A DNA stretch of 64,000 bases, taken from Paenibacillus aceti. Its GTDB lineage: Bacteria; Bacillota; Bacilli; Paenibacillales; Paenibacillaceae. The notes beneath the pieces were generated by a model. It had not been told where the DNA came from, did no database searches, and was given only the letters and a program-made list of their open reading frames with translations. The stretch spans positions 2,592,199-2,656,198 of the forward strand of contig NZ_KZ987724.1 in NCBI RefSeq assembly GCF_003614185.1, given 5' to 3'. Made by a program: the position numbers and the translations under genes. Shown in pieces: positions 1-64,000 of the stretch. How positions within the stretch are numbered: position 1 is the first letter of the stretch; every line of letters starts with the position of its first letter.

Positions 1-1186
1 TGTCACCAGTTATTGCGGCTTCAATCGTGAGTCTCTCATAGGTTTTAACCGCTTGGATAAGACCTTTCGTTTGCTCAGGTACACATGTGACCGACACTGG
101 AATGGGACCATTACTCGTCACGAGACAGTTCACCTCAATGCTGGCATCAGCCGGAAGGAAATCGAGAATATTCCCGTTCGAGACATTCAAAGTCTGAACA
201 TCGCGCTTATCATTACATAGCGATTCCATCAGATTCACAGCTGCTTCAGAATAATACGCACCCCCACGTTGTTCCAGTTGCTTCGGCTTATCTTGCAAAT
301 TGGGGTCCTTGTAAAGTTCAAATAATTCATCTTCGACTCTCTTCACGACATCGGCACGAGTACCATTGGCGTTCAATGATTCTATTTGCTCCTCAAGCAT
401 AACGTCCGTCATGTAGAAATATTTCAAATAATAAGAGGGATATCCGCCTAATCCACTCAGGAATTCAGGATCCCATTCAGATGGGGGAACATTCTTGGCG
501 GAATAATCCTCACGATGATCTAGCATTTCCTGAAGCTTATCCTCACCATCCACCTCGATCCGAGTTACCCAGTGCAGGTGATTCAATCCTACAAACTCCG
601 TATAGATGTGATCGATCGGCGTATTGTACTGTTCGCTTAATCTCTTCTGGAGACCAATGGGCGCATTGCAAAGTCCGATACTTTTTACATTCGTATGCCG
701 GTTAATCGCCTCGGTAACCATCCCCGCTGGATTTGTAAAATTCAACAGCCAGGCGTCAGGACTTAACTCCTCGATATCCTTGCAAATATCCAGTAAGACA
801 GGGATGGTCCGCAGGGCCTTCATCATTCCCCCTGGTCCCGTCGTTTCTTGACCGATCACCCCATGCTGGTTCGGAATATGCTCATCCCATTTCCGCGCCT
901 CCAGCAGCCCCACTCTCATTTGCGTTGTAATAAAATCAGCTCCAGCGATAGCTTCACGGCGATCCAAAGTCAGGAAAACTTGAATCGGAAGGCCCGATTT
1001 AGCCACCATACGTTTAGCTAGTTCTCCGACAATTTCAAGTTTATGTCTGCCTTGCTCAATATCAACCAGCCATAGTTCTCTAACTGGCAATTGTTCATAT
1101 CTCTGAATAAAACCTTCTACAATTTCCGGAGTGTATGAAGAGCCCCCACCGATGACTGCGATTTTCAAACCTTTACGTCGTTCCAT
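1..1186 (-). CDS. GH4 6-phospho-beta-glucosidase-like protein, 3' end cut by window edge
   Basis: Translating the minus strand from an ATG at 1186 gives about 395 residues with no stop before the window edge. Seen: an NAD-binding GGGSSYTPE near residue 13, ETTGPGG near 113, NFTNPAG near 147, the metal-ligand LCNAPIG near 169 and GLNHLHW near 198. These are family GH4 hallmarks, enzymes that cleave phosphorylated glycosides with NAD+, a divalent metal and an elimination mechanism. The CNAPI and ETTGPGG forms resemble the 6-phospho-beta-glucosidase branch (LicH/CelF). An upstream ATG at 1196 runs into a stop after seven codons, so 1186 is the start. It is the last visible gene of the operon, so the BadF kinase upstream may supply its phospho-sugar substrate (inference). 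Confidence 0.9.
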   Translation of the reverse strand, partial: MERRKGLKIAVIGGGSSYTPEIVEGFIQRYEQLPVRELWLVDIEQGRHKLEIVGELAKRMVAKSGLPIQVFLTLDRREAIAGADFITTQMRVGLLEARKWDEHIPNQHGVIGQETTGPGGMMKALRTIPVLLDICKDIEELSPDAWLLNFTNPAGMVTEAINRHTNVKSIGLCNAPIGLQKRLSEQYNTPIDHIYTEFVGLNHLHWVTRIEVDGEDKLQEMLDHREDYSAKNVPPSEWDPEFLSGLGGYPSYYLKYFYMTDVMLEEQIESLNANGTRADVVKRVEDELFELYKDPNLQDKPKQLEQRGGAYYSEAAVNLMESLCNDKRDVQTLNVSNGNILDFLPADASIEVNCLVTSNGPIPVSVTCVPEQTKGLIQAVKTYERLTIEAAITGD

Positions 1187-1241
1187 GCTGATTCATCTTC
1201 CCTTCAACTAATGAATTATGATCATTGTATTTTTGAACCCA

Positions 1242-2225
1242 TTACACCAGATTGTAATCCGATACCGTCCGAAGCTGCTCATATACTTCCTCAGGAAGAG
1301 AGCCCCCCTCAGCTTCAAAAGCCAACCATAACGCTCCCACGACAGGTTCCACTTGAAGCTTCACAAGAGAAGCATGAGGGGCGCATCCCTTAACCGCTTG
1401 CTCAATATAGGGATGAATAAACCGCGCTTCACCTCGGGTAATAACGCTTCCTGCCAGCACGACATCAAACTTGTCATTCTCCATACCCAAACGTCGGATG
1501 ACAGCCTGTGCCGACTTGCCTAGCTCCTCCCCTTGTACTCGCAGTATATGGGTGGCCACTTCATCTCCTTCGGCTGCAGCCTGAAAAATCAATTTCACGG
1601 TGCTAAGCGGAGGATACTTGTCATGATCCAAATAATCATTAAACATGGTCGATACATCGTTATATCCCAGATGCTCTAGAAGCAGTTCCGTTAACCGTGT
1701 CGGCTGCTCACGTCCGTCCCAAGCCCGAATAACCGCCCGAAAGGCCTCGACACATAACGTTGCGCCGCCGCCGAAATCCCCGAACATATAAGAAAAACCA
1801 CCGCATTGATAAAATTGTTCCCGGGGACTAATCCCCGCACTATTCGTGCCCGTTCCGCAGATCAACACAATTCCATACGGACGATCTGTTCCGGCCCGAA
1901 GAGCAATCACCGTATCGCAGTTCAGATCATATTTCGGAAATTCCATTTCTGCGAGCATCGGTCTCAATATTTGATAATCTGCTTCGCGATCGGCACCAGC
2001 TAACCCAAAATAAGCAAAGGTAATGTCGTTTCGACTAAGGCCCGCTTGACCGAGTGCCATCTCCACGGACTCCCTGAGACTATATTTAGCTTCCTCATAA
2101 TCGATTTGATGATTGCCGTTCCCGCTATGCCCTTTTCCAATGATCCTTCCATGTTCATCAGCGATCAGCGCATACGTCTTGCTTCCGCCAGCATCTACGC
2201 CTAAATAATATTTCAATGGATCCAC
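1242..2225 (-). CDS. BadF/BadG-type ATPase, probable amino-sugar or glycoside kinase
   Basis: A 327-residue protein starting YYLGVDAGGSKT (phosphate-1 motif, residues 6-17), with a phosphate-2 motif CGTGTNSAG near residue 122 and an adenosine-type LAGSVI near 255. This is the ASKHA fold of the BadF/BcrA/N-acetylglucosamine kinase family, cytoplasmic ATP-dependent kinases. It lies between the transporter genes and a GH4 phospho-glycosidase on the same strand, which suggests it phosphorylates the sugar brought in by the ABC system. The exact substrate (N-acetylglucosamine, chitobiose or a beta-glucoside) cannot be read from sequence. Confidence 0.85.
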   Translation of the reverse strand: MDPLKYYLGVDAGGSKTYALIADEHGRIIGKGHSGNGNHQIDYEEAKYSLRESVEMALGQAGLSRNDITFAYFGLAGADREADYQILRPMLAEMEFPKYDLNCDTVIALRAGTDRPYGIVLICGTGTNSAGISPREQFYQCGGFSYMFGDFGGGATLCVEAFRAVIRAWDGREQPTRLTELLLEHLGYNDVSTMFNDYLDHDKYPPLSTVKLIFQAAAEGDEVATHILRVQGEELGKSAQAVIRRLGMENDKFDVVLAGSVITRGEARFIHPYIEQAVKGCAPHASLVKLQVEPVVGALWLAFEAEGGSLPEEVYEQLRTVSDYNLV

Positions 2226-2335
2226 TCCTATGATTGCATGTTTGTCTGAGTCTAGATGAGTTATTTAGTGAGAGTAAAAATGAGGGAAGGGATGACTCCA
2301 CTCCCCCCACCATATCGCACTCCAGTTGCCGGATG

Positions 2336-3715
2336 TTATTTGTTCACACGTTCCAACAGTTTATCTAATTTCTTCTGAATTCCTTGCATCACTTCAGGTA
2401 CTGGTTTCGTATTATTCTCAGCGGCGGCAAACTCATTGATGAACAGTTCATTAATTTGCGAATAGTTCGCTACCAAGTGGTTGTAAGACTCCACGCCGTA
2501 TTTGTTCGCGCCATCATATACATTCTTAATGGCTTCCGGATCAACACCCTCGAAGCTGTTATAATATTTATCTTTCGCTTGATCATTAATTGGAGGTGTC
2601 CCCCCGCTGAGCTCGATTGACTTTTCCTGAACATCCTTGGAAATGAGGAACTTAATGAATTCATAGGCCTCTTTGGGATGCTTGGAATCCTTCAATACGA
2701 ATAAGGGGTCAACATACAGCACGCTTCTTTCTTCATCATTGCCGCCATAAGGAACAGCCGCTACACCAATTTTAAAGTTGAATTGGTCTTGACTCGCCAG
2801 GCTCCATGAACCGCCAACCGTCATCCCCACTTTACCGGACAAGAATGGATCTCCAAATTGACCTGCTACAGATTTAGACCATGCTGGAGTTGGGGATACC
2901 TCTTTATCCCAAATCAAGTCGATCAGTTGCTGGTAAGCGTCAATCGCTTCCGGGGAATCGAAATGTGTTTCACTTGGTTTACCTCCATTGGTCCAGGTGT
3001 CATCGGAGTATACTTTGACTCCGAAATACGCTGGTCTCATATCCAATTCGCCCCAACCAAAGTTTACGCCATAAGCTGATTTTTCAATATCATCATCACG
3101 AACGGTCAGCTTGTCTGCAACTTCGACCATTTTGTCGAATGTCCAGCTTTTGTCTTCATAATCTGAAGGGGGATACGGCAAGCCTGCATGATCAAACATA
3201 TCTTTGTTATAGAGCAATACGGTCACATAGTTGCTGAAAGGAATACCGTATGTTTTACCGTCAACCTTGTAAATGTCCATGAGTTCATCTTGAATGCCAA
3301 AATCAGAAGGTTTGAAGCCATCCTCGTTCATAATATCCGTTAGATCGGTTAACAAGTCTTTATTGTAGTATTCCGCGAAACCACCGTAGCCGAAATGAGA
3401 GGTGATATCCGGTGCATTTTTCGCCGCGATATTCGCTTGTAGCTTGGAGTCGAATTGCTCGTATGGGGCTTTCTCTACCTTCACCTTAATATTCGGATGA
3501 GCGCTTTCAAAGTCAGGGATTAGTTTCTCTACATAAGTTCTATCTGGAGAGTCGATGGTATAGTAAGTAATGGTTACAGGGCCTGAGCTTTTTTCTCCAG
3601 TACCGGAGCTCTCCTTGCCACTACTATTACTATTACCACCGCAAGCAGACAAAACGAAAACCAATACCAGAATCAGACCTGGAAGTAAGCGCAACTTCTT
3701 CTTAGCTTGTTTCAT
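2336..3715 (-). CDS. ABC sugar transporter solute-binding lipoprotein
   Basis: 459 residues. A basic N-terminus, a hydrophobic stretch and a lipobox LSAC (residues 22-25) mark a lipoprotein signal, followed by a Ser/Gly-rich linker. The mature part, with VTITYYT, an ADKLTVRDDD stretch and GKVGMTVGGSWSLA, is typical of family 1 (MalE-type) solute-binding proteins. It should sit on the outer face of the membrane and hand sugar to the two permeases encoded just upstream in the operon. No ATPase gene is present in the visible locus; in this group a shared MsmX/UgpC-type ATPase often serves several such systems. A ribosome site AAAGGGGG precedes the ATG. Confidence 0.93.
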   Translation of the reverse strand: MKQAKKKLRLLPGLILVLVFVLSACGGNSNSSGKESSGTGEKSSGPVTITYYTIDSPDRTYVEKLIPDFESAHPNIKVKVEKAPYEQFDSKLQANIAAKNAPDITSHFGYGGFAEYYNKDLLTDLTDIMNEDGFKPSDFGIQDELMDIYKVDGKTYGIPFSNYVTVLLYNKDMFDHAGLPYPPSDYEDKSWTFDKMVEVADKLTVRDDDIEKSAYGVNFGWGELDMRPAYFGVKVYSDDTWTNGGKPSETHFDSPEAIDAYQQLIDLIWDKEVSPTPAWSKSVAGQFGDPFLSGKVGMTVGGSWSLASQDQFNFKIGVAAVPYGGNDEERSVLYVDPLFVLKDSKHPKEAYEFIKFLISKDVQEKSIELSGGTPPINDQAKDKYYNSFEGVDPEAIKNVYDGANKYGVESYNHLVANYSQINELFINEFAAAENNTKPVPEVMQGIQKKLDKLLERVNK

Positions 3716-3777
3716 TCAAATATCCCCCTTTAAAAAAGTTTGTATATATCAAATAATTGAACGCATCCTTCGATCAA

Positions 3778-4683
3778 TTACTTAATACCGGTAAGGACAA
3801 TCCCTTCCGTAAAGTGCTTCTGTGCTGAGGCAAAAATCGCTATTATCGGCAGTGTCGTCATGATCGAGGCACACATCAACAAGTTGTAAGGAGCAATCCG
3901 GAACTTGGATGACATCATGGCTGCCAAACCTACAGGCAAAGTGAACTTCTCCTGAGAACTCAGGTACAATACAGGGCCGAGCAAGTCATTCCATGTCCAA
4001 ATAAATGTAAAGATCGCAACGGTAGCAAGGGCTGGGCCCGAGAGTGGAAGCGCTATTTTCCAAAATAAACGAAATTCCGTGCAGCCATCGATTCTTCCTG
4101 AATCATACAGTTCATTAGGTAGCGACATGAAGAATTGTCTTAATAAGAAGATTTGATAAGCTGAGCCTAAGAAAGTCGGTACGATCAGCGGCAAGAATGA
4201 ATTGACCCACCCCAAATTAGAGAAGAGAATGAATTGGGGGATCATCACGGCCGGATAGGGCAGCATCATAGTAGAAATCATCAGCATGAACAGAATTCTC
4301 TTGCCTTTGGCCCGATATCTCGTAAATCCATAAGCGACTAAGGCGGATGAGAATACGGTACCGATCACAGATACTACGGCGACAATGATACTGTTCTTAT
4401 ACAGGATGCCGAATTTGATTTCTTCATTCGCGAAGAGTGTCCTAAAGTTCTCCCAAGCGAACACCCGCGGAATAATGGTAGGCGGAAATTGCAGCATTTC
4501 CTTCGATGTCTTAAGGGCTGTGGATACCATGAATACCACGGGGAAGATCATCGTGATGGTAATGCAAATTAATAGAATAAAAGCAATAATCTCGCCAATT
4601 GTCATTTTCCGCCGTGAATCCGCCTTTAAAGCTGCAGGGTCCATGGTGACATGCGTATTTCTCTCAGTTACGGAGTTACTCAT
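3778..4683 (-). CDS. ABC sugar transporter permease, MalG type
   Basis: 301 residues with about six hydrophobic segments. The cytoplasmic EAA loop reads YDSGRIDGCTEFRLFWKIAL near residue 190, which contacts the ATPase in carbohydrate ABC importers of the MalG class. A hydrophilic N-terminus of about 30 residues precedes the first membrane segment. Its ATG shares one base with the stop of the preceding permease gene (TAATG), so the two are translationally coupled. The binding-protein gene follows 62 bases later. Confidence 0.93.
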   Translation of the reverse strand: MSNSVTERNTHVTMDPAALKADSRRKMTIGEIIAFILLICITITMIFPVVFMVSTALKTSKEMLQFPPTIIPRVFAWENFRTLFANEEIKFGILYKNSIIVAVVSVIGTVFSSALVAYGFTRYRAKGKRILFMLMISTMMLPYPAVMIPQFILFSNLGWVNSFLPLIVPTFLGSAYQIFLLRQFFMSLPNELYDSGRIDGCTEFRLFWKIALPLSGPALATVAIFTFIWTWNDLLGPVLYLSSQEKFTLPVGLAAMMSSKFRIAPYNLLMCASIMTTLPIIAIFASAQKHFTEGIVLTGIK

Positions 4684-5573
4684 TAATCCCGTCCCCCCTC
4701 ATAGTAGACAAATCGATTTGATGATTTCATAATGATCACGGTTACGATGAGTATGGCGAGCAGCAGTAGCCAAGCCATCGCAGAAGCATACCCGAGTCGG
4801 AAGTCCTTGAATGCGCTTACATAGACGTTAAAGACGTAGAATCTTGTTGAATAGTTCGGCCCCCCCTGCGTCATTACGTAAGCTTGCGTAAATACCTGGA
4901 AGGACTCAATGACAGCCATAATCAATTGGAATAAAAATACGGGGGAGATCATCGGGAAGGTGACGTTCCAGAATGTCTTCCATTTACTTGCCCCATCCAA
5001 TCTTGCTGCCTCAAGCAAACTCGCCGGAACACCTTGCAAGCCAGCCAAGAATATAATCATCCCTGCTCCTACGCCCCAAAATGTCATGATGATTAGTGCC
5101 CACATAGCGAACTTCTCATCTAAGAACCAAGCGGGTCCTTTAACCCCGAATAATGAAAGAATGTAATTGAAGATTCCTGCCTCCGGATTAAAGATCCAGA
5201 ACCATAACAGGGACATCGAGACGCCGGATATCATACTTGGAAAGTACATCGCTGTTCGAAAAAATCCTTGAGCCGGAATTTTCATATTAATGAGCATTGC
5301 AAAGATCAAAGAAAGGAATAGGCCCAGAGGAACACTAATAAAAGTGTATTTCAACGTAACTACAATAGATTTGTAGAATAATTCATCCTGGAACAGTTCC
5401 CTGAAATTGTCCAAACCGATAAATGTAGGCTTACTGATAATGTCGTAATCTGTAAAACTATAATACAGTGATGATAAAATTGGATATAACGCAAAGACTA
5501 AAAATCCGATTAACCATGGCGAGATAAATAGATAGAAATAGAAATTCTCGCGTTTGGACTCAGATAATTTCAT
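4683..5573 (-). CDS. ABC sugar transporter permease, MalF type
   Basis: 296 residues, six predicted membrane spans, first span LFISPWLIGFLVFALYPI. The EAA loop is LLEAARLDGASKWKTFWNVT near residue 188. It is the usual short MalF-type partner of the downstream MalG-type permease in carbohydrate uptake class 1 systems. It is the first structural gene after the regulator, and a promoter with flanking palindromes lies in its 260-base upstream region. The ribosome site GGGGAGGG lies about 10 bases before the ATG. Confidence 0.93.
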   Translation of the reverse strand: MKLSESKRENFYFYLFISPWLIGFLVFALYPILSSLYYSFTDYDIISKPTFIGLDNFRELFQDELFYKSIVVTLKYTFISVPLGLFLSLIFAMLINMKIPAQGFFRTAMYFPSMISGVSMSLLWFWIFNPEAGIFNYILSLFGVKGPAWFLDEKFAMWALIIMTFWGVGAGMIIFLAGLQGVPASLLEAARLDGASKWKTFWNVTFPMISPVFLFQLIMAVIESFQVFTQAYVMTQGGPNYSTRFYVFNVYVSAFKDFRLGYASAMAWLLLLAILIVTVIIMKSSNRFVYYEGGRD

Positions 5574-5624
5574 CCTTACAATCCCTCCCCTTTTTTGTGT
5601 TTTTGCAATGCCCTGATTTTTTAT

Positions 5625-5712
5625 TAAAGTTAAAGGGCTTTAACTTTATCAATATGTGTTAATCCTAATCATATTCATGACATTTGACAATACTTTTTTA
5701 ACTTAAGTTAAA
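5625..5712 (-). promoter_or_regulatory. Candidate promoter of the ABC operon framed by two LacI-type palindromes
   Basis: On the minus strand TTGTCA (5690-5685) and TAGGAT (5667-5662) are 17 bases apart. Two inverted repeats frame them: TTTAACTTAAGTTAAA (5697-5712, a perfect 16-bp palindrome just upstream of the -35) and an 11-bp-arm repeat at 5625-5648 with half-site AAAGTTAAAG and a GG centre, downstream of the start region. Both contain AAGTTAAA. A weaker palindrome around GTTTAAAC (5828-5843) overlaps the stop of the lacI-type gene. They are likely operators for the adjacent LacI protein (inference). Confidence 0.55.
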
Positions 5713-5833
5713 CTTTCGGTTTATTTTCTGGATATAACTTGATAAATTCAACCTTTTCTCTTACAAGTTCTTTGTAGAACTATAGGATTCCCCTCGGAAA
5801 TTCTGCTGATTTTATCGAAATATATTAAAGCGT

Positions 5834-6859
5834 TTAAACTTTTATCGGCAAATTATCCGATGGATTGTCCCGCCGCGGTGTTCCCGTAGATTCTCTTACA
5901 ATTAACTCGGGATCAAACTCCGCAATTATATTTCGCTTAGCTGGCTCTTCGATCAATTTCAGCAGCATCTCGACGCCTTGCCTTCCGATCTTCTCAACGG
6001 GCTGACGGACCGTGGTTAGGGAAGGATGAAATTCTTTGGAGTATATCTGGTCATCAAATCCAACCACCGAAACATCTCGCGGAATCCGTATCCCCTCATT
6101 CTTAAATGCATCTATAATGCCAAAGGCTATAAAATCATCCGCTGCGAATACCGCGGTAGGCAATTGCCCTGACTCCATCCAACGCTTCGCGATCTCATAA
6201 CCTGAAGTAATACTGAATATGCCTTGTTCAATACTGAATGGTTCCAGCCCAGCCTCTTCAAGAGCAGCGAGGAAGCCTCTCTCCCGTTCTCGGCTGCTTA
6301 AAAGCGGTTCAGAACCTCGAATATGAGCAATTTGAGTATGCCCGAGCTCTATCAAATGCTTGGTCGCATCATAACCCCCTTTGTAATTGTTCACAATAAC
6401 GGAAGGCACTGTAGGATTACGCTGCTGGTTATCAAGAATCACAAAAGGGATCTTCCGTTTCTTAAGCTCCATTAAATAGATATCGGCATTAGTCGGTGAC
6501 AGCAAGATGACTCCATCCACCCGATCTTCTTGAAACATAGAACGATGAAAGGTATCTTCATGCTGCGAAATAGAAAGTGCCAGGAAATAATCATGCTCCG
6601 CTAAACAGTCGTTCACTTCTGTAACTATAGCATCAAGAGCGGTATCATGCAGGGTATTCAACATGAGCCCGATGATTCCCGTTTTGCCGCTTGCCAAGCT
6701 TCGAGCAGACGAGTTCGGTCGATAATCTAACTCCTTCATAGCCTGTAATACCTTTTCCCTGTTCTTCTCGCGCACGGAGGAAGCATTATTAAGCACTCTA
6801 GATACGGTAACAACGGATAGTCCCGACTTCTTGGCTACATCAAAAATACTAACTCTCAT
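5834..6859 (-). CDS. LacI family transcriptional regulator of the ABC sugar operon
   Basis: 341 residues. The N-terminal helix-turn-helix DVAKKSGLSVVTVSRVLN (residues 6-23) and hinge region YRPNSSARSLASGKTGIIG are followed by a periplasmic-binding-protein-like effector domain ending in the usual DPELIVREST. It lies directly upstream of, and in the same direction as, the permease genes, so it probably represses or activates that operon in response to the imported sugar. A close paralogue is encoded at 8191-9186. Confidence 0.93.
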   Translation of the reverse strand: MRVSIFDVAKKSGLSVVTVSRVLNNASSVREKNREKVLQAMKELDYRPNSSARSLASGKTGIIGLMLNTLHDTALDAIVTEVNDCLAEHDYFLALSISQHEDTFHRSMFQEDRVDGVILLSPTNADIYLMELKKRKIPFVILDNQQRNPTVPSVIVNNYKGGYDATKHLIELGHTQIAHIRGSEPLLSSRERERGFLAALEEAGLEPFSIEQGIFSITSGYEIAKRWMESGQLPTAVFAADDFIAFGIIDAFKNEGIRIPRDVSVVGFDDQIYSKEFHPSLTTVRQPVEKIGRQGVEMLLKLIEEPAKRNIIAEFDPELIVRESTGTPRRDNPSDNLPIKV

Positions 6860-7082
6860 GACAAACCGCCCCTATTTACCACGATTTTACAATAACATAA
6901 CATATTTCGAGTGATTTATCACATGCAACGTCAGGATTTTCTGAGCCATCCAATATTGGAAGGTAAGATAGAAAGTAAGATAAGTAGAAAAAAAGAAAAA
7001 TGAGTCATATATGTGATGAAAAATGATCCTATCCTACGTTATAGTTTGCTTCAGACCGACAAACCGTGGGAGGATTTGAACT

Positions 7083-7874
7083 ATGAAATTTGATTTCCAT
7101 ACGCATCATGAACGTTGTGGCCATGCTACAGGAACTTTGCGGGATTATGTTACAGCCGCAGTGGAGAAGAATTTACAGAGCATTGGACTTTCCGACCACT
7201 TGCCATTATTCGCAGAGGAAGCCGATCATCCTTCTCCTGATGGATGTATGGCTAAGAGCGAGTTTCCCCATTATGTAAAAGAAGTGCTGCAATTAAAACA
7301 GGAATTCGCAGGAAAGATCGATGTTCTTCTAGGCGCAGAAGCCGACTTTATCCCAAATGGCTTAGACATTTACCGCGAGATCATCACGAGTTACCCGTTC
7401 GATTATGTCATCGGCTCCGTGCATGAATTCGCTGGCCATGGTCTCTATGATTCCGAACATTGGGATCGATTGACCACGCAAGGCAAGCTCGACTTTAAGA
7501 ATAGTTATTACTTCCATGTTGCCCAATCTGCAAAGACCGGCTTATATGATATTCTAGGTCATGTTGATGCTTTGGATCGTTATTTATCCGACTATAAAGC
7601 GTACCACACAGAAGTTGCGGATGAGACACTTCGGACGATTGCTGAGCATGATGTGGTGATCGAGATTAACTCCTCGGATGAGCATTGGGTACCCAATGGA
7701 GCATTGCTGGAGAGAGCCTTCCATTATGGTGTAAAGGTTACTTTCGGGTCCGATGCCCATGAACCTGAACAGGTAGGAGATCATTTCGAGGAAGTAAGAC
7801 AACATCTGTTACAGATTGGATATCGTGAATGGGCCTTATTCAAGCAACGAAAAAGAACGATGATCTCTCTCTAA
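7083..7874 (+). CDS. Histidinol-phosphatase-like PHP domain protein
   Basis: 263 residues. The PHP metal site is visible: HTH at residues 6-8, GLSDHLPLF near 37, GAEADF near 87, a GSVHEF motif near 116 and GSDAHEP near 227. This matches HisJ-type histidinol-phosphatases, which remove phosphate from histidinol phosphate in histidine synthesis. No other his gene is nearby, and the gene stands alone between two divergent or parallel regulators, so a different phosphoester substrate is possible. The start is set by GGGAGG seven bases before the ATG. A strong hairpin terminator follows. Confidence 0.8.
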   Translation: MKFDFHTHHERCGHATGTLRDYVTAAVEKNLQSIGLSDHLPLFAEEADHPSPDGCMAKSEFPHYVKEVLQLKQEFAGKIDVLLGAEADFIPNGLDIYREIITSYPFDYVIGSVHEFAGHGLYDSEHWDRLTTQGKLDFKNSYYFHVAQSAKTGLYDILGHVDALDRYLSDYKAYHTEVADETLRTIAEHDVVIEINSSDEHWVPNGALLERAFHYGVKVTFGSDAHEPEQVGDHFEEVRQHLLQIGYREWALFKQRKRTMISL

Positions 7875-7913
7875 TCTGTGGTGCAAACGCCATCTGCGTT
7901 CGAATAAATCACA

Positions 7914-7967
7914 ATGACCAGCCAGCTAACCTCATTATGAATCAAGGTTAGTGGGCTGGTCATTTTT
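7914..7967 (+). terminator. Rho-independent terminator after the PHP protein gene
   Basis: A long stem pairs ATGACCAGCC and AGCTAACCT (7914-7932) with AGGTTAG and GGGCTGGTCAT (up to 7963), with one small asymmetry, and runs into TTTTT at 7963-7967. The rest of the gap to 8190 shows nothing beyond weak promoter-like AT-rich sequence and a GGAG ribosome site for the next gene. Confidence 0.85.
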
Positions 7968-8190
7968 GCGCATTACCTGGGAGTCTTCTTCCCGCGATTC
8001 TGCTCTAGCCTAGGCAGCATAAATCTTAATTAAATGGAAGGGTTCGTTTATAATAAAGAATAAGCCTGCCATTTGTTCAAAATCTGCATGATCAATGACC
8101 AGGTATACGGCATTCCAAGCCATATGTATGTTACACTCATGCTATATAAACAAGGATAAATCGCGGAATATACACGCAAGGAGAATGTAA

Positions 8191-9186
8191 ATGAAGGTAA
8201 GCATTTTTGATGTTGCAAAAAAATCCGGTCTATCCGTTGTCACCGTGTCGCGTGTATTAAACGGGGCAGAGACCGTACGAGAGAAAAATCGGCAAAAAGT
8301 GCTGGAAGCCATCAAGGAACTGAACTACCAGCCTAGCGCAGCTGCTCGTAGTCTGGCCCGGGGAAAGACGGGGATCATCGGCCTGATCGTGACGACGCTT
8401 CAGGACTCCTTCTTCGACGCGGTCGTTAAGGAACTGAATGAGATTCTGTCGCTGCAGGGGTATTTCCTGGCCGTATCGGTATCGACCGGTATGAACTCCG
8501 ATGGCAACCATGATCTGTTACAGGAAGATCGGGTCGACGGCCTGATTCTCCTCTCTCCGATGGAGGAGAGCAAGTATCTCTTGGAATTGAAGCGGCGTGC
8601 CATCCCCTATGTATTGATCGATAACCAGCTTCCAGAGAATGATTCCTATTCGATCACGGTCGACAACTATGATGGCGGATATGCAGCTACGAAGCATCTG
8701 CTAGAGCTTGGCCATACTTCCATCGCCCATATATGCGGAGAGGAAATGTTCCGCAGTACGCGGGAGCGGCGCAGCGGATTTCTTCAGGCCCTTCAAGATC
8801 ACGGGCTGGCTCCATTTGAAATCGTGCATGGCGAATTCGATATTGCCTCTGGCTACGAGGCCTGCCAGCGTTGGCTCGCTGAGGGGAATTTGCCCTCGGC
8901 AGTCTTCGCCGGAGACGATCATATCGCTCTCGGCGTGATCAATGCTCTGCTGGAGGCCGGAGTTCCCGTGCCCGGCCAGGTCTCGATCGTCGGCTATGAC
9001 GATCATTATATCGCTTCCCAGCTGCGGCCGCATTTGACGACCGTCCGCCAGCCTGCGGACAAGATCGCCCTGGCAGCGGCCGACATGCTGCTGAGCCGCA
9101 TCTCCGGCAAAATGAAGCGCGGCGCCGGCATCCGCATCGATCCCGAGCTGATCGTGCGGGAATCGACCGTCGCCGCCGCAGATTAG
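8191..9186 (+). CDS. LacI family transcriptional regulator, paralogue of the 5834-6859 regulator
   Basis: 331 residues; the first 23 residues differ from the other LacI protein mainly at position 2, and the helix-turn-helix DVAKKSGLSVVTVSRVLN is identical. The sugar-binding domain has diverged. The 3' third is noticeably richer in G and C than the start. An AAGGAGAATG ribosome site precedes the ATG. No structural gene follows it because a repeat and group II intron lie directly downstream, so its target is likely elsewhere, possibly the ABC operon operators at 5625-5712 (inference from the shared recognition helix). Confidence 0.92.
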   Translation: MKVSIFDVAKKSGLSVVTVSRVLNGAETVREKNRQKVLEAIKELNYQPSAAARSLARGKTGIIGLIVTTLQDSFFDAVVKELNEILSLQGYFLAVSVSTGMNSDGNHDLLQEDRVDGLILLSPMEESKYLLELKRRAIPYVLIDNQLPENDSYSITVDNYDGGYAATKHLLELGHTSIAHICGEEMFRSTRERRSGFLQALQDHGLAPFEIVHGEFDIASGYEACQRWLAEGNLPSAVFAGDDHIALGVINALLEAGVPVPGQVSIVGYDDHYIASQLRPHLTTVRQPADKIALAAADMLLSRISGKMKRGAGIRIDPELIVRESTVAAAD

Positions 9187-9210
9187 GTTAGAGAAGCCAT
9201 TTTGAATTCT

Positions 9211-11162
9211 GTAGAGTAAAGGGCTGGGTTTACCAGCCCCTCCTCATCAAACCGTACGTGCGGTTTTCCCGCATACGGCTTTCCGACATTCTTCACCTTG
9301 GGCAGTACGTACTTTTCCTTTTCCACGTCGTAACCGAGTTCAAACCCTCTCGTTGGAGTAACTCAAAGATCCCCTGGCTCGGTCTGCGTCTATGGTGTTT
9401 CTTCCTCCAGAAGATTAGCAATCTTCTTCGAATATACCAATCGATCTTACTCAGAAAACGGTTTGCTATCCCTTTATCCGCTTGGGTGTAGTAGTTCCTC
9501 CATCCTCGGATTTTTGGATTGAGTTCCCCGATCAAGTCATTTATTTTCTTGTGGAGTAGATGTCGTGAGCCCGTTATCTCTTTCACCGTCGCTCGCATTT
9601 TCTTCATCGCCTTCTTGGATGGAAAGCTTCTCAAAATATGAGCTTCCTTTCCCCCTTTGCGAGCCACTTTTAATCTCCGAAAGTGATGTCCCAAGAAATC
9701 AAAACCCACATCATCGTCCCATATGTTCACCAGCTTACTCTTCTCTAGGTTCATTTCCAGTTCCAAGCGGGTGAACACCGTTCTTAAGATGCGAATCGCC
9801 TCCATCGCTTCCGTTTTTCGGTAGCATAAAACGACTAAATCGTCAGCATACCGGACCAGCGTACCGATATGGGAGAATTGTTGCTCCCATATCGTATCCA
9901 GATAGTTGAGGTAGATATTGGCCAGTAATGGAGATATCACGCCGCCCTGCGGACTTCCCAGCTCTGATTCATAAAACTGATCATCTTTTATGATTCCTGC
10001 CTTTAACCATCCGCGGATTAGTTTCAATACTCTACGATCGTTTACTCGCCTCTCTACCAGCATCATCAGTTTCTCATGCGATATATGATCGAAGTATCCT
10101 TTGATATCCACATCGACGACCCAGTATATTTTCCCTTCATTGACCGTCGTCATGATTTTCTGGATCGCATCGTGGGCACCTCGTTTCGGGCGGAATCCAT
10201 AGGAGAAGTCCTTGAAATCTGCCTCGAAGATCCCTTCTAGCACGATTTTTGTGGCCATCTGTACCAGTCGATCTCGCAGGGTTGGAATCCCCAAGGGTCT
10301 TGTTCGACCATCCCCTTTAGGGATTTCGACTCTCCGAACGGGAGAGGGGCGGTACGTTCCATTTCTGAGTTGACCACAGGTTTCCTGGATAAAGCGTTTC
10401 TCTCCATATTCTTCGGTAATCTGCTGGATCGTTACTCGATCTATCCCCGCGCTACCTTTGTTTGCTTTGATCTGTTTCCACGCGTAGGTCATGATATCTT
10501 CCCGGTAGATCTTGTCATAGAGGGCATGAAATCGACGTGTCGGTTTTTCCTTAGCCGCAAGGTATAGAGTTCTTTGTAGTTGTCGAGCTTTTTCTTTGGC
10601 GTAGTTAGCCTTTCGGGCATTCACTCGCTCTTACCTCCTCAGTTCCCATGAATGAAGTGGGGTATTGTCTTTTGACGCCCTTCCCTCCGCAAGGTTATGT
10701 TGTCCTTTGCCTCATCAGTACTATGGCCCCCTCCGACTCCCTTCCCACGGATTCCCATTTCACCTATTTAGGCTTATAGGTTCACCATTTACGTATTTTT
10801 TTCGTGTGGGTGAGGGTCTCCCTAGTTCCAGACATAACTTTCTCCACATGCCGACCCCTATACACCGGAGAGTTCTTCCGCACTGCGATCCAAGTTCTTC
10901 ATGCGTTCCATGGCCTTCACCCTTTCGCTCGGGGCTCGGCACTCTCTTTTCCTCCCTTTGAGGTAGGTTAACCTTGACGATGCGGTAGGGTTCATTTTCA
11001 TTACGGCCTGTGGATTTGCTTCACATGTTTTTTTTTACATGCTTTTTACAGGGCTTCAGTCCACGAATTTCGTCGTAGACTGCCTGCTAGCTACGGGGCA
11101 GCTTGGTCTTTACCCCGACTGAACTTTCATCAGTTAGTTATGCCTAGCTTGGCTAGGCGCGC
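9211..11162 (-). mobile_element. Group II intron, complete, about 1.95 kb
   Basis: The minus strand carries a domain V hairpin (CCGTATGCGG, GAAA-type tip, CCGCACGTACGG, about 9250-9280), a domain VI stem GGGGCTGG/CCAGCCC (about 9222-9240) and a 3' end CTCTAC at 9211. An intron-encoded reverse transcriptase lies inside. The 5' end is placed at 11162 where the sequence reads GCGCGCC, one base off the usual GUGYG. Boundaries are fixed by the target: joining GTTTCGTT (ending 11163) to AGAATTC (from 9210) rebuilds the GTTTCGTTAGA core of the Rep I repeats. The domain V sequence resembles subgroup IIB (moderate certainty). Confidence 0.88.
9293..10624 (-). CDS. ltrA: Group II intron reverse transcriptase/maturase (LtrA type, no endonuclease domain)
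   Basis: 443 residues. Reverse transcriptase blocks are clear: PLGIPTLRDRLVQ, SYGFRPKRGAHDAI, GSPQGGVISPLLANIYL and the catalytic YADDLVVLC near residue 256. A maturase (X) domain follows, ending near KINDLIGELNPKIRGWRNYY. The protein stops soon after with no HNH endonuclease region, so integration would use an existing 3' end such as a replication fork. A GTG start at 10624 follows GGAGG by nine bases. It splices and mobilises the surrounding intron. No frameshift is seen, so it may be active. Confidence 0.93.
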   Translation of the reverse strand: MNARKANYAKEKARQLQRTLYLAAKEKPTRRFHALYDKIYREDIMTYAWKQIKANKGSAGIDRVTIQQITEEYGEKRFIQETCGQLRNGTYRPSPVRRVEIPKGDGRTRPLGIPTLRDRLVQMATKIVLEGIFEADFKDFSYGFRPKRGAHDAIQKIMTTVNEGKIYWVVDVDIKGYFDHISHEKLMMLVERRVNDRRVLKLIRGWLKAGIIKDDQFYESELGSPQGGVISPLLANIYLNYLDTIWEQQFSHIGTLVRYADDLVVLCYRKTEAMEAIRILRTVFTRLELEMNLEKSKLVNIWDDDVGFDFLGHHFRRLKVARKGGKEAHILRSFPSKKAMKKMRATVKEITGSRHLLHKKINDLIGELNPKIRGWRNYYTQADKGIANRFLSKIDWYIRRRLLIFWRKKHHRRRPSQGIFELLQREGLNSVTTWKRKSTYCPR

Positions 11163-11345
11163 AACGAAACCAGGTAACGCTATTTGCACCAAAAGGCGCC
11201 TCAAAAAATGATAACGAAACTGGATAACGCTATTGAGCATGATTGGCTGCTTAAAGCCTGAATTTAGCTCAAATAGCGTTATGGAGTTTCGTTAGATTCG
11301 AGGGAGCTTTGTTTTGGAGCAAATAGCGTTCTGTAGTTTCGTTAC
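11163..11345. repeat. Rep I composite repeat, copy 1 (interrupted at its left end by the group II intron)
   Basis: Four related units. Two read forward (11163-11187 and 11211-11236, core AACGAAAC then TAACGCTATT) and two are inverted (11268-11302 and 11318-11345, core CAAATAGCGTT then GTTTCGTTA). Linkers are also shared with the copy at 52724-52915, for example GATTCGAG and TTGTTTTGGAGC between the last two units. The whole can fold into a long imperfect cruciform or RNA hairpin. No coding content. Confidence 0.8.
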
Positions 11346-11358
11346 GATATCAATTGCT

Positions 11359-11813
11359 TTACCAAGCGTAAGCTTGCGGCGCAGAACCACCAGGGCCCGG
11401 GAAAATCTCATCGAGACGCTTCAGCACAGCTTCATCCAGCTCGATCTCACAGACACGAAGTGCGCCTTCCAGTTGCTCCAGGGTACGCGGGCCGATAATC
11501 GGAGCGGTCATGGCAGGGTGGACCAGCGTCCAGGCTAGGGCAACATTGGCTTCGCTCTCGCCAAGCTCATGGCAGAGCGCCGCGAACTCATCAAGCTGCT
11601 TCGCATGCTGCTCGTAGCGCGGGTTCCTCTCGGTTCTCGAGCAAAATTACTGGAACCGAGATAGCCGATCTTCCCAAAATTAATCCCCGCATCCAAAGCG
11701 GCATCCATAATCCGGAAAGCTTCCTTCTCATCCGTCGATACGCCAAAATTCATCGTACCCAGGCATAATCGGCTTACCTTCAATCCTGAACGTCCCAGCG
11801 CAGCATACTTCAT
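11359..11813 (-). pseudogene. Aldo/keto reductase remnant with internal deletion and frame change
   Basis: From an ATG at 11813 (AAGGAG nine bases upstream) the frame reads [20 protein letters not shown] and [10 protein letters not shown], the start of an aldo/keto reductase, then jumps straight to [12 protein letters not shown], which normally lies some 100 residues further on. After that the frame shifts, and the genuine C-terminus, beginning [14 protein letters not shown] and including [12 protein letters not shown], continues in another frame to a stop at 11359-11361. The catalytic Asp/Tyr/Lys/His region is missing. It is therefore a dead gene, next to the intron insertion. Confidence 0.85.
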
Positions 11814-11877
11814 CCGAACACACTCCTTATCAAAATTCTTCGGAAAGAAAATAGTTGGTTCCCTTTCCATTATAGGG

Positions 11878-12315
11878 TTAATATGGTTCGGATACTACGC
11901 CTTTTTTCAGAATAATATTGGCATACAGGGCACGCTCTCCAGTGGAGACCACCGCGTAAGCCCGCTTGGCCCGTTCATAGAATGCAAATCTCTCTATCTC
12001 TTCAAAAGCATCCGGCTGGGCATGATACTTCGCGACGATCCTCCGATAATGCTCCCATATAGGCGTCTCCACCGGATCTCCCGGAGTTACAGCCATAAGC
12101 GCAACTGGATGCTCCACATACGAGTCGAGGGGAAATAACGGTAATACGGCTTCTAGCAGCTCCGATACACCATGCCCGTCACAGCGTACCAGCCGCTGGG
12201 CATGGCTCGCCGCCGGGAAGTTCCCGTCGGCGAACACAATTTCATCGGAGTGGCCCATTTCCATCAATATTTTGATCAGCTCGGGCGAAATCAAGCTGGA
12301 AATTCCTTTTAACAT
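11878..12315 (-). CDS. fucU: L-fucose mutarotase (RbsD/FucU family)
   Basis: 145 residues starting [17 protein letters not shown], with the family motifs [14 protein letters not shown] (residues 21-34) and an [13 protein letters not shown]-terminus. FucU interconverts the alpha and beta anomers of L-fucose so that the isomerase can use all of it. The start at 12315 is supported by GGAGGT eight bases upstream and overlaps the end of the kinase gene by seven bases. An in-frame earlier ATG would add a kinase-overlapping tail and is unlikely. Last gene of the fucose operon. Confidence 0.88.
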
Positions 12316-13814
12316 GGCATGACCTCCATCAGTTGCTGATATCGTGCGTAAGCATTCTGCCATTCGGCCTGCTGCTCCGGTTCATAGGTGCTTATTGGAA
12401 AAGAAGCCTTCACCAGCTCCACGCCCTCCTGCATATCGGCTAGATAACCTGCGGCCTGCAGCTGCACCAGCATATTGCCGATCGCGCTAGCCTCCACCGG
12501 CCCGGTCCATACTGGTCGGCCGATCGCCCCCGCCGTGAAGCGACATAGCAGTTCATTCTGAATGCCGCCGCCGACCATATGCAGCCCCTCGAACGCCGCT
12601 CCCGTCAAATGCTCGGCCTGCTCCAGCACCATGCGGTATCTGAGTGCCAGGCTCTCCAGAATACAGCGCACCGTCTCGCCGATCGTCAGCGGCTCAGGCT
12701 GCCCGGTATCACGGCAGTAGCTCACGATTTCCTCCGGCATACTGTCCGGGTTCATGAATCGCAGATCATCGGGATCGATCAAGCTGCGAAAGGGCTCTGA
12801 CGCTTCGGCCTCAGCCACCAGCTGCGGATAAGTGAGTGATTGACCCTCCAGCTCCCAAATCCGCTTGGATTCCTGGAGAATCCATAGGCCCATAATATTT
12901 TTTAGCAAATGGAAGGTTCCGCCTGCCCCTCCCTCATTAGAAAAATCCTGCTTTAATACCTCAGAATGAAGAAGAGGCTGTTTCATCGGGGTTCCGAGCA
13001 AGGACCATGTCCCGCAGACGAGATAGGCAAAGGTCTCCGATGAGAAGGGCACGGCTGCCGCCGCCGATTCCGTATCATGCGATGCAGCAGCCATCACCTT
13101 CAATCGCGGTACGCCCAGCTCTGTGCTAATCTCCTCCGTCAGTACGCCAATTTCCGTTCCCGGTTGCACCGGATCGATGAATATGGAATCAGGCAATCCC
13201 AGCTCCTGCATCAGTGCCCTATTCCATGCCTTCTTACCCGGATCATATAACTGAGTCGTCGTCGCCATCGTAAATTCACAGGCCATGCGCCCCGTCAGAA
13301 AATAGTTCAGCAAATCAGGCGTCAGCAGCAGCGTCTTGGCTGCATCCAGCTTCGGAGAGTTCGCCTTCTTCATCGCATACAGCTGGTACAGCGTATTGAA
13401 AGGCATGAATTGCAGACCGCTCTCAGCGAATAGCCGCTCCGCCCCCAGCTTGTCGGACAACTCCTCCACTAGCCCCTCCGTCTGACGGTCACGATAATGA
13501 TACGGGATGCCAAGCAGCTCACCATTTGCATCCAGCAATCCGAAATCTACGCCCCAGGTATCGATCGCACAGCTCTCCGGTTTGTAGCCAAGCTGAAACG
13601 CCTTGCTGATGCCCGTTTTAATTTCCTGAAGCAATCCAAGCGTATTCCAGTGCAGATGCTCGCCGATCCGGACAGGGGTATTGGAAAATCGGTGAACCTC
13701 GGTCATCCTCAGTTGCTTGCGACCACCTGCCGGGTTCTCGACAAGCTCGCCAATCATAGCTCTCCCGCTGCCCGCCCCCAGATCAAATGCCAAGACCGTT
13801 GGTATGTGAGTCAT
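12309..13814 (-). CDS. FGGY carbohydrate kinase, L-fuculokinase or rhamnulokinase
   Basis: About 501 residues. N-terminal phosphate motif LAFDLGAGSGRAMIG, a central CAIDTWGVDFGLLD substrate-site motif, AAASHDTESAAAAVP and a C-terminal MVGGGIQNELLCRFTA. These match the rhamnulokinase (RhaB) branch of the FGGY family. Operon context with an L-fucose isomerase, a class II aldolase and a fucose mutarotase argues that it phosphorylates L-fuculose in vivo; L-rhamnulose cannot be excluded. ATG at 13814 (GGCGG eight bases upstream) is preferred over a GTG nine bases earlier. Confidence 0.87.
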   Translation of the reverse strand: MTHIPTVLAFDLGAGSGRAMIGELVENPAGGRKQLRMTEVHRFSNTPVRIGEHLHWNTLGLLQEIKTGISKAFQLGYKPESCAIDTWGVDFGLLDANGELLGIPYHYRDRQTEGLVEELSDKLGAERLFAESGLQFMPFNTLYQLYAMKKANSPKLDAAKTLLLTPDLLNYFLTGRMACEFTMATTTQLYDPGKKAWNRALMQELGLPDSIFIDPVQPGTEIGVLTEEISTELGVPRLKVMAAASHDTESAAAAVPFSSETFAYLVCGTWSLLGTPMKQPLLHSEVLKQDFSNEGGAGGTFHLLKNIMGLWILQESKRIWELEGQSLTYPQLVAEAEASEPFRSLIDPDDLRFMNPDSMPEEIVSYCRDTGQPEPLTIGETVRCILESLALRYRMVLEQAEHLTGAAFEGLHMVGGGIQNELLCRFTAGAIGRPVWTGPVEASAIGNMLVQLQAAGYLADMQEGVELVKASFPISTYEPEQQAEWQNAYARYQQLMEVMPC

Positions 13815-13830
13815 TCGTGGCACCGCCTGT

Positions 13831-14490
13831 TCATTTCATTTTTTGCAGCAGCTGAATCCGGTAGTCCTCGCTCTCCAGCGCCGCAATAGCCTCTACCTCT
13901 TCCTCCGTAAGCACCGATAGCGTGCCCGCAGCCTTGGCGGCCAAATAAATTTTGGCGCTCTCTTCCACCACTTGCGTGCGATAGTAGGCCTCACGCAGAT
14001 TCCTGCCCGTAGTGACAAGCCCATGGTTCCCCAATAAAATCGAGCTGGCCTCGTTCACCTTCGCGGCTACGGCATCAGCGAGCAGATCGGTCGTCGGGAT
14101 GACATAAGGAATGAATGCGGTGCGCCCGACCAGAGCGGCTTGATCCGGGAACATGATCGGCAGTTCTTCAGCGATTAGGGTAAAAGCAATGCAATGCGAC
14201 GGATGCGTATGCACGATCGCTTGAATATCCGGGTTGCAGCGGTAGGCGTACAGATGCATCAGCACTTCGGAGGACGGGCGCAGACCATTATCACCTATTT
14301 CACCGCTTGGGATGTCCACCTCGACCCATTCCTCCGGCCGGATCTCCTCCAGGGCAAAGCCGCTGGGCGACAAATACATTTTGTCTCCGGCACGGGCACT
14401 GATGTTGCCGCCCGGTCCTACGACAAGGCCGTGGTCGACAATTTTTTGCGCATATTTGCATAGTTCATTGCGGGTATCTATATTTTGCAT
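13831..14490 (-). CDS. fucA: L-fuculose-phosphate aldolase (class II aldolase)
   Basis: 219 residues. GPGGNISAR (near 26) and SPSGFALEEI are the substrate phosphate contacts; an EVLMH stretch and HTHPSH near 90 with a later GNHGLVTTG give the zinc ligands and family signature. It splits L-fuculose 1-phosphate into dihydroxyacetone phosphate and L-lactaldehyde. The start is set by AGGAGGAG before the ATG at 14490; longer reading into fucI is not needed. No lactaldehyde dehydrogenase or reductase is adjacent, so that step is encoded elsewhere. Confidence 0.9.
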   Translation of the reverse strand: MQNIDTRNELCKYAQKIVDHGLVVGPGGNISARAGDKMYLSPSGFALEEIRPEEWVEVDIPSGEIGDNGLRPSSEVLMHLYAYRCNPDIQAIVHTHPSHCIAFTLIAEELPIMFPDQAALVGRTAFIPYVIPTTDLLADAVAAKVNEASSILLGNHGLVTTGRNLREAYYRTQVVEESAKIYLAAKAAGTLSVLTEEEVEAIAALESEDYRIQLLQKMK

Positions 14491-14506
14491 TTTGTTGTTT
14501 CTCCTC

Positions 14507-16297
14507 CTATTTATACAACGGTCCGAAGTTCTCGCAAGCCCGGAAATCCGCGCCCTCGCTCTGCTCTGTACCGAATAAGCCCCAGGCGCGTGGACGGAAC
14601 ACCTTCTCCTTCGGCACATTATGCATGCTTACCGGAATCCGCAGCATGGAGGCGAGTGTGATCAGTTCCGCGCCAATATGGCCGTAGCTGATCGCCCCAT
14701 GATTAGCCCCCCAATGATCCATCACATCATAGACGCTGGTGAAGGCGCCGCTTCCCGTCAGAGTCGGTGCGAACCAGGTCGTCGGCCAGGTTGGATCGGT
14801 ACGCTTGTCGAGCGTATCATGTACTTCCTGCGGCAGATCGACCGAGTAGCCTTCGGCAATTTGCAATACCGGGCCAAGACCTTTGACGATATTAAGTCGG
14901 GTCATGGTCATCGGCATGCCGCCGCGGGTCAGATAGTCTGTGGAGAAGCCACCGCCGCGGAAATATTCCACCGAAGCCGGACGCCATTGGGTTGCTTTCA
15001 AGGTGGATTGCACCTCTTCATCAGTGATTTCCCAGAATGGCTTCATCGCAGGCTGGCCATCGATCTGCTGCTCGCCCGTACCGTCCAAGGCTGCGGAGCC
15101 GGAATTGATCAGATGAAGGATACCGCCTGCTGCGCGACCTTCCAGCTTATAGCCGGTGACGCGCTCCACGGAAGCTGGGCTCCAGTACGTTCTAACGTCG
15201 GCAAAGATTTGCGCCGTATTCGTAAGTAGACTAGCGAACAGCATGCCGACCCCGTTCAAGCTGTCATTCTCTGTGGCAACTGTAAACGGCGCTCTTTTCC
15301 CGTTCCAGTCAAAGGAGGAATTCAGCATCGTCTCCATAAAGTCGCCGTTCGGGAAGTGATCCGTCCACTGCCGTTGGCCCTGGAAGCCCGCCGCAATGGC
15401 GTGATGTCCATTCGCTTCCTCGCCGAAGCCCAGCTCCGACAGACGTGGATTGCCGATCATCAGATCGCGAGCGATCAGCGTCATTTTGACCACAGTCTCC
15501 CACTCCTGATCCTTACGCTCACGGGAAGTCTGCAAATGCTCCGGATTATTATCAGGCCCCTCTGCGCAATTCTCTTTCACCCAAGTGAGCGCCAATTGAT
15601 ATTCCTCAGGATCGTAGATTTCCTCTTCAATCCGTCTCGTAAATTCACTCATGTCGATATATTCGTTGCGCATGCCAAGATACTCCTGGAAGAAGCTGTC
15701 GTCCACGATCGAGCCGGCGATGCCCATCGCTACTGAGCCCATCGACAAGTACGCTTGATTCCGCATGATCGCTACAGCCAGACCACTACGGGCAAACCGC
15801 AGCAGCTTCTCCTGCACATCAGCTGGAATTTCGCTATCTCCCTCATCCCGCACATCCTCACCATAGATGCCGAAGGCCGGAATTCCCTTCTGGGCGTGTG
15901 CCGACAGCACGGCTGCCAGGTAGACCGCTCCGGGACGTCCTGTTCCATTAAAGCCCCAGATCGCCTTAGGCGTACTGGCGTCCATATCCATCGTTTCCGT
16001 TCCATAGCACCAGCAAGGGGTCACTGTAATCGTCAGGCCAACCTCAGCCTTTCTGAATTTTTTGGCAGCCGCTTCCGCCTCGGCGACCCCGCCGATACAA
16101 TTATCCGCAATCACGCATTCTACCGGATCGCCATTCGGGTATCTGAGCTCAGACGTCAACAGCTTGGCGACAGCCTCCGCCAGATTCATCGTCTGCTCCT
16201 CCAGTGATTCCCGCACACCTCTTCTTCTACCGTCTATCGTCGGACGAATCCCGATCTTCGGAAACCCGTCTTTCCATCTGTAATCGCTTGCAACCAT
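14507..16297 (-). CDS. fucI: L-fucose isomerase
   Basis: 596 residues, the normal length for FucI. The N-terminus reads [20 protein letters not shown], the family's characteristic opening, and the sequence continues with [22 protein letters not shown] and [14 protein letters not shown]. The enzyme converts L-fucose to L-fuculose using Mn2+ and is the entry point of the pathway. It is the first gene of the operon, with GGGAGG before its ATG. The regulator gene transcribed away from it at 16991 is a likely controller. Confidence 0.95.
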
Positions 16298-16483
16298 GAC
16301 TATTTCCTCCCTTTACTGTGATCTATCTTCATTCTAGTAGGAGGCTGGAAGGGCGATAACCCACTATGCTGTCTTTTAACTGGAGGGGGTGGTCAATATA
16401 GTGTACCTGGGGGAGGGAGTGTAATGTATAATAACAATTATAGGAATATATTCAAATGAACATCTTCTTTAAGGAGGATTGAA

Positions 16484-16894
16484 ATGCTTAGTAAATTAAT
16501 GTCATCCTTCATATCGGCTCTGATTATTTCATTGTCATTTACGTTCTTTAGCGAACAGGGTAAAGAGGCCACCAGCGTTTTGTATTACACGGCGACTCAT
16601 AAATTTATGACAGGCTTTGTTATTCTATTGCTCTTATATATCTGTATTGGCATCCCGGCTTCATATGTCGTTGACAGGGCGATCTATCGAGCCAGAAAAC
16701 CGCTTATCACATTGCTATTATATTTCGTCATGGGTTCCATCATTGGCATGGCTTTCTTAATCATGAACCCCTCAAATCACCCTGCTTCAGCAATACAACT
16801 CATTGTTATTTTCGGATGCGCCAGTACAGTCTTCTATTTATGTCAATACCTAATGGATAGACTGGCGAGAACATTCCGCAAACCAAGAAATTAA
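16484..16894 (+). CDS. Small four-span membrane protein of unknown function
   Basis: 136 residues. Four hydrophobic segments can be seen: SFISALIISLSFTFF, a second around FMTGFVILLLLYICIGI, a third around LITLLLYFVMGSIIGMAFLI and a last one around LIVIFGCASTVFYLCQYL. AAGGAGG lies seven bases before the ATG. I do not recognise a family. It sits between the fucose operon and the AraC regulator, on the regulator's strand, but nothing ties it to sugar use. Confidence 0.75.
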   Translation: MLSKLMSSFISALIISLSFTFFSEQGKEATSVLYYTATHKFMTGFVILLLLYICIGIPASYVVDRAIYRARKPLITLLLYFVMGSIIGMAFLIMNPSNHPASAIQLIVIFGCASTVFYLCQYLMDRLARTFRKPRN

Positions 16895-16990
16895 TAGGGA
16901 ATCATAGGGTATGGGGTTAACCTTTTTTCAGATGACCCAAGATTATGGCATAATGAAGTTAGAATGCTATGTTATCGGGAGGGAACCGTT

Positions 16991-17842
16991 ATGCCCAAGA
17001 TTGAGATCCCCCATCAAAAAAGCGATACCTTCCGCTTTAAAAGAATCCCGGAGCTGCTCTTCGCCGGCAAGGTGGAGGATGAGAGCTTCTTCTATGCGCC
17101 ACCGCAGATTCATGATTTTTGCGAGATCATCTATGTTGTGGAAGGAACCGGTGAGTTCTCGATCGGTGGAAAAAACTACGTTCTGCAGCAAGGGGATGTA
17201 GCCATCTATAATCCCGGCGTTCCTCATGAGGAGCGTTCTTCGAGCGAGGTCCCGTTCAAGGTATTCTATTGCGGTCTGGATAACCTGCATATCGAGGGGG
17301 TCCCTTACGGGATGCTGCTCCCCCCTTACGTAGACCCGGTCATTTCCTGTGAGAAATACGCTTATCGGGTGGAGAGCTATCTGTCGGAGATGCTGCAGGA
17401 ATGCGATTCCCAGGTTCTAGGCTATGAGACGCTCAGCAATAACCTGTTGATGTCGCTGATTACGCTGATCTATCGCATCGTCGATGTGAAGCATCAGTTC
17501 CAGGAGCTGAAGGGCAAGAATGAAATATCGCTGCGGACGAAGGAGTTTATCGATAAGAACTATACCCAGAGCATCACACTCAAGGATATCGCCGACACGC
17601 TCTATGTCAGCCAGCACTACCTGTCCCACCGCTTCAAAAAAGACCTGGGCGACTCGCCCGTGAATTACCTGATTAACCGCAGGATTGAGGAAGCCAAGCG
17701 ACTGCTGGTGGATAGCAACATTCCGGTTCACGAAATCGCCGCCCGCGTCGGCTACAGCAATGACAAATATTTCTCGATGCTGTTCAAGAAGGTCACTGGC
17801 CAGACGCCGACGGCGTTTCGGGAGGGGGAACGCAGAAAATAG
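16991..17842 (+). CDS. AraC family regulator, probable controller of the fucose operon
   Basis: 283 residues. An N-terminal cupin sensor (HDFCEIIYVVEGTGEFSIGG, then QQGDVAIYNPGVPHEE) is followed by a C-terminal double helix-turn-helix: SITLKDIADTLYVSQHYLSH and IPVHEIAARVGYSNDKYFSM. The start at 16991 has GGGAGGG eight bases upstream; an earlier in-frame ATG lacks such a site. It is divergent from fucI with one small gene between, the usual arrangement for a sugar-responsive activator. Its inducer is inferred, not seen. Confidence 0.9.
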   Translation: MPKIEIPHQKSDTFRFKRIPELLFAGKVEDESFFYAPPQIHDFCEIIYVVEGTGEFSIGGKNYVLQQGDVAIYNPGVPHEERSSSEVPFKVFYCGLDNLHIEGVPYGMLLPPYVDPVISCEKYAYRVESYLSEMLQECDSQVLGYETLSNNLLMSLITLIYRIVDVKHQFQELKGKNEISLRTKEFIDKNYTQSITLKDIADTLYVSQHYLSHRFKKDLGDSPVNYLINRRIEEAKRLLVDSNIPVHEIAARVGYSNDKYFSMLFKKVTGQTPTAFREGERRK

Positions 17843-19609
17843 TTATAAGTATTGACGAGCAGTTTCATTCCGTAGTATTGTTCTAATCTTGGCCGTAAAG
17901 GCTGACTCCACTATGACATAAATAATTTGGATGATTATCAACACCCCAAATACAATGAAAGCATTCGTTTGAAATGGAATGTAGTCGCCTGTCTGTAAGG
18001 ATAAGCTTCTCTGTATTTCTTTGCATATAGCTATGCTGGGGTATAGCATTAGCAAGAAGGCGATCATAAATATCGGTCTATAGATGCTTATCAGCATTTT
18101 GTTAATTTCTTTGGGGGTATACCCTAAAAAATCTAAAATCAGCATTTCTTTGGTGCTGTCCTGAAAATTAAGAAGTAACACTAAATAAATCAGTATGCCT
18201 CCGGCGACAATGCCAAGCAATTGATTGATAATCGCACTCATTTTATTGGAAACCACGTCCTTCTGAAGTGCGGACAACCGTTCCTCCTGGGTAATAACTG
18301 TCCCGATCCCGGGAGAGTTGATGCTATTACTGTAAAGTCCATTATATGATGATTCAGCTATCCCCATCCATTTGGCTAATTGTTTTTGTGACAGATAGAT
18401 GTGATGGGTTTCAGCATTTACCGCTACATCTGCAACCACAGCCGAATAGCTCTCACCGGATATTGCAATTATGATTATATCGCCTTGGTTCAGCCCATAT
18501 ACCTCTTGAAGCTCGGGGCCAATCAGTATTCCGTTACCGTCTGGTATAGATAATAGCTCACCATGTTTATCATAGAGCTCTAATAAACCACCTGTATGAG
18601 ATAAACCGACGAACTGGTATGGAACTGGGGCATCGCTATGGCCGAGATATAAGGAAGCCGGGGTTTCCAAGTATATAAGTGCATCGGCATCGGTATAGTC
18701 TTCTGCTTTTTCTTGATAGGTCTCAGCAAATTTGATGTTATAGGAATAATGATGCCCTTCGGTCTGAGACTGGTAAACTTTATGGCTGCTCATATATAGA
18801 GAAATACTCATGATGAAAAGACTTGTGCTGACGCCAACAGCAAGTATACTTAATAAAATGGTTGTAGGCTTGCGAAGCGCGATCCTTACAGGAAATTGTT
18901 TTCTGGCAGGCAAAATAGAAGCTATTTTATCAGATACCGAGGCAATGATTCGATTTTCTTTTTGCGTATCCGAGTTATTGATTAGTAAAGCAGCCTCTTT
19001 TTTGAGAAATACCTTACAGGAGAGTGCGGTTGTTCCGCATAATACAATGACGGCCAGGAAGACTCCGTTAAATATGTGGATGGCATGAATGCCTCTTGTT
19101 ACATCAGTAATGCCGAAGGAAGCGGTGTAGTCTTGCAATAATACACCTGAGGCTGCCCAGCCTAAGCACATTCCTACGACCGTCGCCAAAATGGACAATA
19201 AGCAAGTACAGGTCACGTAAGCCTTTATTATAGAAGAATTCTTAAAGCCTAAAGCCTTAAAAGTACCAATTTCCTGTTGATGCTGACTAAAATAATGCTT
19301 GTAAAACAGAGATGTTACCAGAACAGTTATCAGCAAAAGACATATCAGGAATGTCGCAGCCAAGGACGCATTGGATCGCAAAGCAATCAGCAGGGCATGT
19401 TGTTCCTCTGACAGCGCTCCGCCACCGCCATATTGTGAAATAGTATTTAATCTATCCAAGTTCTTATCTACGGAAAACTGAACGAAGAAATACATAAAAG
19501 AAGTTAGCATGATGAATAGAAAAATAAGCATGATGTAGCTCTTATTTTTGAATATGCTCCTTATGACTTCCTTGCAAAAAGGCCTTTCACGCCCTTGAAT
19601 AATCAACAT
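17843..19609 (-). CDS. ABC transporter permease with FtsX domains
   Basis: About 588 residues. It opens with a membrane anchor (YIMLIFLFIMLTSFMYFF), then a cluster of spans around residues 95-200 and 245-270, a long extracytoplasmic domain and three spans at the C-terminus. The segment TFLICLLLITVLVTSLFYKH followed by EIGTFKALGFKNSSIIKAYV is the FtsX signature of peptide or lipid exporters of the MacB/BceB type. ATG at 19609, with GGGGG upstream, is preferred to the ATG at 19621. It overlaps the ATPase gene by a few bases and is the membrane half of that exporter. Confidence 0.88.
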   Translation of the reverse strand: MLIIQGRERPFCKEVIRSIFKNKSYIMLIFLFIMLTSFMYFFVQFSVDKNLDRLNTISQYGGGGALSEEQHALLIALRSNASLAATFLICLLLITVLVTSLFYKHYFSQHQQEIGTFKALGFKNSSIIKAYVTCTCLLSILATVVGMCLGWAASGVLLQDYTASFGITDVTRGIHAIHIFNGVFLAVIVLCGTTALSCKVFLKKEAALLINNSDTQKENRIIASVSDKIASILPARKQFPVRIALRKPTTILLSILAVGVSTSLFIMSISLYMSSHKVYQSQTEGHHYSYNIKFAETYQEKAEDYTDADALIYLETPASLYLGHSDAPVPYQFVGLSHTGGLLELYDKHGELLSIPDGNGILIGPELQEVYGLNQGDIIIIAISGESYSAVVADVAVNAETHHIYLSQKQLAKWMGIAESSYNGLYSNSINSPGIGTVITQEERLSALQKDVVSNKMSAIINQLLGIVAGGILIYLVLLLNFQDSTKEMLILDFLGYTPKEINKMLISIYRPIFMIAFLLMLYPSIAICKEIQRSLSLQTGDYIPFQTNAFIVFGVLIIIQIIYVIVESAFTAKIRTILRNETARQYL

Positions 19610-20310
19610 GAAATCCCCCATCTAATTTCATCTGCACGAAGCGGATTTTCATTCCATCTGTCATTATGAATAAATCCGTCCTTCATCGTAATTATGCGTT
19701 CAGCAGTATCTGCAATTTTTAGATTGTGAGTTACGAAAATAATCGTTATACCGTACTGCTTTTTTATGAGGTGCAGCAATTTCAAAACACGTAGGCTGTT
19801 TTCTTCGTCTAATGCTCCCGTAGCTTCATCACAAAACAGAATTTTAGGATTCTTAATGATCGCCCTGGCGATCGATGTTCTTTGCTGCTGTCCACCAGAT
19901 AACTGCGAAGGGAATTTGTGCAAAATGTCATCAATTCCAAGCATCTCGGTAATATCCTTAAAGGGCAACGCTTTATTGCTTTGGGAAATTCCGATCCGAA
20001 TGTTCTCAGCTACTGTTAAATTAGGGAGCAGCAGATAGTTTTGAAACACACTACTGATTTCATGCTTCTTAAATTTAGATAGCTGGCTATCATTCAATGA
20101 GGTCACTTCTAAATCTTGATAGAATACTTTCCCTGATGTAGGACGTAACAGCCCCGCCATAATATTTAACAATGTAGTTTTGCCTGAACCGCTAGAACCG
20201 ATAATTACATTAAAAGAATTGCGATAAATCGATAGATCTACACCTTTTAATACCGTTTCATGATGATTGAATTTCTTTATTATTTTTTCAGCTCTTATTA
20301 GGGTCTCCAC
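19603..20310 (-). CDS. ABC transporter ATP-binding protein (LolD/MacB type)
   Basis: 235 residues. Walker A GSSGSGKTT (38-46), a Q-loop VFQNYLLLPNLTVAENI, signature LSGGQQQR, Walker B ILFCDEATGALDEEN and H-loop IIFVTHN are all intact. The pattern fits the MacB/LolD group, which pairs with FtsX-like permeases such as the next gene. Together with the TetR gene upstream this is a self-regulated exporter, possibly for an antibiotic or peptide; the substrate is unknown. Confidence 0.94.
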   Translation of the reverse strand: METLIRAEKIIKKFNHHETVLKGVDLSIYRNSFNVIIGSSGSGKTTLLNIMAGLLRPTSGKVFYQDLEVTSLNDSQLSKFKKHEISSVFQNYLLLPNLTVAENIRIGISQSNKALPFKDITEMLGIDDILHKFPSQLSGGQQQRTSIARAIIKNPKILFCDEATGALDEENSLRVLKLLHLIKKQYGITIIFVTHNLKIADTAERIITMKDGFIHNDRWNENPLRADEIRWGISC

Positions 20311-20338
20311 TTAAATCCCCCCGTTCCCGTTACATAGA

Positions 20339-20929
20339 TTAGCTTATTAATTTTTTTAGTAGCTCGATCTGCTCTTGAATCAAATTCGGTGAAATGGACG
20401 TACTCAGCGCCAAAATATTCAATCCTTCAAGTGTAATCACGATATGCCTTGCCGTTCTCTCAACGTCCTGTTCATCCAAATGCACAATTTCCTTCCGTCT
20501 AATGCCATAGAATAGAATTTCTGATAGAATGGCTACCGCATCATTAAAATATTGATCTAAAGTTTTCTGGGAACTTCTCTTTCCTTGGGACAGAAAGTAT
20601 TCATAGACGGCTACTCTAATCGTATTTTGGGTATTTAATAATTCATTCTTCTGCGAGCTGAAAAACTCGTTTATCGTCTCTAAAGCACTTACTTCATTTT
20701 TCATGCTCATCGCAAAATAAGAATAGTCCGCCTCTTTCCCCATTGCCAAAATATCCTCAAAAATCTGCTGTGTGGAACCATAATACTTGTATAGTCCCCC
20801 TCGGCTTATGCCGCATTCTTCAACGATGTCTTTCATTGTTACAGTGGTATATCCTTCGCGAATGAAGACATTTGTGGCCTTCTCCAAGATGTATTTCTTT
20901 TTCTCCATCGCTTTTGGTGTTAAAGACAT
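20339..20929 (-). CDS. TetR family repressor of the ABC exporter
   Basis: 196 residues from the ATG at 20929, which has GGAGGG seven bases upstream. A GTG further up lies inside the operator region and has no ribosome site. The helix-turn-helix TVTMKDIVEECGISRGGLYKY (split over residues 26-46) is a canonical TetR N-terminus; the C-terminal ligand domain has no assigned family. The gene leads the exporter operon, and two perfect palindromes 27 bases upstream of the start are its likely autoregulatory sites. Confidence 0.92.
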   Translation of the reverse strand: MSLTPKAMEKKKYILEKATNVFIREGYTTVTMKDIVEECGISRGGLYKYYGSTQQIFEDILAMGKEADYSYFAMSMKNEVSALETINEFFSSQKNELLNTQNTIRVAVYEYFLSQGKRSSQKTLDQYFNDAVAILSEILFYGIRRKEIVHLDEQDVERTARHIVITLEGLNILALSTSISPNLIQEQIELLKKLIS

Positions 20930-20955
20930 ATAGGGCTCCCTCCAATATCGAAAAA

Positions 20956-20999
20956 GTGACACATGTGTCGATAATCATAATTTACGACACGCGTGTCAC
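20956..20999. promoter_or_regulatory. Twin palindromic TetR operators
   Basis: Two perfect 12-bp palindromes, GACACATGTGTC (20958-20969) and GACACGCGTGTC (20986-20997), centred 28 bases apart. With their flanking bases, GTGACACATGTGTCG and CGACACGCGTGTCAC also form an inverted repeat around an AT-rich centre. Position just upstream of the TetR gene indicates autoregulation. Confidence 0.8.
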
Positions 21000-21011
21000 T
21001 TTGTCAAGATG

Positions 21012-21110
21012 CATAACGGAAATGAGGTACGCTATTTAGCGAGAACAGGCTGCTTCTCTACGGGATCAACCCACAGGAAACAGCCTGTTCGTGTCAGAAC
21101 GCTATTTTCA
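21012..21110. repeat. Degenerate Rep I units around a GC-rich hairpin
   Basis: ATAACGGAAATGAGG followed by TACGCTATTTAGC (21012-21040) matches the Rep I forward unit, and GAACGCTATTTTC (about 21097-21109) matches its half. Between them GAACAGGCTG (21042-21051) pairs with CAGCCTGTTC (21081-21090). The hairpin has no U-tract, but lies at the end of the minus-strand operon and could terminate it. Confidence 0.5.
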
Positions 21111-21120
21111 CGTCGCCAAG

Positions 21121-21834
21121 TTACATTTCATAATTCACCACATAATTCTGTAGTGCTGTGTTGTAGTAGCCTACGCTGAACTCGATGAGTCTTCCCAGCA
21201 GATCATACGAGTAACGCAGCCGCTCTAAGGCTGGGGTTCCAGCCGTTAGCTGCAAGGCTTGCAGCACCGGCTCCGGCGGTACAGTAACTCCGAACTCGTC
21301 ACGAAGCTTGTCGAGACTGAGCTCCCGTTCCTCCAGCAGCTCATATAGGGACCCCGCATCCAAATCCTCCAGACTGATCGATCCCGCCTCTGAAATCAGA
21401 TAATGCGTATAGTGGATATAAGGACTACCATCCAAATAATAGATCCGTTCCAAACATAGGCACTGCTTCCCGAACCGACGATATAACTCGCTGTCCGCAT
21501 CGTTCTGGATCATCTCGGCGCGGAGCCATTTTTTCTCGATACGATGCCCCTGCTCCACCAGAATCTCGGTAAAGTGCTTCCACTTGGACAGCTTGGACGC
21601 AGCTCTATTGCGGATCACCTTCGTTCCCCGCCCGCTGCTCTTCTCGACATAGCCCTCCTGGGCCAGCTCCTGGATCGCATTGCGAACGGTAATCTTGCTG
21701 ACAGCAAACTCCTGCTCCAGCTGCGGCTCGGAAGGGATATTCTCGCCCAAAGGATATACGCCGTGCAGAATCCGTTCTTTGATTATATTTTTAATTTGCA
21801 AATAGAGGGGTTTATCTTTACGGGACAAGCTCAA
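21121..21834 (-). CDS. GntR/HutC family regulator with UTRA domain
   Basis: 237 residues. Winged-helix N-terminus LYLQIKNIIKERILHGVYPL, then IPSEPQLEQEFAVSKITVRN; the rest is a UTRA ligand domain (ERIYYLDGSPYIHYTHYLIS). The frame begins with TTG at 21834, with a weak AAAGG upstream; a second TTG two codons later is also possible. It is the last gene of the operon starting at 25874 and probably binds the twin palindromes at 25969-26029. Ligand likely a phosphorylated intermediate, as is common for UTRA proteins. Confidence 0.9.
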   Translation of the reverse strand: MSLSRKDKPLYLQIKNIIKERILHGVYPLGENIPSEPQLEQEFAVSKITVRNAIQELAQEGYVEKSSGRGTKVIRNRAASKLSKWKHFTEILVEQGHRIEKKWLRAEMIQNDADSELYRRFGKQCLCLERIYYLDGSPYIHYTHYLISEAGSISLEDLDAGSLYELLEERELSLDKLRDEFGVTVPPEPVLQALQLTAGTPALERLRYSYDLLGRLIEFSVGYYNTALQNYVVNYEM

Positions 21835-21845
21835 CTGTCGTTCAA

Positions 21846-22862
21846 CTACCTTTCTACGTCACCTGCGGATGCCGTCATTGCTCGCAGCACCTCCGGCTCG
21901 GAAGCCATCGGCGTATCCCCGGACACTGTATGGGCCAGCATCGCTGCGGCTGCGGCGAACTTAACTGTCTTCTCCAGCTCGAAGCCCTCCAGCACGCCAT
22001 GGATAATTCCGCTGGCATAGGCATCTCCAGCCCCTATTCTATCATAGACGGAAAAGGTCAGCCTATCCGAATAAGCAAAGCGACCGTCTCGCAAAAGAAA
22101 CCCGCGCAAAGAATGCTCATTACTGCTATGAATGGATCGATGAGTTCCGGCAATTACAGAGATTTGATAACGCTCCGCCACCTGTGGCAGCAGCTCCTCA
22201 AGCTGATCCTCGCGCTGCTCCTTGGTCGTGCTCATGCCAAGCGTATGCAGCGCATCCTGTTCATTCATCATCACGATGTCTGACAGCTCCAGCATTTCCT
22301 CATAATGCGGCTTGGCCTTGACATGGCCGTCTTCTCCCCACAAGGAAGGCCTGTAATTGCAATCGAAGATCACTGTCCCGCCGCGCTGCTTGACCGCCTG
22401 GGCCAAGGCTTTTATATGCTGCCGCACCCCGTCGTTCATCGCCAGAGCTATGCCGCAAAAATGCAGCGCATCGATTTCTCCGGCAATCGCTTCATAATCA
22501 TAGGCATCCGCCGGAGCTGTATTGAAGCTGCTCTCCAGTCGATTCGTATACGTCACCCGGCTCGGTCTGGCGCCGAATCCATTTTCGAGGAAGTAAAGGC
22601 CTATATATTTTCCGTTTCGTTGAACCAAGGAAGTATCGATCCACAGCTTGCGCAAGTAAGCCTCGGCTGCATCGCCAAGCCCATTCTCCGGCAATCTCGT
22701 AATCAGTTTCCCTTGATGCCCGTAGCGAGCCAGTGCTGACACCACATTAACGCCAGTTCCGGAAAAAGAATAGTTCAGTGTGCTTGCTTGCGACAGCAAA
22801 TCATAGCCCGGCACCTGCAGCCGCATCATCACTTCGCCAAAGGCAGCGATACGCTTAGGCAT
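21846..22862 (-). CDS. PfkB family sugar kinase, 2-keto-3-deoxygluconate kinase-like
   Basis: 338 residues. It opens with IAAFGEVMMRLQVPG, has an SGTGVNVVSALARYGHQG substrate motif near residue 33 and the C-terminal PfkB signature DRIGAGDAYASGI near 276. Best fit is the keto-deoxy-gluconate kinase group, which makes the substrate of the aldolase encoded immediately upstream. The start overlaps that aldolase gene by eight bases, indicating coupled translation. Confidence 0.88.
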   Translation of the reverse strand: MPKRIAAFGEVMMRLQVPGYDLLSQASTLNYSFSGTGVNVVSALARYGHQGKLITRLPENGLGDAAEAYLRKLWIDTSLVQRNGKYIGLYFLENGFGARPSRVTYTNRLESSFNTAPADAYDYEAIAGEIDALHFCGIALAMNDGVRQHIKALAQAVKQRGGTVIFDCNYRPSLWGEDGHVKAKPHYEEMLELSDIVMMNEQDALHTLGMSTTKEQREDQLEELLPQVAERYQISVIAGTHRSIHSSNEHSLRGFLLRDGRFAYSDRLTFSVYDRIGAGDAYASGIIHGVLEGFELEKTVKFAAAAAMLAHTVSGDTPMASEPEVLRAMTASAGDVER

Positions 22863-23610
22863 ATTGATCCGCCAGCCTCTTCATAATCGCGGTCAGCTCG
22901 CGTACTTGCTCGGTATTAGTCTTTCCTGTATCTTTATCGATAATCGAGGAGTACACATGCGGGATAACCTGCTTCACTCCAGCTTCCAGGGCAATCGACA
23001 GAATCGGCTCAAAATTGTCCATATCAATCCCGCCGGTCGGCTCCAGTGCGAAGCCCTCTTCAGCACAGGCTACCGCCAGCGCGCGATACTCCTCTTCACG
23101 GCTCAGACCCTGCATCGGGAAGTATTTCAGCGCGTTACCGCCCATGTCTCTGACTAGAGCAATCGCCGATTTCACCGGCACAATCGCCTGGTCAGTTGCG
23201 GCCGCACTGATCGGTCCTGTGGAAATATTAACGAAGCCTGGCTGCCCGCAAGGGGAGACGAGGCTGTTGATCCAGCTGTCCTTATCGCCCAGATTGGCGC
23301 GTGTTGCTCCTACTGCCGGGAACACTTGATTGATATGGCTGCCCGGGTAATGCTTCACTATTTTTGCCACGACTGCTGCCTGGCGGTTATCCCCCGCTCC
23401 GAGCCCGATAGACACCGCTTCCTCAATCCCGCTGCCATGTTGTTTCATCGACTCGACAGCTTCTTCCACGGAGGAATAGTTTTTGGAGAGAACGCCGACC
23501 AGGACATAGCCTTCCGCCGCTTCGAAAATCTCCTTCGCATTGGCAACATCCTTCGCCAGCACATTCAGGGCCACACGCCCTCTATAGAAACGCTTATCAA
23601 TTAGAGCCAT
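22855..23610 (-). CDS. dgaF: KDGP aldolase family protein (DgaF type)
   Basis: 251 residues beginning MALIDKRFYRGRVALNVLAK, with SIGLGAGDNRQAAVVAKIV, GPISAAATDQAIVPVKSA and EPTGGIDMDNFEPIL. This belongs to the DgaF-like aldolases that split 2-keto-3-deoxy-6-phosphogluconate into pyruvate and glyceraldehyde 3-phosphate, a family distinct from Eda. It lies one base from the PLP lyase gene upstream, the same pairing as in glucosaminate operons of enteric bacteria. Confidence 0.87.
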   Translation of the reverse strand: MALIDKRFYRGRVALNVLAKDVANAKEIFEAAEGYVLVGVLSKNYSSVEEAVESMKQHGSGIEEAVSIGLGAGDNRQAAVVAKIVKHYPGSHINQVFPAVGATRANLGDKDSWINSLVSPCGQPGFVNISTGPISAAATDQAIVPVKSAIALVRDMGGNALKYFPMQGLSREEEYRALAVACAEEGFALEPTGGIDMDNFEPILSIALEAGVKQVIPHVYSSIIDKDTGKTNTEQVRELTAIMKRLADQYA

Positions 23611-23611
23611 C

Positions 23612-24715
23612 TTATTTACCTCCTGCTAATTCACGGATTCTGGATTCAATAACGTGGATATCATCGCCTAACAGCGGGCGCGGATCGATATCGAAATAGC
23701 CTTGTCTTACCCCGTAATCCCGTGTATATACGGCAATGTCTCCATCCTTGAGACCTGCTACTACATCCTTGGCTGTTACGCCAGCTTGCTGCGGATCAAT
23801 TTGTACTCTAGCCCGGAAAATAGCCCGTCCCGCCTCATCCTGCACGATTGTAACTTGGATTCCGGCTAGCTCGTTCAACGGCATTAACACTTGCAGGGCT
23901 TCTTTTTCCTGTTCACTATGGTCTTCCTTCACCATGTATTCATCCAGCGCCTGCAGCAGGCCGAAGGATGTCTCCTTCCCGACCTTCATGCTGCGGCCGA
24001 TGCCTGACAATTGCACCTTCACCCATTCGATATAGGTACGTTTGCCAGCCACAATGCCTGAGGTCGGGCCTTCGATCGCTTTGGAGCCGCTATAAATGGC
24101 CAGATCAGAGCACTTCACGTATTTCTGCAGATCCTCCTCAGCAGCCGCATCCACAATAAGCGGAACTCCGTTGCGCTGTGCCACCGTCCACGCCTCTTCA
24201 ACCGAGATCATGTTCTTCTGTACAGCATGATGTGATTTTACATATAAAATAGCTGCGGTCTTGTCGGAAATCGCGTCTTCGATATGCTCAGCGCGGCCTT
24301 CATTGGCATAGCCGACCTCAACCAGTTTGCCGCCGCCCAGATAGACCATCGTCTCCACCGGAGCGCCGTATTGTACATTGTGGCCTTTGAGAATAATGAT
24401 CTCATTCTGATAGATCGCTTCCTGATGAAGCCGCTCGCTGGGGCGTCGCTTCCCCTTGGTGACGATCCCGGCGACAGAGAGCGCGATTCCGCTGGACGCC
24501 GAATTGACGACAACCGCCGCTTCCGAGCCTAAGATCCCGGCAATGTGGTCTCCGGCTTTATCGACCAGATCGGCGATTTCCACATAGCTCTGCCCACCCT
24601 GCTTCATAGCCTCCATCACGGTATCGCTCGGTGCGGATACGCCAAGAATGCTCATGCGCCCACTGGCATTGATGACACGCTTAAGGCCGTACTTCGCATT
24701 TAATGAATGTCCCAT
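23612..24715 (-). CDS. dgaE: DgaE family PLP-dependent ammonia lyase
   Basis: 367 residues. A SelA-like fold-type I PLP enzyme: VVNSASSGIALSVAGI near residue 66, VDAAAEEDLQKYV near 190 and the PLP lysine in DLAIYSGSKAIEGPTSG near 211. DgaE enzymes remove ammonia from an amino-sugar acid phosphate such as glucosaminate 6-phosphate to give keto-deoxy-phosphogluconate. AAAGGAG lies ten bases before the ATG, and its first 35 bases overlap the metallohydrolase gene. Confidence 0.87.
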   Translation of the reverse strand: MGHSLNAKYGLKRVINASGRMSILGVSAPSDTVMEAMKQGGQSYVEIADLVDKAGDHIAGILGSEAAVVVNSASSGIALSVAGIVTKGKRRPSERLHQEAIYQNEIIILKGHNVQYGAPVETMVYLGGGKLVEVGYANEGRAEHIEDAISDKTAAILYVKSHHAVQKNMISVEEAWTVAQRNGVPLIVDAAAEEDLQKYVKCSDLAIYSGSKAIEGPTSGIVAGKRTYIEWVKVQLSGIGRSMKVGKETSFGLLQALDEYMVKEDHSEQEKEALQVLMPLNELAGIQVTIVQDEAGRAIFRARVQIDPQQAGVTAKDVVAGLKDGDIAVYTRDYGVRQGYFDIDPRPLLGDDIHVIESRIRELAGGK

Positions 24716-25874
24716 TCGTATACACTCCTTTGGCTTTGATGAGCTGATTCGTCGTCCGCTGCTCCCCTTCCGAATCGGTCAGTATGGCGGATTCCTGCTC
24801 CAGACTGAATAGCGTTAAGTTGGCCACATCTCCGGTGCGGATGCGTCCAAGATCTGGCCGACCCAGCCATTCGGCAGCATTCGTCGTAACAGCCGCGATG
24901 ATCTGTTCGAGCGGATAGCCGAGCAGCAGAAATTTAGATAGCACATTGGCCATACTGTACACAGGGCCGTTCAACCGGTTGCCGCGGTATATGTCCGTGC
25001 TGATCGTATTCGGCGAAATGCCGTATTGCTTGGCCGCTTCAGCTACTTGGAAGGAGAAGCTGGCTGTCCCATGGCCCACATCCAGATGTACGCCCCGGGC
25101 TACCGCCTCCTGCAGTACCTGGAGCGGCTGTCCCTGCTCATCGAACAGTTTGTTCTTCTTGCCATTTAAATAGTGCGTAATAATATCTTTTCGCTCTAAT
25201 AATGGAATTACCTCCGTAATGTCCGGAGGAGCTGAGCCGATATGCACCATTAACGGCAATTCCGTCTCGATCGATAATCTCCGCGCCGTCTGCAGCGGCT
25301 TGACGCCATTCCCGCCGACCACGCTGTTACTGATCCGCGCCTTCAGGCCGACGATTACATCGCTGAACGTATCGACAGAAGCGAGCACCTTGCCGCGGTC
25401 AATCCACTCGAGATTAGACAGCTCGTCGATTCTTTTGAGGCCGATCCGCGAAATGTTCAGGAACGCGAACAGGTTGGTCATCGCTTCCTGGCTGCTCCGG
25501 GCCAGATCCATGATCCGGTCCGCCCCGCAACTCCCGGCATCGACGATCGTCGTAACGCCCTGCTTCACGCCGATCTCATCAATCTCGTCCCCATAGGGAT
25601 CAAACTCCGGGAAGGCATGCACATGCATGTCAATCCAGCCGCTGGAGACATAGCTCCCCTGACCGTCGTACACGGTGATGCCGTCTACGGATTGACTCTG
25701 ACTGGGCGTTCCCAGTCTATCATCGGCCGTAGTAGTGTCGTTCTCCACTTGAGTCTGAGCGGGGATCCCCTGGCCTACCGGAGTGATCCCGATAATCCTG
25801 CCATCCTCAATCACGATGTCGATTTCCTCTCCATCCACGCGCTTGACGTTGTGAAGAATAAATCTATCATCCAT
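24681..25874 (-). CDS. Amidohydrolase/deacetylase family metallohydrolase
   Basis: About 397 residues from the ATG at 25874, giving MDDRFILHNVKRVDGEEIDI. Metal ligands of the amidohydrolase fold are visible in GWIDMHVHAFPEFDPYG (near residue 64), MVHIGSAPPD, HYLNGK and HLDVGHGTASFSF, with DIYRGNRLNGPVYSM near the end. Members of this group occur with DgaE/DgaF genes and are presumed to deacylate or open an amino-sugar derivative before the lyase acts; the substrate is unproven. The start is uncertain because only AAAGG immediately precedes the ATG, and GTG codons lie just upstream. Confidence 0.8.
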   Translation of the reverse strand: MDDRFILHNVKRVDGEEIDIVIEDGRIIGITPVGQGIPAQTQVENDTTTADDRLGTPSQSQSVDGITVYDGQGSYVSSGWIDMHVHAFPEFDPYGDEIDEIGVKQGVTTIVDAGSCGADRIMDLARSSQEAMTNLFAFLNISRIGLKRIDELSNLEWIDRGKVLASVDTFSDVIVGLKARISNSVVGGNGVKPLQTARRLSIETELPLMVHIGSAPPDITEVIPLLERKDIITHYLNGKKNKLFDEQGQPLQVLQEAVARGVHLDVGHGTASFSFQVAEAAKQYGISPNTISTDIYRGNRLNGPVYSMANVLSKFLLLGYPLEQIIAAVTTNAAEWLGRPDLGRIRTGDVANLTLFSLEQESAILTDSEGEQRTTNQLIKAKGVYTNGTFIKCEVRP

Positions 25875-25968
25875 CCCTTTCACCACACATTTCAATAGAT
25901 AAGGTAGTTCAAAAAGTCCACCTTTGATCCCTTGGTAGGCTGGGACTGGACAATTTGAACCCCAACAT

Positions 25969-26029
25969 AACATTATAATGTTTACGATAGCACGGAATCG
26001 GCGATTAGTAAATATAACGTTATAATGTT
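25969..26029. promoter_or_regulatory. Twin GntR-type operators upstream of the metallohydrolase-dga operon
   Basis: AACATTATAATGTT (25969-25982) is a perfect 14-bp palindrome; AACGTTATAATGTT (26016-26029) is the same with one mismatch. Their centres are 47 bases apart. The first contains TATAAT on the operon's strand, so a bound repressor would cover a -10 box. Location and repeat form suit the operon's GntR/UTRA regulator. Confidence 0.7.
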
Positions 26030-26087
26030 TATGGGGAGAAGGGAGAGGGTGAGTGCGAGGAAGGGAAGGACGGTGGGGGCGAAATTT

Positions 26088-26275
26088 CTAATGCAACTAC
26101 AGAACGCTATTTGCCCAAAAACAACGATAAAATAATTTTAACGATACACCATATCCTTATTTCAGGGAAATCGGGCCTCAGGAGCACTTATGTAAACCAA
26201 TAGCGATACCCCGTTTCGTTACAATTTCCATGGGGCTGTTTAGGCGCAAATAGCGATATGACGTTTCGTTAGAAA
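26088..26275. repeat. Rep I composite repeat, copy 2
   Basis: The same four-unit plan as at 11163-11345: degenerate forward units at 26088-26115 (GAACGCTATTTGC) and about 26138-26164 (TAACGATACACC), then inverted units at 26195-26222 (CAATAGCGAT to GTTTCGTTAC) and 26244-26275 (GCAAATAGCGATATGACG to TTTCGTTAGA). The rest of the gap 26030-26400 shows no gene. Confidence 0.72.
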
Positions 26276-26400
26276 GTGGAGAGTTGAAGGCAACTGCCGT
26301 TCGAGTTAAAAATATACTGTCCTGACTGCGTCCGCTATAAACCAGACATAATAATAGAAAGAAAGCCTGGTTGATTACGTAAGAAGGGGGACATCATGTC

Positions 26401-26511
26401 ATGCCTAAATCGAAGAATGGATTCCGTAGTTGGGGAAAAGCGGTATTGTGGATCTGTCTGTTCGGCATTTTGCTGGCTTGTTGCTATGTAATGTTGATGT
26501 TGGCGAAGTGA
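26401..26511 (+). CDS. 36-residue single-span membrane peptide
   Basis: ATG CCT AAA to TGA encodes MPKSKNGFRSWGKAVLWICL and then FGILLACCYVMLMLAK. A short basic head precedes one hydrophobic span. GGGGG lies about ten bases before this ATG, and a hairpin follows the stop. An overlapping 31-codon frame from 26396 has no such character. Function unknown; it faces the holin gene of the tail cluster. Confidence 0.5.
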   Translation: MPKSKNGFRSWGKAVLWICLFGILLACCYVMLMLAK

Positions 26512-26516
26512 GGAAT

Positions 26517-26559
26517 AAGATATCGCCCTTCGATCATCGGACCGAACGGGCGATATCTT
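26517..26559. terminator. Hairpin between convergent genes
   Basis: AAGATATCGCCC (26517-26528) pairs perfectly with GGGCGATATCTT (26548-26559), a 12-bp stem with a 19-base loop. No long U-run follows on either strand, so efficiency is uncertain; it sits where the small plus-strand gene and the minus-strand tail operon meet. Confidence 0.55.
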
Positions 26560-26608
26560 GATGGTATATTCAATTCGTCCAGCCCTCTCTTAGTGTAAAT
26601 AAAGCTTG

Positions 26609-26830
26609 TTAGAGATTATATCCGCCGCTGTTCGGCTTGGTCGGGTTCGAGATAATGCCCAGAGTAGCCAGAAGACCCAGAATGACATCCGTGATCATCA
26701 AGATTTCCTGCTTCATCACATCCGTTAAATCGAATAATCCAGTCAAATGTCCGATAAGCTGAATAAGGAGCAGTAATTGAGATATGATACTGACCCATAG
26801 CGCGTAGTTGCGCCATCTTTTCTTATTCAT
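26609..26830 (-). CDS. Phage holin
   Basis: 73 residues, beginning MNKKRWRNYALWVSIISQLL. Two hydrophobic segments (residues about 9-30 and 42-60) and an NPTKPNSGGYNL tail resemble the phi LC3-type holins. It would form membrane holes that let the endolysin encoded upstream reach the wall. AGGAGG eight bases before the ATG fixes this start. Last gene of the tail operon. Confidence 0.82.
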   Translation of the reverse strand: MNKKRWRNYALWVSIISQLLLLIQLIGHLTGLFDLTDVMKQEILMITDVILGLLATLGIISNPTKPNSGGYNL

Positions 26831-26834
26831 CGTA

Positions 26835-27740
26835 TTAGCCTCCTTGCTCAATCTGCTTCAATTTTTCTTCCAGCTCGCTGATCCTCGCTGTGTTGCCTGC
26901 AATTAATTTAAGGAAATTTGCTCTTAATCTATTTATCACGATTGCTGTCTCTTCTCTCGTAATCGGCGCTCCCGGCCTGGTTCCATCGAAGTAGCCGTTC
27001 GCCTTGGCCTCCACCCAATCCTTAGCAGCCCAATTGCTGACTTGATTCACATCGCGTTCGCTCACTTCCGTCTCCTCCTTCTTGGATCCGTACTTCCTCC
27101 TCAGTTCAGCCACGGTGCCGTCGAATTCATTCAGATCTACCTGACCGTTAATCCCACCCACGATCCTCGATCCATTAGGTAATGTGCCTCCGTCTTTGCC
27201 ATCGCTATATTGCCAGAATTCCCAGCGGGTCCAGCCAGAAGCATCCACGGGTGTCTGCGTGCTGTACCTTGCGATCCAGAGCGGGTATTGACTCAATCCG
27301 CTGAAGTTGCCAATGAAAGCCGGATAGGTGTAGAGGATCGGCCGGACTCCGGTTAATCGTTCTATCTCAGCTAGAAAAGCCTTGGCCACCGCATTAGTCC
27401 CCGCCGCGCTTAAGCTGCCGGACTTCGATTCGTAGTCCAGAACAGGGGGCAGGTCGAATTTTACTCCCTCCGATTGCATGGCGCTGAAGAATAACTGCGC
27501 TGCAATTCTCGCCTTAGCCTCTGTTACAATCGAATTGTCCAAATAGTGATATGCACCAACCAATAATCCCGCGGCTTTAGCGCCCCGAGCATTTTCTATG
27601 AATCTTTCATCTATGCGGTTCTGGGTCGCCTTAATAAAAGCGAATGAAATCCCGCTTGCCGCCACCTTCGCCCAATCAATCTTACCCTGCCAGTGAGAGA
27701 CATCGATGCCTTGGGCATTGCCTTGTTTTCTCATTTGCAT
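26835..27740 (-). CDS. GH25 endolysin (N-acetylmuramidase) with C-terminal SLH-like wall-binding motif
   Basis: About 301 residues. The GH25 fold is clear: GIDVSHWQGKIDW near residue 11, AFIKATQ, AYHYLD and the catalytic DYES in PPVLDYESKSG near 98, then a closing WTRWEFWQYSDG. After a linker, NWAAKDWVEAKANGYFDG and PITREETAIVINRLR form an S-layer-homology-like motif, probably binding wall polysaccharide. A short coiled coil (ISELEEKLKQIEQ) ends it. Start at 27740 chosen over the upstream GTG because AAAGGAAG is correctly spaced. It lyses the producer cell to free the particles. Confidence 0.92.
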   Translation of the reverse strand: MQMRKQGNAQGIDVSHWQGKIDWAKVAASGISFAFIKATQNRIDERFIENARGAKAAGLLVGAYHYLDNSIVTEAKARIAAQLFFSAMQSEGVKFDLPPVLDYESKSGSLSAAGTNAVAKAFLAEIERLTGVRPILYTYPAFIGNFSGLSQYPLWIARYSTQTPVDASGWTRWEFWQYSDGKDGGTLPNGSRIVGGINGQVDLNEFDGTVAELRRKYGSKKEETEVSERDVNQVSNWAAKDWVEAKANGYFDGTRPGAPITREETAIVINRLRANFLKLIAGNTARISELEEKLKQIEQGG

Positions 27741-27793
27741 AGCTATCACTTCCTTTACTGTAAAATATGCTAGATACCGCTAGCGGCTTGTAC

Positions 27794-28054
27794 TCACGCC
27801 CCACCCTGCAACTTAATTGCCGTTAAAATAACTCCGATGACAATCGTAATAATCGACGCCGCGATGGTGCGCCAGAGCCACTTCTGGGCATCTTCAATCT
27901 TGTCCAATCGGTGGTGGGCCGACCGCGCCGAGGATAGCGCCTCTACCGCCGTCTCATTCGCCGCAATCGCTCGATCCAGCTTATCGTCCATATTGTCCAC
28001 CTTGGTTTCTACTCTCGTAATCCGCTGTAGCACCTCAGTTTGCACCCCGTCCAT
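27794..28054 (-). CDS. xhlA: XhlA-like membrane-associated lysis protein
   Basis: 86 residues. An N-terminal coiled coil (VLQRITRVETKVDNMDDKLD, ending in KIEDAQKWLWRT) is followed by one membrane span (IAASIITIVIGVILTAI). This is the XhlA layout from PBSX, where the protein works with a holin and endolysin to lyse the cell. ATG at 28054 follows AAAGGGG. Confidence 0.83.
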   Translation of the reverse strand: MDGVQTEVLQRITRVETKVDNMDDKLDRAIAANETAVEALSSARSAHHRLDKIEDAQKWLWRTIAASIITIVIGVILTAIKLQGGA

Positions 28055-28074
28055 CCCCTTTCCCCCTTTCAAAA

Positions 28075-28099
28075 GAAATGCCCCCGGTATCCGAGGGCA
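28075..28099 (-). terminator. Terminator-like hairpin ahead of the lysis genes
   Basis: On the minus strand GCCCTCGG, ATA, CCGGGGGC with one mismatch is followed by ATTTCTTTTG. It lies between the fibre-side small genes and xhlA, so it may separate or attenuate lysis-gene transcription. Confidence 0.55.
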
Positions 28100-28177
28100 A
28101 AAGAATAACCGCTTCCATTATGGTTTGCGGTTTCTTCTAGTTCTACTTCTTCATAATTTTCTGTGAGGTATTCGAGA

Positions 28178-28276
28178 TCACACACCGATCTCCCCGCTGC
28201 TGTTCTTGTAAATAAATTGCCCTAAGCCAGCTAATTGAACGTTCGTAGCATCTTTAATTAGTCTAACTCGTATCAA
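28178..28276 (-). CDS. Short tail-region peptide (32 residues)
   Basis: Frame from TTG at 28276 gives MIRVRLIKDATNVQLAGLGQ then FIYKNSSGEIGV and a TGA at 28178. The TTG overlaps the stop of the upstream 44-codon gene (TTTGA), suggesting coupled translation. I know no function. Tail clusters often carry such small coupled genes after the fibre. Weak ribosome site, so confidence is low. Confidence 0.4.
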   Translation of the reverse strand: MIRVRLIKDATNVQLAGLGQFIYKNSSGEIGV

Positions 28277-28407
28277 ACAATCAGGTGCATACCTTCTAAA
28301 TTTACGGTCATGCCGGACAATGTAATGATTGATTGTATCGTCGCTTTGTCGAAATCCGCAAATTTTACAGCTTCGACGACGCCCTTTGATTTAAATATTA
28401 TGATCAT
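28273..28407 (-). CDS. Small tail-region protein (44 residues)
   Basis: MIIIFKSKGVVEAVKFADFD then KATIQSIITLSGMTVNLEGM and HLIV. The ATG at 28407 is preceded by AAAGGTG at the end of the fibre gene. The frame is compact, hydrophobic at its start and without recognised domain. Position after the last fibre gene and before xhlA corresponds to the XkdX/XepA zone of PBSX-like clusters. Confidence 0.5.
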   Translation of the reverse strand: MIIIFKSKGVVEAVKFADFDKATIQSIITLSGMTVNLEGMHLIV

Positions 28408-28457
28408 CTTCAACACCTTTCTTTTTAGGCGGTTAAACCCAAGGCCAGTTTGTGCTT

Positions 28458-31400
28458 TCACTGGTAGGCAAGCCAAGTGTATGTTCCCGGCGACATTACG
28501 GGCAGCAGGAAGTTACGTGCGCCCACAAAGGCGGGATCCCAATCTACGATAGCTTTACCTGATACGTTCCCGGTGTTAGTAATAGTTAAGCTCAGTATAT
28601 CTAGCCCGCGACTAGCGAGGAGTCTCATATCGCGCCTGTACACGCTCACATAGCTGTTTCCCGATACGTCAGCGAACATGACTATGATGCTTGGCTGGAA
28701 ATATAGACCCGTAGCCTCTTTGCCGTATGCATAGATAGACGGGCCGCCACCTAATGTGTCATCCTTGTGGAAGAAGTATTTCGAGTCACTTGACGCCACA
28801 GCTAGCGTTCCAGTGGCAAACTCTTTGCCCGTTTTGATCAAGGCAATCTTACTCGCCAGCTGCGGAAATGTGTCGCTGCCTGATGCTGATACCCCTTGGT
28901 CAGTAATGGCGGCGGCGACTAGGCTCTTCCCATTACTGACATTTATAAAAAGCTCGTTGAGAGCGGCGACCGTGTTGCTCTTATCGGTAGTCTTGAGATT
29001 TGCCAGATTACCTACTGCATTGTTAACGGTATCCAGTCGCGCAATGTCTGCCGACGCTGCTGGAGCGGCTACTTGCGCCCTTCCTGTACTGTCTCGCAGA
29101 ACTAACCGGTTGGCAGTCACTGCGGATGTGGCTCCATGGGCCGTTGTAAGGTTAGCATGATCATCTACCGTACCCTTAATTGCAATGTCGTCGGCAGCGT
29201 TTGGCGCCGCTACCTTAGCTCTTCCCGCGCTGTCGCGCATCATAATCCGGCTAGCCGTTGCGGCATTAGTAGCTCCATGCACGGCTGTAGAATCAGTGTG
29301 TGATTTTAAAGTATTGTCAACATATGCCTTTGTCGAGGCATCAGATCCGTATACTGGGTCTGCTACTTGGGTTCTTCCGTTAGCTGACCTGGACATTAAG
29401 GAGTCGGGTATCGGTGCGTATGTAGCCCCGTGTACGCCTGTTGTTGCTGATGCGTGAGAATCTAAGTCTTTACGATTATTTTCGGTGTAGGCTTGAATGT
29501 ACATGTCCGCAAAGTCCTGACGATCATTCTGAGCTTTTAGCTCGTCTGAACTACTAACAACATCGGATAACGTGGCGCTAATACCCGCTTTATAGCTTAC
29601 GTCTAATAGCGTGACGTTGGCTAAATAGTTGTATTTGTCTAATGTTGAGTAGGTCACGTAGTAATCGGCGTTGGGTTCAATGGCTGCCTCATTAATAGAT
29701 TTAGCGTTATCTGCTCCTAACTCCCACCAAGATGCATGTGAAGGTGCTCTAGTCAAGATTTGCCACGAATCATTGTCGAAGTCAGCTCCTTTATACACGG
29801 CTAATATCTTTGACACTCGTCTTGATAGCTTGGTAGTATCTGTGCCATTGATATAGTAGGCTTTTTCATTCGGGCTGTAGTGTAGGCACGCCTTCTCCCT
29901 CTGAATAATCCCAGTCTCGACCGTGAGCTGATTGCCGCCTGGATGAAGCAATATCCCCCCCTCAGTCTTGATCTGCTTGATCTCAGGCACGCCAAGTGCA
30001 TAGTCAATAGTAGCCCATGCTGTCCAACCTGGTGCCTTATTCTTGGACACGTAGTCACCTGTATTTGTTGCAGGTGCTTTGCCATCTAAAATGGAAACCC
30101 AACTGTTGTAAATCGATCCATTATTCCCGTTAGCTTTCCATCCATTCATCAGAGCTTTTAGAGCAATCGCATTTGGTTGTAAAGCTGTCGTCCAACCTGC
30201 AATTGATCTATCAACGGTAACATAAGCTCTAGTAGAAATCTCCATCTGATCAGGTCTTGTCTTCACCACACCTACATTCCCCAACACCTTACCATCGTAC
30301 CTAATTCCACGGGACTTACGAGCCTGCCATGGCGGATTACTATACACATCCGTCAAGAGTAGCGCAAAGGCATCGGTACTGTCTGCACCGTAATTCCACG
30401 GGAGAGACCCATCCAGCGCAAATCCCCGTTCAACACGCTTAACCAACGTAGCGCCTTGCAATCCCACTCGTACCTCGTCACGTACACCCTCAACCTCTGC
30501 AAGTTTCTCAGAGATGATAAGTTGTTGCGGCTTCGCGGGTTCAAACGGCGTGGCTTTATCTCCAAGTTCAAGTTTCCAGTTTTTGTAGGTAAATGTTCCG
30601 GCAGCCTTAGTAGTGAGTGAGACCATGAGTTGGACTACGCCCTCGGGGACAGTAAAAGTGTGCGGGACTGGATGATCACTGTATTTGAGTGCAACTAAGT
30701 TAGCTCCATTTTTGTCTTGCCCGGTGATGCTAGTAAAGCCAGTAGCCTCTATGTTAAATGTATACTTTTGTCCTTTTACTGTGGGTACATACATGTGGGT
30801 ATGCTGATTTGGCCCGGTAGCATTAAGTGTCATTTCGTAAGGAGCTGTCAGCGTAGCCCTAGAGTTTAGAGCGTCTGGCTGACTAGGTAATAAGTTTTTG
30901 CTGGGATGAGATACAACAACACCATCTGCATGCTGCACACCGTCCACATGCGGAAGGTAGTCCCGTATGTTGGCTGCTGTAATGTCTACTCCTATACGGT
31001 TGTATAACTCTTCTGACACTTCATACAGACCAGCCCCATCCCATATCACTGCTCCTGTGCCGCCTACAGGCTCTTGGTTATATAGGTATAGCCCGATGTT
31101 GTCATAATCCTTGGTGGTCGCAAGCTTAACATATGCCACTCCGCTGCCGGTAGTTGTATTACCAGATGCAACAAGTTGCTGAGAGGCTGCCCTATCAAAA
31201 AAACTCAATCTAGCGTTTCCGGTTGCTATATTGGTGTAGTCAGCGATAAAAACGTACCACTTATTAGCTGTTAATTTAATAGGTTCGGCATGTGTGCCTT
31301 TATAAGCAGATGCTACACCTCTTTGCGGGTTAGAGTCAGTTACCAGAGCATTAATTCGCTGAGCTTTTAACCCGTATTTCACGTTTTCTGAGGTGATGGA

Positions 31401-31823
31401 ATATTTACCAGAAGCCAAGCCACTCCACCAGATGGCCACTCCGCTATCACCATTAGGAACCTCAAAATTCCCATAACTCCCCAGCAAATTCACCAACGTA
31501 TTACCATACACCCTAAACTCCGCCCCACTAGCCTGATCCACATCGATCACGGACGTACCAGGGCCTAAGGTAGTAGTGAGGTCCACGCGATCAAGCTTGC
31601 CATCGGTGTAGGCTTTGGCGTTGTCTTCGGCGGTTTTGACCGCCTTGGGGGTGGCGGCACGGTCCTCGGCGGTGCTGTTAGTGGCACTGAATAGTTGAAC
31701 AATTCCTGGCTTGGTTAGGGATGCTGGCTTCGTATTTTGCTGCAGATTGTTAATCTCTTGGCCAAGGCTATTCATGTCTTCGGGCTTTACGGTGTCTGTT
31801 AATTTCCAATTTGTCTTTGCCAT
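28458..31823 (-). CDS. Tail fibre / receptor-binding protein 2 (1121 residues)
   Basis: The N-terminal 120 residues match the larger fibre at 31943-37345 almost exactly and include a tail-fibre repeat (KPGIVQLFSATNSTAEDRAA). One carbohydrate-binding-like module follows (LLGSYGNFEVPNGD to LYEVSEELYNRIGVD), then DYLPHVDGVQH and the shared KNWKLELGDKATPFEPAKP block. Residues about 830-950 hold four short HGAT-containing repeats (for example SATTGVHGATYAPI and STAVHGATNAATA), and the last 170 residues form a unique tip domain. Probably the receptor-binding spike that sets target range. GGAGGT precedes the ATG. Confidence 0.88.
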   Translation of the reverse strand: MAKTNWKLTDTVKPEDMNSLGQEINNLQQNTKPASLTKPGIVQLFSATNSTAEDRAATPKAVKTAEDNAKAYTDGKLDRVDLTTTLGPGTSVIDVDQASGAEFRVYGNTLVNLLGSYGNFEVPNGDSGVAIWWSGLASGKYSITSENVKYGLKAQRINALVTDSNPQRGVASAYKGTHAEPIKLTANKWYVFIADYTNIATGNARLSFFDRAASQQLVASGNTTTGSGVAYVKLATTKDYDNIGLYLYNQEPVGGTGAVIWDGAGLYEVSEELYNRIGVDITAANIRDYLPHVDGVQHADGVVVSHPSKNLLPSQPDALNSRATLTAPYEMTLNATGPNQHTHMYVPTVKGQKYTFNIEATGFTSITGQDKNGANLVALKYSDHPVPHTFTVPEGVVQLMVSLTTKAAGTFTYKNWKLELGDKATPFEPAKPQQLIISEKLAEVEGVRDEVRVGLQGATLVKRVERGFALDGSLPWNYGADSTDAFALLLTDVYSNPPWQARKSRGIRYDGKVLGNVGVVKTRPDQMEISTRAYVTVDRSIAGWTTALQPNAIALKALMNGWKANGNNGSIYNSWVSILDGKAPATNTGDYVSKNKAPGWTAWATIDYALGVPEIKQIKTEGGILLHPGGNQLTVETGIIQREKACLHYSPNEKAYYINGTDTTKLSRRVSKILAVYKGADFDNDSWQILTRAPSHASWWELGADNAKSINEAAIEPNADYYVTYSTLDKYNYLANVTLLDVSYKAGISATLSDVVSSSDELKAQNDRQDFADMYIQAYTENNRKDLDSHASATTGVHGATYAPIPDSLMSRSANGRTQVADPVYGSDASTKAYVDNTLKSHTDSTAVHGATNAATASRIMMRDSAGRAKVAAPNAADDIAIKGTVDDHANLTTAHGATSAVTANRLVLRDSTGRAQVAAPAASADIARLDTVNNAVGNLANLKTTDKSNTVAALNELFINVSNGKSLVAAAITDQGVSASGSDTFPQLASKIALIKTGKEFATGTLAVASSDSKYFFHKDDTLGGGPSIYAYGKEATGLYFQPSIIVMFADVSGNSYVSVYRRDMRLLASRGLDILSLTITNTGNVSGKAIVDWDPAFVGARNFLLPVMSPGTYTWLAYQ

Positions 31824-31885
31824 TAAGCACTTACCTCCTTCACTTGAATATTCTGTACAACAATAGCGCTACTCTCGCTACCCAT
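31823..31885 (-). pseudogene. Remnant of a duplicated fibre-linked small gene
   Basis: The 20 codons before the second fibre end in VQNIQVKEVSA and stop with TAATG overlapping the fibre start. The complete 95-residue gene before the first fibre ends LLQNIRVKEVSA with the same TAATG overlap. This shows that a unit of small gene plus fibre was duplicated and that the second small gene was then lost except for its coupling end. Confidence 0.6.
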
Positions 31886-31942
31886 TTTCTTTGAATGCTG
31901 CAGTATTATCCATTGATCAAAAATTATATTTCGTACGTAAAC

Positions 31943-34900
31943 CTATAATCCAAATGCATACCAGTTACGAATATATAAACTTTCATAATAAGATTGGCTA
32001 ATATTTGAACGCAAACTAACAGTGAATCCATTAGGCGACCAAGTAATGGAAGTAGATACTCTTAAGTTAGAAGTTCCATCCCTACCTGTGGTAGTAGATG
32101 AATAAAGTTCGGGGGACCTATTAACTCCTTTAATAAAACACGCATCCCCCGAAACATTCATATACTTACTATCCCAACCGCTATCATAATATTCGAAACC
32201 ACCGCCATAATTAATCATGACTACTATTGGACTAAAATCTAAGTTATTAATTTCTATAGACTTACCCTCTGTATTTCCAGAGGCCTGCTTGATACTGATC
32301 TGCCCAATTTTTTGAGCTAGTATCGAGTTTGAATCAGCCGCACTAGCTGCCACACCTTTCGCAACAATTGCTGATATAATAGCATTACGATCTGCTGTAG
32401 TTAATCGTTCTAATAATCCAGTAATCCCAAAGATACTTACGTCCTTGGGAAGATTACCAGCCACTAGATTAGGATCGCCTTTTACATACCCGTTGCCATT
32501 ATGGTATCCCGATGCAATAATTTGATTAGCTGTATTGGGTGTAATTATTTTGGCACCTTGATTGGGCATCGTACCAGTTAATCCATTTTTACCGGCATTG
32601 CTAAATGTTTTTCCAGCTAATACATCCCCGGCCGTAACATTGCCAGTTGCTTTTATTACTTTAGCCATCTTACTAATTAATTCATCCCAACTGTCTTTCG
32701 TGGACGCTGTCACTCCCAAGGCAATGAGGGCGTCCACTACTTCTCGTTTACGCTCATTGCCAATTGTAAAAGTTTCATTGATCGCAGCAACTAAGCTTGT
32801 CTTATTCGTTGTCTGCAAATCAGTTAGGGTACCTATATCCTTACGGTTATTCTCTGTATATGCTTGAATATATGTGTCCGCAAAGTCTTGACGGTCGTTC
32901 TGAGCTTTTAATTCTACTACATCATCAACAACATTAGTTAAAGTAGCGCTTAATCCAGACTTGTATTGAATAATCATATAGAGCGGATTAGTTGAATACT
33001 GTTCTCTGTCTTTGGGTAAATAAGTGATATAGTAGTTGGCATTAGGATCTACCTTTTCTGCCGGGGCTTGAGCGTACTGAGTACCGTTATTACTACCAGA
33101 ATTCATTACAATCCAAGAATGATCAGGCTTGTCATCTTTATATACAGTTAAGATTCTTCCAGGCCTTCTAGTTGGTTGTGTACCTTGTGTTTGGCTATTA
33201 ATAAAGTACATAGCTTTATTTGCGCTGATTTGAATTTTAACTTTCTCTCGCTGCACCACACCAGATTCTATTTCCATCTGGTTGTTTTCTGGGCTTAAAG
33301 ATATGCTCCCTTCAGTCTTAATTGGCTCAATTTCTGGTACAGACAACACATAATTTATAGTAGCCCAGCTATCCCATCCCGGTGCCTTATTTGCTGATAC
33401 ATAGGCTTCTGTATTGCTTGCGGGTGCTTTTCCATTTAGGATGGATACCCAACTATTGTACACAGATCCATTGTTTCCGTTGGCCTTCCAGCCATTGGCT
33501 AAGGCTTTGATCGCATTTGCCCCTGGTTTAAGAGAACTATTCCATCCAGAATCCATATTATTTACTGACATTGCAAGGCCGTTTGAGCCCGTGCTGATCT
33601 GATCTCCTGCAGAAAACTTAACTAAACTCATAGATGTAAGCCGTTTTCCGTCATAACGAACACCAGATAGCTCTGTAGTGTTTGGTTTAGCTCCGGGTAG
33701 TTTGGTAAGAGGTATATAAAGTTGTCGATAGGTTTTTCCAGTGTCGTCCCCGTTGAGCTGAGTTGGATATGTTCCATCGATGTGTACACCAGTAACTACA
33801 CGACGGATAAGGGTAGATTCTGTTTGGCCTACTCGTACTTCATCTTTTATTCCTTCTACCTCAGCAAGTATCTTCGGGATAATAAGTTGTTGTGGTCCAG
33901 CTATTTCAAAGTCAGTAGCCCTGTCTCCTAGTTCTAATTGCCAGTTTTTAAAGGTAAATGTCCCCGCTACAGAACTTCCAAAGGCCAGACTAAGTCTCGT
34001 ACAATTAGGCGGAGTCGTGAAAGTTGTGACATATCTTCCAGACCCCGAGTTCAGTTCACCCAGGTATTGGTTAGTTCCATCTGCAAATAAGTTACGGTAG
34101 CCTAAATATGCTTGTCCAGCAGAAGCTTCCATACTCGCTTTCAATGTGTAGAGGGTGTTAGGTTTGACATTAACGGTGACGAGGCTGGCTTGATATTTCT
34201 CTGTCGCGTTAAGCAATAATTCGTAGGGAGTCGTTACCTTTGCATTAGCATGTATTGTATCTGGTTGACCAGGCAACAAGTTTTTACTTCGTTTGGTGAC
34301 TACCACTCCATCTACATATTGCATATCGTCTACATGCGGAACATATTCTCTAATGTTAGTTTCATTAATATCCACACCTATTCGCTTATAAAGCTCTTCA
34401 GATAGCTCGTAAATACCTACTCCATCCCATTGAACCCATCCTACAATCCCTTTAGATACACTGTTATAAATAAGAACTCGAAGATCATTTGTGTCGGTGG
34501 ATGGAGAGTATTTTATAAAATGAACCTTGCTTGAATTAGACTGTGATGTCTCCGCTACGTAGTTACTAGCAGTCGTTCCGTCTCGATATACAGCCATTTT
34601 TGCTACGCCTGTACCATCTGTAACTGCATCAGCAATAATTACATATTTTTTTCCAGCTACTACGGATAATCCTGATTGCATAGCATAACGAGTTGATCCA
34701 GTGTCATCTGCACTAGACGTAATTCGTTGCGATTTCACACCGTACAAAGCATTAGTACTTACGAGAGTAAATACTCCAGCCTGTGACTTAGTCCAACTAT
34801 CAGCCAAGCCATCATTATTACTATCCACCTCAAAGCTACCATTTTTCACCTGGTTAAACTCTGTTCTCCCATGAATAACAAAGTTAGTCATACTAGGCTG

Positions 34901-37345
34901 ATCAGTTGAAACTATAGTTACTCTTGGTAATAAAGGTTGGCTAATATCCGTTCGATCAATCTTTTCACTGATTAAAGACTCCAAATCCCGCCGCGTATCT
35001 TCAGCATGAGCTTGGATGTAATCATCCGCGAAGTCTTGGCGATCGTTCTGAGCTTTTAGTTCCGATATATTGCTAACTGCATCAGAGAGTGCGGCATTAA
35101 TGCCCGCTTTATAACTTACGTCTAGCTGATTGACGTTGGCGGTGTAGTCGTATTTGTCTGCAGTAATATAAGTTACATAGTAGTTTTTGCTAAGGTCTAC
35201 GTTTTCAGGTACTGCTTCCGCCCATGAATTATTATTAGTGTTATTTACGAGAATAGACCAACTACGATTATCGAAGAATGACTCCTTGTAAATACTCAAT
35301 ATCCTTCTTGGTCTGCGGGACAACTGTGTTCCTGGAGTATTGCTGTTAATATAATACTTGTTGGTTCCGGTGCTGAAATGCAGTACGGCTTTTTCTCTTT
35401 GTATAAAGCCTGTCTCGACTGTTAGCTGATTTCCCCCCGAATGAAGTGATATAGTCCCCTCAGTCTTAATAGGCTTGATCTCCGGTATGGCAAGCGCATA
35501 GTCCATGGTAGCCCATGCAGTCCAACCATGAGCTTTGTTCGCGGCTACATAAGATTCAGTGTTGGTCACCGGGGGCTTACCGTCTATGATGGATACCCAG
35601 CTAGTATATTTTGTGCCATCGTTATTAGTGGCCTTCCAACCGTTCATTAGTGCTTTGATTGCGTTTGGAGTTGGATTCAAAGTTTGTATCCAACCTGATT
35701 CAGAATTTGCGACCGTAATACCAGCTTGACTGGTAGCTGTATAACAATTGATCAAGTCAGCTTCGTAATAATCAACACCAAGTAATTTTCCAGTTGACTT
35801 AAGTGCTTTACCAGTGTACTTAGTTCCTCTAGCGATATTAGGTATCCTATTGTCTATAGGTGTACTAATTCTCATAAAACCTGAATAGTGAGTTAGGTTA
35901 TCACCGGAACTTGTCCACTCTCTACTACCATCCAGCTTAACATCTCTTTCAACATGCCTAATCAACTCCGCTTTATCTAGCCTGATCCTTACCTCGTCAC
36001 GATAACCACCAACCTCCGCGAGTACCTCCGGGATAATGAGGTGCTGCGGCTTCGCTGGCTCAGAGTCTGTCGCTTTATCTCCTAGTTCTAATTGCCAGTT
36101 TTTAAGGACGAATGTTCCCGCACCTTTGGAGTAAAACACGATTCGAATAAACGCCGTGCCCGCCACGGTTGTAAAAGCAAGACTCCCGTTTGTAGTATTA
36201 GGGGAGTTTAACAGCCTCAAGTCCCGGTCATACTGCTGCAATGTGCAAAATATGGTTACGCCATTTGTCCCTGACTGCTCTGCTGTGTACACGTACTTAG
36301 TGAGCGGAAGAGCAGGGATATAGCCAAGGTATGAAAACTGGTCAGTCACTGTAGCATTAAGGGTTAATTCATATGGCGCTGTCATCCGGGCGTTAACGTG
36401 TAGCGTTGAAAATTCACTAGGCAACAAGTTTTTACTAGGATGATAGACAGACGCTCCCTGCACATGCTGCACACCATCCACATGCGGCAGGTAGTCTCGG
36501 ATGTTGTCCGCTGTGATGTCTACGCCTATACGGTTGTATAGCTCTTCAGAGACTTCGTAAAGCCCCACGCCGTCGTATTGCGTCCACCCGACCACGCCCG
36601 TATCTATAGAATTGTACACCAAAATGCTTAATTCGATAGCGTCACTAGGTACGACAAACTTAGCAAACAGCACCGTATCTACGCTGGAATACGACGAAGA
36701 GATTATATGGTTAACGGCTTCTTCGTTATTTTTAAATACACGTATCCAAGCGCGACCGCCATCAACAGCAGCGTCAGCTATCATTACATGATACGATCCG
36801 CTTTTTGGTGCTGTAATCCTTCTATATACGTACCTATATGGAGTTGTATCACTCTCTGCTGACGTGATACGTTGGGCTTTTAGTCCGTGTTTGACTCCGG
36901 AAGTCTCCAAAGAACAGGTACCTCGTGTTCCGCCTGATGGCTTAGACCACCCATCCGCCACTCCATCCCCATTACTATCAATCTCAAAATTCCCATAACT
37001 CCCAAGCAAGTTCACCAACGTATTACCATACACCCTAAACTCCGCCCCACTAGCCTGATCCACATTGATCACGGACGTGCCAGGCCCCAATGTTGTAGTT
37101 AGATCCACACGATCAAGTTTGCCATCGGTGTAAGCTTTGGCGTTGTCTTCGGCGGTTTTGACCGCCTTCGGTGTGGCGGCGCGGTCCTCGGCGGTGCTGT
37201 TGGTGGCGCTGGATAGTTGGACAATACCTGGCTTGGTTAGGGATGCCAGCTTCGTATTTTGCTGCAGATCGTTAATCTCTTGGCCAAGGCTGTTCATGTC
37301 TTCGGGCTTTACGGTGTCTGTATATTTCCAATTTGTCTTTGCCAT
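31943..37345 (-). CDS. Giant tail fibre / receptor-binding protein 1 (1800 residues)
   Basis: Its N-terminus repeats the tail-fibre motif KPGIVQLSSATNSTAEDRAA. Two successive copies of a roughly 700-residue unit follow. Each has a carbohydrate-binding-like module (NFEIDSNGDGVADGWSK; SFEVDSNNDGLADSWTK), an LYEVSEELYNRIGVD-type linker, a PHVDGVQH-type block, a second jelly-roll-like module ending NWQLELGDKATDSEP or similar, and a KALMNGWKA-type wall domain. The C-terminus (TGTMPNQGAKIITPN, then LPKDVSIFGITG) differs from fibre 2. The ATG overlaps the previous stop as TAATG. It probably contacts wall sugars of target cells. Confidence 0.88.
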   Translation of the reverse strand: MAKTNWKYTDTVKPEDMNSLGQEINDLQQNTKLASLTKPGIVQLSSATNSTAEDRAATPKAVKTAEDNAKAYTDGKLDRVDLTTTLGPGTSVINVDQASGAEFRVYGNTLVNLLGSYGNFEIDSNGDGVADGWSKPSGGTRGTCSLETSGVKHGLKAQRITSAESDTTPYRYVYRRITAPKSGSYHVMIADAAVDGGRAWIRVFKNNEEAVNHIISSSYSSVDTVLFAKFVVPSDAIELSILVYNSIDTGVVGWTQYDGVGLYEVSEELYNRIGVDITADNIRDYLPHVDGVQHVQGASVYHPSKNLLPSEFSTLHVNARMTAPYELTLNATVTDQFSYLGYIPALPLTKYVYTAEQSGTNGVTIFCTLQQYDRDLRLLNSPNTTNGSLAFTTVAGTAFIRIVFYSKGAGTFVLKNWQLELGDKATDSEPAKPQHLIIPEVLAEVGGYRDEVRIRLDKAELIRHVERDVKLDGSREWTSSGDNLTHYSGFMRISTPIDNRIPNIARGTKYTGKALKSTGKLLGVDYYEADLINCYTATSQAGITVANSESGWIQTLNPTPNAIKALMNGWKATNNDGTKYTSWVSIIDGKPPVTNTESYVAANKAHGWTAWATMDYALAIPEIKPIKTEGTISLHSGGNQLTVETGFIQREKAVLHFSTGTNKYYINSNTPGTQLSRRPRRILSIYKESFFDNRSWSILVNNTNNNSWAEAVPENVDLSKNYYVTYITADKYDYTANVNQLDVSYKAGINAALSDAVSNISELKAQNDRQDFADDYIQAHAEDTRRDLESLISEKIDRTDISQPLLPRVTIVSTDQPSMTNFVIHGRTEFNQVKNGSFEVDSNNDGLADSWTKSQAGVFTLVSTNALYGVKSQRITSSADDTGSTRYAMQSGLSVVAGKKYVIIADAVTDGTGVAKMAVYRDGTTASNYVAETSQSNSSKVHFIKYSPSTDTNDLRVLIYNSVSKGIVGWVQWDGVGIYELSEELYKRIGVDINETNIREYVPHVDDMQYVDGVVVTKRSKNLLPGQPDTIHANAKVTTPYELLLNATEKYQASLVTVNVKPNTLYTLKASMEASAGQAYLGYRNLFADGTNQYLGELNSGSGRYVTTFTTPPNCTRLSLAFGSSVAGTFTFKNWQLELGDRATDFEIAGPQQLIIPKILAEVEGIKDEVRVGQTESTLIRRVVTGVHIDGTYPTQLNGDDTGKTYRQLYIPLTKLPGAKPNTTELSGVRYDGKRLTSMSLVKFSAGDQISTGSNGLAMSVNNMDSGWNSSLKPGANAIKALANGWKANGNNGSVYNSWVSILNGKAPASNTEAYVSANKAPGWDSWATINYVLSVPEIEPIKTEGSISLSPENNQMEIESGVVQREKVKIQISANKAMYFINSQTQGTQPTRRPGRILTVYKDDKPDHSWIVMNSGSNNGTQYAQAPAEKVDPNANYYITYLPKDREQYSTNPLYMIIQYKSGLSATLTNVVDDVVELKAQNDRQDFADTYIQAYTENNRKDIGTLTDLQTTNKTSLVAAINETFTIGNERKREVVDALIALGVTASTKDSWDELISKMAKVIKATGNVTAGDVLAGKTFSNAGKNGLTGTMPNQGAKIITPNTANQIIASGYHNGNGYVKGDPNLVAGNLPKDVSIFGITGLLERLTTADRNAIISAIVAKGVAASAADSNSILAQKIGQISIKQASGNTEGKSIEINNLDFSPIVVMINYGGGFEYYDSGWDSKYMNVSGDACFIKGVNRSPELYSSTTTGRDGTSNLRVSTSITWSPNGFTVSLRSNISQSYYESLYIRNWYAFGL

Positions 37346-37632
37346 TAGGCGCTTACCTCCTTCACTCGGATATTCTGTAGAAGCAATGTGTCGCTGGTGA
37401 TAGGAATATAGACATTATTCGTGCTTATGACATTGTTGCTGCTGTCTTTCAGCTCAATTTTATTAATGGTTGACACCAGGGTGGCGGGGACGATGTACTG
37501 CATTTCGATCGTTGATTTATTTACTCTTTTCAGAGTGAAGCTAGTTATTTCCTCTTTGCCATTCAAGACTACCTTGGCTATCTTTCCATTTGTATAATTG
37601 GCTATTTCCGTTAAAAAAGAACTAATCATCAT
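37345..37632 (-). CDS. Small fibre-linked structural protein (95 residues)
   Basis: MMISSFLTEIANYTNGKIAK onward, predicted mostly beta (FTLKRVNKSTIEMQYIVPA). No family recognised. It overlaps the XkdU-like gene upstream by four bases and the fibre gene downstream by one (TAATG), so it is translated with both and may be a fibre adaptor or chaperone. A relic of a second copy lies before the other fibre. Confidence 0.65.
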   Translation of the reverse strand: MMISSFLTEIANYTNGKIAKVVLNGKEEITSFTLKRVNKSTIEMQYIVPATLVSTINKIELKDSSNNVISTNNVYIPITSDTLLLQNIRVKEVSA

Positions 37633-38213
37633 TTCACGACCACCTCCGCACCCAGATCAGCAAATGCCTTACTTCCCAATTGCCAGCCCCCGTCCAATTT
37701 GTAATTCCAGGTTATCGTTTTCCTGGAGATGTGCTCACTGAATAAGAGTTCATCCTCCAGGCTTGTCTTCTGCTGATAGACTATATTTACAGGCTTTATG
37801 ACCCTTATCGTATGTTCAACCTCTTTAAAGACTGCGGCATTCTCCATACTCGTAGTCACTGTTAACATAAATTTCTGCGGATCCACACTAACGATGACCA
37901 GCCCCGCCCCCACCAGAAAATCCAGCCGCTGCTGCAAGTATCGCACCGTGAACGGCGGTTTGGTCGAGTAGCGGTTGATCAGCCGCTTGCGACGGAAGTC
38001 CAAGGTCTCGGCCTGTGGATCGGCCTGGATGCCGAGCATTTTCTCGCGCCGCTTGATCGCCTGCTCCGAGGCCGTCAGCACGAACTGATCCTGCAGCAGC
38101 CGCTCCATCGCCTGTTCAACGCTCATCAGTTCCCGAGCCTCCGTCTCTGCCAGCTCGCGAAAATCGAGAATATCATGATAATATTCCGGCAAGTATTCAA
38201 GCAGCCTATTCAT
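37629..38213 (-). CDS. xkdU: Baseplate protein, XkdU/YmfQ-like (DUF2313)
   Basis: 194 residues: MNRLLEYLPEYYHDILDFRE opens it, with QFVLTASEQAIKRREKMLGI and FRRKRLINRYSTKPPFTVRY in the middle. These are the features of the XkdU/Mu gp48-type proteins that close the baseplate and link it to fibres. It overlaps the baseplate J gene by eight bases and precedes the fibre genes, the conserved order in contractile tails. Confidence 0.85.
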   Translation of the reverse strand: MNRLLEYLPEYYHDILDFRELAETEARELMSVEQAMERLLQDQFVLTASEQAIKRREKMLGIQADPQAETLDFRRKRLINRYSTKPPFTVRYLQQRLDFLVGAGLVIVSVDPQKFMLTVTTSMENAAVFKEVEHTIRVIKPVNIVYQQKTSLEDELLFSEHISRKTITWNYKLDGGWQLGSKAFADLGAEVVVK

Positions 38214-39291
38214 TCAGCTTCACCTTCCCTAGCTGTGGAATCTGCTCCTCTGTAAGTTGAATATTGCCAGCCTTGCCATTAAGCAGCGTTTGGCTAACAT
38301 CAACTACACTGGCTACCGTTAATATACGGGCGTCCACTTGAGCGACACGTACAGCCAGAGCCGATTCATTGGCCCAATTTTGCCTGAGCTGTGCAAAATA
38401 AGACTGCAGCGCCTCCTCCACATCATTCTGAACCTGCCCGATTGTAGTATCATTTGCGAGCATAAGCGTGGCCGTTACGTCAATCACGACGGCTTCCGCG
38501 CCGGCAACGGTCACCGTATGCCCGATCGGAGCAAACCCAATCCCCTCACCATGATTCGTCTCCGGATCCAGGACCGTCTGAACTTCTTCCATTAAAGCCT
38601 TGGATGGAGGCGTATACTGCGATGAGATCATCGTCGCCTTCACCGTCCCGCCGCCCTTCCAGACCGGGAATATTTTCACCCCGCCAACTCCGTCCATCGC
38701 ATTGATCTTCTGCTTGTAATCCGCAACATTTCCGCCAAAAGGCTGCTCATTGACGATCTCCAGATACCTCCGTCGCAAGGCTTCATCACTCTCCGCATCT
38801 TCCCCGGGAACGAGCACCTCTGCCAGTTCAGCCCGAGCAAGACCGTCGATATATTCGATCGGCAGCAGCGTCCCGAACTCCTGATTACCAGCGGTTCCCG
38901 CCGTCTCGCATTCGAGAATCCATTCCCCGGTCTTGATTTTGCTGATCGCGGTATAGTCGAGATCACGGATCGAGAATCGGCTTCCAGCCGGAACATCTGT
39001 CGGAACTTGCCCGGATGCGAAGAACAGGCCTTTCCGCCTGGCTTTGGTCGCCGGTTCCCGTTCGATCCCGAACTCCAGCGTCCGCCTCTCCAGATACTCT
39101 CCCGTAGCCGTATCCGCAAAAGACAGATTGCTGTTCACATCCAGTTCCACATACATCTGGGCCAGTTCAGCCGCCGCAGGAGCCAATGCGTCATAAATGA
39201 TGCTTCCCTCCCGCTTATCGATCTGCTCCGGCACCCGTCCCAGCATCCGCCGCAGAATCGCTTCATACGTCTGATGCTCATACATTTGCAT
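38206..39291 (-). CDS. xkdT: Baseplate J/gp47 family protein (XkdT-like)
   Basis: 361 residues. GRVPEQIDKREGSIIYDALA near residue 17, then LDVNSNLSFADTATGEYLER and GEDAESDEALRRRYLEIVNE are hallmarks of the gp6/gp47 baseplate wedge proteins. The C-terminal half carries VQTVLDPETNHGEGIGFAPI and GHTVTV. It forms the outer wedge ring of the baseplate that changes shape to trigger sheath contraction. Confidence 0.93.
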   Translation of the reverse strand: MQMYEHQTYEAILRRMLGRVPEQIDKREGSIIYDALAPAAAELAQMYVELDVNSNLSFADTATGEYLERRTLEFGIEREPATKARRKGLFFASGQVPTDVPAGSRFSIRDLDYTAISKIKTGEWILECETAGTAGNQEFGTLLPIEYIDGLARAELAEVLVPGEDAESDEALRRRYLEIVNEQPFGGNVADYKQKINAMDGVGGVKIFPVWKGGGTVKATMISSQYTPPSKALMEEVQTVLDPETNHGEGIGFAPIGHTVTVAGAEAVVIDVTATLMLANDTTIGQVQNDVEEALQSYFAQLRQNWANESALAVRVAQVDARILTVASVVDVSQTLLNGKAGNIQLTEEQIPQLGKVKLNE

Positions 39292-39676
39292 TCACCTCCA
39301 TCCGAAAATCGCCATAAAGCGAGTGAACCAGGAACGAAGCCACGGCTTGATCCTCTTGAATATCTACTTGAAATTCCGTAATCTCGGAAATTCGGTCATC
39401 CTGCAGAAGCGCTTCGGATACCCGTCTGTTCAGCTCCGCTCTCACATAACCACTATTCCTGCCAATCAAGCTATGTCCCTCAAATCCGTAATTATTGCTA
39501 TAAATCAGATGAGCGAACCGCTCTGTTTGCAGGATTTTATAGACAGCTTGTCTTACAGCATCCAGTCCATCTGTCATACCAGCCATTCGGTTATTCTGAA
39601 AATCCAGCCTGTAGGTCCGGCTCGTCTCTTGAACCTTCTCCAGCTCAGGAGTTAAGTTGCCTCCAATCGGTATCAT
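39278..39676 (-). CDS. xkdS: Baseplate wedge protein, XkdS-like (DUF2634)
   Basis: 132 residues, MIPIGGNLTPELEKVQETSR onward, with DGLDAVRQAVYKILQTERFA, a motif shared with gp25/GPW-type wedge proteins. The ATG at 39676 overlaps the stop of the previous gene as ATGA. It should nucleate sheath assembly at the baseplate. Confidence 0.85.
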   Translation of the reverse strand: MIPIGGNLTPELEKVQETSRTYRLDFQNNRMAGMTDGLDAVRQAVYKILQTERFAHLIYSNNYGFEGHSLIGRNSGYVRAELNRRVSEALLQDDRISEITEFQVDIQEDQAVASFLVHSLYGDFRMEVNANV

Positions 39677-40014
39677 GACTTCACCACCCGATCCCATACG
39701 ACATATTTCTGTCCACCTTGAACACGTAGCAGCAGCACCGAGTCTCCCACTTTCAGACCTTTTCGGATAACCACTTTCTCCAATAACGCTTCTTTGGTGG
39801 GGGCTTCACTCGTATCGTGCTTATGCTTCAGGTCAATTTCATATTTCTGCAGACTTTCCGTCACCACCAAAAAATCCTCTTCGAGCGTGAATCGTTGATC
39901 GACATTCACCTCAAGAGGATTTACTTTTACTACGGTCCCGAACATCACCGCCACCGGATTACCGGCGCCCACGGCTTCACTGCCGAGCTTTCTTATTTTA
40001 TCTCCAAGTGCCAT
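39673..40014 (-). CDS. xkdR: Phage tail protein, XkdR-like (DUF2577)
   Basis: 113 residues. MALGDKIRKLGSEAVGAGNP, then VAVMFGTVVKVNPLEVNVDQ and a DSVLLLRVQGGQKYVVWDR ending. This is the DUF2577 pattern, a small OB-like baseplate or spike-associated protein next to the XkdQ protein in all PBSX-like clusters. It shares one base with the upstream gene's stop. Confidence 0.83.
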   Translation of the reverse strand: MALGDKIRKLGSEAVGAGNPVAVMFGTVVKVNPLEVNVDQRFTLEEDFLVVTESLQKYEIDLKHKHDTSEAPTKEALLEKVVIRKGLKVGDSVLLLRVQGGQKYVVWDRVVKS

Positions 40015-40967
40015 TAAATCACCTTCAAATCCAAGCTAATCGTATAATCTCCCCCGCTGAAGCGATGCGAGCACTCGTCGACCAAGTAGTATTGATCGAT
40101 GCCCAAATCGGTAATTTTCACGTTAATATAGGACCCAGCCCTGACGGACGGATGCCCAAGAGCCTCGAGCTTGAGCTTCTTCGTCTCCCGGTTCTTGATT
40201 TGCTGCAGCTGGTCAAGCAGTTTATTGATCTGGGCCTCATTCATATTGTCATCGACCTTCTCGAAATACTGCAGTCGTCCCCACTTGGCGATATTCGCGC
40301 TGTCCTCTGCGGTGTATACATCGCGATGCCCCGTCTCTTTATTGTCCTGCACCAGCTTGAAGCGGTTATACGTCTCATTATCGATACTCTTCTCAAAAGA
40401 ATACCCAAACATATAAGCTTCATCACCAAGCACCAGCTTGAGCCGCATATCCTTAGCATCACGCACCGCCAGCGCCCCGAATTCATCAAAAAAATTATAG
40501 ATTTTGCCCGTATTAACCACGGTGTGATCGAATGCTTTACAAATCATATCAAGCAGCTTCTGATTATCCTCCACCATCGAGGGAATGCGGTACTTCGTAT
40601 CGACGACATGCCCCCATTTCAGGCCCGAATCATCCGCAATGCGCTTGACGATGGCTGCGGCCGTCATATTCTTGAACACATAGGTCTCATTCGTGGACAA
40701 ATATCGAATCTGGTCATAGCATTTGACCTTAATCTGCTCCTCTTGATCGCTTCCAATAGTAAAAACATAACCGTAAAAAATCGGTGCATCATCCCACTTT
40801 ACTCTCACGATATCCCCATTGTTAATCTTGATATGATCAGCTGCAATAAAGGAAAAATCAAAGCTGCCCGGCTTGCCGATCCGAGAGGTTTTCCAGGTTG
40901 CGTCCGTGACCAGCTCGGATAGATCCCATATAGAGCCTTCCTTATTATCCAGCAGCAGCTCCAGCAT
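40014..40967 (-). CDS. xkdQ: Baseplate hub protein, XkdQ-like
   Basis: 317 residues: TDATWKTSRIGKPGSFDFSF, KWDDAPIFYGYVFTIGSDQE and a C-terminal LGIDQYYLVDECSHRFSGGD. This is the XkdQ/late-control D-type hub that joins tube and spike. The opposite strand also has a long open frame here, which I treat as a shadow. Followed by four-base and one-base overlaps through xkdR and xkdS. Confidence 0.87.
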   Translation of the reverse strand: MLELLLDNKEGSIWDLSELVTDATWKTSRIGKPGSFDFSFIAADHIKINNGDIVRVKWDDAPIFYGYVFTIGSDQEEQIKVKCYDQIRYLSTNETYVFKNMTAAAIVKRIADDSGLKWGHVVDTKYRIPSMVEDNQKLLDMICKAFDHTVVNTGKIYNFFDEFGALAVRDAKDMRLKLVLGDEAYMFGYSFEKSIDNETYNRFKLVQDNKETGHRDVYTAEDSANIAKWGRLQYFEKVDDNMNEAQINKLLDQLQQIKNRETKKLKLEALGHPSVRAGSYINVKITDLGIDQYYLVDECSHRFSGGDYTISLDLKVI

Positions 40968-40984
40968 CCGGTTGTCCTCCCTTC

Positions 40985-41677
40985 TTACGGCAGCTTAATG
41001 ATTTTGCCGATCGGTAATTTCCTTAACTCACTGTCCTTAATGCCATTCAGCTTCTGAATCTGCTTATACTTGGAGCCATCACCCAGGAACTTCTTGGCTA
41101 CCTTCCATAACGAATCCCCGGCCACCAATTTATAGGTCTTGGGCTGAACTCTTGTATCCGGGCGAGTCTTTGATTCGGTGCCGCTCTTTTTATCCGTTTT
41201 AGCTCCGGTCTTGGAATCATCTAGGATCTCCGTCTTAATAGCCGTATAGAAGCGATATTCCTTAAAAGAGATTTGATACTTAATATCACCAACCGCTCCA
41301 CTGCTTTCCGACCAGGAGAACTTCTCCACACTGACATCCATGAATATATCTATAGAACCTCCAGTGAAGACCAGACGCATCGGCTGCTTGGAACGCGACC
41401 ATTTCTGGATCCTCTCCACATAATGCTCCGGTTCGAACAACCTCTCTTCCGCTACACTCGCCCCCGGGAACCAACTCGCTGGAAATATACCCTCAAAAGA
41501 CAGCTCAGCAAGCTTCACGTTCCTGAGCACGTTGATCTCACCGAGCTTCGATATGTCATAAGTTTTATGATTACCGGATTCGGAAACCTCGATCTTGGCC
41601 GGTAGCACCGGAAACTCAATCGCTTCCTTCTCGTTATTGTAAGAGAGCGTCAAAGAATAGTTACTCATCTTATCCAT
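40985..41677 (-). CDS. xkdP: LysM-containing tail protein, XkdP-like
   Basis: 230 residues. The N-terminal two thirds resemble XkdP/gp53-type baseplate proteins (NHKTYDISKLGEINVLRNVK). The last 50 residues are a LysM domain (YKLVAGDSLWKVAKKFLGDG, then IQKLNGIKDSELRKLPIGK), which binds peptidoglycan-type sugars. The start overlaps the tape-measure stop by eight bases; an ATG three codons later is equally plausible. Confidence 0.88.
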   Translation of the reverse strand: MDKMSNYSLTLSYNNEKEAIEFPVLPAKIEVSESGNHKTYDISKLGEINVLRNVKLAELSFEGIFPASWFPGASVAEERLFEPEHYVERIQKWSRSKQPMRLVFTGGSIDIFMDVSVEKFSWSESSGAVGDIKYQISFKEYRFYTAIKTEILDDSKTGAKTDKKSGTESKTRPDTRVQPKTYKLVAGDSLWKVAKKFLGDGSKYKQIQKLNGIKDSELRKLPIGKIIKLP

Positions 41678-43787
41678 ACACCCCCGCAGCGGAAGCAGCG
41701 ATTTCCTCTTCCAGAGTCTGTTCTATACGAGCCACGATCGTATCGATATCCGCTCCATTGTTCACTGGGCCTGTCGTTACCTGAACCGTCGGCGTTAGAG
41801 AGACGAAGTTCTGAATCGACTTCATTTCGGCCAGCTCCCGCATCATTTTCAAATCTTCACTGCTAATGTCTACCGAATTCTCGATCTGCCCTACTTTATC
41901 GACTTTTCCAACATTGGGGATGGAGTTTAGTCCGGGGATCATAGAAGAAGCAGCGCCTGGAATCTGAGAAGCTGGTTTATAAGGACTAGATGAAATATCT
42001 AAGCCATCCGTCGGATTTTTGAACTTATCAGTGAGAGAGTTCTTAAATTTATTTGCCCCATCCATCATTTTTCTTGTACCGTTAATTCCGATACTTTTGC
42101 CCTTATCATAATTTTCACCTACATCTTTATACGCAATATGACCGAAATCAACCTCCGTTTTTACAGGCTCTTCCAGCGAATTTCTTATGCTGTTCACTTT
42201 ATCGCTAAGGGCATGGATATTATTCTCGTCAAACAACTCAGCCGTTTTAAAACTTGTCCCGAATATGTTATTCACACCATCAACGAACCAATTGAAGCCT
42301 TTCAAGGCTCCGTTGATAGCTGATAAAATTGTCGTCATAAAGCCACCAGCAAACTCTTCAACAGACAGTAACATATTATAGAAATGGTCAATGAAGAATA
42401 TGGCCAAATCATAGATCAGCTTCTTGACGTAATAAATAGCTTCAAAGAATAAATTTACTGTAGACTCAGCAAATTGAACAACCGCATTGATAATTCCTAC
42501 AATGATATTGTAAACAATCGCATACAATGCGAAAAAAGCGCCTACGACTGCCCCGATCACTTCCTCTGCAGAAATTCCAAAATGGATCATAGCAGCAACA
42601 AGGAGACCGATTATAGCAGCTACTAGAAGAATCTGCCAATTTGCCATCATCCAAGCCCCTACTGCGGTCAGGATCGGAGAAACCATCCCCCAGAGCTGTA
42701 CAATTAACAATGGAATCAGCGCAGCTAATGTAGTCAATGTCTGTTCCATGATAGGCCAATGGGTCTGAGCCACTTGTCCCAACCAGATTGCACCGTCAAT
42801 CAGCATATTGATTAGCCCCATAACCACACTTAGCCCTGTTTCTAACCCGCTGAAGAAAGAGCTTACTCCCGGGCTATTCAACAGTTCACTCAGTTTCTGG
42901 ATAATAGGATCCAGACCGCGGATTGCCGTGTTTTTGATGCTATTGAAATGATCACCGAATGTCTGCGGAAACTCAGAGAACTTCTCATTGATCTGATCAG
43001 ATGCCGCGAACATTGCGTTTTTAATAACATCGGAGGATAGTACACCGCTGGATGACAGATTGACCAGTTCCTCCCGCGACTTTCCGGTATAATCGGATAC
43101 CGCCTGTGCTAGCATAGGGGCATACTCCACCATCGAGCTGAAGTCGCCACCGCTGAAACTTCCCGCAGCCATCATTTTCGTAAGGTTGTTCATGCCGGAC
43201 TTCTGATCGCCTCCGCCCATACGTATGGACTGCTGCGCTAATTCATGAAAGGCTATCATTTCATCATTATTATTGAATGCATCTGGAGCCATTTGACCGA
43301 GCTGACTGACCTCCGCCGCCGCTTCCATGTAATTTCCCCGTGAGCGCTGGGCCGAAGCAAATACTTTATCCTGCAACTTCTGCGTCGTCTGAAGATGATC
43401 ATTAATCATATCAAGGCGAGCGAATGTATTTACATAAGCATCACTAAAATCCATCGCTGAACTTATACTTTTTACAGCAGCTTTCGCTATTTTGAATGCC
43501 TTGACTATATCTTCAAGATTCTTTTTAGTTTTCTCACCTAATTTGTCTTGCGCTTTGGCGCTAGCCTCGATATTCTCCTTAAACTCATCCTCCACTGGAA
43601 TAATTTCTGCGTCAATGATGATTGGCGGTTTTTCCAGCCTTGAGGTAAGAGCCTCGCCCGGATTTATCACTGTCACTTCAGGTTCATAAACTACAGGCAG
43701 CGAAAAAGGGCTCGGAGCATCAAATACCGGCTTGCGCATGTTAGCAGCAGAGTCGAATAGAGCAAGGGCATTCGTCATCGTCGCCAA
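41670..43787 (-). CDS. Tail tape measure protein
   Basis: About 705 residues. A helical N-terminal half (KNLEDIVKAFKIAKAAVKSI), a YVNTFARLDMINDHLQTTQK segment typical of Gram-positive tape measures, and a hydrophobic centre with several membrane-like stretches (LLVAAIIGLLVAAMIHFGI and LIVQLWGMVSPILTAVGAWM). Such proteins fix tail length, and this one is shorter than that of PBSX, implying a shorter tail (inference). TTG at 43787, ten bases after GGAGG, is the best start: a terminator-like hairpin occupies the region further upstream. ATG at 43778 is the alternative. Confidence 0.88.
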   Translation of the reverse strand: MATMTNALALFDSAANMRKPVFDAPSPFSLPVVYEPEVTVINPGEALTSRLEKPPIIIDAEIIPVEDEFKENIEASAKAQDKLGEKTKKNLEDIVKAFKIAKAAVKSISSAMDFSDAYVNTFARLDMINDHLQTTQKLQDKVFASAQRSRGNYMEAAAEVSQLGQMAPDAFNNNDEMIAFHELAQQSIRMGGGDQKSGMNNLTKMMAAGSFSGGDFSSMVEYAPMLAQAVSDYTGKSREELVNLSSSGVLSSDVIKNAMFAASDQINEKFSEFPQTFGDHFNSIKNTAIRGLDPIIQKLSELLNSPGVSSFFSGLETGLSVVMGLINMLIDGAIWLGQVAQTHWPIMEQTLTTLAALIPLLIVQLWGMVSPILTAVGAWMMANWQILLVAAIIGLLVAAMIHFGISAEEVIGAVVGAFFALYAIVYNIIVGIINAVVQFAESTVNLFFEAIYYVKKLIYDLAIFFIDHFYNMLLSVEEFAGGFMTTILSAINGALKGFNWFVDGVNNIFGTSFKTAELFDENNIHALSDKVNSIRNSLEEPVKTEVDFGHIAYKDVGENYDKGKSIGINGTRKMMDGANKFKNSLTDKFKNPTDGLDISSSPYKPASQIPGAASSMIPGLNSIPNVGKVDKVGQIENSVDISSEDLKMMRELAEMKSIQNFVSLTPTVQVTTGPVNNGADIDTIVARIEQTLEEEIAASAAGVYG

Positions 43788-43804
43788 TGGAATTCTACCT
43801 CCCT

Positions 43805-43841
43805 TCCAAAATAGTAAAAGCACCCTCCTAAGAGAGTGCTT
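43805..43841 (-). terminator. Hairpin between chaperone and tape measure genes
   Basis: AAGCACTCTC (43841-43832 on the minus strand), loop, GAGGGTGCTT, with one mismatch, followed by TTACTATTTT. It could lower tape-measure expression relative to sheath and tube, or merely process mRNA. Confidence 0.6.
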
Positions 43842-43854
43842 AGATCCAATAAAC

Positions 43855-44435
43855 TCATCTCTTTCCCGCTTTCTTCTCCGCCTGAATCCGCACCTGGATC
43901 ATGGCGATCAGCGCGGCCTTCTTGCGCGGTTCCAGCTCGACGAAGTCCCAGGGCATAATGCGAAGCTTGTGGAGGGCGTAGTAGGCGTAGTTCGCCTCAC
44001 CGTCGCCCTCTTTAATTAGTTTTTTACTTCTTCAGCGAGGTCATTGACATCTCTGTCGAAGCCATTAATCTCCTGTACCTTCTGCAGGAGAGTCGCATAC
44101 TCTCCTGGCAGCAGCATTTTGCGCAGCAATTGATCGGCACCGAGCACGCCATAGGATTTCTGCAGATCAGCATCCTTAAGATCAGGAAACACAACGCTGG
44201 CCACGACGAGCTTGGCCAAATATTCATCCGAGTTCGTGTCCAGGGTGACGATGCCCTTTTCCTTGATTTTGCGCTGGGAGGACTTCCGGATCGCCTCATT
44301 CTCATCCTCCGTCATACTACGCAGCTTCCATGGCACCGGCTTGCCGGCTTCATTCTTGAACCGATCCGAAATGATAACGTCCTCTGTAATCTCCGACACT
44401 ACATTCTGGGCAAAAAATACACTTAAATTACTCAT
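43855..44435 (-). CDS. Tail assembly chaperone, -1 frameshift fusion (G-T type)
   Basis: At 44025-44019 the 139-codon chaperone gene ends GTA AAA AAC TAA, which holds the classic slippery heptamer A AAA AAC. A -1 slip there enters a frame that stays open for 54 more codons to a TGA at 43855-43857, encoding EGDGEANYAYYALHKLRIMP and then WDFVELEPRKKAALIAMIQV. That segment matches the style of phage tail chaperone T-domains. The fusion would be 193 residues. No ATG with a ribosome site serves the second frame alone, which supports frameshifting over an independent gene. Confidence 0.82.
44016..44435 (-). CDS. xkdN: Tail assembly chaperone, short form (XkdN-like)
   Basis: 139 residues, MSNLSVFFAQNVVSEITEDV onward, with PWKLRSMTEDENEAIRKSSQ and LGADQLLRKMLLPGEYATLL. 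This is the XkdN-type protein found between tube and tape-measure genes. The short form ends just after a slippery heptamer. In phages the short and fused forms act together to coat the tape measure during tube polymerisation. Confidence 0.87.
   Translation of the reverse strand: MSNLSVFFAQNVVSEITEDVIISDRFKNEAGKPVPWKLRSMTEDENEAIRKSSQRKIKEKGIVTLDTNSDEYLAKLVVASVVFPDLKDADLQKSYGVLGADQLLRKMLLPGEYATLLQKVQEINGFDRDVNDLAEEVKN
44019..44025 (-). promoter_or_regulatory. Programmed -1 frameshift slippery site
   Basis: Heptamer A AAA AAC (minus strand), in the correct phase of the chaperone frame and one codon before its TAA. It is the most slippery heptamer known in bacteria. I did not confirm a stimulatory pseudoknot; a GC-rich stretch follows within 15 bases. 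Confidence 0.8.
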
Positions 44436-44446
44436 GCTGCTCCTCC

Positions 44447-44914
44447 TTAAATTCCTTGAATAGTATTGAACGCATCGAGAATGTCATAGTCCTCAAAGGT
44501 GAACGGTAGTTCCTCATCCAGCATGTCGTCGCTGGTCGCATCAAGCTTGGCCGCAATGACGCTGTCGAGATTACAATTCTGCAGAATAACGGTCTGTTTG
44601 CCCGTCGAGCTGCCCGGCTGCTCATTCACAATCTGCAGGTCGAACCAGAAATCCTTGCCTGTACGAATATAATCGCGCATCAATTGGCGGAATACCGAGG
44701 ATACATAGTAAATGGTTAATGTGCCGCTGCCCTTCCAACCCGCAGAGCGCTGCGGAGTATTCGTCTTGCCTAGAACAGGAACGTCAACCTTATTCTTCTC
44801 GATCGTCGCTTCGATCGTCTTCGCATAGAAGAGCTCCTCATTCCGCCCGTCGATAATGACGAACGCCTTCCCGTGTTTACCGCTAATTGCATCTTGTTTA
44901 TTGAAAAATGCCAT
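44447..44914 (-). CDS. xkdM: Tail tube protein (XkdM-like)
   Basis: 155 residues, MAFFNKQDAISGKHGKAFVI then EELFYAKTIEATIEKNKVDV and GWKGSGTLTIYYVSSVFRQL. This is the conserved inner-tube protein of PBSX-like contractile tails, encoded directly after the sheath. Polymerises into the rigid tube driven through the target envelope. Confidence 0.92.
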   Translation of the reverse strand: MAFFNKQDAISGKHGKAFVIIDGRNEELFYAKTIEATIEKNKVDVPVLGKTNTPQRSAGWKGSGTLTIYYVSSVFRQLMRDYIRTGKDFWFDLQIVNEQPGSSTGKQTVILQNCNLDSVIAAKLDATSDDMLDEELPFTFEDYDILDAFNTIQGI

Positions 44915-44927
44915 GGTCTGTCCCTCC

Positions 44928-46256
44928 TTATTGAACTGAAATGCTCATGTAAATTTTCTCTGCACTATCGACTGGCTGAACCGCAAGCTGAATCCAGACT
45001 GCATCTACATCCTGACCCGGCAGCACCTCGATATCACTCTGCGAATCGAAATTCTGAATCGCTCCGATTCCCTGCAAGTTATCCAGATAACTGATAACCT
45101 CACCCTTCAACAGATTGCGTCCGTCCGCATTGTTATCCGTCTTGCCAACATAGTTCTGGCTAAAGATATATTGAATATCCTTCGCCATCGAATCGAGAAC
45201 ACGCAGCACCCGGTTCTTGCTGAACTTCTTATCCTTATCGGCTGTAAAGGAAGTCAAGGTGTTAATGTCCTGTTCGATGACTACATGCCCATTAACCACA
45301 CTGAGTACCATCTCACCCTTGTTCAAGGCTTGTACGATCTCGGAATTTGTAAATTTCGGCGCTACATCAACCGCATTCGGGATCGTCGTATAGGTCAGCG
45401 ACTCATTCACATTGGCCGCCGCTTCCATCGCCGCGATTTCCCATAGCAGGTAGGTAGGCTCTACCGTCAAGCCATCAGCAGTAACGATGCCGTTCTTGAG
45501 ACTAATGACGCCTTCATAATCGGCTCCAGGGTAGTTATGAACGATCGTCTGGAACTTCTTGCCTTCCTGCTCGCGCAGACGCTTCGTATAAGCGACCGCC
45601 AGCTGCTTCACAGCACTATCGTCCACTGGAATACCGAGAACATTGAAATCTTCTGCCTCAAACGCAGCCAGTGCATCGGAATATTCACCCGCACCTCCGC
45701 TGCCGTTCGCTCCGCCTGCCAGAGAAGTTCCTGCGGTCTCCGTCAATGCGCCGCTTCCCGCGAACTCGACGAACTCATTCGCCAACAGCTTCTCGGCCGT
45801 TTCAACGGTCTGCACATCCACCTTCTCACCATCGAGCAGCGTCTTCACCTCGAAGAAGCCTTCATAGTCCAGACTGGACTGAATGACGATCTGCAGATCA
45901 TTCCCGCGCGTACCGCCATACTTCGCTGTTGCTGTCAGGCTCCCCAGCTTAGCCGTCGCCTTAACGGCACTGTCTGCCCCAAGACGATAAATCAGAATTT
46001 TGCTGGCATGGGCCATCGCCGCCGTAATATGGCGAATCCTTGCATCGGTTGGTCGGAAGCCAAGTGATGGCAAGCACTGCTCCAGGAAGATCTCGCTATG
46101 CAAGACGGTAATCCCGCTTTTCCCCCATGAAAGGGGTGCCGGAAAAGCAACGATCCCGCGTTCTCCAAGAGCGCCGATCGATTTTGCCTCCGATTTGAAA
46201 TTAATATAAACGCCAGGTCTTACCTTGTTCTGAACTGTAAATGTTCCACCCGCCAT
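44928..46256 (-). CDS. xkdK: Contractile tail sheath protein (XkdK-like)
   Basis: 442 residues. N-terminus GTFTVQNKVRPGVYINFKSE, then LGERGIVAFPAPLSWGKSGI, a KLGSLTATAKYGGTRGNDLQ insertion domain and a C-terminal VAPKFTNSEIVQALNKGEMV with NTLTSFTADKDKKFSKNRVL. This is the phage sheath family, proving a contractile (R-type) tail. An 82-residue gene and a tail terminator-like gene precede it. Confidence 0.95.
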   Translation of the reverse strand: MAGGTFTVQNKVRPGVYINFKSEAKSIGALGERGIVAFPAPLSWGKSGITVLHSEIFLEQCLPSLGFRPTDARIRHITAAMAHASKILIYRLGADSAVKATAKLGSLTATAKYGGTRGNDLQIVIQSSLDYEGFFEVKTLLDGEKVDVQTVETAEKLLANEFVEFAGSGALTETAGTSLAGGANGSGGAGEYSDALAAFEAEDFNVLGIPVDDSAVKQLAVAYTKRLREQEGKKFQTIVHNYPGADYEGVISLKNGIVTADGLTVEPTYLLWEIAAMEAAANVNESLTYTTIPNAVDVAPKFTNSEIVQALNKGEMVLSVVNGHVVIEQDINTLTSFTADKDKKFSKNRVLRVLDSMAKDIQYIFSQNYVGKTDNNADGRNLLKGEVISYLDNLQGIGAIQNFDSQSDIEVLPGQDVDAVWIQLAVQPVDSAEKIYMSISVQ

Positions 46257-46257
46257 T

Positions 46258-46506
46258 TTACTTCACTCCTCTATGTTTAAATTGATTGATTCTCGCTTCT
46301 GCTTCCAGCTTCGTGTAACGCTCTCCATCCTCCAGCACGACCGCCAGAATATCCTTCAGCACGCCGGGATAAAATTGCGAAGCCAGAAACTGTGCCTTCG
46401 AGTACCTGACCTCCGAACGCACTTGATCCTCCGTCTGTGCCTCAGCTGACATATCCGCTGCTGCATCCAGATCCTTCACCTGCTTAGTTTTCTTGTTTGC
46501 TTCCAT
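46258..46506 (-). CDS. Small conserved tail-cluster protein (82 residues)
   Basis: MEANKKTKQVKDLDAAADMS onward, with YSKAQFLASQFYPGVLKDIL and a C-terminal ARINQFKHRGVK. Charged and helical. The segment YSKAQFLxSxxY recurs in proteins encoded before sheath genes in Bacillus-type clusters; role unknown. Overlaps the upstream gene by 23 bases and ends one base before the sheath start. Confidence 0.72.
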   Translation of the reverse strand: MEANKKTKQVKDLDAAADMSAEAQTEDQVRSEVRYSKAQFLASQFYPGVLKDILAVVLEDGERYTKLEAEARINQFKHRGVK

Positions 46507-46939
46507 CTTTCAGAATCCCCTCCTCCTTGAGCGTTCTCATTTTGGATTCATCCACCGGCGGGAGCCAGACCAGGAAATGAAAGCTAAAGTCAAAATGCAA
46601 TATCCCATTCCGGACCTCATGCCTCATCTGCGTCCCTGTATATCTGGCACCGTCGATATCGAGCTCTCGAAATAATTCGTAGAGCTGCTCCGCCACGTCA
46701 AGCACTGACATATCGAGACTTTCAGGCTCAGCCCTGGTCACGTACTGCACTTGAAATGAACAAACCCGGTGATAGCGCAGATTTAGCTCCTGCTCCTGAG
46801 ATGTTTTTAACAATTCGGCATAAAAATAAGGCCCTTCGGCCTTCGCGATCCTCCCGCTGTACACCGGGATCTTCGGGAAACGTTCAGCTAGCGACCGGAT
46901 GACTCCGGTCTGAATCGTATCGAGGCTTACCTCAATCAT
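46484..46939 (-). CDS. Tail terminator-like protein (DUF6838-type)
   Basis: 151 residues: MIEVSLDTIQTGVIRSLAER, PYFYAELLKTSQEQELNLRY and LHFDFSFHFLVWLPPVDESK. The layout resembles tail completion or terminator proteins encoded upstream of the sheath in PBSX-like clusters. ATG overlaps the previous TGA (ATGA). In a capsid-less particle this protein would cap the tail end. Confidence 0.7.
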   Translation of the reverse strand: MIEVSLDTIQTGVIRSLAERFPKIPVYSGRIAKAEGPYFYAELLKTSQEQELNLRYHRVCSFQVQYVTRAEPESLDMSVLDVAEQLYELFRELDIDGARYTGTQMRHEVRNGILHFDFSFHFLVWLPPVDESKMRTLKEEGILKDGSKQEN

Positions 46940-47112
46940 GCACTCGCTCCCTTCATCCCTTTATCCTCCACCACACACCGCGGCAGGCTGCAAAATTGCT
47001 TCGTGCCTTCGAGCCGCCCCCATATACAGCTGATGCACAGCTCGGGCTGCTTCCACTCCGTCTCGGTGAGAGGCGCTGCGGGCGGATTTTTGTTATTTCT
47101 GCTGATTGGCAT
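46936..47112 (-). CDS. 58-residue four-cysteine protein, first gene of the tail operon
   Basis: MPISRNNKNPPAAPLTETEW then KQPELCISCIWGRLEGTKQF and CSLPRCVVEDKGMKGASA. The CxxC and CxxxxC pairs suggest a zinc knuckle. GGGAGG lies seven bases before the ATG, and the TGA overlaps the next ATG. An overlapping longer frame on the same strand lacks these signs and is rejected. Unknown function; possibly regulatory or structural. Confidence 0.72.
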   Translation of the reverse strand: MPISRNNKNPPAAPLTETEWKQPELCISCIWGRLEGTKQFCSLPRCVVEDKGMKGASA

Positions 47113-47131
47113 TCGCTACCCTCCCAAATAA

Positions 47132-47161
47132 GAAAAGCCGCTGCAATTAGCTCAGCGACTT
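47132..47161 (-). promoter_or_regulatory. Leader hairpin upstream of the tail operon
   Basis: Minus strand: AAGTCGCTGAGC, loop, GCAGCGGCTTTTCTTATTT. The GTCGCTG/CAGCGGC stem followed by U-rich sequence looks like an intrinsic terminator inside the 5' leader. The same hairpin occurs at 50022-50053. Confidence 0.6.
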
Positions 47162-47219
47162 CTCTCGTTCTATCGGCGAATCGGGCTTCATGGCCCGTCC
47201 GCCTGATTCTCACAATACA

Positions 47220-47282
47220 AATTTAACACGCCTAAAAGGAAATGAACGGTCATGCAGAGGACAATAAGCGGACATATGTTCG
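47220..47282 (-). promoter_or_regulatory. Tail operon promoter module X: LexA-like box, 11-bp iterons, weak -10
   Basis: Minus strand order: CGAACATATGTCCG (47282-47269, one mismatch to the Bacillus LexA consensus), then direct repeats ATGTCCGCTTA, TTGTCCTCTGC, ATGACCGTTCA at an 11-bp period (to 47244), then TAAATT (about 47225-47220) as a possible -10 with no good -35. The same module with identical internal spacing lies at 50081-50142. Confidence 0.65.
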
Positions 47283-47403
47283 TATTTTGCATTCTACTGA
47301 GATTTAGTTAATTTGGTACAGGACAAAATGACTAGAAACCCTTTTGCTGTTCATCACGTCTATAATATAGACGGCTATTCATTCTATGACTTTGGAGGTA
47401 CAT

Positions 47404-48216
47404 ATGCTGAAAAAAATGATCTTATCCATACTTGCTTCGGCCCTACTGGCGATCTCCGCCATTTCGACCTCCAGCTTTGCGAGTTTTGCCGCTGTGAAAC
47501 TGGACAATGGGAAGCTGCAAAATAATCGGGTGCTCATTCCTCTACGCGATGTATCCCAGCATTTAGGCGCTCGGGTAGAATGGGAAAGTCAGGACCAGCT
47601 GATTACCATTATCAAAGATGACACCACCATACAATTAAGAGTGAATTCCAATCAGGTTCAAGTTAATGAAGCCGAGGTCATGCTCGATGTTCCGGCGCAA
47701 CTGGATCATGGGGGAACGACTTATGTGCCGCTGCGTTTTGTCAGTCAGACCCTCGGGGCAGACGTGAATTGGGATCAGAAGCTCAAGCAAGCAGCGATTG
47801 CCTTAGAAGATAAAGAGATTGTGATAAGTATGAAAGTGGAACCCCCCTCTGCCGCGCAAAAAGCCACGATGATCCGGTTACAGCAGCTGGCCGATAAATT
47901 GAACGAGGCTAATGATATTTCGACCATGAAGCAGGTTCGCGAGTATTTCCAGCCCTACTTCACGGATAAATTCATTAATTTGATCATTAAGGATAAGGGG
48001 CTGCAGAATAAGTACGAATTTAAGGATCTTACCTCCCCAGCCTTCTACACAAGCATGACAACAGGGCGATTCTCACAAGCGATTGATATAGGAAGGAACG
48101 AACATGGGAATTTGGTGACGATGACTCGACAGGCTCAGCTAGTCAATATCGATGGGCTCTGGAAAATCGATAGTGTGGTCTTCAAAAAAGATGAGATTCC
48201 TGTTTCCGGGGTTTAG
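47404..48216 (+). CDS. Secreted copper-amine-oxidase-N-like stalk protein
   Basis: 270 residues with a signal peptide (MLKKMILSILASALLAISAI, ending near SFASFA). Two repeats of the stalk domain follow: VLIPLRDVSQHLGARVEW and YVPLRFVSQTLGADVNW. The C-terminal part (MIRLQQLADKLNEANDISTM then YFQPYFTDKFINLIIKD) resembles a small alpha-beta ligand domain. Such proteins are abundant in Paenibacillus at the cell surface; function unclear. GGAGG eight bases before the ATG at 47404. It points away from the tail operon. Confidence 0.82.
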   Translation: MLKKMILSILASALLAISAISTSSFASFAAVKLDNGKLQNNRVLIPLRDVSQHLGARVEWESQDQLITIIKDDTTIQLRVNSNQVQVNEAEVMLDVPAQLDHGGTTYVPLRFVSQTLGADVNWDQKLKQAAIALEDKEIVISMKVEPPSAAQKATMIRLQQLADKLNEANDISTMKQVREYFQPYFTDKFINLIIKDKGLQNKYEFKDLTSPAFYTSMTTGRFSQAIDIGRNEHGNLVTMTRQAQLVNIDGLWKIDSVVFKKDEIPVSGV

Positions 48217-48223
48217 AATGTGG

Positions 48224-48262
48224 ACCTCCTACCCACCGTCAAGAAGGATAGGAGGTTTTTTT
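48224..48262 (+). terminator. Terminator after the stalk protein gene
   Basis: ACCTCCTA (48224-48231) pairs with TAGGAGGT (48249-48256), followed by TTTTTTT. Clear intrinsic terminator; may also stop transcription from the converging DUF4127 gene. Confidence 0.88.
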
Positions 48263-48270
48263 GAGTGGGA

Positions 48271-49977
48271 TTAATGCAAAGTGACCTCAGGATTCAACGT
48301 AATTTCAAAAGCGCGCCCCCATAAAAAGTCTGGATTTTCATAGGGAAGGACAACGCTGCTATAACCCGCCAGACTCCCTGAAGCTCCGCGGATTTGCTTG
48401 ATATTCCTGGCGCAATCTGGACTGCCGATCAAGAAGGCTGGCTTGCCTCCCAGTGTCGCTACATGAGTCTGCATCCGATCGCGAAGTACACCGCGCATAT
48501 ACTCATAATCCTCCGGCGGGTTGAACAACAGCATGTTCTGATCCGTAAACCCCTGCGGAAGATTGCTGTATTTGCCGTGGCTGCGGGAGTAAGTCCGAAT
48601 TTCGCCAATGGCCACCGCTTTATAGAAGTAATCCTTCAAGAAGCGCTTGAAGAGCAGTGATCCGTGGGCATTGACAGCTGCTCCAAGCGCCTTCTTCCTT
48701 GTCTCCGAGACCAGGAATGAGTAACGCGCCTCGCCCATCCCTAGCGAAATTCCGATTTTATTCCCGGCTGTATTCCAGCCACTATATCCCAAGAGTCGGC
48801 CTGTGTATGGGCTTTCCAGCAAAGCTTCCGTTACGGCGGCATTCGCAGCCCCTTGCCCCACAAAATCAACGACTACCGTCGCAATGCCATGGGCTCCATT
48901 CGTATTAATCTGGTTCATCGCACTGGTCACTTCAGCAGAGCTCGTGATGGCAATAATTTCGATATCCGGGCAATGAGCTACATATTGACCGCCGATGATA
49001 TCAATATGTCGCAGGATATTATCATGTACACTCATATATTCATAAGGGTTAATAATCGTAGAACCATGAGGGCCATAATATCGAACCGCAAATTTAGTTC
49101 TGGTCCTTCTCCGATGCAATTGATGGGCCATACGAGCCACCAGGGAATGACCAAGACCGTCTGCATCAGGTAAAATAACTGCTCGATCCGGATTCTGTCC
49201 CTCACAGCCTCCAAGTGATTGGTTAATGTAGTTCTCCACAAAGCGGATTTCATTAATTTGCACCCCTTCTGTCTTGGCATCATCGACGCCAATAGCCAGA
49301 AAATCGATATACCCCTGGCGCACCAGCCGATCCAGCACGTAATAATTCGTTTTGAATTTATGCTGCCGGGTGTTGTAGTAGGCTGTCTTATCAAACTCAG
49401 TGGTATCCCCGTACTGTGTGTCATCATCTGATGTGTTATAACCATTCAGAATATCGTCGAAGGTCGTATACGCTTTGCGTGGCTGGCCCATGAAGCTGCG
49501 GGATTCCACATAGGTATCATAAGTAAGCCCCTCGGTATAGGTCGTTGTAGCCAGGCGCATAATCGTATCCAGTACATAGATCGGCTTGCGGGGATAGTCC
49601 TGTTTGATTTTACGAATGACATCGAGTAGCTGAATAGTAGTAGCGTCATAGTTCGGATAGGCTCCTCCTCCATCCGCCCGTAATCGCCTGCTGCCAATCA
49701 GTCCACCATACGCCAGCATATCCGTCGAAATAATGAAGCCGTCGACCGCCGCCGCATGGTCCAGAATGAACTGACGAATCTTCGCTGTATTCCCGAAGAC
49801 CGGGGAAGAGGTGCTGAGAAGCTGATCCCCTGAAGCATCCGCTACAGAATCGAGGCGATTCCGAATGTCGGCCTCATGGGGTGTAATCAAATGCAGACCT
49901 GCCGATTGACCTTGCTTGACCACATCATCCAGATTCACAGGACGGTCATCAAGCGGAACGTACAATACTTTTTTCAT
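48271..49977 (-). CDS. DUF4127 family protein
   Basis: 568 residues. The N-terminal MKKVLYVPLDDRPVNLDDVV, then STDMLAYGGLIGSRR, IGVDDAKTEGVQINEIRFVE, GADDAGLG-like PDADGLGHSLVARM and SGWNTAGNKIGISLG are the conserved blocks of DUF4127, a cytoplasmic family with no proven activity. The start at 49977 follows GGAG by ten bases. It is transcribed from the right-hand copy of the duplicated promoter module, next to the ArpU-like activator. Not a known phage gene. Confidence 0.85.
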   Translation of the reverse strand: MKKVLYVPLDDRPVNLDDVVKQGQSAGLHLITPHEADIRNRLDSVADASGDQLLSTSSPVFGNTAKIRQFILDHAAAVDGFIISTDMLAYGGLIGSRRLRADGGGAYPNYDATTIQLLDVIRKIKQDYPRKPIYVLDTIMRLATTTYTEGLTYDTYVESRSFMGQPRKAYTTFDDILNGYNTSDDDTQYGDTTEFDKTAYYNTRQHKFKTNYYVLDRLVRQGYIDFLAIGVDDAKTEGVQINEIRFVENYINQSLGGCEGQNPDRAVILPDADGLGHSLVARMAHQLHRRRTRTKFAVRYYGPHGSTIINPYEYMSVHDNILRHIDIIGGQYVAHCPDIEIIAITSSAEVTSAMNQINTNGAHGIATVVVDFVGQGAANAAVTEALLESPYTGRLLGYSGWNTAGNKIGISLGMGEARYSFLVSETRKKALGAAVNAHGSLLFKRFLKDYFYKAVAIGEIRTYSRSHGKYSNLPQGFTDQNMLLFNPPEDYEYMRGVLRDRMQTHVATLGGKPAFLIGSPDCARNIKQIRGASGSLAGYSSVVLPYENPDFLWGRAFEITLNPEVTLH

Positions 49978-50021
49978 CACATAAATCTCCTTTTTCAATG
50001 TTCTCCTTATAAATAGAGAAG

Positions 50022-50053
50022 AGCCGCTGAAATATGCTTCAGCGACTCTCCTG
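50022..50053 (-). promoter_or_regulatory. Leader hairpin upstream of the DUF4127 gene
   Basis: Minus strand GAGTCGCTGAAG, short loop, TTTCAGCGGCTCTTCTC: an 11-bp stem nearly identical to the leader hairpin at 47132-47161. Possible attenuator shared by both operons. Confidence 0.62.
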
Positions 50054-50080
50054 TTTATAAGGGTGGTATGGCTCAATACC

Positions 50081-50142
50081 AATTTAACATGCTATAAAGC
50101 TAGTCAGCGGACATTCAGCGGACAAAATGCGGACATATGTTC
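50081..50142 (-). promoter_or_regulatory. Promoter module Y: 11-bp iterons, duplicate of module X
   Basis: Minus strand: GAACATATGTCCGC (50142-50129), then ATGTCCGCATT, TTGTCCGCTGA, ATGTCCGCTGA as three direct repeats at an 11-bp period, then TAAATT at 50086-50081. The 27-base spacing from the start of the AATTTAACA block to the iteron end equals that in module X. Absence of a -35 fits an activator-dependent promoter, likely for the ArpU-like protein encoded just upstream (inference). Confidence 0.65.
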
Positions 50143-50182
50143 CTGTTTTATTATTTATGAAATCATGAAAAAAGTCGGCATT

Positions 50183-50701
50183 TCAGCCGACGACATGCTT
50201 CGTATTTCTCCGCTCAGTATATTCTTTTACCCTCCCGGGCACCTCATCTTCATATACTTCCAGCTTCATCGCCACCGCCAGAATGCGAAGCGCGCTCGCC
50301 TTGATCCGTCGATAGGTTCTATCGCTGATCCCCATCTCACCACAGTTGATGAAATCATATTCTGCCTCGCGGCTCAGATAGCTCCGTTCAATAACCTCAC
50401 GCTGCACCACCGATAAACTGTCCATCGCCTTGTCCAGCAGCTCAGATTTGCGAATCAGTTCCGCCTCCCGATCCACATTCGAGATGGCCAGATGCTCCGA
50501 CGGCTTGTTGATCTGATTGGTATTCCCGTGATACCTTGGCTCGTAACTGGCCGTTATCCCTGCTTCACGGCGGATAAAGCCGACCTGCCGGTAATGTCGC
50601 ACCTCTTCCAGGCGCTGTTCGACAGCCGCTCTGGTCGCAGCCTGATGAATGGGCAGATTATCAAATACAGTCAGATAAATATTCGTGTTTCGCTTCGCCA
50701 C
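50183..50701 (-). CDS. ArpU-like late transcription activator of the tail cluster
   Basis: 172 residues from GTG at 50701 (GGGAGGG six bases upstream). The C-terminal region LLDKAMDSLSVVQREVIERS then GEMGISDRTYRRIKASALRI is a sigma-region-4-like helix-turn-helix, as in ArpU and other phage late regulators. It replaces the sigma-like Xpf of PBSX in position. Faces away from the XRE repressor gene across four operators, so it is the likely target of repression and in turn the activator of the iteron promoters. Confidence 0.82.
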   Translation of the reverse strand: MAKRNTNIYLTVFDNLPIHQAATRAAVEQRLEEVRHYRQVGFIRREAGITASYEPRYHGNTNQINKPSEHLAISNVDREAELIRKSELLDKAMDSLSVVQREVIERSYLSREAEYDFINCGEMGISDRTYRRIKASALRILAVAMKLEVYEDEVPGRVKEYTERRNTKHVVG

Positions 50702-50758
50702 TTCAATCCCTCCCAAGATTCACAGCTATATATAATAATGAGATCACTTGAAAAGCTA

Positions 50759-50946
50759 ATGCCATTTTGGTAACTTATAAAAGGCTACTATTCGAACTCT
50801 TTCTCAACTATCACTTTATACTTGCAACAGCTCAGCCCCTTCTTCAGTCATTTTTACCGATTCGGTAACTATATCTCGATTATATATTACCATTTCGGTA
50901 ATGTCAATCTATGTAATTCTGCAAATATACCTTACCATTTTGGCAA
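50759..50946. promoter_or_regulatory. Four repressor operators and the XRE promoter
   Basis: Consensus TTACC-N5-GGTAA: ATGCCATTTTGGTAA (50759-50773), TTACCGATTCGGTAA (50854-50868), TTACCATTTCGGTAA (50887-50901), TTACCATTTTGGCAA (50932-50946). The last contains the -35 TTACCA (50932-50937) of a promoter whose TATAAT is at 50955-50960, 17 bases on. The array fills the divergent region between activator and repressor, a lysogeny-type switch. Confidence 0.8.
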
Positions 50947-50987
50947 CCTTATGCTATAATAGTCTAAACGGTGAAAGAGGAGTCATT

Positions 50988-51362
50988 ATGCAAACCCTTG
51001 GTGATCGTATTAAATATCTCAGAGAATTAAAGCAACTTACCCAAAAGGACCTGGCCGCCAAAGCCGGGCTCACGGTCGTCCAATTGTCGCGTTATGAGAC
51101 GAATGACCGCAAGCCTGATCCGGAGTCGCTGCGCCAAATTGTCGATGCGCTGGACACCAGTGGGGACTATCTGCTAGGCCGGACCCAGGACCCTGCGCCT
51201 ATGAAGGAAGCAGCCACCAATATGTCTTTTTATGGTGGTCCGGAAAGTTATACCGATGATGAAATTGCCATGATGGAAGCAGCTCTGAAGGCGTACCGTG
51301 AACAGAAGAAGAAGCTGCTGCATACAGACCAAACAGATAAAGAGGATGCCGAATCAAAATAA
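50988..51362 (+). CDS. XRE family repressor of the tail cluster
   Basis: 124 residues. Helix-turn-helix LGDRIKYLRELKQLTQKDLA then AGLTVVQLSRYETNDRKPDP at residues 4-44, followed by an acidic helical tail (AMMEAALKAYREQKKKLL). ATG at 50988 with AAAGAGGAG upstream. It overlaps its own operator array by promoter position and precedes an ImmA-like protease gene, the pairing known from ICEBs1 and related elements where the protease destroys the repressor. Confidence 0.9.
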   Translation: MQTLGDRIKYLRELKQLTQKDLAAKAGLTVVQLSRYETNDRKPDPESLRQIVDALDTSGDYLLGRTQDPAPMKEAATNMSFYGGPESYTDDEIAMMEAALKAYREQKKKLLHTDQTDKEDAESK

Positions 51363-51416
51363 TATAGAGGATTCTTGGTCTCTGACGAAGAATCTTTAAT
51401 CATGGAAGCTTAATCC

Positions 51417-51446
51417 AGCCCTTACCGTAGAAGGGCTATTATTTTC
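51417..51446 (+). terminator. Weak terminator between repressor and protease genes
   Basis: AGCCCTT (51417-51423) pairs with AAGGGCT (51431-51437), followed by ATTATTTTC. A short stem, so read-through into the protease gene is likely. Confidence 0.5.
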
Positions 51447-51455
51447 AATACATAG

Positions 51456-51469
51456 CGAACATACATTCT
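51456..51469. promoter_or_regulatory. LexA-like box upstream of the protease gene
   Basis: CGAACATACATTCT fits the Bacillus LexA pattern CGAAC-N4-GTTYG with two or three mismatches and lies 17-30 bases before the protease ATG. Would link protease expression to DNA damage. Weak match. Confidence 0.35.
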
Positions 51470-51485
51470 TATTCGAGGTGGATTT

Positions 51486-52091
51486 ATGTTATTCTCCTAT
51501 TACCAGGAAACTCCTCTGGAGCAATGGATCAGCACGGAATATATGAGTCATGGGATTATGGCTCCAGAGCAGCTAGATATCGATCATATCGCCCAGGCCT
51601 TTGGCGTGGAGCTGATCTACGAGGCTTGTCCCTCCTTCTCCGATAACGAGGATAAAGTGATTTTTCTGAATAAGCAGACGCAGGAGCTCAATGCCCGACT
51701 TATCTTCTTCCATGAGCTATGCCATGTGCTGCGCCATGCCGGGGATCAGCGGGTCATGCCTCATCTTTTCAAGCATGCACAGGAGACGGAAGCCGAGCAA
51801 TTTGTCCTCTATGCTGCCGTCCCTTTCTATATGCTATCGAGACTTAGCATTCCAGATCAGCACTGTGAGGCGATTCCCTTTATAGCAGAACAATTCCAGG
51901 TAACGCCGGAGCTTGCCGAGCGAAGACTGGATCAGGTACAGCGCCGAGTCCTATACGGCACTCTGATCGCGGCGACCCGCGAAGCAGATCGGAAGCAGGC
52001 AGCCCCTTCCTGGTCCCCGGAGACCAAGCGGATGCTGAGCCAATTGGAACGTCAAATCAGCGGCGGTCATGGAGGACAAGGAGGGATTTAA
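51486..52091 (+). CDS. ImmA/IrrE family metallopeptidase
   Basis: 201 residues. The zinc motif HELCHVLRH (HExxH type) is near residue 78, preceded by LNARLIFF and followed by the ETEAEQFVLYAAVP third-ligand glutamate region. ImmA proteins cleave their partner XRE repressor when triggered by DNA damage or signals, releasing late genes. Encoded 120 bases after the repressor with a GAGGTGG ribosome site. Confidence 0.9.
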   Translation: MLFSYYQETPLEQWISTEYMSHGIMAPEQLDIDHIAQAFGVELIYEACPSFSDNEDKVIFLNKQTQELNARLIFFHELCHVLRHAGDQRVMPHLFKHAQETEAEQFVLYAAVPFYMLSRLSIPDQHCEAIPFIAEQFQVTPELAERRLDQVQRRVLYGTLIAATREADRKQAAPSWSPETKRMLSQLERQISGGHGGQGGI

Positions 52092-52094
52092 GCA

Positions 52095-52430
52095 ATGCGG
52101 TTAGCTGTATATTGTGATTTCATATCCGAAGGCATGCATCCCTTCCAGCTCATTATCCGGCCTGAACCTGGGGAATTGGACTGGAGTAAGACGCTCTATC
52201 TACCGTTATCCGGCCCGTTCGAACCATTTGAAGCCGAGCAATTCGGCGACCTGATCGGGGCCTCGATTTTGCTCGAGGATCTCGTGGTCGGCAAAGACTC
52301 CCCGCAGCAGATCGGCATAGCGCTCCCTCAAGTCGCCGAACGTTACCCGGGGGCCGACATTTCTCTGCTTATCCTGCAAATTGCCGATGTGGAGGAAATA
52401 TTGGGGTACCGCTGGGGGCAGCAGCTATAA
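52095..52430 (+). CDS. Unknown 111-residue protein downstream of the protease
   Basis: MRLAVYCDFISEGMHPFQLI onward, with LPLSGPFEPFEAEQFGDLIG and ADVEEILGYRWGQQL. No family recognised. It begins three bases after the protease stop, so the two are co-translated, hinting at an accessory role in the switch. Soluble, acidic, about half beta by eye. Confidence 0.65.
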   Translation: MRLAVYCDFISEGMHPFQLIIRPEPGELDWSKTLYLPLSGPFEPFEAEQFGDLIGASILLEDLVVGKDSPQQIGIALPQVAERYPGADISLLILQIADVEEILGYRWGQQL

Positions 52431-52504
52431 TTTGTCTACTCTCCCTTCCGTACAAACTCAAGAACTGCAAATATACGGGAGGTTCGCCAAAGTTACCCAT
52501 TCCG

Positions 52505-52694
52505 AGAAAATTCCTGCAAATATGCAGGCTTTACGACCGGAACTCACCTGTTCTGGGGAAATTCCTGCAAATATGCAGGTTTTTCTAACCTTTTCCGCGA
52601 AACCGGACCGAAACTTAGAAAAAGGATGCATTATCGCAGGAATTTACCAATATCGAACGTGATACTTGCGAAATTCCTGCATATTTGCAGCTTT
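52505..52694. repeat. Rep II array, copy 1
   Basis: Four units at a spacing of about 50 bases: 52505-52531 and 52557-52585 (AATTCCTGCAAATATGCAGG), 52617-52646 (GGATGCATTATCGCAGGAAT) and 52668-52694 (AATTCCTGCATATTTGCAG). The core CCTGCAAATATGCAGG is itself a perfect palindrome. The same array is at 62953-63144. Non-coding. Confidence 0.8.
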
Positions 52695-52723
52695 GGAGAA
52701 ACGCGGACTTTGCACCGAGCTCT

Positions 52724-52915
52724 AGCGAAACGTGGTAACGCTATTCGCGCCCAAAAGAGCCCTTCGAAAATGTAACGAAACTGTTGGAGCGTTACTCCAC
52801 TCAAATAGCCGCCTAAAGCCCGTTTTTTGCACAATTAGCGATATGGTGTTTCCTTAGATTCGAGCCAAGCTTGTTTTGGAGCAAATAACGTTATGGTGTT
52901 TCGTTAGATTAACAT
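52724..52915. repeat. Rep I composite repeat, copy 3
   Basis: Two forward units (52724-52749 GCGAAACGTGGTAACGCTAT; 52773-52800 GTAACGAAACTG) then two inverted units (52828-52860 ATTAGCGATATGGTG; 52881-52915 GCAAATAACGTTATGGTG then TTTCGTTAGATT). Linkers match copy 1. It lies 29 bases after the Rep II array. Confidence 0.8.
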
Positions 52916-53056
52916 TGTGAGCGACATGAGGATTAACCCGTGGATTCATCATTGAATTTTTTCTTTTTGCCTAGATCAGAATCACGGATGGAATCTCCCA
53001 TTACGCCTCTCCTGCTCAATATCTTAATATTGATTACTGTTTCAAAAATTTCTTAA

Positions 53057-53086
53057 CTAACATTTAGTTAGGTACTTGATTAAGTA
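53057..53086. promoter_or_regulatory. Two inverted repeats upstream of the FMN reductase gene
   Basis: CTAAC-ATTTA-GTTAG (53057-53071) and TACTT-GATT-AAGTA (53073-53086) lie next to each other in an AT-rich region. They look like a MarR- or TetR-type operator pair; no dedicated regulator gene is adjacent. Confidence 0.45.
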
Positions 53087-53161
53087 AATACAGTGTGTTA
53101 TATTCATATCGTGATTAAAAAACACCATGAAATCATTTGTTCATTAAGGATGAAAACATAC

Positions 53162-53211
53162 TCTGTGGAAGCTATTAAGTAAGTCGATCCGGTCTCCGGC
53201 CGATCCACAGA
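53162..53211 (+). promoter_or_regulatory. Structured leader upstream of the FMN reductase gene
   Basis: TCTGTGGA (53162-53169) pairs with TCCACAGA (53204-53211), and inside it TCG..CCGG pairs with CCGG.CGA. No U-run follows. A possible regulatory leader or mRNA-stability hairpin 60 bases before the start codon. Confidence 0.4.
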
Positions 53212-53270
53212 ATGTTCTTATTCTTAACGAAAGTTTTTTACTAAATTAATATTTTTGAGGAGGATTTACT

Positions 53271-53813
53271 ATGTCCAAGTTGAACATCGGTATTATTCTA
53301 GGAAGTACACGTGATGGCCGTCTAAGCCCGCAGGTTGGTGAATGGGTGAAGAAAATCGCTGACGAACGCGGAGACGCGAACTATGAAATCGTAGATATCG
53401 CTGACTTTAAGCTGCCATTGCTGGGTGAAGCTGATGCGTCGGAGCAAGCAGCGGCTTGGAACAACAAGCTGAACAGCCTGGACGGATTCGTCTTCATCGT
53501 TCAAGAATATAATCACAGCATCTCGGCGGCACTGAAGAACGCCCTCGACTATGCTCGTGAAGCGTGGTTTGATAAAGCGGCTGGTATCGTAAGCTACGGC
53601 TCTGTTGGCGGCGCTCGTGCTGCTGAGCATCTGCGTGGAATCCTTGGCGAATTGTCCGTTGCCGACGTTCGTGTTCATGCGGCATTGTCCTTGTTCACAG
53701 ATTTCGAGAACTTCTCGGTGTTCAAGCCGGCTGATCTCCACCTGACTAACCTGAATGGGATGCTTGACCAAGTTCTCGCTTGGAGCGGTGCTCTGAAAAC
53801 TTTGCGTCAATAA
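53271..53813 (+). CDS. NAD(P)H-dependent FMN reductase / azoreductase-like
   Basis: 180 residues. The FMN phosphate loop GSTRDGRLSPQVGEWV (residues 10-25), a FVFIVQEYNHSISAALKNAL helix and YGSVGGARAAEHLR near 112 are the flavodoxin-like NADPH:FMN oxidoreductase motifs (chromate or quinone reductase group). Cytoplasmic. AGGAGG seven bases before the ATG. It is monocistronic, ending in a strong terminator, and preceded by inverted-repeat operators. Confidence 0.9.
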   Translation: MSKLNIGIILGSTRDGRLSPQVGEWVKKIADERGDANYEIVDIADFKLPLLGEADASEQAAAWNNKLNSLDGFVFIVQEYNHSISAALKNALDYAREAWFDKAAGIVSYGSVGGARAAEHLRGILGELSVADVRVHAALSLFTDFENFSVFKPADLHLTNLNGMLDQVLAWSGALKTLRQ

Positions 53814-53836
53814 TACCTTCCCCCCGAACCATAACA

Positions 53837-53884
53837 AAAGCCCTCATCTCTCTGTGTAGGAAGAGAAATGAGGGCTTTATTATG
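53837..53884. terminator. Bidirectional terminator
   Basis: AAAGCCCTCATCTCT (53837-53851) pairs with AGAGAAATGAGGGCTTT (to 53879) with one mismatch, then ATTAT. A-rich on the left side, so it also serves the converging MerR gene. Confidence 0.88.
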
Positions 53885-53886
53885 AT

Positions 53887-54264
53887 CTAATGATGCGTCG
53901 AGAACTTCTCTTTATACATTTGCGGCAGATGATTGATCTTGTATTCAATCGTCTCCAGGCTGCGCTGGGTGTCTCTGATCTGCTGCTCTACATTATGCTT
54001 ATGCTGAATCAGAATCTCCAGCCCCTTATCCACAACGGCATCATTATCCGTGCAATACTGGATGAAGGTGCGGATATCCTTGATCGGCATGCCTGTATTT
54101 TTCAGACAGCAAATCAAGTCAATCCATTCTATATCCTGATCGTGGAACACCCGCTTACCCTTCTCACGGTCTACAAAAGGCAGCAGCCCTTCTTTATCAT
54201 AATATCTGATCGTGTATACGGACAGGCTCGTCTTCTCGGCAACTTGTGATATAGTATAACCCAA
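53887..54264 (-). CDS. MerR family regulator
   Basis: 125 residues. MGYTISQVAEKTSLSVYTIR then YYDKEGLLPFVDREKGKRVF is a MerR winged helix; a coiled-coil dimer helix (LIQHKHNVEQQIRDTQRSLE) follows. No cysteine sensor is visible. It is divergent from an aldo/keto reductase whose promoter has the MerR-type long spacer, so it very likely activates that gene. Confidence 0.92.
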   Translation of the reverse strand: MGYTISQVAEKTSLSVYTIRYYDKEGLLPFVDREKGKRVFHDQDIEWIDLICCLKNTGMPIKDIRTFIQYCTDNDAVVDKGLEILIQHKHNVEQQIRDTQRSLETIEYKINHLPQMYKEKFSTHH

Positions 54265-54292
54265 CCTGATCTCTCCTTTTATTACACGCGAT

Positions 54293-54323
54293 TTGACATA
54301 GAGTTCACTCTAGGCTTTATTCT
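54293..54323 (+). promoter_or_regulatory. MerR-type promoter of the aldo/keto reductase gene
   Basis: TTGACA (54293-54298), 19-bp spacer, TATTCT (54318-54323). The spacer begins with the palindrome TAGAGT-TC-ACTCTA (54299-54312). Overlong spacers with a central palindrome are the signature of MerR-activated promoters. Confidence 0.88.
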
Positions 54324-54358
54324 ATTATTGTAGAGAATATGAAGGGAGAATGTAAAGC

Positions 54359-55285
54359 ATGAAGTACATTAACATCGCTGGTACAGATTTGAAAGCGTCA
54401 AATATAGTCATGGGCAATATGCGCCTGAAGCAGCTATCCTTGTCCGAGGCCGAGAAGCTGATCCGCACTGCGCTGGACCATGAGATCAACTTCTTCGATC
54501 ATGCGGATATCTACGGACCTTCCTACGGAGAGTGCGAATCCCATTTTGCGGAAGCGATCCAGATGAATCCTGAAATCCGGGAACAAATGATCCTGCAGAG
54601 CAAATGCGGTATCCGTCCCGGTTATTTCGATTTCTCCAAGGAACATATTATTGAAGCAACGGATGGAATACTGAAGCGCCTGAAGACAGAATATCTGGAC
54701 GTGCTGCTGCTCCATCGTCCCGATACCTTAATGGAGCCCGAGGAAATTGCTGAAGCGTTCGATCAACTGCACCGCAGCGGCAAGGTTCGCTATTTTGGCG
54801 TATCCAACCAGACCCCGAACCAAATCGAGCTACTGCAAAAATATACTTCCCATAAAATAATAGCTAACCAGTTACAGCTCAGCATTACGCACACTCCGAT
54901 GATCGATTCGTCCATCGCCTTCAATATGGATGTCGATCAATCCGTAAACCGTGATAGCGGTGTTCTGGAATACTGTCGTCTGAAGGACATTACAATTCAG
55001 GCCTGGTCCCCATTCCAGAAGGGCTTCTTCAACGGGCCTTTCCTTGGCGATCTGGAGAATTATGCGGAGCTCAATCAAATTATCGATAAGCTGGCCGAGA
55101 AGTACGGTGTCACCAATACCACCATCGCGGTCGCCTGGATCACACGCCATCCTGCCAATATGCAGGTCGTGCTCGGAACGACAAATGCACAAAGGCTGAT
55201 CGATTCCTGCCAAGGCTCCGACATTCCGCTCACTAGAGAAGAATGGTACAGCATCTATAAAGCAGGCGGCAAAATCATACCGTAA
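54359..55285 (+). CDS. Aldo/keto reductase
   Basis: 308 residues. The family motifs are intact: NFFDHADIYG with the catalytic Asp and Tyr near residue 45, the Lys of LQSKCGI near 80, LLLHRPD near 117 and GVSNQTPNQIELLQ near 147. NADPH-dependent reduction of aldehydes or ketones is expected; the substrate is unknown. MerR-controlled promoter upstream, terminator downstream. Confidence 0.93.
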   Translation: MKYINIAGTDLKASNIVMGNMRLKQLSLSEAEKLIRTALDHEINFFDHADIYGPSYGECESHFAEAIQMNPEIREQMILQSKCGIRPGYFDFSKEHIIEATDGILKRLKTEYLDVLLLHRPDTLMEPEEIAEAFDQLHRSGKVRYFGVSNQTPNQIELLQKYTSHKIIANQLQLSITHTPMIDSSIAFNMDVDQSVNRDSGVLEYCRLKDITIQAWSPFQKGFFNGPFLGDLENYAELNQIIDKLAEKYGVTNTTIAVAWITRHPANMQVVLGTTNAQRLIDSCQGSDIPLTREEWYSIYKAGGKIIP

Positions 55286-55309
55286 GGGCCAACAATACGG
55301 GTCCTCTCA

Positions 55310-55343
55310 GGGAGAGAAATTTCTATCATTTCTCTCCCTTTTT
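55310..55343 (+). terminator. Terminator after the aldo/keto reductase gene
   Basis: GGGAGAGAAA (55310-55319) pairs with TTTCTCTCCC (55329-55338), followed by TTTTT. Confidence 0.9.
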
Positions 55344-55473
55344 GCGTTGTCTGACTCTCTACGAGCAGGGAGTGCCATCGTTTCTGTTGAACACATCATA
55401 CATAACAAAAATAAAACGGGGAATTTTGAAACGCTTTTGGATCTCGAGAGTCTTATGAATAGGAGGTGAGAAA

Positions 55474-55953
55474 GTGCCAGATTTCGGTCAGATCTACTCG
55501 GAACATTTTTCCGATGTTTATAAATACGTATTGTCCCTTAGCAGGGATGAAGCGATCGCGGAGGAAGTGACACAGGAAACCTTCTTCAAGGCCATGCAGC
55601 ATATCAACCAATTCAATGGCTCCTGCAAACTGTATGTATGGCTCTGCCAAATCGCAAAAAACACATACTTTACATTTTGTAAAAAGCAAAAGCGCAGTAT
55701 AGCCTTGGACATGAATCCAGAACAGCCAGATACAACCAACCATTTGGATATGGATTATTCAGATAAAGAAACAGCCAGACGGCTGCATGTTCTGTTACAT
55801 GTTCTTAACGAGCCGTATAAAGAAGTTTTTACTCTGCGTGTTTTCGGCGAGCTGCCTTTCTCACAGATTGGAGAACTGTTTGGAAAGACGGATAGCTGGG
55901 CGAGGCTGATTTTTTACAGAGCAAAAAAACAATTACAGGAGGCACTAAAATGA
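55474..55953 (+). CDS. ECF-type RNA polymerase sigma factor
   Basis: 159 residues from a GTG start at 55474 with AGGAGGTG seven bases upstream. Region 2 (YKYVLSLSRDEAIAEEVTQE then TFFKAMQHINQFNG) and region 4 (YKEVFTLRVFGELPFSQIGE then LFGKTDSWARLIFYRAKKQL) are clear. The next gene, overlapping by four bases, encodes a zinc-finger protein that probably holds this sigma factor inactive. A TGAAAC element lies upstream, but I could not match a convincing -10. Confidence 0.92.
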   Translation: MPDFGQIYSEHFSDVYKYVLSLSRDEAIAEEVTQETFFKAMQHINQFNGSCKLYVWLCQIAKNTYFTFCKKQKRSIALDMNPEQPDTTNHLDMDYSDKETARRLHVLLHVLNEPYKEVFTLRVFGELPFSQIGELFGKTDSWARLIFYRAKKQLQEALK

Positions 55954-56270
55954 ATCTATCTTGCGAAATTATTAGAGACCTGCTGCCGCTATATCATGAT
56001 GGAGTGTGCAGTAATGATAGTAAGGCTCTGGTCGAGGAGCATCTGATGTATTGCGCGAACTGTAGGACCGAGCTAATAGCAATGGATCATACGTTCCCTA
56101 TGAACATGATGGAACAGAATTTAAAAGAAGCCGAAGCTGTAAAAAAACTGTCTAAAGAATGGAAGGCTGAGCAGCTGAAGTCGTCACTAAAAGGAGCGTT
56201 ATTCACGCTATTAACGGTTATTGTTTTCGTTCTTGTTCTTTATCTATTCATCGGTATAGAGATAGGCTGA
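55950..56270 (+). CDS. Anti-sigma factor with zinc-finger domain
   Basis: 106 residues. CEIIRDLLPLYHDGVCSNDS, then EEHLMYCANCRTE supplies the HxxxCxxC anti-sigma zinc motif (His 32 region). One membrane span (LFTLLTVIVFVLVLYLFIGI) sits at the C-terminus, so the sigma-binding part faces the cytoplasm. The extracellular part is almost absent, hence sensing likely occurs within the membrane or cytoplasm. Confidence 0.87.
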   Translation: MNLSCEIIRDLLPLYHDGVCSNDSKALVEEHLMYCANCRTELIAMDHTFPMNMMEQNLKEAEAVKKLSKEWKAEQLKSSLKGALFTLLTVIVFVLVLYLFIGIEIG

Positions 56271-56366
56271 ACCGCAATCCGAATTAATATTATCCAAGCC
56301 CAGACTCATAGATATATGCTGAATGGGCTCAAAAATGATGCCCAGACTCAAGGAGGGATCTCATTC

Positions 56367-57548
56367 ATGGCGAATTCGGAACAGAGTAACTGCGAGCCCC
56401 CTCGCATTCCCCAACCGATCCGCCGCGACGGTGCGGGTGGGCCGGATTATGGGCCGCGGGATGTGATGAGAGACCGGGAAAATCCGGATATGCTGGTGCC
56501 ACCGGTCACCGATTCCGGGCTGCTGCCCAATCTGGTTATGTCTTTCTCCGACACCCATATGCAGCTCAACGAAGGCGGATGGTCGAGGGAAATTACGGTG
56601 CGGGATCTACCTATCGCCAAGACACTCGCAGGCGTCAATATGAGTCTGGTGCCGGGAGGGGTGCGGGAATTGCACTGGCATCAGCAGGCGGAATGGGCTT
56701 ATATGCTACTGGGCAGCGCTAGAATCACAGCGGTGGATCAGGAAGGGCGGAATTTTATCGCCGATATTGAGGCAGGGGATCTGTGGTATTTCCCACCCGG
56801 TATCCCGCATTCCATTCAAGCGCTTGAGAATGGATGTGAATTCCTGCTCGTCTTCGATGACGGGAATTTCTCGGATCTCAATACGTTATCCATTTCAGAC
56901 TGGTTCGCCCACACGCCCAAGGAGGTTCTATCCGCCAACTTCGGCGTCACCGAGGCTGCATTCGCTGGTATTCCCAACGAGCAGCTATATATTTTCCCAG
57001 ACAAGGTTCCTGGACCGATAGCCAGTCAGGAAGTCAAGTCCCCTTACGGAACCGTTCCGGATCGATTCAACCATAAGCTGCTAGCGCAAACTCCGCTGAA
57101 GACGCCAGGAGGGAGTGTTCGCATCGCCGACTCCTCCAACTTTCCAATTTCCAAGACGGTCGCAGCGGCATTGGTCGAGATTAAGCCCGGCGCAATGCGG
57201 GAGCTGCACTGGCACCCAAATAACGATGAGTGGCAATATTACCTGACTGGCCAGGGCCGGATGACTGTATTCGCCGGGAATGGAGTCGCACGTACCTTCA
57301 ATGTTCGCGCAGGAGATGTCGGTTATGTCCCCTTCGCCTTCGGGCATTACATTCAGAACACCGGAGATCAAACACTATGGTTCCTGGAAATGTTCAAGAG
57401 CGACCGCTTCGCAGACATCTCATTGAACCAATGGATGGCTCTTACGCCGCGCGAGCTTGTGGAGGCAAATCTGAACGCTACTCCCGAATTGCTGGATGCC
57501 CTCCGCAAAGAGAAATGGCCCGTTGTTAAATATGACATGTTAAAATAA
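56367..57548 (+). CDS. Oxalate decarboxylase (bicupin)
   Basis: 393 residues from the ATG at 56367 (AGGAGGG upstream). Two cupin domains each show the Mn2+ site: [20 protein letters not shown] near residue 106 and [20 protein letters not shown] near 276, with later [15 protein letters not shown] and [16 protein letters not shown]. This is the OxdC/OxdD pattern, converting oxalate to formate and CO2 and raising pH. No signal peptide; in Bacillus one paralogue is a spore-coat protein. It is read from the same strand as the sigma pair. Confidence 0.92.
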
Positions 57549-57566
57549 ACTGAAAAACAAGATAGC

Positions 57567-57606
57567 AAAAGAGCTTATTCTCTCGTTGAGAATAGGCCTT
57601 TATTTT
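57567..57606 (+). terminator. Terminator after the oxalate decarboxylase gene
   Basis: GCTTATTCTC (57573-57582) pairs with GAGAATAGGC (57588-57597), with outer AAAG/CTTT pairing, followed by TTTATTTTC. Confidence 0.8.
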
Positions 57607-57711
57607 CTTCCGAAATTTCGTTATCTTGCTATTACAGCCTAAAATCAAGCTTTCATCATCGATTGGGAGTATATTAATATACGAAGCTGACATAAAACCG
57701 GGGGGATACAC

Positions 57712-58359
57712 TTGAGGAAGCCAGCCGAATCAGGAACTTTACCAAATACTGAACCATCCAGTACTGAGCACGAAGCCATCTCCTTTCATCCAATAGAGCT
57801 GACTAGCGAACGATGGAATGCGGTAATCAACAACGATCCAGCTTATGACGGAAAATTCTTCTATGCTGTCAAGTCAACGGGGATCTTCTGTCGTCCCTCC
57901 TGCAAGTCGAGACCACCGAAGATCGAGAATATCCGCTTATTTGACACGGCTGAGCAGGCACTGGCACACCATTTCCGCCCCTGCAAACGCTGCAAGCCTA
58001 CTGGCGAGCGGATGCCCGACGATGAATGGATACAGCTTGTCACCGATTATATCGAGCAGAATTATGGAGCGAACCTCACACTGGAGGTTCTCGCCGAGGC
58101 CAGCCACGGGAGCCCCTACCACCTGCATCGAACTTTCAAAAGAGTCACAGGCCTCACCCCGGTCGAGTATATCCAGCAGGTACGAATGAACAAGGCAAAG
58201 CAGCTACTGCTCCAATCCGAGCTAGAGATATCCAAGATCGGAGCTAGTGTAGGAATGGCCAATACATCTTATTTCGTCACTCTTTTCAAAAGACTTACCG
58301 GGCTCACCCCGGCGCAATATCGCAAACAGCAGCATCCCCCATTAGGAGGTCATATATAA
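57712..58359 (+). CDS. adaA: AdaA-like methylphosphotriester-DNA methyltransferase and transcriptional activator
   Basis: 215 residues from TTG at 57712, with GGGGGG eight bases upstream. The N-terminal domain has the four zinc cysteines, one of which takes the methyl group: TGIFCRPSCKSRPPK and HFRPCKRCKPTGE (near residues 60-103). The C-terminal AraC domain (LTLEVLAEASHGSPYHLHRT and ISKIGASVGMANTSYFVTLF) activates the alkylation-repair genes once methylated. The stop overlaps the next ATG, forming the B. subtilis-type adaA-adaB unit. Confidence 0.93.
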   Translation: MRKPAESGTLPNTEPSSTEHEAISFHPIELTSERWNAVINNDPAYDGKFFYAVKSTGIFCRPSCKSRPPKIENIRLFDTAEQALAHHFRPCKRCKPTGERMPDDEWIQLVTDYIEQNYGANLTLEVLAEASHGSPYHLHRTFKRVTGLTPVEYIQQVRMNKAKQLLLQSELEISKIGASVGMANTSYFVTLFKRLTGLTPAQYRKQQHPPLGGHI

Positions 58360-58886
58360 TGAAGCAAAAATCACAAACGACGGTATATTGGTCACGCTTG
58401 ACGTTGGCAGACTGGAGCCTTTATCTGGCGGCTACGGCTCAGGGGCTATGCTATGTGGGTTCTCAGAATAAGGATTTGGAGGAACTGACCGACTGGGTAT
58501 CCAGGCATTACAAGGAATATCAACTTGAGCAAAATGATCCATTATTACTCCCTTATGCAACCGAATTAACGGAATACCTGCTGGGAAAAAGACAGGGCTT
58601 CACACTCCCGACCGCACTTGAGGGGACCGCTTTTCAGAAAAATGTGTGGAATGCCCTCACCGCAATCCCTTATGGGCAGACCTGTTCTTACTCGGACATT
58701 GCCAGTGAGCTCAATAAACCAGCGGCAGTTCGTGCAGTAGGCACGGCAATCGGGGCGAATCCCCTCCTCATTACGGTCCCCTGCCATCGAGTGATAGGCA
58801 AGAATGGAGCCTTAACCGGTTATCGCGGTGGGCTCGATATGAAGGCGCAGCTGTTACAGCTTGAACGGAGCTGCTCGGGTAATTGA
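58359..58886 (+). CDS. adaB: O6-methylguanine-DNA methyltransferase (AdaB/Ogt)
   Basis: 175 residues. The active-site motif ITVPCHRVIGKNG (cysteine near residue 143) and FQKNVWNALTAIPYGQTCSY with SDIASELNKPAAVRAVGTAI are complete. It repairs O6-alkylguanine by suicide transfer to its cysteine. Coupled to adaA by a one-base overlap. Confidence 0.95.
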   Translation: MKQKSQTTVYWSRLTLADWSLYLAATAQGLCYVGSQNKDLEELTDWVSRHYKEYQLEQNDPLLLPYATELTEYLLGKRQGFTLPTALEGTAFQKNVWNALTAIPYGQTCSYSDIASELNKPAAVRAVGTAIGANPLLITVPCHRVIGKNGALTGYRGGLDMKAQLLQLERSCSGN

Positions 58887-58889
58887 GTC

Positions 58890-59291
58890 TTACTGCTGCT
58901 TAAACGCTTTATTCAACAGCACCATGAACCAAATCAGAGCGAGCCCTATAATCCCATGGGCCATGCCTGCCATATGGCTCAGTCCATTCAGATCATTGCC
59001 GTTCACCTGCAGGATTCCGCGCACGGTCATGGAGCCGATGGTCAGCACGAGACCGATATTATAGACGATGAACCAGGCATTATAGGACTTGACCTGATGC
59101 ACTGAGAAGAGCTTCGACAGTATCAGACTGATCAAGAAGAACATAAAACCGAGAATCAGCACGTGGGTATGCAGGACATTGAGCACGGTATACCCATCAA
59201 AGCCCTGGATTTTCGTAAATTCCCGTGAGAACACGCCGAAGCCGAGACCGATCAATAAATAGATAAATGCGGCTATGTAAGATTTTTTCAT
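58890..59291 (-). CDS. DUF2871 family four-span membrane protein
   Basis: 133 residues. Four spans: SYIAAFIYLLIGLGFGVF, VLHTHVLILGFMFFLISLIL, AWFIVYNIGLVLTIGSMTV and GIIGLALIWFMVLLN. Histidines in HTHVL and SHMAGMAHG resemble the haem-copper-like helix ends, as in DUF2871 proteins. Function unknown. GGAGGGG precedes the ATG. Convergent with adaB, four bases apart. Confidence 0.82.
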   Translation of the reverse strand: MKKSYIAAFIYLLIGLGFGVFSREFTKIQGFDGYTVLNVLHTHVLILGFMFFLISLILSKLFSVHQVKSYNAWFIVYNIGLVLTIGSMTVRGILQVNGNDLNGLSHMAGMAHGIIGLALIWFMVLLNKAFKQQ

Positions 59292-59457
59292 CGATACCCC
59301 TCCAAATATTTACTTTACTTCAGCCCCTATTGTAATGAACTTATCGCAGGATTGTAATCACCCGCACGGGTTGTTAAAAGATTGTTCACATTTGCGAACC
59401 GGGAGAGCTGCCGTTCTTTGTTAGAGTGTCTATTGAGATAAATGTCACATGAATTAA

Positions 59458-59799
59458 GAAAGGAATGACAGCACCAGCATCTCCAACTTCCTCGAATTCG
59501 AGCTGGAGGTTGACTACGCCCAAGGGCAATATGAGGTGGATTTCAGTAATCATCACGGCAGGATTCAAGCAGAGATCGAGGATGAACGGGGACAGACGAA
59601 TAGCAAGCTGCAAGGAACCGCGGCGCTTAAGCAGCTTGAAGCGATTCTGCCTAAGTTAGAGGTTGAGAAAACGACCGCTAAGAAGGATGCGATTGCCCGT
59701 ACCATGTCTGCCTTCAAATTAGCCGATAATTATCGAGAATTCGAGCTTGAAATCCGTTTTCCCGACGGGGATAAAATCACCTTCAAATCCAATAAGTAA
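59458..59799 (+). pseudogene. YusW-like protein remnant without its signal peptide
   Basis: The frame is open from just after a TAA at 59455-59457 and reads SNFLEFELEVDYAQGQYEVD, then EDERGQTNSKLQGTAALKQL and a final FELEIRFPDGDKITFKSNK. These are YusW-domain motifs, normally found in secreted lipoproteins. The open frame has no ATG, no ribosome site and no signal peptide; only a GTG at 59536 inside the domain. A 5' truncation is likely. Confidence 0.6.
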
Positions 59800-59811
59800 G
59801 CTATAAACTTA

Positions 59812-59856
59812 AACCCACCGTTAGTAGGCCATCAACCTTCAGCGGTGGGTCTTTAT
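59812..59856. terminator. Terminator between the YusW remnant and the repair gene
   Basis: ACCCACCG (59813-59820) pairs with CGGTGGGT (59843-59850), followed by CTTTATT. A-rich on the other side, so it can serve both strands. Confidence 0.8.
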
Positions 59857-59877
59857 TGACTAAGGTAAGGAGATTAT

Positions 59878-60567
59878 CTAATCAGCTTTGCGTTTCATGC
59901 CGCGAATGATCTGCTTGGTCGCTGGGGCTATCCGATAAGACTCGGTAATTTTCTGCAGGGCCTTATTATAGGTGAAAAGATCGAGCGAGCTATGCTGTAA
60001 GTAGGCCATCGTCGGCTCCGGCAGCTTGATAAAGCAGATGGAGATCGCCCAGGCTACGGCCATTTTGACATAATAGCCCTCATGCCGGATTCCATCGAGA
60101 ATTTGCAGCACCCGATCGATATATTCCTCCAGTACATAGTATTCAAGCAGCATGACCACCCCGAAGCGGAGCTCATATTCCTGGTCAGAATGAAGATAAG
60201 GCTGCAGGAACGTCCACACCTCGTCCAGATGCGATTTCGTTAGCTTTAGTCCGACGCAGAAGCTGTCGCATACCGACCAGTTATTTATTTTGGGCACAAA
60301 CTGCGCTGTGTATTTCAGCATTTCATCGATATCCTTCGCCGCATAGCCGATCACCATCCCTTGGAGCATCGTCTCTTCGAAATAGTCGTCCTCCGTCTCA
60401 GCCAGATAGGCACGCCAATCGGTACGGGTGATCCGCTTCGCGATTTTCCTCAAGGCCGGCAGACGTACCCCGACGATATTATCGATATTCGGAATCAGCT
60501 TCGCATTGAACTTGCGGTAGTCCTCCTCAGCTAATTCGAGAATCTGTTCCTTGATCGTCTTCCCCAT
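59878..60567 (-). CDS. DNA alkylation repair protein (AlkD-like HEAT repeat)
   Basis: 229 residues, nearly all helical. KLIPNIDNIVGVRLPALRKI near residue 23, TMLQGMVIGYAAKDIDEMLK, INNWSVCDSFCVGLKLTKSH with the conserved Trp-Asp region, and YYVKMAVAWAISICFIKLPE are AlkD family features. It removes bulky alkyl bases without base flipping. Fits with the alkylation-repair pair 1 kb away, though it is transcribed separately. Confidence 0.87.
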   Translation of the reverse strand: MGKTIKEQILELAEEDYRKFNAKLIPNIDNIVGVRLPALRKIAKRITRTDWRAYLAETEDDYFEETMLQGMVIGYAAKDIDEMLKYTAQFVPKINNWSVCDSFCVGLKLTKSHLDEVWTFLQPYLHSDQEYELRFGVVMLLEYYVLEEYIDRVLQILDGIRHEGYYVKMAVAWAISICFIKLPEPTMAYLQHSSLDLFTYNKALQKITESYRIAPATKQIIRGMKRKAD

Positions 60568-60596
60568 TATGTATCCTCCATTCTATATACAAAGAA

Positions 60597-60652
60597 AAAA
60601 GCCCAACGGCTCTTGTGCATCTCACAAATTACCGCCAGGCTCCCTTCCATGA
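60597..60652 (-). terminator. Terminator of the Gfo/Idh gene
   Basis: Minus strand AGCC..GGCGG and CCGTTGGGCT with a mismatched middle, followed by TTTTTT. Imperfect stem but a strong U-run. Confidence 0.6.
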
Positions 60653-60662
60653 TATATATCGA

Positions 60663-61742
60663 TTACTTATTAGCAGGCTCGTAAACGTCGAAATCCTTGA
60701 CTACTTCATTCGTCTCTGCTGCCTTGAATATAGCCTCGATCAGATTCAATACACGCAATACTTCTCTATTCTTGACGATCGGCTCTGCTTTGCCTTCAAG
60801 CACATCCGCGAAGTTATCGTAGAAGCTGCTCGGACGGTGATATGGCTCCGGCAAAGTGCCCGTAATCGTCGCTTCTTCGGATGGAGGTGCCATCGTCTTG
60901 GTTAATCCGACACCGGCACGGATTGGTTTAGGCTCTATTTTGCCGACTTCATTATTTCGGGTTACCGTTCTTCCGGTCAAGGACCAGTCTTCAATAATCG
61001 CTGTTCCCTCTGTCCCTTTGACATACCATCTTGGCAAGGTGATGAAATTCGTCGTTCCTACTTCAACACTGGCTGTAACGCCATTCTCGAATTGCAGCAC
61101 AGCTTCGAAGCCGTCATCGACCTCATCGCCGAGAATAAAGCTAAGCCGACTCTTGACGCTAGTAATCTTGCTGTCGATCATATCTACCATTTGGTCGAGC
61201 AGATGAACGCCCCAGTCGAGCAGCATGCCGCCGCCATATTTCTTAATATGACGCCAGTCGCCCGGAATCCCGTTCGCGCCATGCACTCTGGATTCAATTT
61301 GGAACAGGTCGCCGATCGTTCTTTCATTATACATTTGCTTGATGATCAAGTAGTCCTCATCCCAGCGGCGGTTCTGGTGCACCATGAACACCTTGCCCGC
61401 TTCATCTGCGGCAGCGACCATCTCTTCGAAATCACTAGTAGACATCGTAACAGGCTTCTCGCAAATGACATGCTTGCCAGCCTTCAAGGCTTGAATAACG
61501 AGCTCTTTGTGCACGTCATTAGGTGTTGCGATCAAGACCACCTCTACCGATGCATCGTTCAACACCGCTTCAAAACTATCATAAGCCGGGAAGCCCGCTT
61601 GTCTCGATACCTCGCGACGCTCCTCCAGCACATCATAAGTACCTTTTACTTCTACTCTTCCATTCTCTGTGATCAGGTGGCCGTGATAGCTGCCCATTCC
61701 CCCATAACCTACGATGACTACGGAATGCTTAGCATGACTCAT
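60663..61742 (-). CDS. Gfo/Idh/MocA family oxidoreductase
   Basis: 359 residues. The Rossmann motif VVIVGYGGMGSYHG (residues 8-21), a cofactor-binding EKPVTMSTSDFEEMV block near 96 and MLLDWGVHLLDQMVDMIDSK in the C-terminal domain define the family. NAD(P)-dependent oxidation of a sugar, inositol or related polyol is expected; no neighbour points to a substrate. GGGAGA precedes the ATG. Confidence 0.9.
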   Translation of the reverse strand: MSHAKHSVVIVGYGGMGSYHGHLITENGRVEVKGTYDVLEERREVSRQAGFPAYDSFEAVLNDASVEVVLIATPNDVHKELVIQALKAGKHVICEKPVTMSTSDFEEMVAAADEAGKVFMVHQNRRWDEDYLIIKQMYNERTIGDLFQIESRVHGANGIPGDWRHIKKYGGGMLLDWGVHLLDQMVDMIDSKITSVKSRLSFILGDEVDDGFEAVLQFENGVTASVEVGTTNFITLPRWYVKGTEGTAIIEDWSLTGRTVTRNNEVGKIEPKPIRAGVGLTKTMAPPSEEATITGTLPEPYHRPSSFYDNFADVLEGKAEPIVKNREVLRVLNLIEAIFKAAETNEVVKDFDVYEPANK

Positions 61743-62088
61743 GATTTTATCTCCCTTCCCTTGTGTAAAACAGTATGATATATTTCATCCCTCAGAGCGA
61801 AGCAATCAAGGGAATTCACTTGATTCACTGCACTGTTCTAGTTTATTTTCTAACAACCCTGTTGTAAATGCAAGCGGATTCAGCGAATTCGACATAATTC
61901 TTACTTTTCAAAATATCACTCTACTCAGGATGATTATTTAAGCTCATTCTATCAGCATTAGCCCCATCTAGCTATTATAAAATTGCGACAAAGTGAGATC
62001 GATCTACGATTCACGTATTCCTTAAAATTCATCTGGGGAATAGGTATCTCTCCATGCTCACCCTAATATATTGTAGGAGAAGGGCGGG
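61743..62088. other. Intergenic region between divergent oxidoreductase and lipase genes
   Basis: 346 AT-rich bases. I see the ribosome sites of both flanking genes but no clear palindrome, terminator or repeat. Promoters for both must lie here. Confidence 0.6.
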
Positions 62089-62898
62089 ATGTATGTGAGA
62101 TCACAAATGGAACTGGAGAAATGGTCGATCTTTCTAGCTGCAATCTGCGGACAAACTTATGAACAATTCTCGAATCCGGATGGTTCCTTCGTGGTTCCCC
62201 CTAATTATTCGGTCAGGGATACCATCGAAGCGAAATCCATCATTAACGAATGGGAGCCCTTCGGGTTCATTTTGGAGTCTGCGAATGATATTATCGTAGC
62301 CTTTCGCGGCACCAGTACGGCAACGAATTGGATCTCCGACATCATCGCCACCCAGAGAAAATTCAAATATGTAAAAGAGAACTGCCTGACGCACCGCGGC
62401 TTCACGGACATTTATTACTCCGCTCGAAGCCGGATCATGTCCACACTGGCCAAGCTGCCTTCTGACAAAACCTTGTTTGTCACGGGACATAGCTTGGGCG
62501 CTGCGCTGGCGACATTATGTGCGATCGATATAGGAGCTAACAGCGAATTTGCTTCACCCTATCTGTTCACATACGGGGGGCCTCGTGTCGGTGACCCTGC
62601 CTTTTCTAAGGCTTTTGCCAAATACGTTCCGAGCAGCCATCGCATCGCCAATGAATTTGACGTTGTAACCCATGCTCCGCCCTCCATCTACAAGCTCCCC
62701 AAAAGCCAGAAAAGATACTACTACAGCCATGTCCCGACCATCTTCACCCTTAACTTCCAAAACGGCTCCTTCGGCGGCAACCATGTGATAAGCAGCTACT
62801 TCGCCGCGCTCTCCAAGCTCCAGCCACAATATGCCCAATTGCTCTGTTCAGCAAATCCGGGATTCTGTCCGGTCGGGGGATCGGAGAAGGATGAGTAG
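62089..62898 (+). CDS. Class 3 lipase family protein
   Basis: 269 residues. The nucleophile elbow VTGHSLGAALATL (serine near residue 135), oxyanion-side VAFRGTSTATNWISD near 69, and downstream YGGPRVGDPAFSKA and FDVVTHAPPS supply the Ser-Asp-His triad region of fungal-type (class 3) lipases. A C-terminal His sits in GGNHVISSYF. No signal peptide, so it may be cytoplasmic or leave the cell by another route. AGGAGAA precedes the ATG. Confidence 0.9.
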   Translation: MYVRSQMELEKWSIFLAAICGQTYEQFSNPDGSFVVPPNYSVRDTIEAKSIINEWEPFGFILESANDIIVAFRGTSTATNWISDIIATQRKFKYVKENCLTHRGFTDIYYSARSRIMSTLAKLPSDKTLFVTGHSLGAALATLCAIDIGANSEFASPYLFTYGGPRVGDPAFSKAFAKYVPSSHRIANEFDVVTHAPPSIYKLPKSQKRYYYSHVPTIFTLNFQNGSFGGNHVISSYFAALSKLQPQYAQLLCSANPGFCPVGGSEKDE

Positions 62899-62952
62899 CT
62901 GTTCCGAGGGTAGGCCAAGGAGGGGGCAAGGCGGCTCCAAGGTGGCTCCAAG

Positions 62953-63144
62953 GAAAATTCCTGCAAATATGCAGGCTTCCCCCCTCAAAACCACCCACTC
63001 AGAGGAAATTCCTGCGAATATGCAGGCTTTTCCTCACTTTTCTTCTGAATCAAGCTGATATTGAGAAAATACCTGCATTATCGCAGGAATTCACTCCCCC
63101 AGGTCGCAATATTGGCAAAATTCCTGCATAATTGCAGGCTGTTG
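62953..63144. repeat. Rep II array, copy 2
   Basis: Four units in the same order and spacing as at 52505-52694: 62953-62979 and 63004-63032 (AATTCCTGCAAATATGCAGG and a one-base variant), 63065-63094 (ACCTGCATTATCGCAGGAAT) and 63114-63144 (AATTCCTGCATAATTGCAGG). No gene lies in 62899-63220. Confidence 0.8.
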
Positions 63145-63220
63145 ATACCCCCCTGAAAAGTCTTCGCTTATTCGAAAGATAAATCTTTGATCCAAGAGTA
63201 ACTGGTACTATATAGCCACT

Positions 63221-64000
63221 TTAACTCCTCCTAAATACGTTACGGTACAAAGTACGCATGACTTTAACAGGGCGCTGACGTTTACTCATAATATCAGTAA
63301 TTGACTGATAAGCTAGATTAAGTCCGGGGTTCATGGTGGCAATGAGCGAGAAGATGGCAAGTGCCCCCAAAGCTAAGGCGACATCTGCAATATGCATATC
63401 AGGATACAAATACTCGCCCCCAAAATAGCTCATCGGGCCTGGACCAAGATAGATGCCTTTGGCGCTAAAGATCATATTAAGCAGGAATGCAGGTATAAAA
63501 GCAGCGATCAGGGCACCTACCGATAAGAAGAATGCTTCATTAAAAATAATTCCATAACATTGTATACGGCTGTAACCAATTGCACGTAATGTGCCAAACT
63601 CCTGCATGCGTTGATAAAGATTCATACGAATAGCAGAGCGCATTCCGATAGCTATAACCATAATTAGGAATATGATAAATAGATTAAACAACCCCTTCAA
63701 TGCCATCGACATCGTCGGGTACAGAAGAGACGCTGACTGCCCTGTTTCAGCATACAGTGCTCCATCTTCCAATGCCGCATTCAACTGTTTGGCAAATTCC
63801 TTACTGTCACTGGAATCGTTAAGATATATTTTTACAATATCGAAATATCCTTTGTCATACTGAAACATCTCACGAGCATCCTTATCCGATGTGAATCCGT
63901 ACCAATTGTCCCAACCTGCTCCGTTGTTATAAATTCCTCCAACCATAAATTCCTCTACACGAATTTCTCCAGCAGGAGTTACTGCATTAAGATTCACTTT
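63221..64000 (-). CDS. ABC transporter permease, FtsX type, N-terminal part beyond window
   Basis: About 260 residues are visible and the frame is open to the right edge. An extracytoplasmic stretch (VGGIYNNGAGWDNWYGFTSD) is followed by three or four spans, including ALKGLFNLFIIFLIMVIAIG, and the FtsX-type motif YQRMQEFGTLRAIGYSRIQC near the fourth fifth of the visible part. This is the C-terminal half of a MacB-like permease. An internal GTG near the edge is not a start. Confidence 0.85.
   Translation of the reverse strand, partial: KVNLNAVTPAGEIRVEEFMVGGIYNNGAGWDNWYGFTSDKDAREMFQYDKGYFDIVKIYLNDSSDSKEFAKQLNAALEDGALYAETGQSASLLYPTMSMALKGLFNLFIIFLIMVIAIGMRSAIRMNLYQRMQEFGTLRAIGYSRIQCYGIIFNEAFFLSVGALIAAFIPAFLLNMIFSAKGIYLGPGPMSYFGGEYLYPDMHIADVALALGALAIFSLIATMNPGLNLAYQSITDIMSKRQRPVKVMRTLYRNVFRRS

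Follow-up and report, generated by a model that had tools for sequence, protein, structure and literature searches.

R-type tailocins are known from environmental Pseudomonas, for example tailocins #1 and #2 of P. protegens CHA0, and Pseudomonas clusters are described, in the accessible parts of two papers, as encoding one to four R- and F-type particles (PMC7815802, PMC8319346). Like the Paenibacillus loci considered here, they occupy a fixed site between host genes, and their modules vary by strain. Likewise, as far as the same parts describe them, one cluster can hold two different contractile tails, with lysis genes and a PrtR-like regulator in common. Pseudomonas counterparts of swappable tail clusters are thus already published. 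Unlike Pseudomonas, the Paenibacillus host is Gram-positive, and its regulators are a repressor, an M78 peptidase and an ArpU-family protein. Solo tail modules remote from the regulators are a Paenibacillus feature, of which no mention was found for Pseudomonas in the accessible parts of PMC7815802 and PMC8319346. The available portions of further papers describe the diffocins of Clostridioides difficile as SOS induced (PMC4453579) and report a PBSX-like bacteriocin from Brevibacillus laterosporus (PMC9406221). No Paenibacillus tailocin study was among the titles found in a literature search outside subscription journals, and the words tailocin and PBSX are absent from the accessible part of a paper on P. 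larvae prophages (PMC9341999).

The locus analysed here lies in a 64,000-nucleotide stretch of the Paenibacillus aceti genome, hereafter the window. Gene calls were made by PHROGs, Pfam and NCBIfam profile scans, which reveal genes for a contractile tail, for lysis and for regulation filling 26.6–52.4 kb. The contractile tail and its XkdK/XkdM-type sheath and tube resemble those of diffocins. The matches to the diffocin sheath CD1363 (E 1.7e-21) and tube CD1364 (E 3.3e-12) are distant, and among solved sheaths DSY3957 and Lin1278 are closer, the diffocin sheath ranking third. To our knowledge, diffocin clusters contain no head genes; diffocins are an apt comparison for how the locus would work. 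PBSX and PBP180 share the tail gene order and a sigma-like positive regulator with the window. However, PBP180 carries terminase, portal and capsid genes between regulator and sheath, the position at which an earlier sequence-only reading of this DNA had placed the PBSX head block, and the window indeed lacks them. Among the nearest phage tails is that of the Jimmer-like Brevibacillus phage Powder, which matches at 43% in the sheath, 52% in the tube, 51% in D and 48% in J. Powder is a complete phage whose head genes immediately precede the sheath, whereas no head gene was found in the tail block of the window.

The tail genes are all encoded on the minus strand. The operon starts with a 58-residue protein bearing a CxxC...CxxxxC pattern (46936..47112), called from its reading frame and a homologous stretch in relatives; a ribosome-binding site precedes it by eye, and it has no family match in PHROGs. 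It is preferred over an 86-residue reading frame (46953-47213), which is probably wrong as a gene. Next come a tail terminator (46484..46939; PF20765, matching Powder gene 13) and, by profile scans, a small conserved protein preceding the sheath (46258..46506) and the sheath itself (XkdK; 44928..46256), the sole sheath found by a search of the 5.6-Mb genome (8 contigs). They are followed by the tube (XkdM; 44447..44914; PHROGs; PDB 2guj XkdM, E 1.7e-30) and, again by profile scans, an XkdN-like tail chaperone (44016..44435) and a 717-residue tape measure (41670..43823). The baseplate is composed of an XkdP-type LysM protein (40985..41677; PHROGs and Pfam), an XkdQ-type hub protein (40014..40967; PHROGs; the counterpart of Powder late control D), an XkdR-type DUF2577 protein (39673..40014; PHROGs and Pfam) and, by PHROGs, XkdS-type (39278..39697) and XkdT/gpJ-type (38206..39291) wedges and an XkdU-type protein (37629..38213). 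The individual Xkd letters presumably follow the PBSX order. The sheath, tube, tape measure and baseplate genes of the sequence-only reading were all recovered; a chaperone is present, but one was found where several had been claimed. A possible 67-residue product has no PHROGs family, and no Rfam match reached the gathering threshold across 26–53 kb.

Downstream, a small conserved protein (phrog_6293, PHROGs; 37345..37632) precedes two giant fibres, which had also been recognised earlier and are confirmed by profile scan. Fibre 1 (1800 residues; 31943..37345; profile scan and alignment) shares 54% identity with fibre 2 in its N-terminal part, and its residues 795–1613 form a second match (40%). 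Fibre 2 (1121 residues; 28458..31823; Phage_fiber_2) is similar over residues 860–1049 to a fibre protein of module B, described below, in the relative G011. The lysis genes, for which no separate promoter was found upstream in the window, comprise XhlA (27794..28072; PF10779; 95% in G011 and G032), a glycosyl hydrolase family 25 endolysin (26835..27749; profile scans; 86% identical to the copies that adjoin the tandem modules in G011 and G032) and a holin (26609..26851; Phage_holin_1; PHROGs and Pfam), as previously read. Two genes without known tail function lie between ArpU and the tail genes: one for a copper amine oxidase N-domain protein (47386..48216, plus strand; PF07833), cargo or insertion, and one for a DUF4127 protein (48271..49977, minus strand; PF13552). 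Structure prediction of the latter gave a useless model (pLDDT 35).

Profile scans also confirm the activator, repressor and protease of the sequence-only reading. The activator is an ArpU-family late regulator of 172 residues (50183..50701, minus strand; TIGR01637 above its cut-off), whose start at 50701 is preferred over the longer frame 50183-50716. Its match to a sigma-70 profile is below the cut-off, and its predicted structure is weak (pLDDT 54), with no Foldseek match below 0.001 and sigma region 4 matches only; these weak signals hint that the C-terminal part may be similar to sigma region 4. A literature search outside subscription journals found no paper on ArpU and phage late genes. 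The Cro/CI-type repressor (50988..51362, plus strand; HTH_3; start taken from a relative) has no protease domain match in profile scans. It is followed on the same strand by an M78 (ImmA/IrrE-type) metallopeptidase (51486..52091; PF06114) and a 111-residue protein (52095..52430), which belongs to no Pfam family and is assigned by synteny; its gene adjoins M78 in the examined loci of the genus. Between the repressor and ArpU lie three TTACC-N5-GGTAA/GGCAA palindromes (50854..50946), which are proposed as repressor operators.

Head genes were sought across the whole window with 33 head and packaging proteins from four related phages. None was found in the tail block, the best window match (E 0.020) lying outside it; since the queries came from just four phages, divergent heads close to B modules could escape detection. 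The head-tail joining genes of these phages have no match in the window either, and the called genes tile the block, leaving no integrase-sized gap. These results support the reported absence of terminase, portal, capsid and head-tail joining genes from 26.6–52.4 kb, and an integrase gene is probably lacking there too. A profile search found no TIGR01547 terminase in the 5.6-Mb genome.

The site of the locus, between amidohydrolase/dgaE (amidohydrolase at 24681..25973, minus strand) and oxalate decarboxylase (56316..57548, plus strand), flanks assigned by synteny, is repeated across the genus. Most loci examined there carry not the module of the window, A, but another contractile module, B. 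Relatives with the same regulators and neighbours have B alone, A and B, or no tail between. The two modules stand in tandem in two near relatives and in Fontibacillus phaseoli, with regulators and lysis genes common to both. B sheaths occur in 27 of 41 genomes, and fragments in two more. In 13 genomes, solo A tails with the late promoter lie remote from the ArpU locus, and no regulator, head or matching lysis gene was found nearby, implying that they may be controlled in trans. Tree parsimony and islands of B fibre in the window fibres indicate that the window lineage probably lost module B; the split in the tree that bears on a shared origin of the window clade and the larger solo A group has 52% support. 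The distribution suggests a fixed control-and-release site where one type of switch has stayed in place while whole tail modules came and went behind it. Broken regulators in the near relative G031 were dropped as a finding, since the adjoining housekeeping genes are likewise matched piecemeal, which suggests that the assembly is the cause. Stops in arpU of G011, G032 and G031 may be C-terminal, so decay is not claimed from them.

For the tail operon, the proposed ArpU late promoter (47205..47295, minus strand; motif model) contains TGTCC, TGTCC and TGACC and a -10 box like TTAAAT. A second copy with TGTCC three times precedes the DUF4127 gene (50066..50156, minus strand; motif model). The unit consists of three repeats spaced at 11 bp, then a -10-like box; nothing resembling a -35 box is evident. 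The exact pattern has two matches in the 5.6-Mb genome, both in the window, and a reversed control has none. An initial motif guess, TGTCCGC clusters, missed one of the two copies in the window; a 76-nt repeat in the window was the clue to the correct unit. The model was built from the two window copies and then iterated, and the iterated model was trained on many of the loci counted below; the un-iterated model matched solo A sites weakly (E 0.026 to 5.8).

The iterated-model listing has 41 rows, with two loci present twice (L009/L044, L004/L059). A site is located upstream of 19 of 20 B modules and precedes the second module in all three tandem loci; G011 has a second B module (L080) that lacks it. 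In the A-type comparison of 26 loci, which includes a solo locus of G018 with 6.5 kb of upstream sequence only, the TGTCC motif separated the headless loci (18/18, 0.82–1.02 kb upstream of the sheath) from the head-bearing prophages (0/8 within 3.5 kb of the sheath). Two headless-looking A-type loci, of Thermobacillus (L008) and G167 (L168), lack the site, and Thermobacillus belongs to neither group. Among loci obtained after model building, the site is present in 6/6 solo A and 4/4 B. In other genera, the promoter lies between ArpU and head genes in 10 head-bearing loci, and 3–6 kb of other genes separate it from the terminase. Nine of 12 ArpU loci outside the genus score at least 20 bits, against 10.2 for the best of 240 shuffled loci; the remaining three reach 10.9 and 10.2, the shuffle level, and 5.4, below it. 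Tail modules appear to stand behind one type of promoter.

A terminator-like hairpin directly follows the tail promoter (47131..47163, minus strand), and the DUF4127 unit has a promoter-proximal hairpin as well (50016..50051, minus strand). Of the 51 sites examined in the genus, 45 are followed by such a hairpin; one row of this set is a duplicate (L070), and several of its sites stand before non-tail genes such as DUF4127 or lysis genes. Over all, 48 of 61 sites have one, compared with 16 among 1220 shuffled sequences and 20 among 600 stretches taken at random; the count leaves out L075 and an overlapping second site in L079. A similar hairpin is seen by eye in L075. Compensatory changes occur in the stems of 38 hairpins compared. 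These were picked for having a hairpin, which biases their pair percentage, so that the compensatory changes and the 48/61 count are the evidence for what may be a conserved terminator step. In phage lambda, the late promoter pR' is bound by a dedicated regulator, Q, and the terminator tR' lies immediately after it. The Paenibacillus arrangement is similar, with a late promoter, a proposed dedicated regulator and a hairpin directly after. Unlike the lambda Q system, its sites are three direct repeats and ArpU is, on weak evidence, sigma region 4-like.

With its contractile tail, lack of head genes, own lysis cassette and regulators, fixed site in relatives and diverging fibres, the locus is supported as an R-type tailocin. 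Four relatives, whose sheaths are 72–94% identical, retain this lack of a head, in line with the earlier view that a headless contractile particle is encoded. The locus is probably a weapon against related bacteria. An inherited R-type tailocin under ArpU late-promoter control that has lost B would very probably explain the observations jointly. Bound at the palindromes, the repressor would keep ArpU switched off. ImmA removes ImmR, and a damage signal may take the present repressor away via the M78 protease. ArpU would then bind the three repeats, which stand in for a -35 box, and either initiate tail and lysis transcription or carry polymerase past the hairpin. Cell lysis would free the particles, and the fibres would select the target. 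In the proposed history, the locus derives from an A-type phage tail whose head block was lost, leaving the late promoter directly upstream of the tail; in the window clade A once formed a tandem with B, the module typical of the genus, and the window lineage dropped B and retained the shared regulators and lysis genes.

A wider reading, which we put forward tentatively, is a two-tier regulon in which one ArpU locus at the fixed site, together with the lysis genes, drives several unrelated tails. These would be A, B and a non-contractile tail found in one genome, some of them being solo cassettes elsewhere that lack regulators and in which no lysis genes were detected. Any tail behind a three-repeat promoter would join, making particles swappable, and the conserved terminator directly after the promoter would point, by analogy, to lambda Q-like readthrough by ArpU. 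If true, such readthrough would be a mechanism for the ArpU family, a phage late regulator for which binding sites and a terminator step are proposed here. A rule for the origin of headless tails is also suggested, in which the phage promoter preceding the head genes comes to stand directly before the tail. Should the solo tails be under control in trans, counts by complete clusters would miss part of the arsenal.

A decaying prophage that lost its heads by chance, without selected function, would fit the near relative G031, in which the site holds no tail, and G003, G022 and G033, in which only repressor, M78 and the 111-residue gene remain. Yet in comparison with G032, 13 genes are under strong purifying selection (dN/dS 0.02–0.18, highest in the tape measure). 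Eight tail genes (sheath, tube, chaperone, P, Q, R, S and T) are 88–96% identical to those of G011 and G032, against about 24–26% alignment identity to their A fibres; the tape measure (75–77%), U (79–81%) and terminator (67–68%) are intermediate. The 18 headless A loci and the many B sheaths also argue against decay, which is very unlikely. Tails joined to the heads of other elements to move DNA are the least probable reading. Two other elements of the genome do carry linked terminase, portal and capsid genes, which, together with DNA-filled heads, the sequence-only reading had counted as evidence against itself, but they probably do not supply heads to these tails. Two portals lie ~356 and ~390 kb from the cluster. 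The one near contig position 2227 kb is in a prophage with its own tail proteins, including a 1648-residue tape-measure-like and an integrase-like protein named by eye. The other, near 2261 kb and ~356 kb from the cluster, is in a small element that has matches to terminase, capsid and scaffold and in which no tail gene was noticed; its portal is 23–25% identical to phages of other Gram-positive hosts (12 best of 163 matches). Both exact tail-promoter copies lie within the window, so neither head-gene stretch has one, and these elements were set aside as the missing head module. The DUF4127 and copper-amine-oxidase-like genes within the block, the former with a late promoter, could suggest an extracellular contractile injection system of the Afp/PVC/MAC type delivering a protein toxin. 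We know of no effectors in these two families, the scanned genes include no AAA+ ATPase match and no effector cargo family of such systems, and the block has a phage-type lysis cassette and long fibres, making this highly improbable.

The proposed role of ArpU at the promoter of the tailocin has its own rival, in which another protein binds the TGTCC array and the linkage to ArpU is incidental. Binding of ArpU to the repeats is itself a prediction from sequence, and the array is also found at solo tails distant from arpU. We nevertheless regard this as unlikely. Strong ArpU matches and A/B sheaths co-occur nearly perfectly, in 31/31 genomes with such sheaths versus 1/10 without, and the array is located after ArpU in other genera. 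Moreover, the repeats change jointly with divergent ArpU: in three loci whose ArpU is only 42–47% identical, they read TGGCC at 8 of 9 positions, compared with 2 of 93 elsewhere.

A contractile tail cluster occupies 26.6–52.4 kb of the window on the minus strand, as delineated by profile scans. It is sequentially composed of the tail terminator, sheath, tube, an XkdN-like chaperone, a 717-residue tape measure, baseplate genes of the XkdP to XkdU type (P to U), two long fibres, and the lysis genes XhlA, GH25 lysin and holin. An ArpU-family late regulator, a Cro/CI-type repressor, an M78 metallopeptidase and a 111-residue protein are encoded upstream of the tail genes. The scans bear out the set described in the sequence-only reading, from contractile tail and baseplate to the two fibres, lysis genes and regulators, with one chaperone in place of several. 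Its claim that head genes are missing from the cluster also stands: 33 head proteins of four phages (PBSX-like PBP180, phiOH2, phiC2 and Powder) find none in the block, and their best match in the window (E 0.020) lies outside it. The sheath is the sole one found in the 5.6-Mb genome. The cluster is very probably an R-type tailocin and, judged from its genes, most likely a functional one. A defective prophage in decay is a rival, improbable reading; dN/dS against the related genome G032 is 0.02–0.18 in 13 genes, with the tape measure highest, and this result makes decay slightly less probable still.

Fibre 2 is matched twice in succession within fibre 1 (31943–37345), at 54% and at 40%. Fibre 1 thus resembles a unit of some 800 residues that has been repeated, although comparing it with itself gives no separate match.

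A 76-nt repeat (78%) precedes both the tail operon and the DUF4127 gene of the window. It defines a proposed promoter unit of three TGTCC repeats at 11-bp steps, a gap of about 20 bp, and TTAAAT or TATAAT. The exact pattern matches twice in the window's own genome, the one genome scanned in full, both times within the window; a reversed control gives no match. A model built from the two window copies finds strong matches before tail modules of the window's clade and many loci of B, the second contractile kind in the genus, and weak ones (E 0.026 to 5.8) at solo tails, which are modules of the window type (A) located away from an ArpU locus. After iteration the model yields 41 rows, with two loci counted twice. 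The unit precedes 19 of 20 B modules (the exception is L080), and in tandem loci L041, L042 and L045 B carries its own copy. It is also present in 6/6 solo A and 4/4 B loci fetched later, outside model training.

The position of the promoter differs with head content in a table of 32 loci that includes the four reference phages. All 18 headless A-type loci carry it 0.82–1.02 kb before the sheath, versus none of eight head-bearing A-type prophages within 3.5 kb. In the G035 prophage it sits 9.9 kb upstream, between that prophage's own ArpU and its head genes, and the second G015 prophage has a weak match at 13.8 kb. The reference phages lack it near the sheath, and phiOH2 has a weak one close before the terminase. 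A Thermobacillus locus shows neither head matches nor promoter, and the G010_C sequence is too short to judge. In other genera, 11 of 12 ArpU loci have a promoter match; nine score at least 20 bits, two are borderline (10.9 and 10.2) and L168 scores 5.4, the best of 240 shuffled loci reaching 10.2. Ten of the 12 carry head genes, and in those the promoter is placed after ArpU and ahead of the head genes, with about 3–6 kb of other genes before the first of them. This placement suggests an old phage late promoter, and a headless state that arose by loss of the stretch formerly lying between promoter and tail. L168 has a headless-looking A-type tail (sheath 46%) right next to its repressor and ArpU genes, and no promoter of this type is detected there.

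ArpU is strongly matched (E up to 1e-35) in 32 of 41 genomes, namely G031 and every one of the 31 that have a B sheath or an A sheath of at least 59% identity (Fisher p 2.9e-8). The 31 include two with B fragments, and leave out G003, whose A-like sheath (51%) belongs to a head-bearing prophage. Three loci with a divergent ArpU (42–47% identical; L071, L073 and L074) have TGGCC at 8/9 repeat positions, versus 2/93 in the other rows read. ArpU probably pairs with the TGTCC repeats. The window ArpU matches its profile above cut-off and sigma-70 below that profile's own cut-off (E 1.4e-4); a structure model of low quality shows likeness to domains of sigma region 4, with no E-value under 0.001. 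Three palindromes of TTACC-N5-GGTAA type lie between repressor and ArpU in the window. Of 24 relatives with the repressor inside the stretch read, 20 have two to four, L125 has one and the three divergent-ArpU loci have none. They are putative repressor operators, which such a pattern would fit.

A terminator-like hairpin follows the promoter within 130 nt at 48 of 61 sites, compared with 16/1220 shuffled and 20/600 random stretches. The 48 divide into 45/51 rows of the genus (one row a duplicate), 3/9 of other genera and 0/1 for prophage L135. Among 38 hairpins, chosen because a hairpin had been found, 8 of 10 pairs vary on both sides, with 46 cells of paired change versus 13.4 in shuffles. 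In lambda, a terminator stands beside the late promoter, a similar layout. ArpU may be an activator, an antiterminator or both; antitermination is conceivable on these grounds, though rather doubtful.

The genus sample, 41 genomes including the window's own, was searched with the window sheath, which matches in 34. A sheaths are 59–94% identical to it; B sheaths, mostly 485–534 residues, are about 28–37% identical to A. B is present in 27 genomes, with fragments in two more. Twenty B loci were read in one set and four in another, with one weak head match (21% identity) in the former and 0/4 in the latter. The repressor, M78, 111-residue and ArpU genes of the window type also accompany B. The arpU gene lies within the 20 kb read in 15 of the 20 B loci, just upstream in two more, on another contig in one and about 36 kb off in one; the remaining locus, G011's second B module, lacks it. 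The flanking genes match those of the window: oxalate decarboxylase immediately past the 111-residue gene in ten loci (L068, L069, L076, L079, L120, L121, L122, L124, L126 and L127), and amidohydrolase/dgaE at the lysis end of others. G003, G022 and G033 keep the repressor, M78 and 111-residue genes between the flanks without a tail match, and G031 retains promoter, DUF4127 and lysis genes without a tail. In L108 (G010; 9820–20000), PAAR/DUF4280-like and Rhs-like products, named by eye, replace the tail module after ArpU; the three scanned have no PHROG match.

A copper-amine-oxidase-domain gene (47386–48216) is divergent and lies beside DUF4127 (48271–49977), which has its own late promoter and hairpin. 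The pair separates ArpU from the tail in the window, G011 and G032, and ArpU from the lysis genes in G031; it was not seen at that position in the other loci read, and is possibly cargo.

G011, G032 and G017 contain A, then a seemingly complete B, then lysis genes. In a tree of four tail proteins, the window joins G011 and G032 (100%), and this group joins G017 and P. vini (100%). On this tree, loss of B in the window's lineage is the simplest reading and a likely one. DNA likeness to G011 and G032 ends within fibre 1 and restarts just before XhlA; short islands in both window fibres match DNA from G011's B fibre region, and one of them is also found in G032. Sheath, tube, chaperone and P to T are 88–96% identical to G011 and G032, U 79–81%, tape measure 75–77%, terminator 67–68%, and the fibres about 24–26% to their A fibres.

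Solo A modules with the TGTCC promoter occur in 13 genomes (G002, G004, G007, G009, G010, G012, G013, G015, G018, G024, G026, G036 and G037), all with a strong ArpU elsewhere. The 28–36 kb read per locus contain no ArpU, head or window-type lysis match. Neighbours were read in four loci (glycosidase, LacI-type regulator, SelO, SseB, P-type ATPase); those scanned match no holin or lysin, and lysis genes unlike the window's could escape detection in the other nine. G012 has a 767-residue neighbour on the opposite strand with a peptidoglycan-binding match below cut-off. In G010, the 26 kb read at ArpU hold neither a B module nor a promoter after it, which leaves the solo tail, at a distance of about 2.3 Mb, as its sole known candidate target. 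We lean slightly towards control of solo tails in trans by the ArpU locus. G008 has a second promoter copy before holin and endolysin. A copy in G016 is followed by genes of a non-contractile tail (virion structural protein, tape measure, Dit, minor tail protein), and thus the regulon may also take F-type tails. These genes (L095, L110) adjoin a B-type contractile module.

Several tails per site, as in the A + B loci, are known from Pseudomonas (PMC7815802, PMC8319346). Literature searches found no earlier description in this group of the promoter rule, the terminator step or the solo tails.

The window's own genome carries other phage elements on the same contig. A small element at 2257–2272 kb (L090, L091) has an SPP1-type portal, terminase, capsid and a weak scaffold match, with no tail genes noticed. 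A prophage at 2206–2256 kb (L088–L090) has portal, terminase and tail proteins, as well as a 1648-residue tape-measure-like and a 433-residue integrase-like protein, both named by eye.
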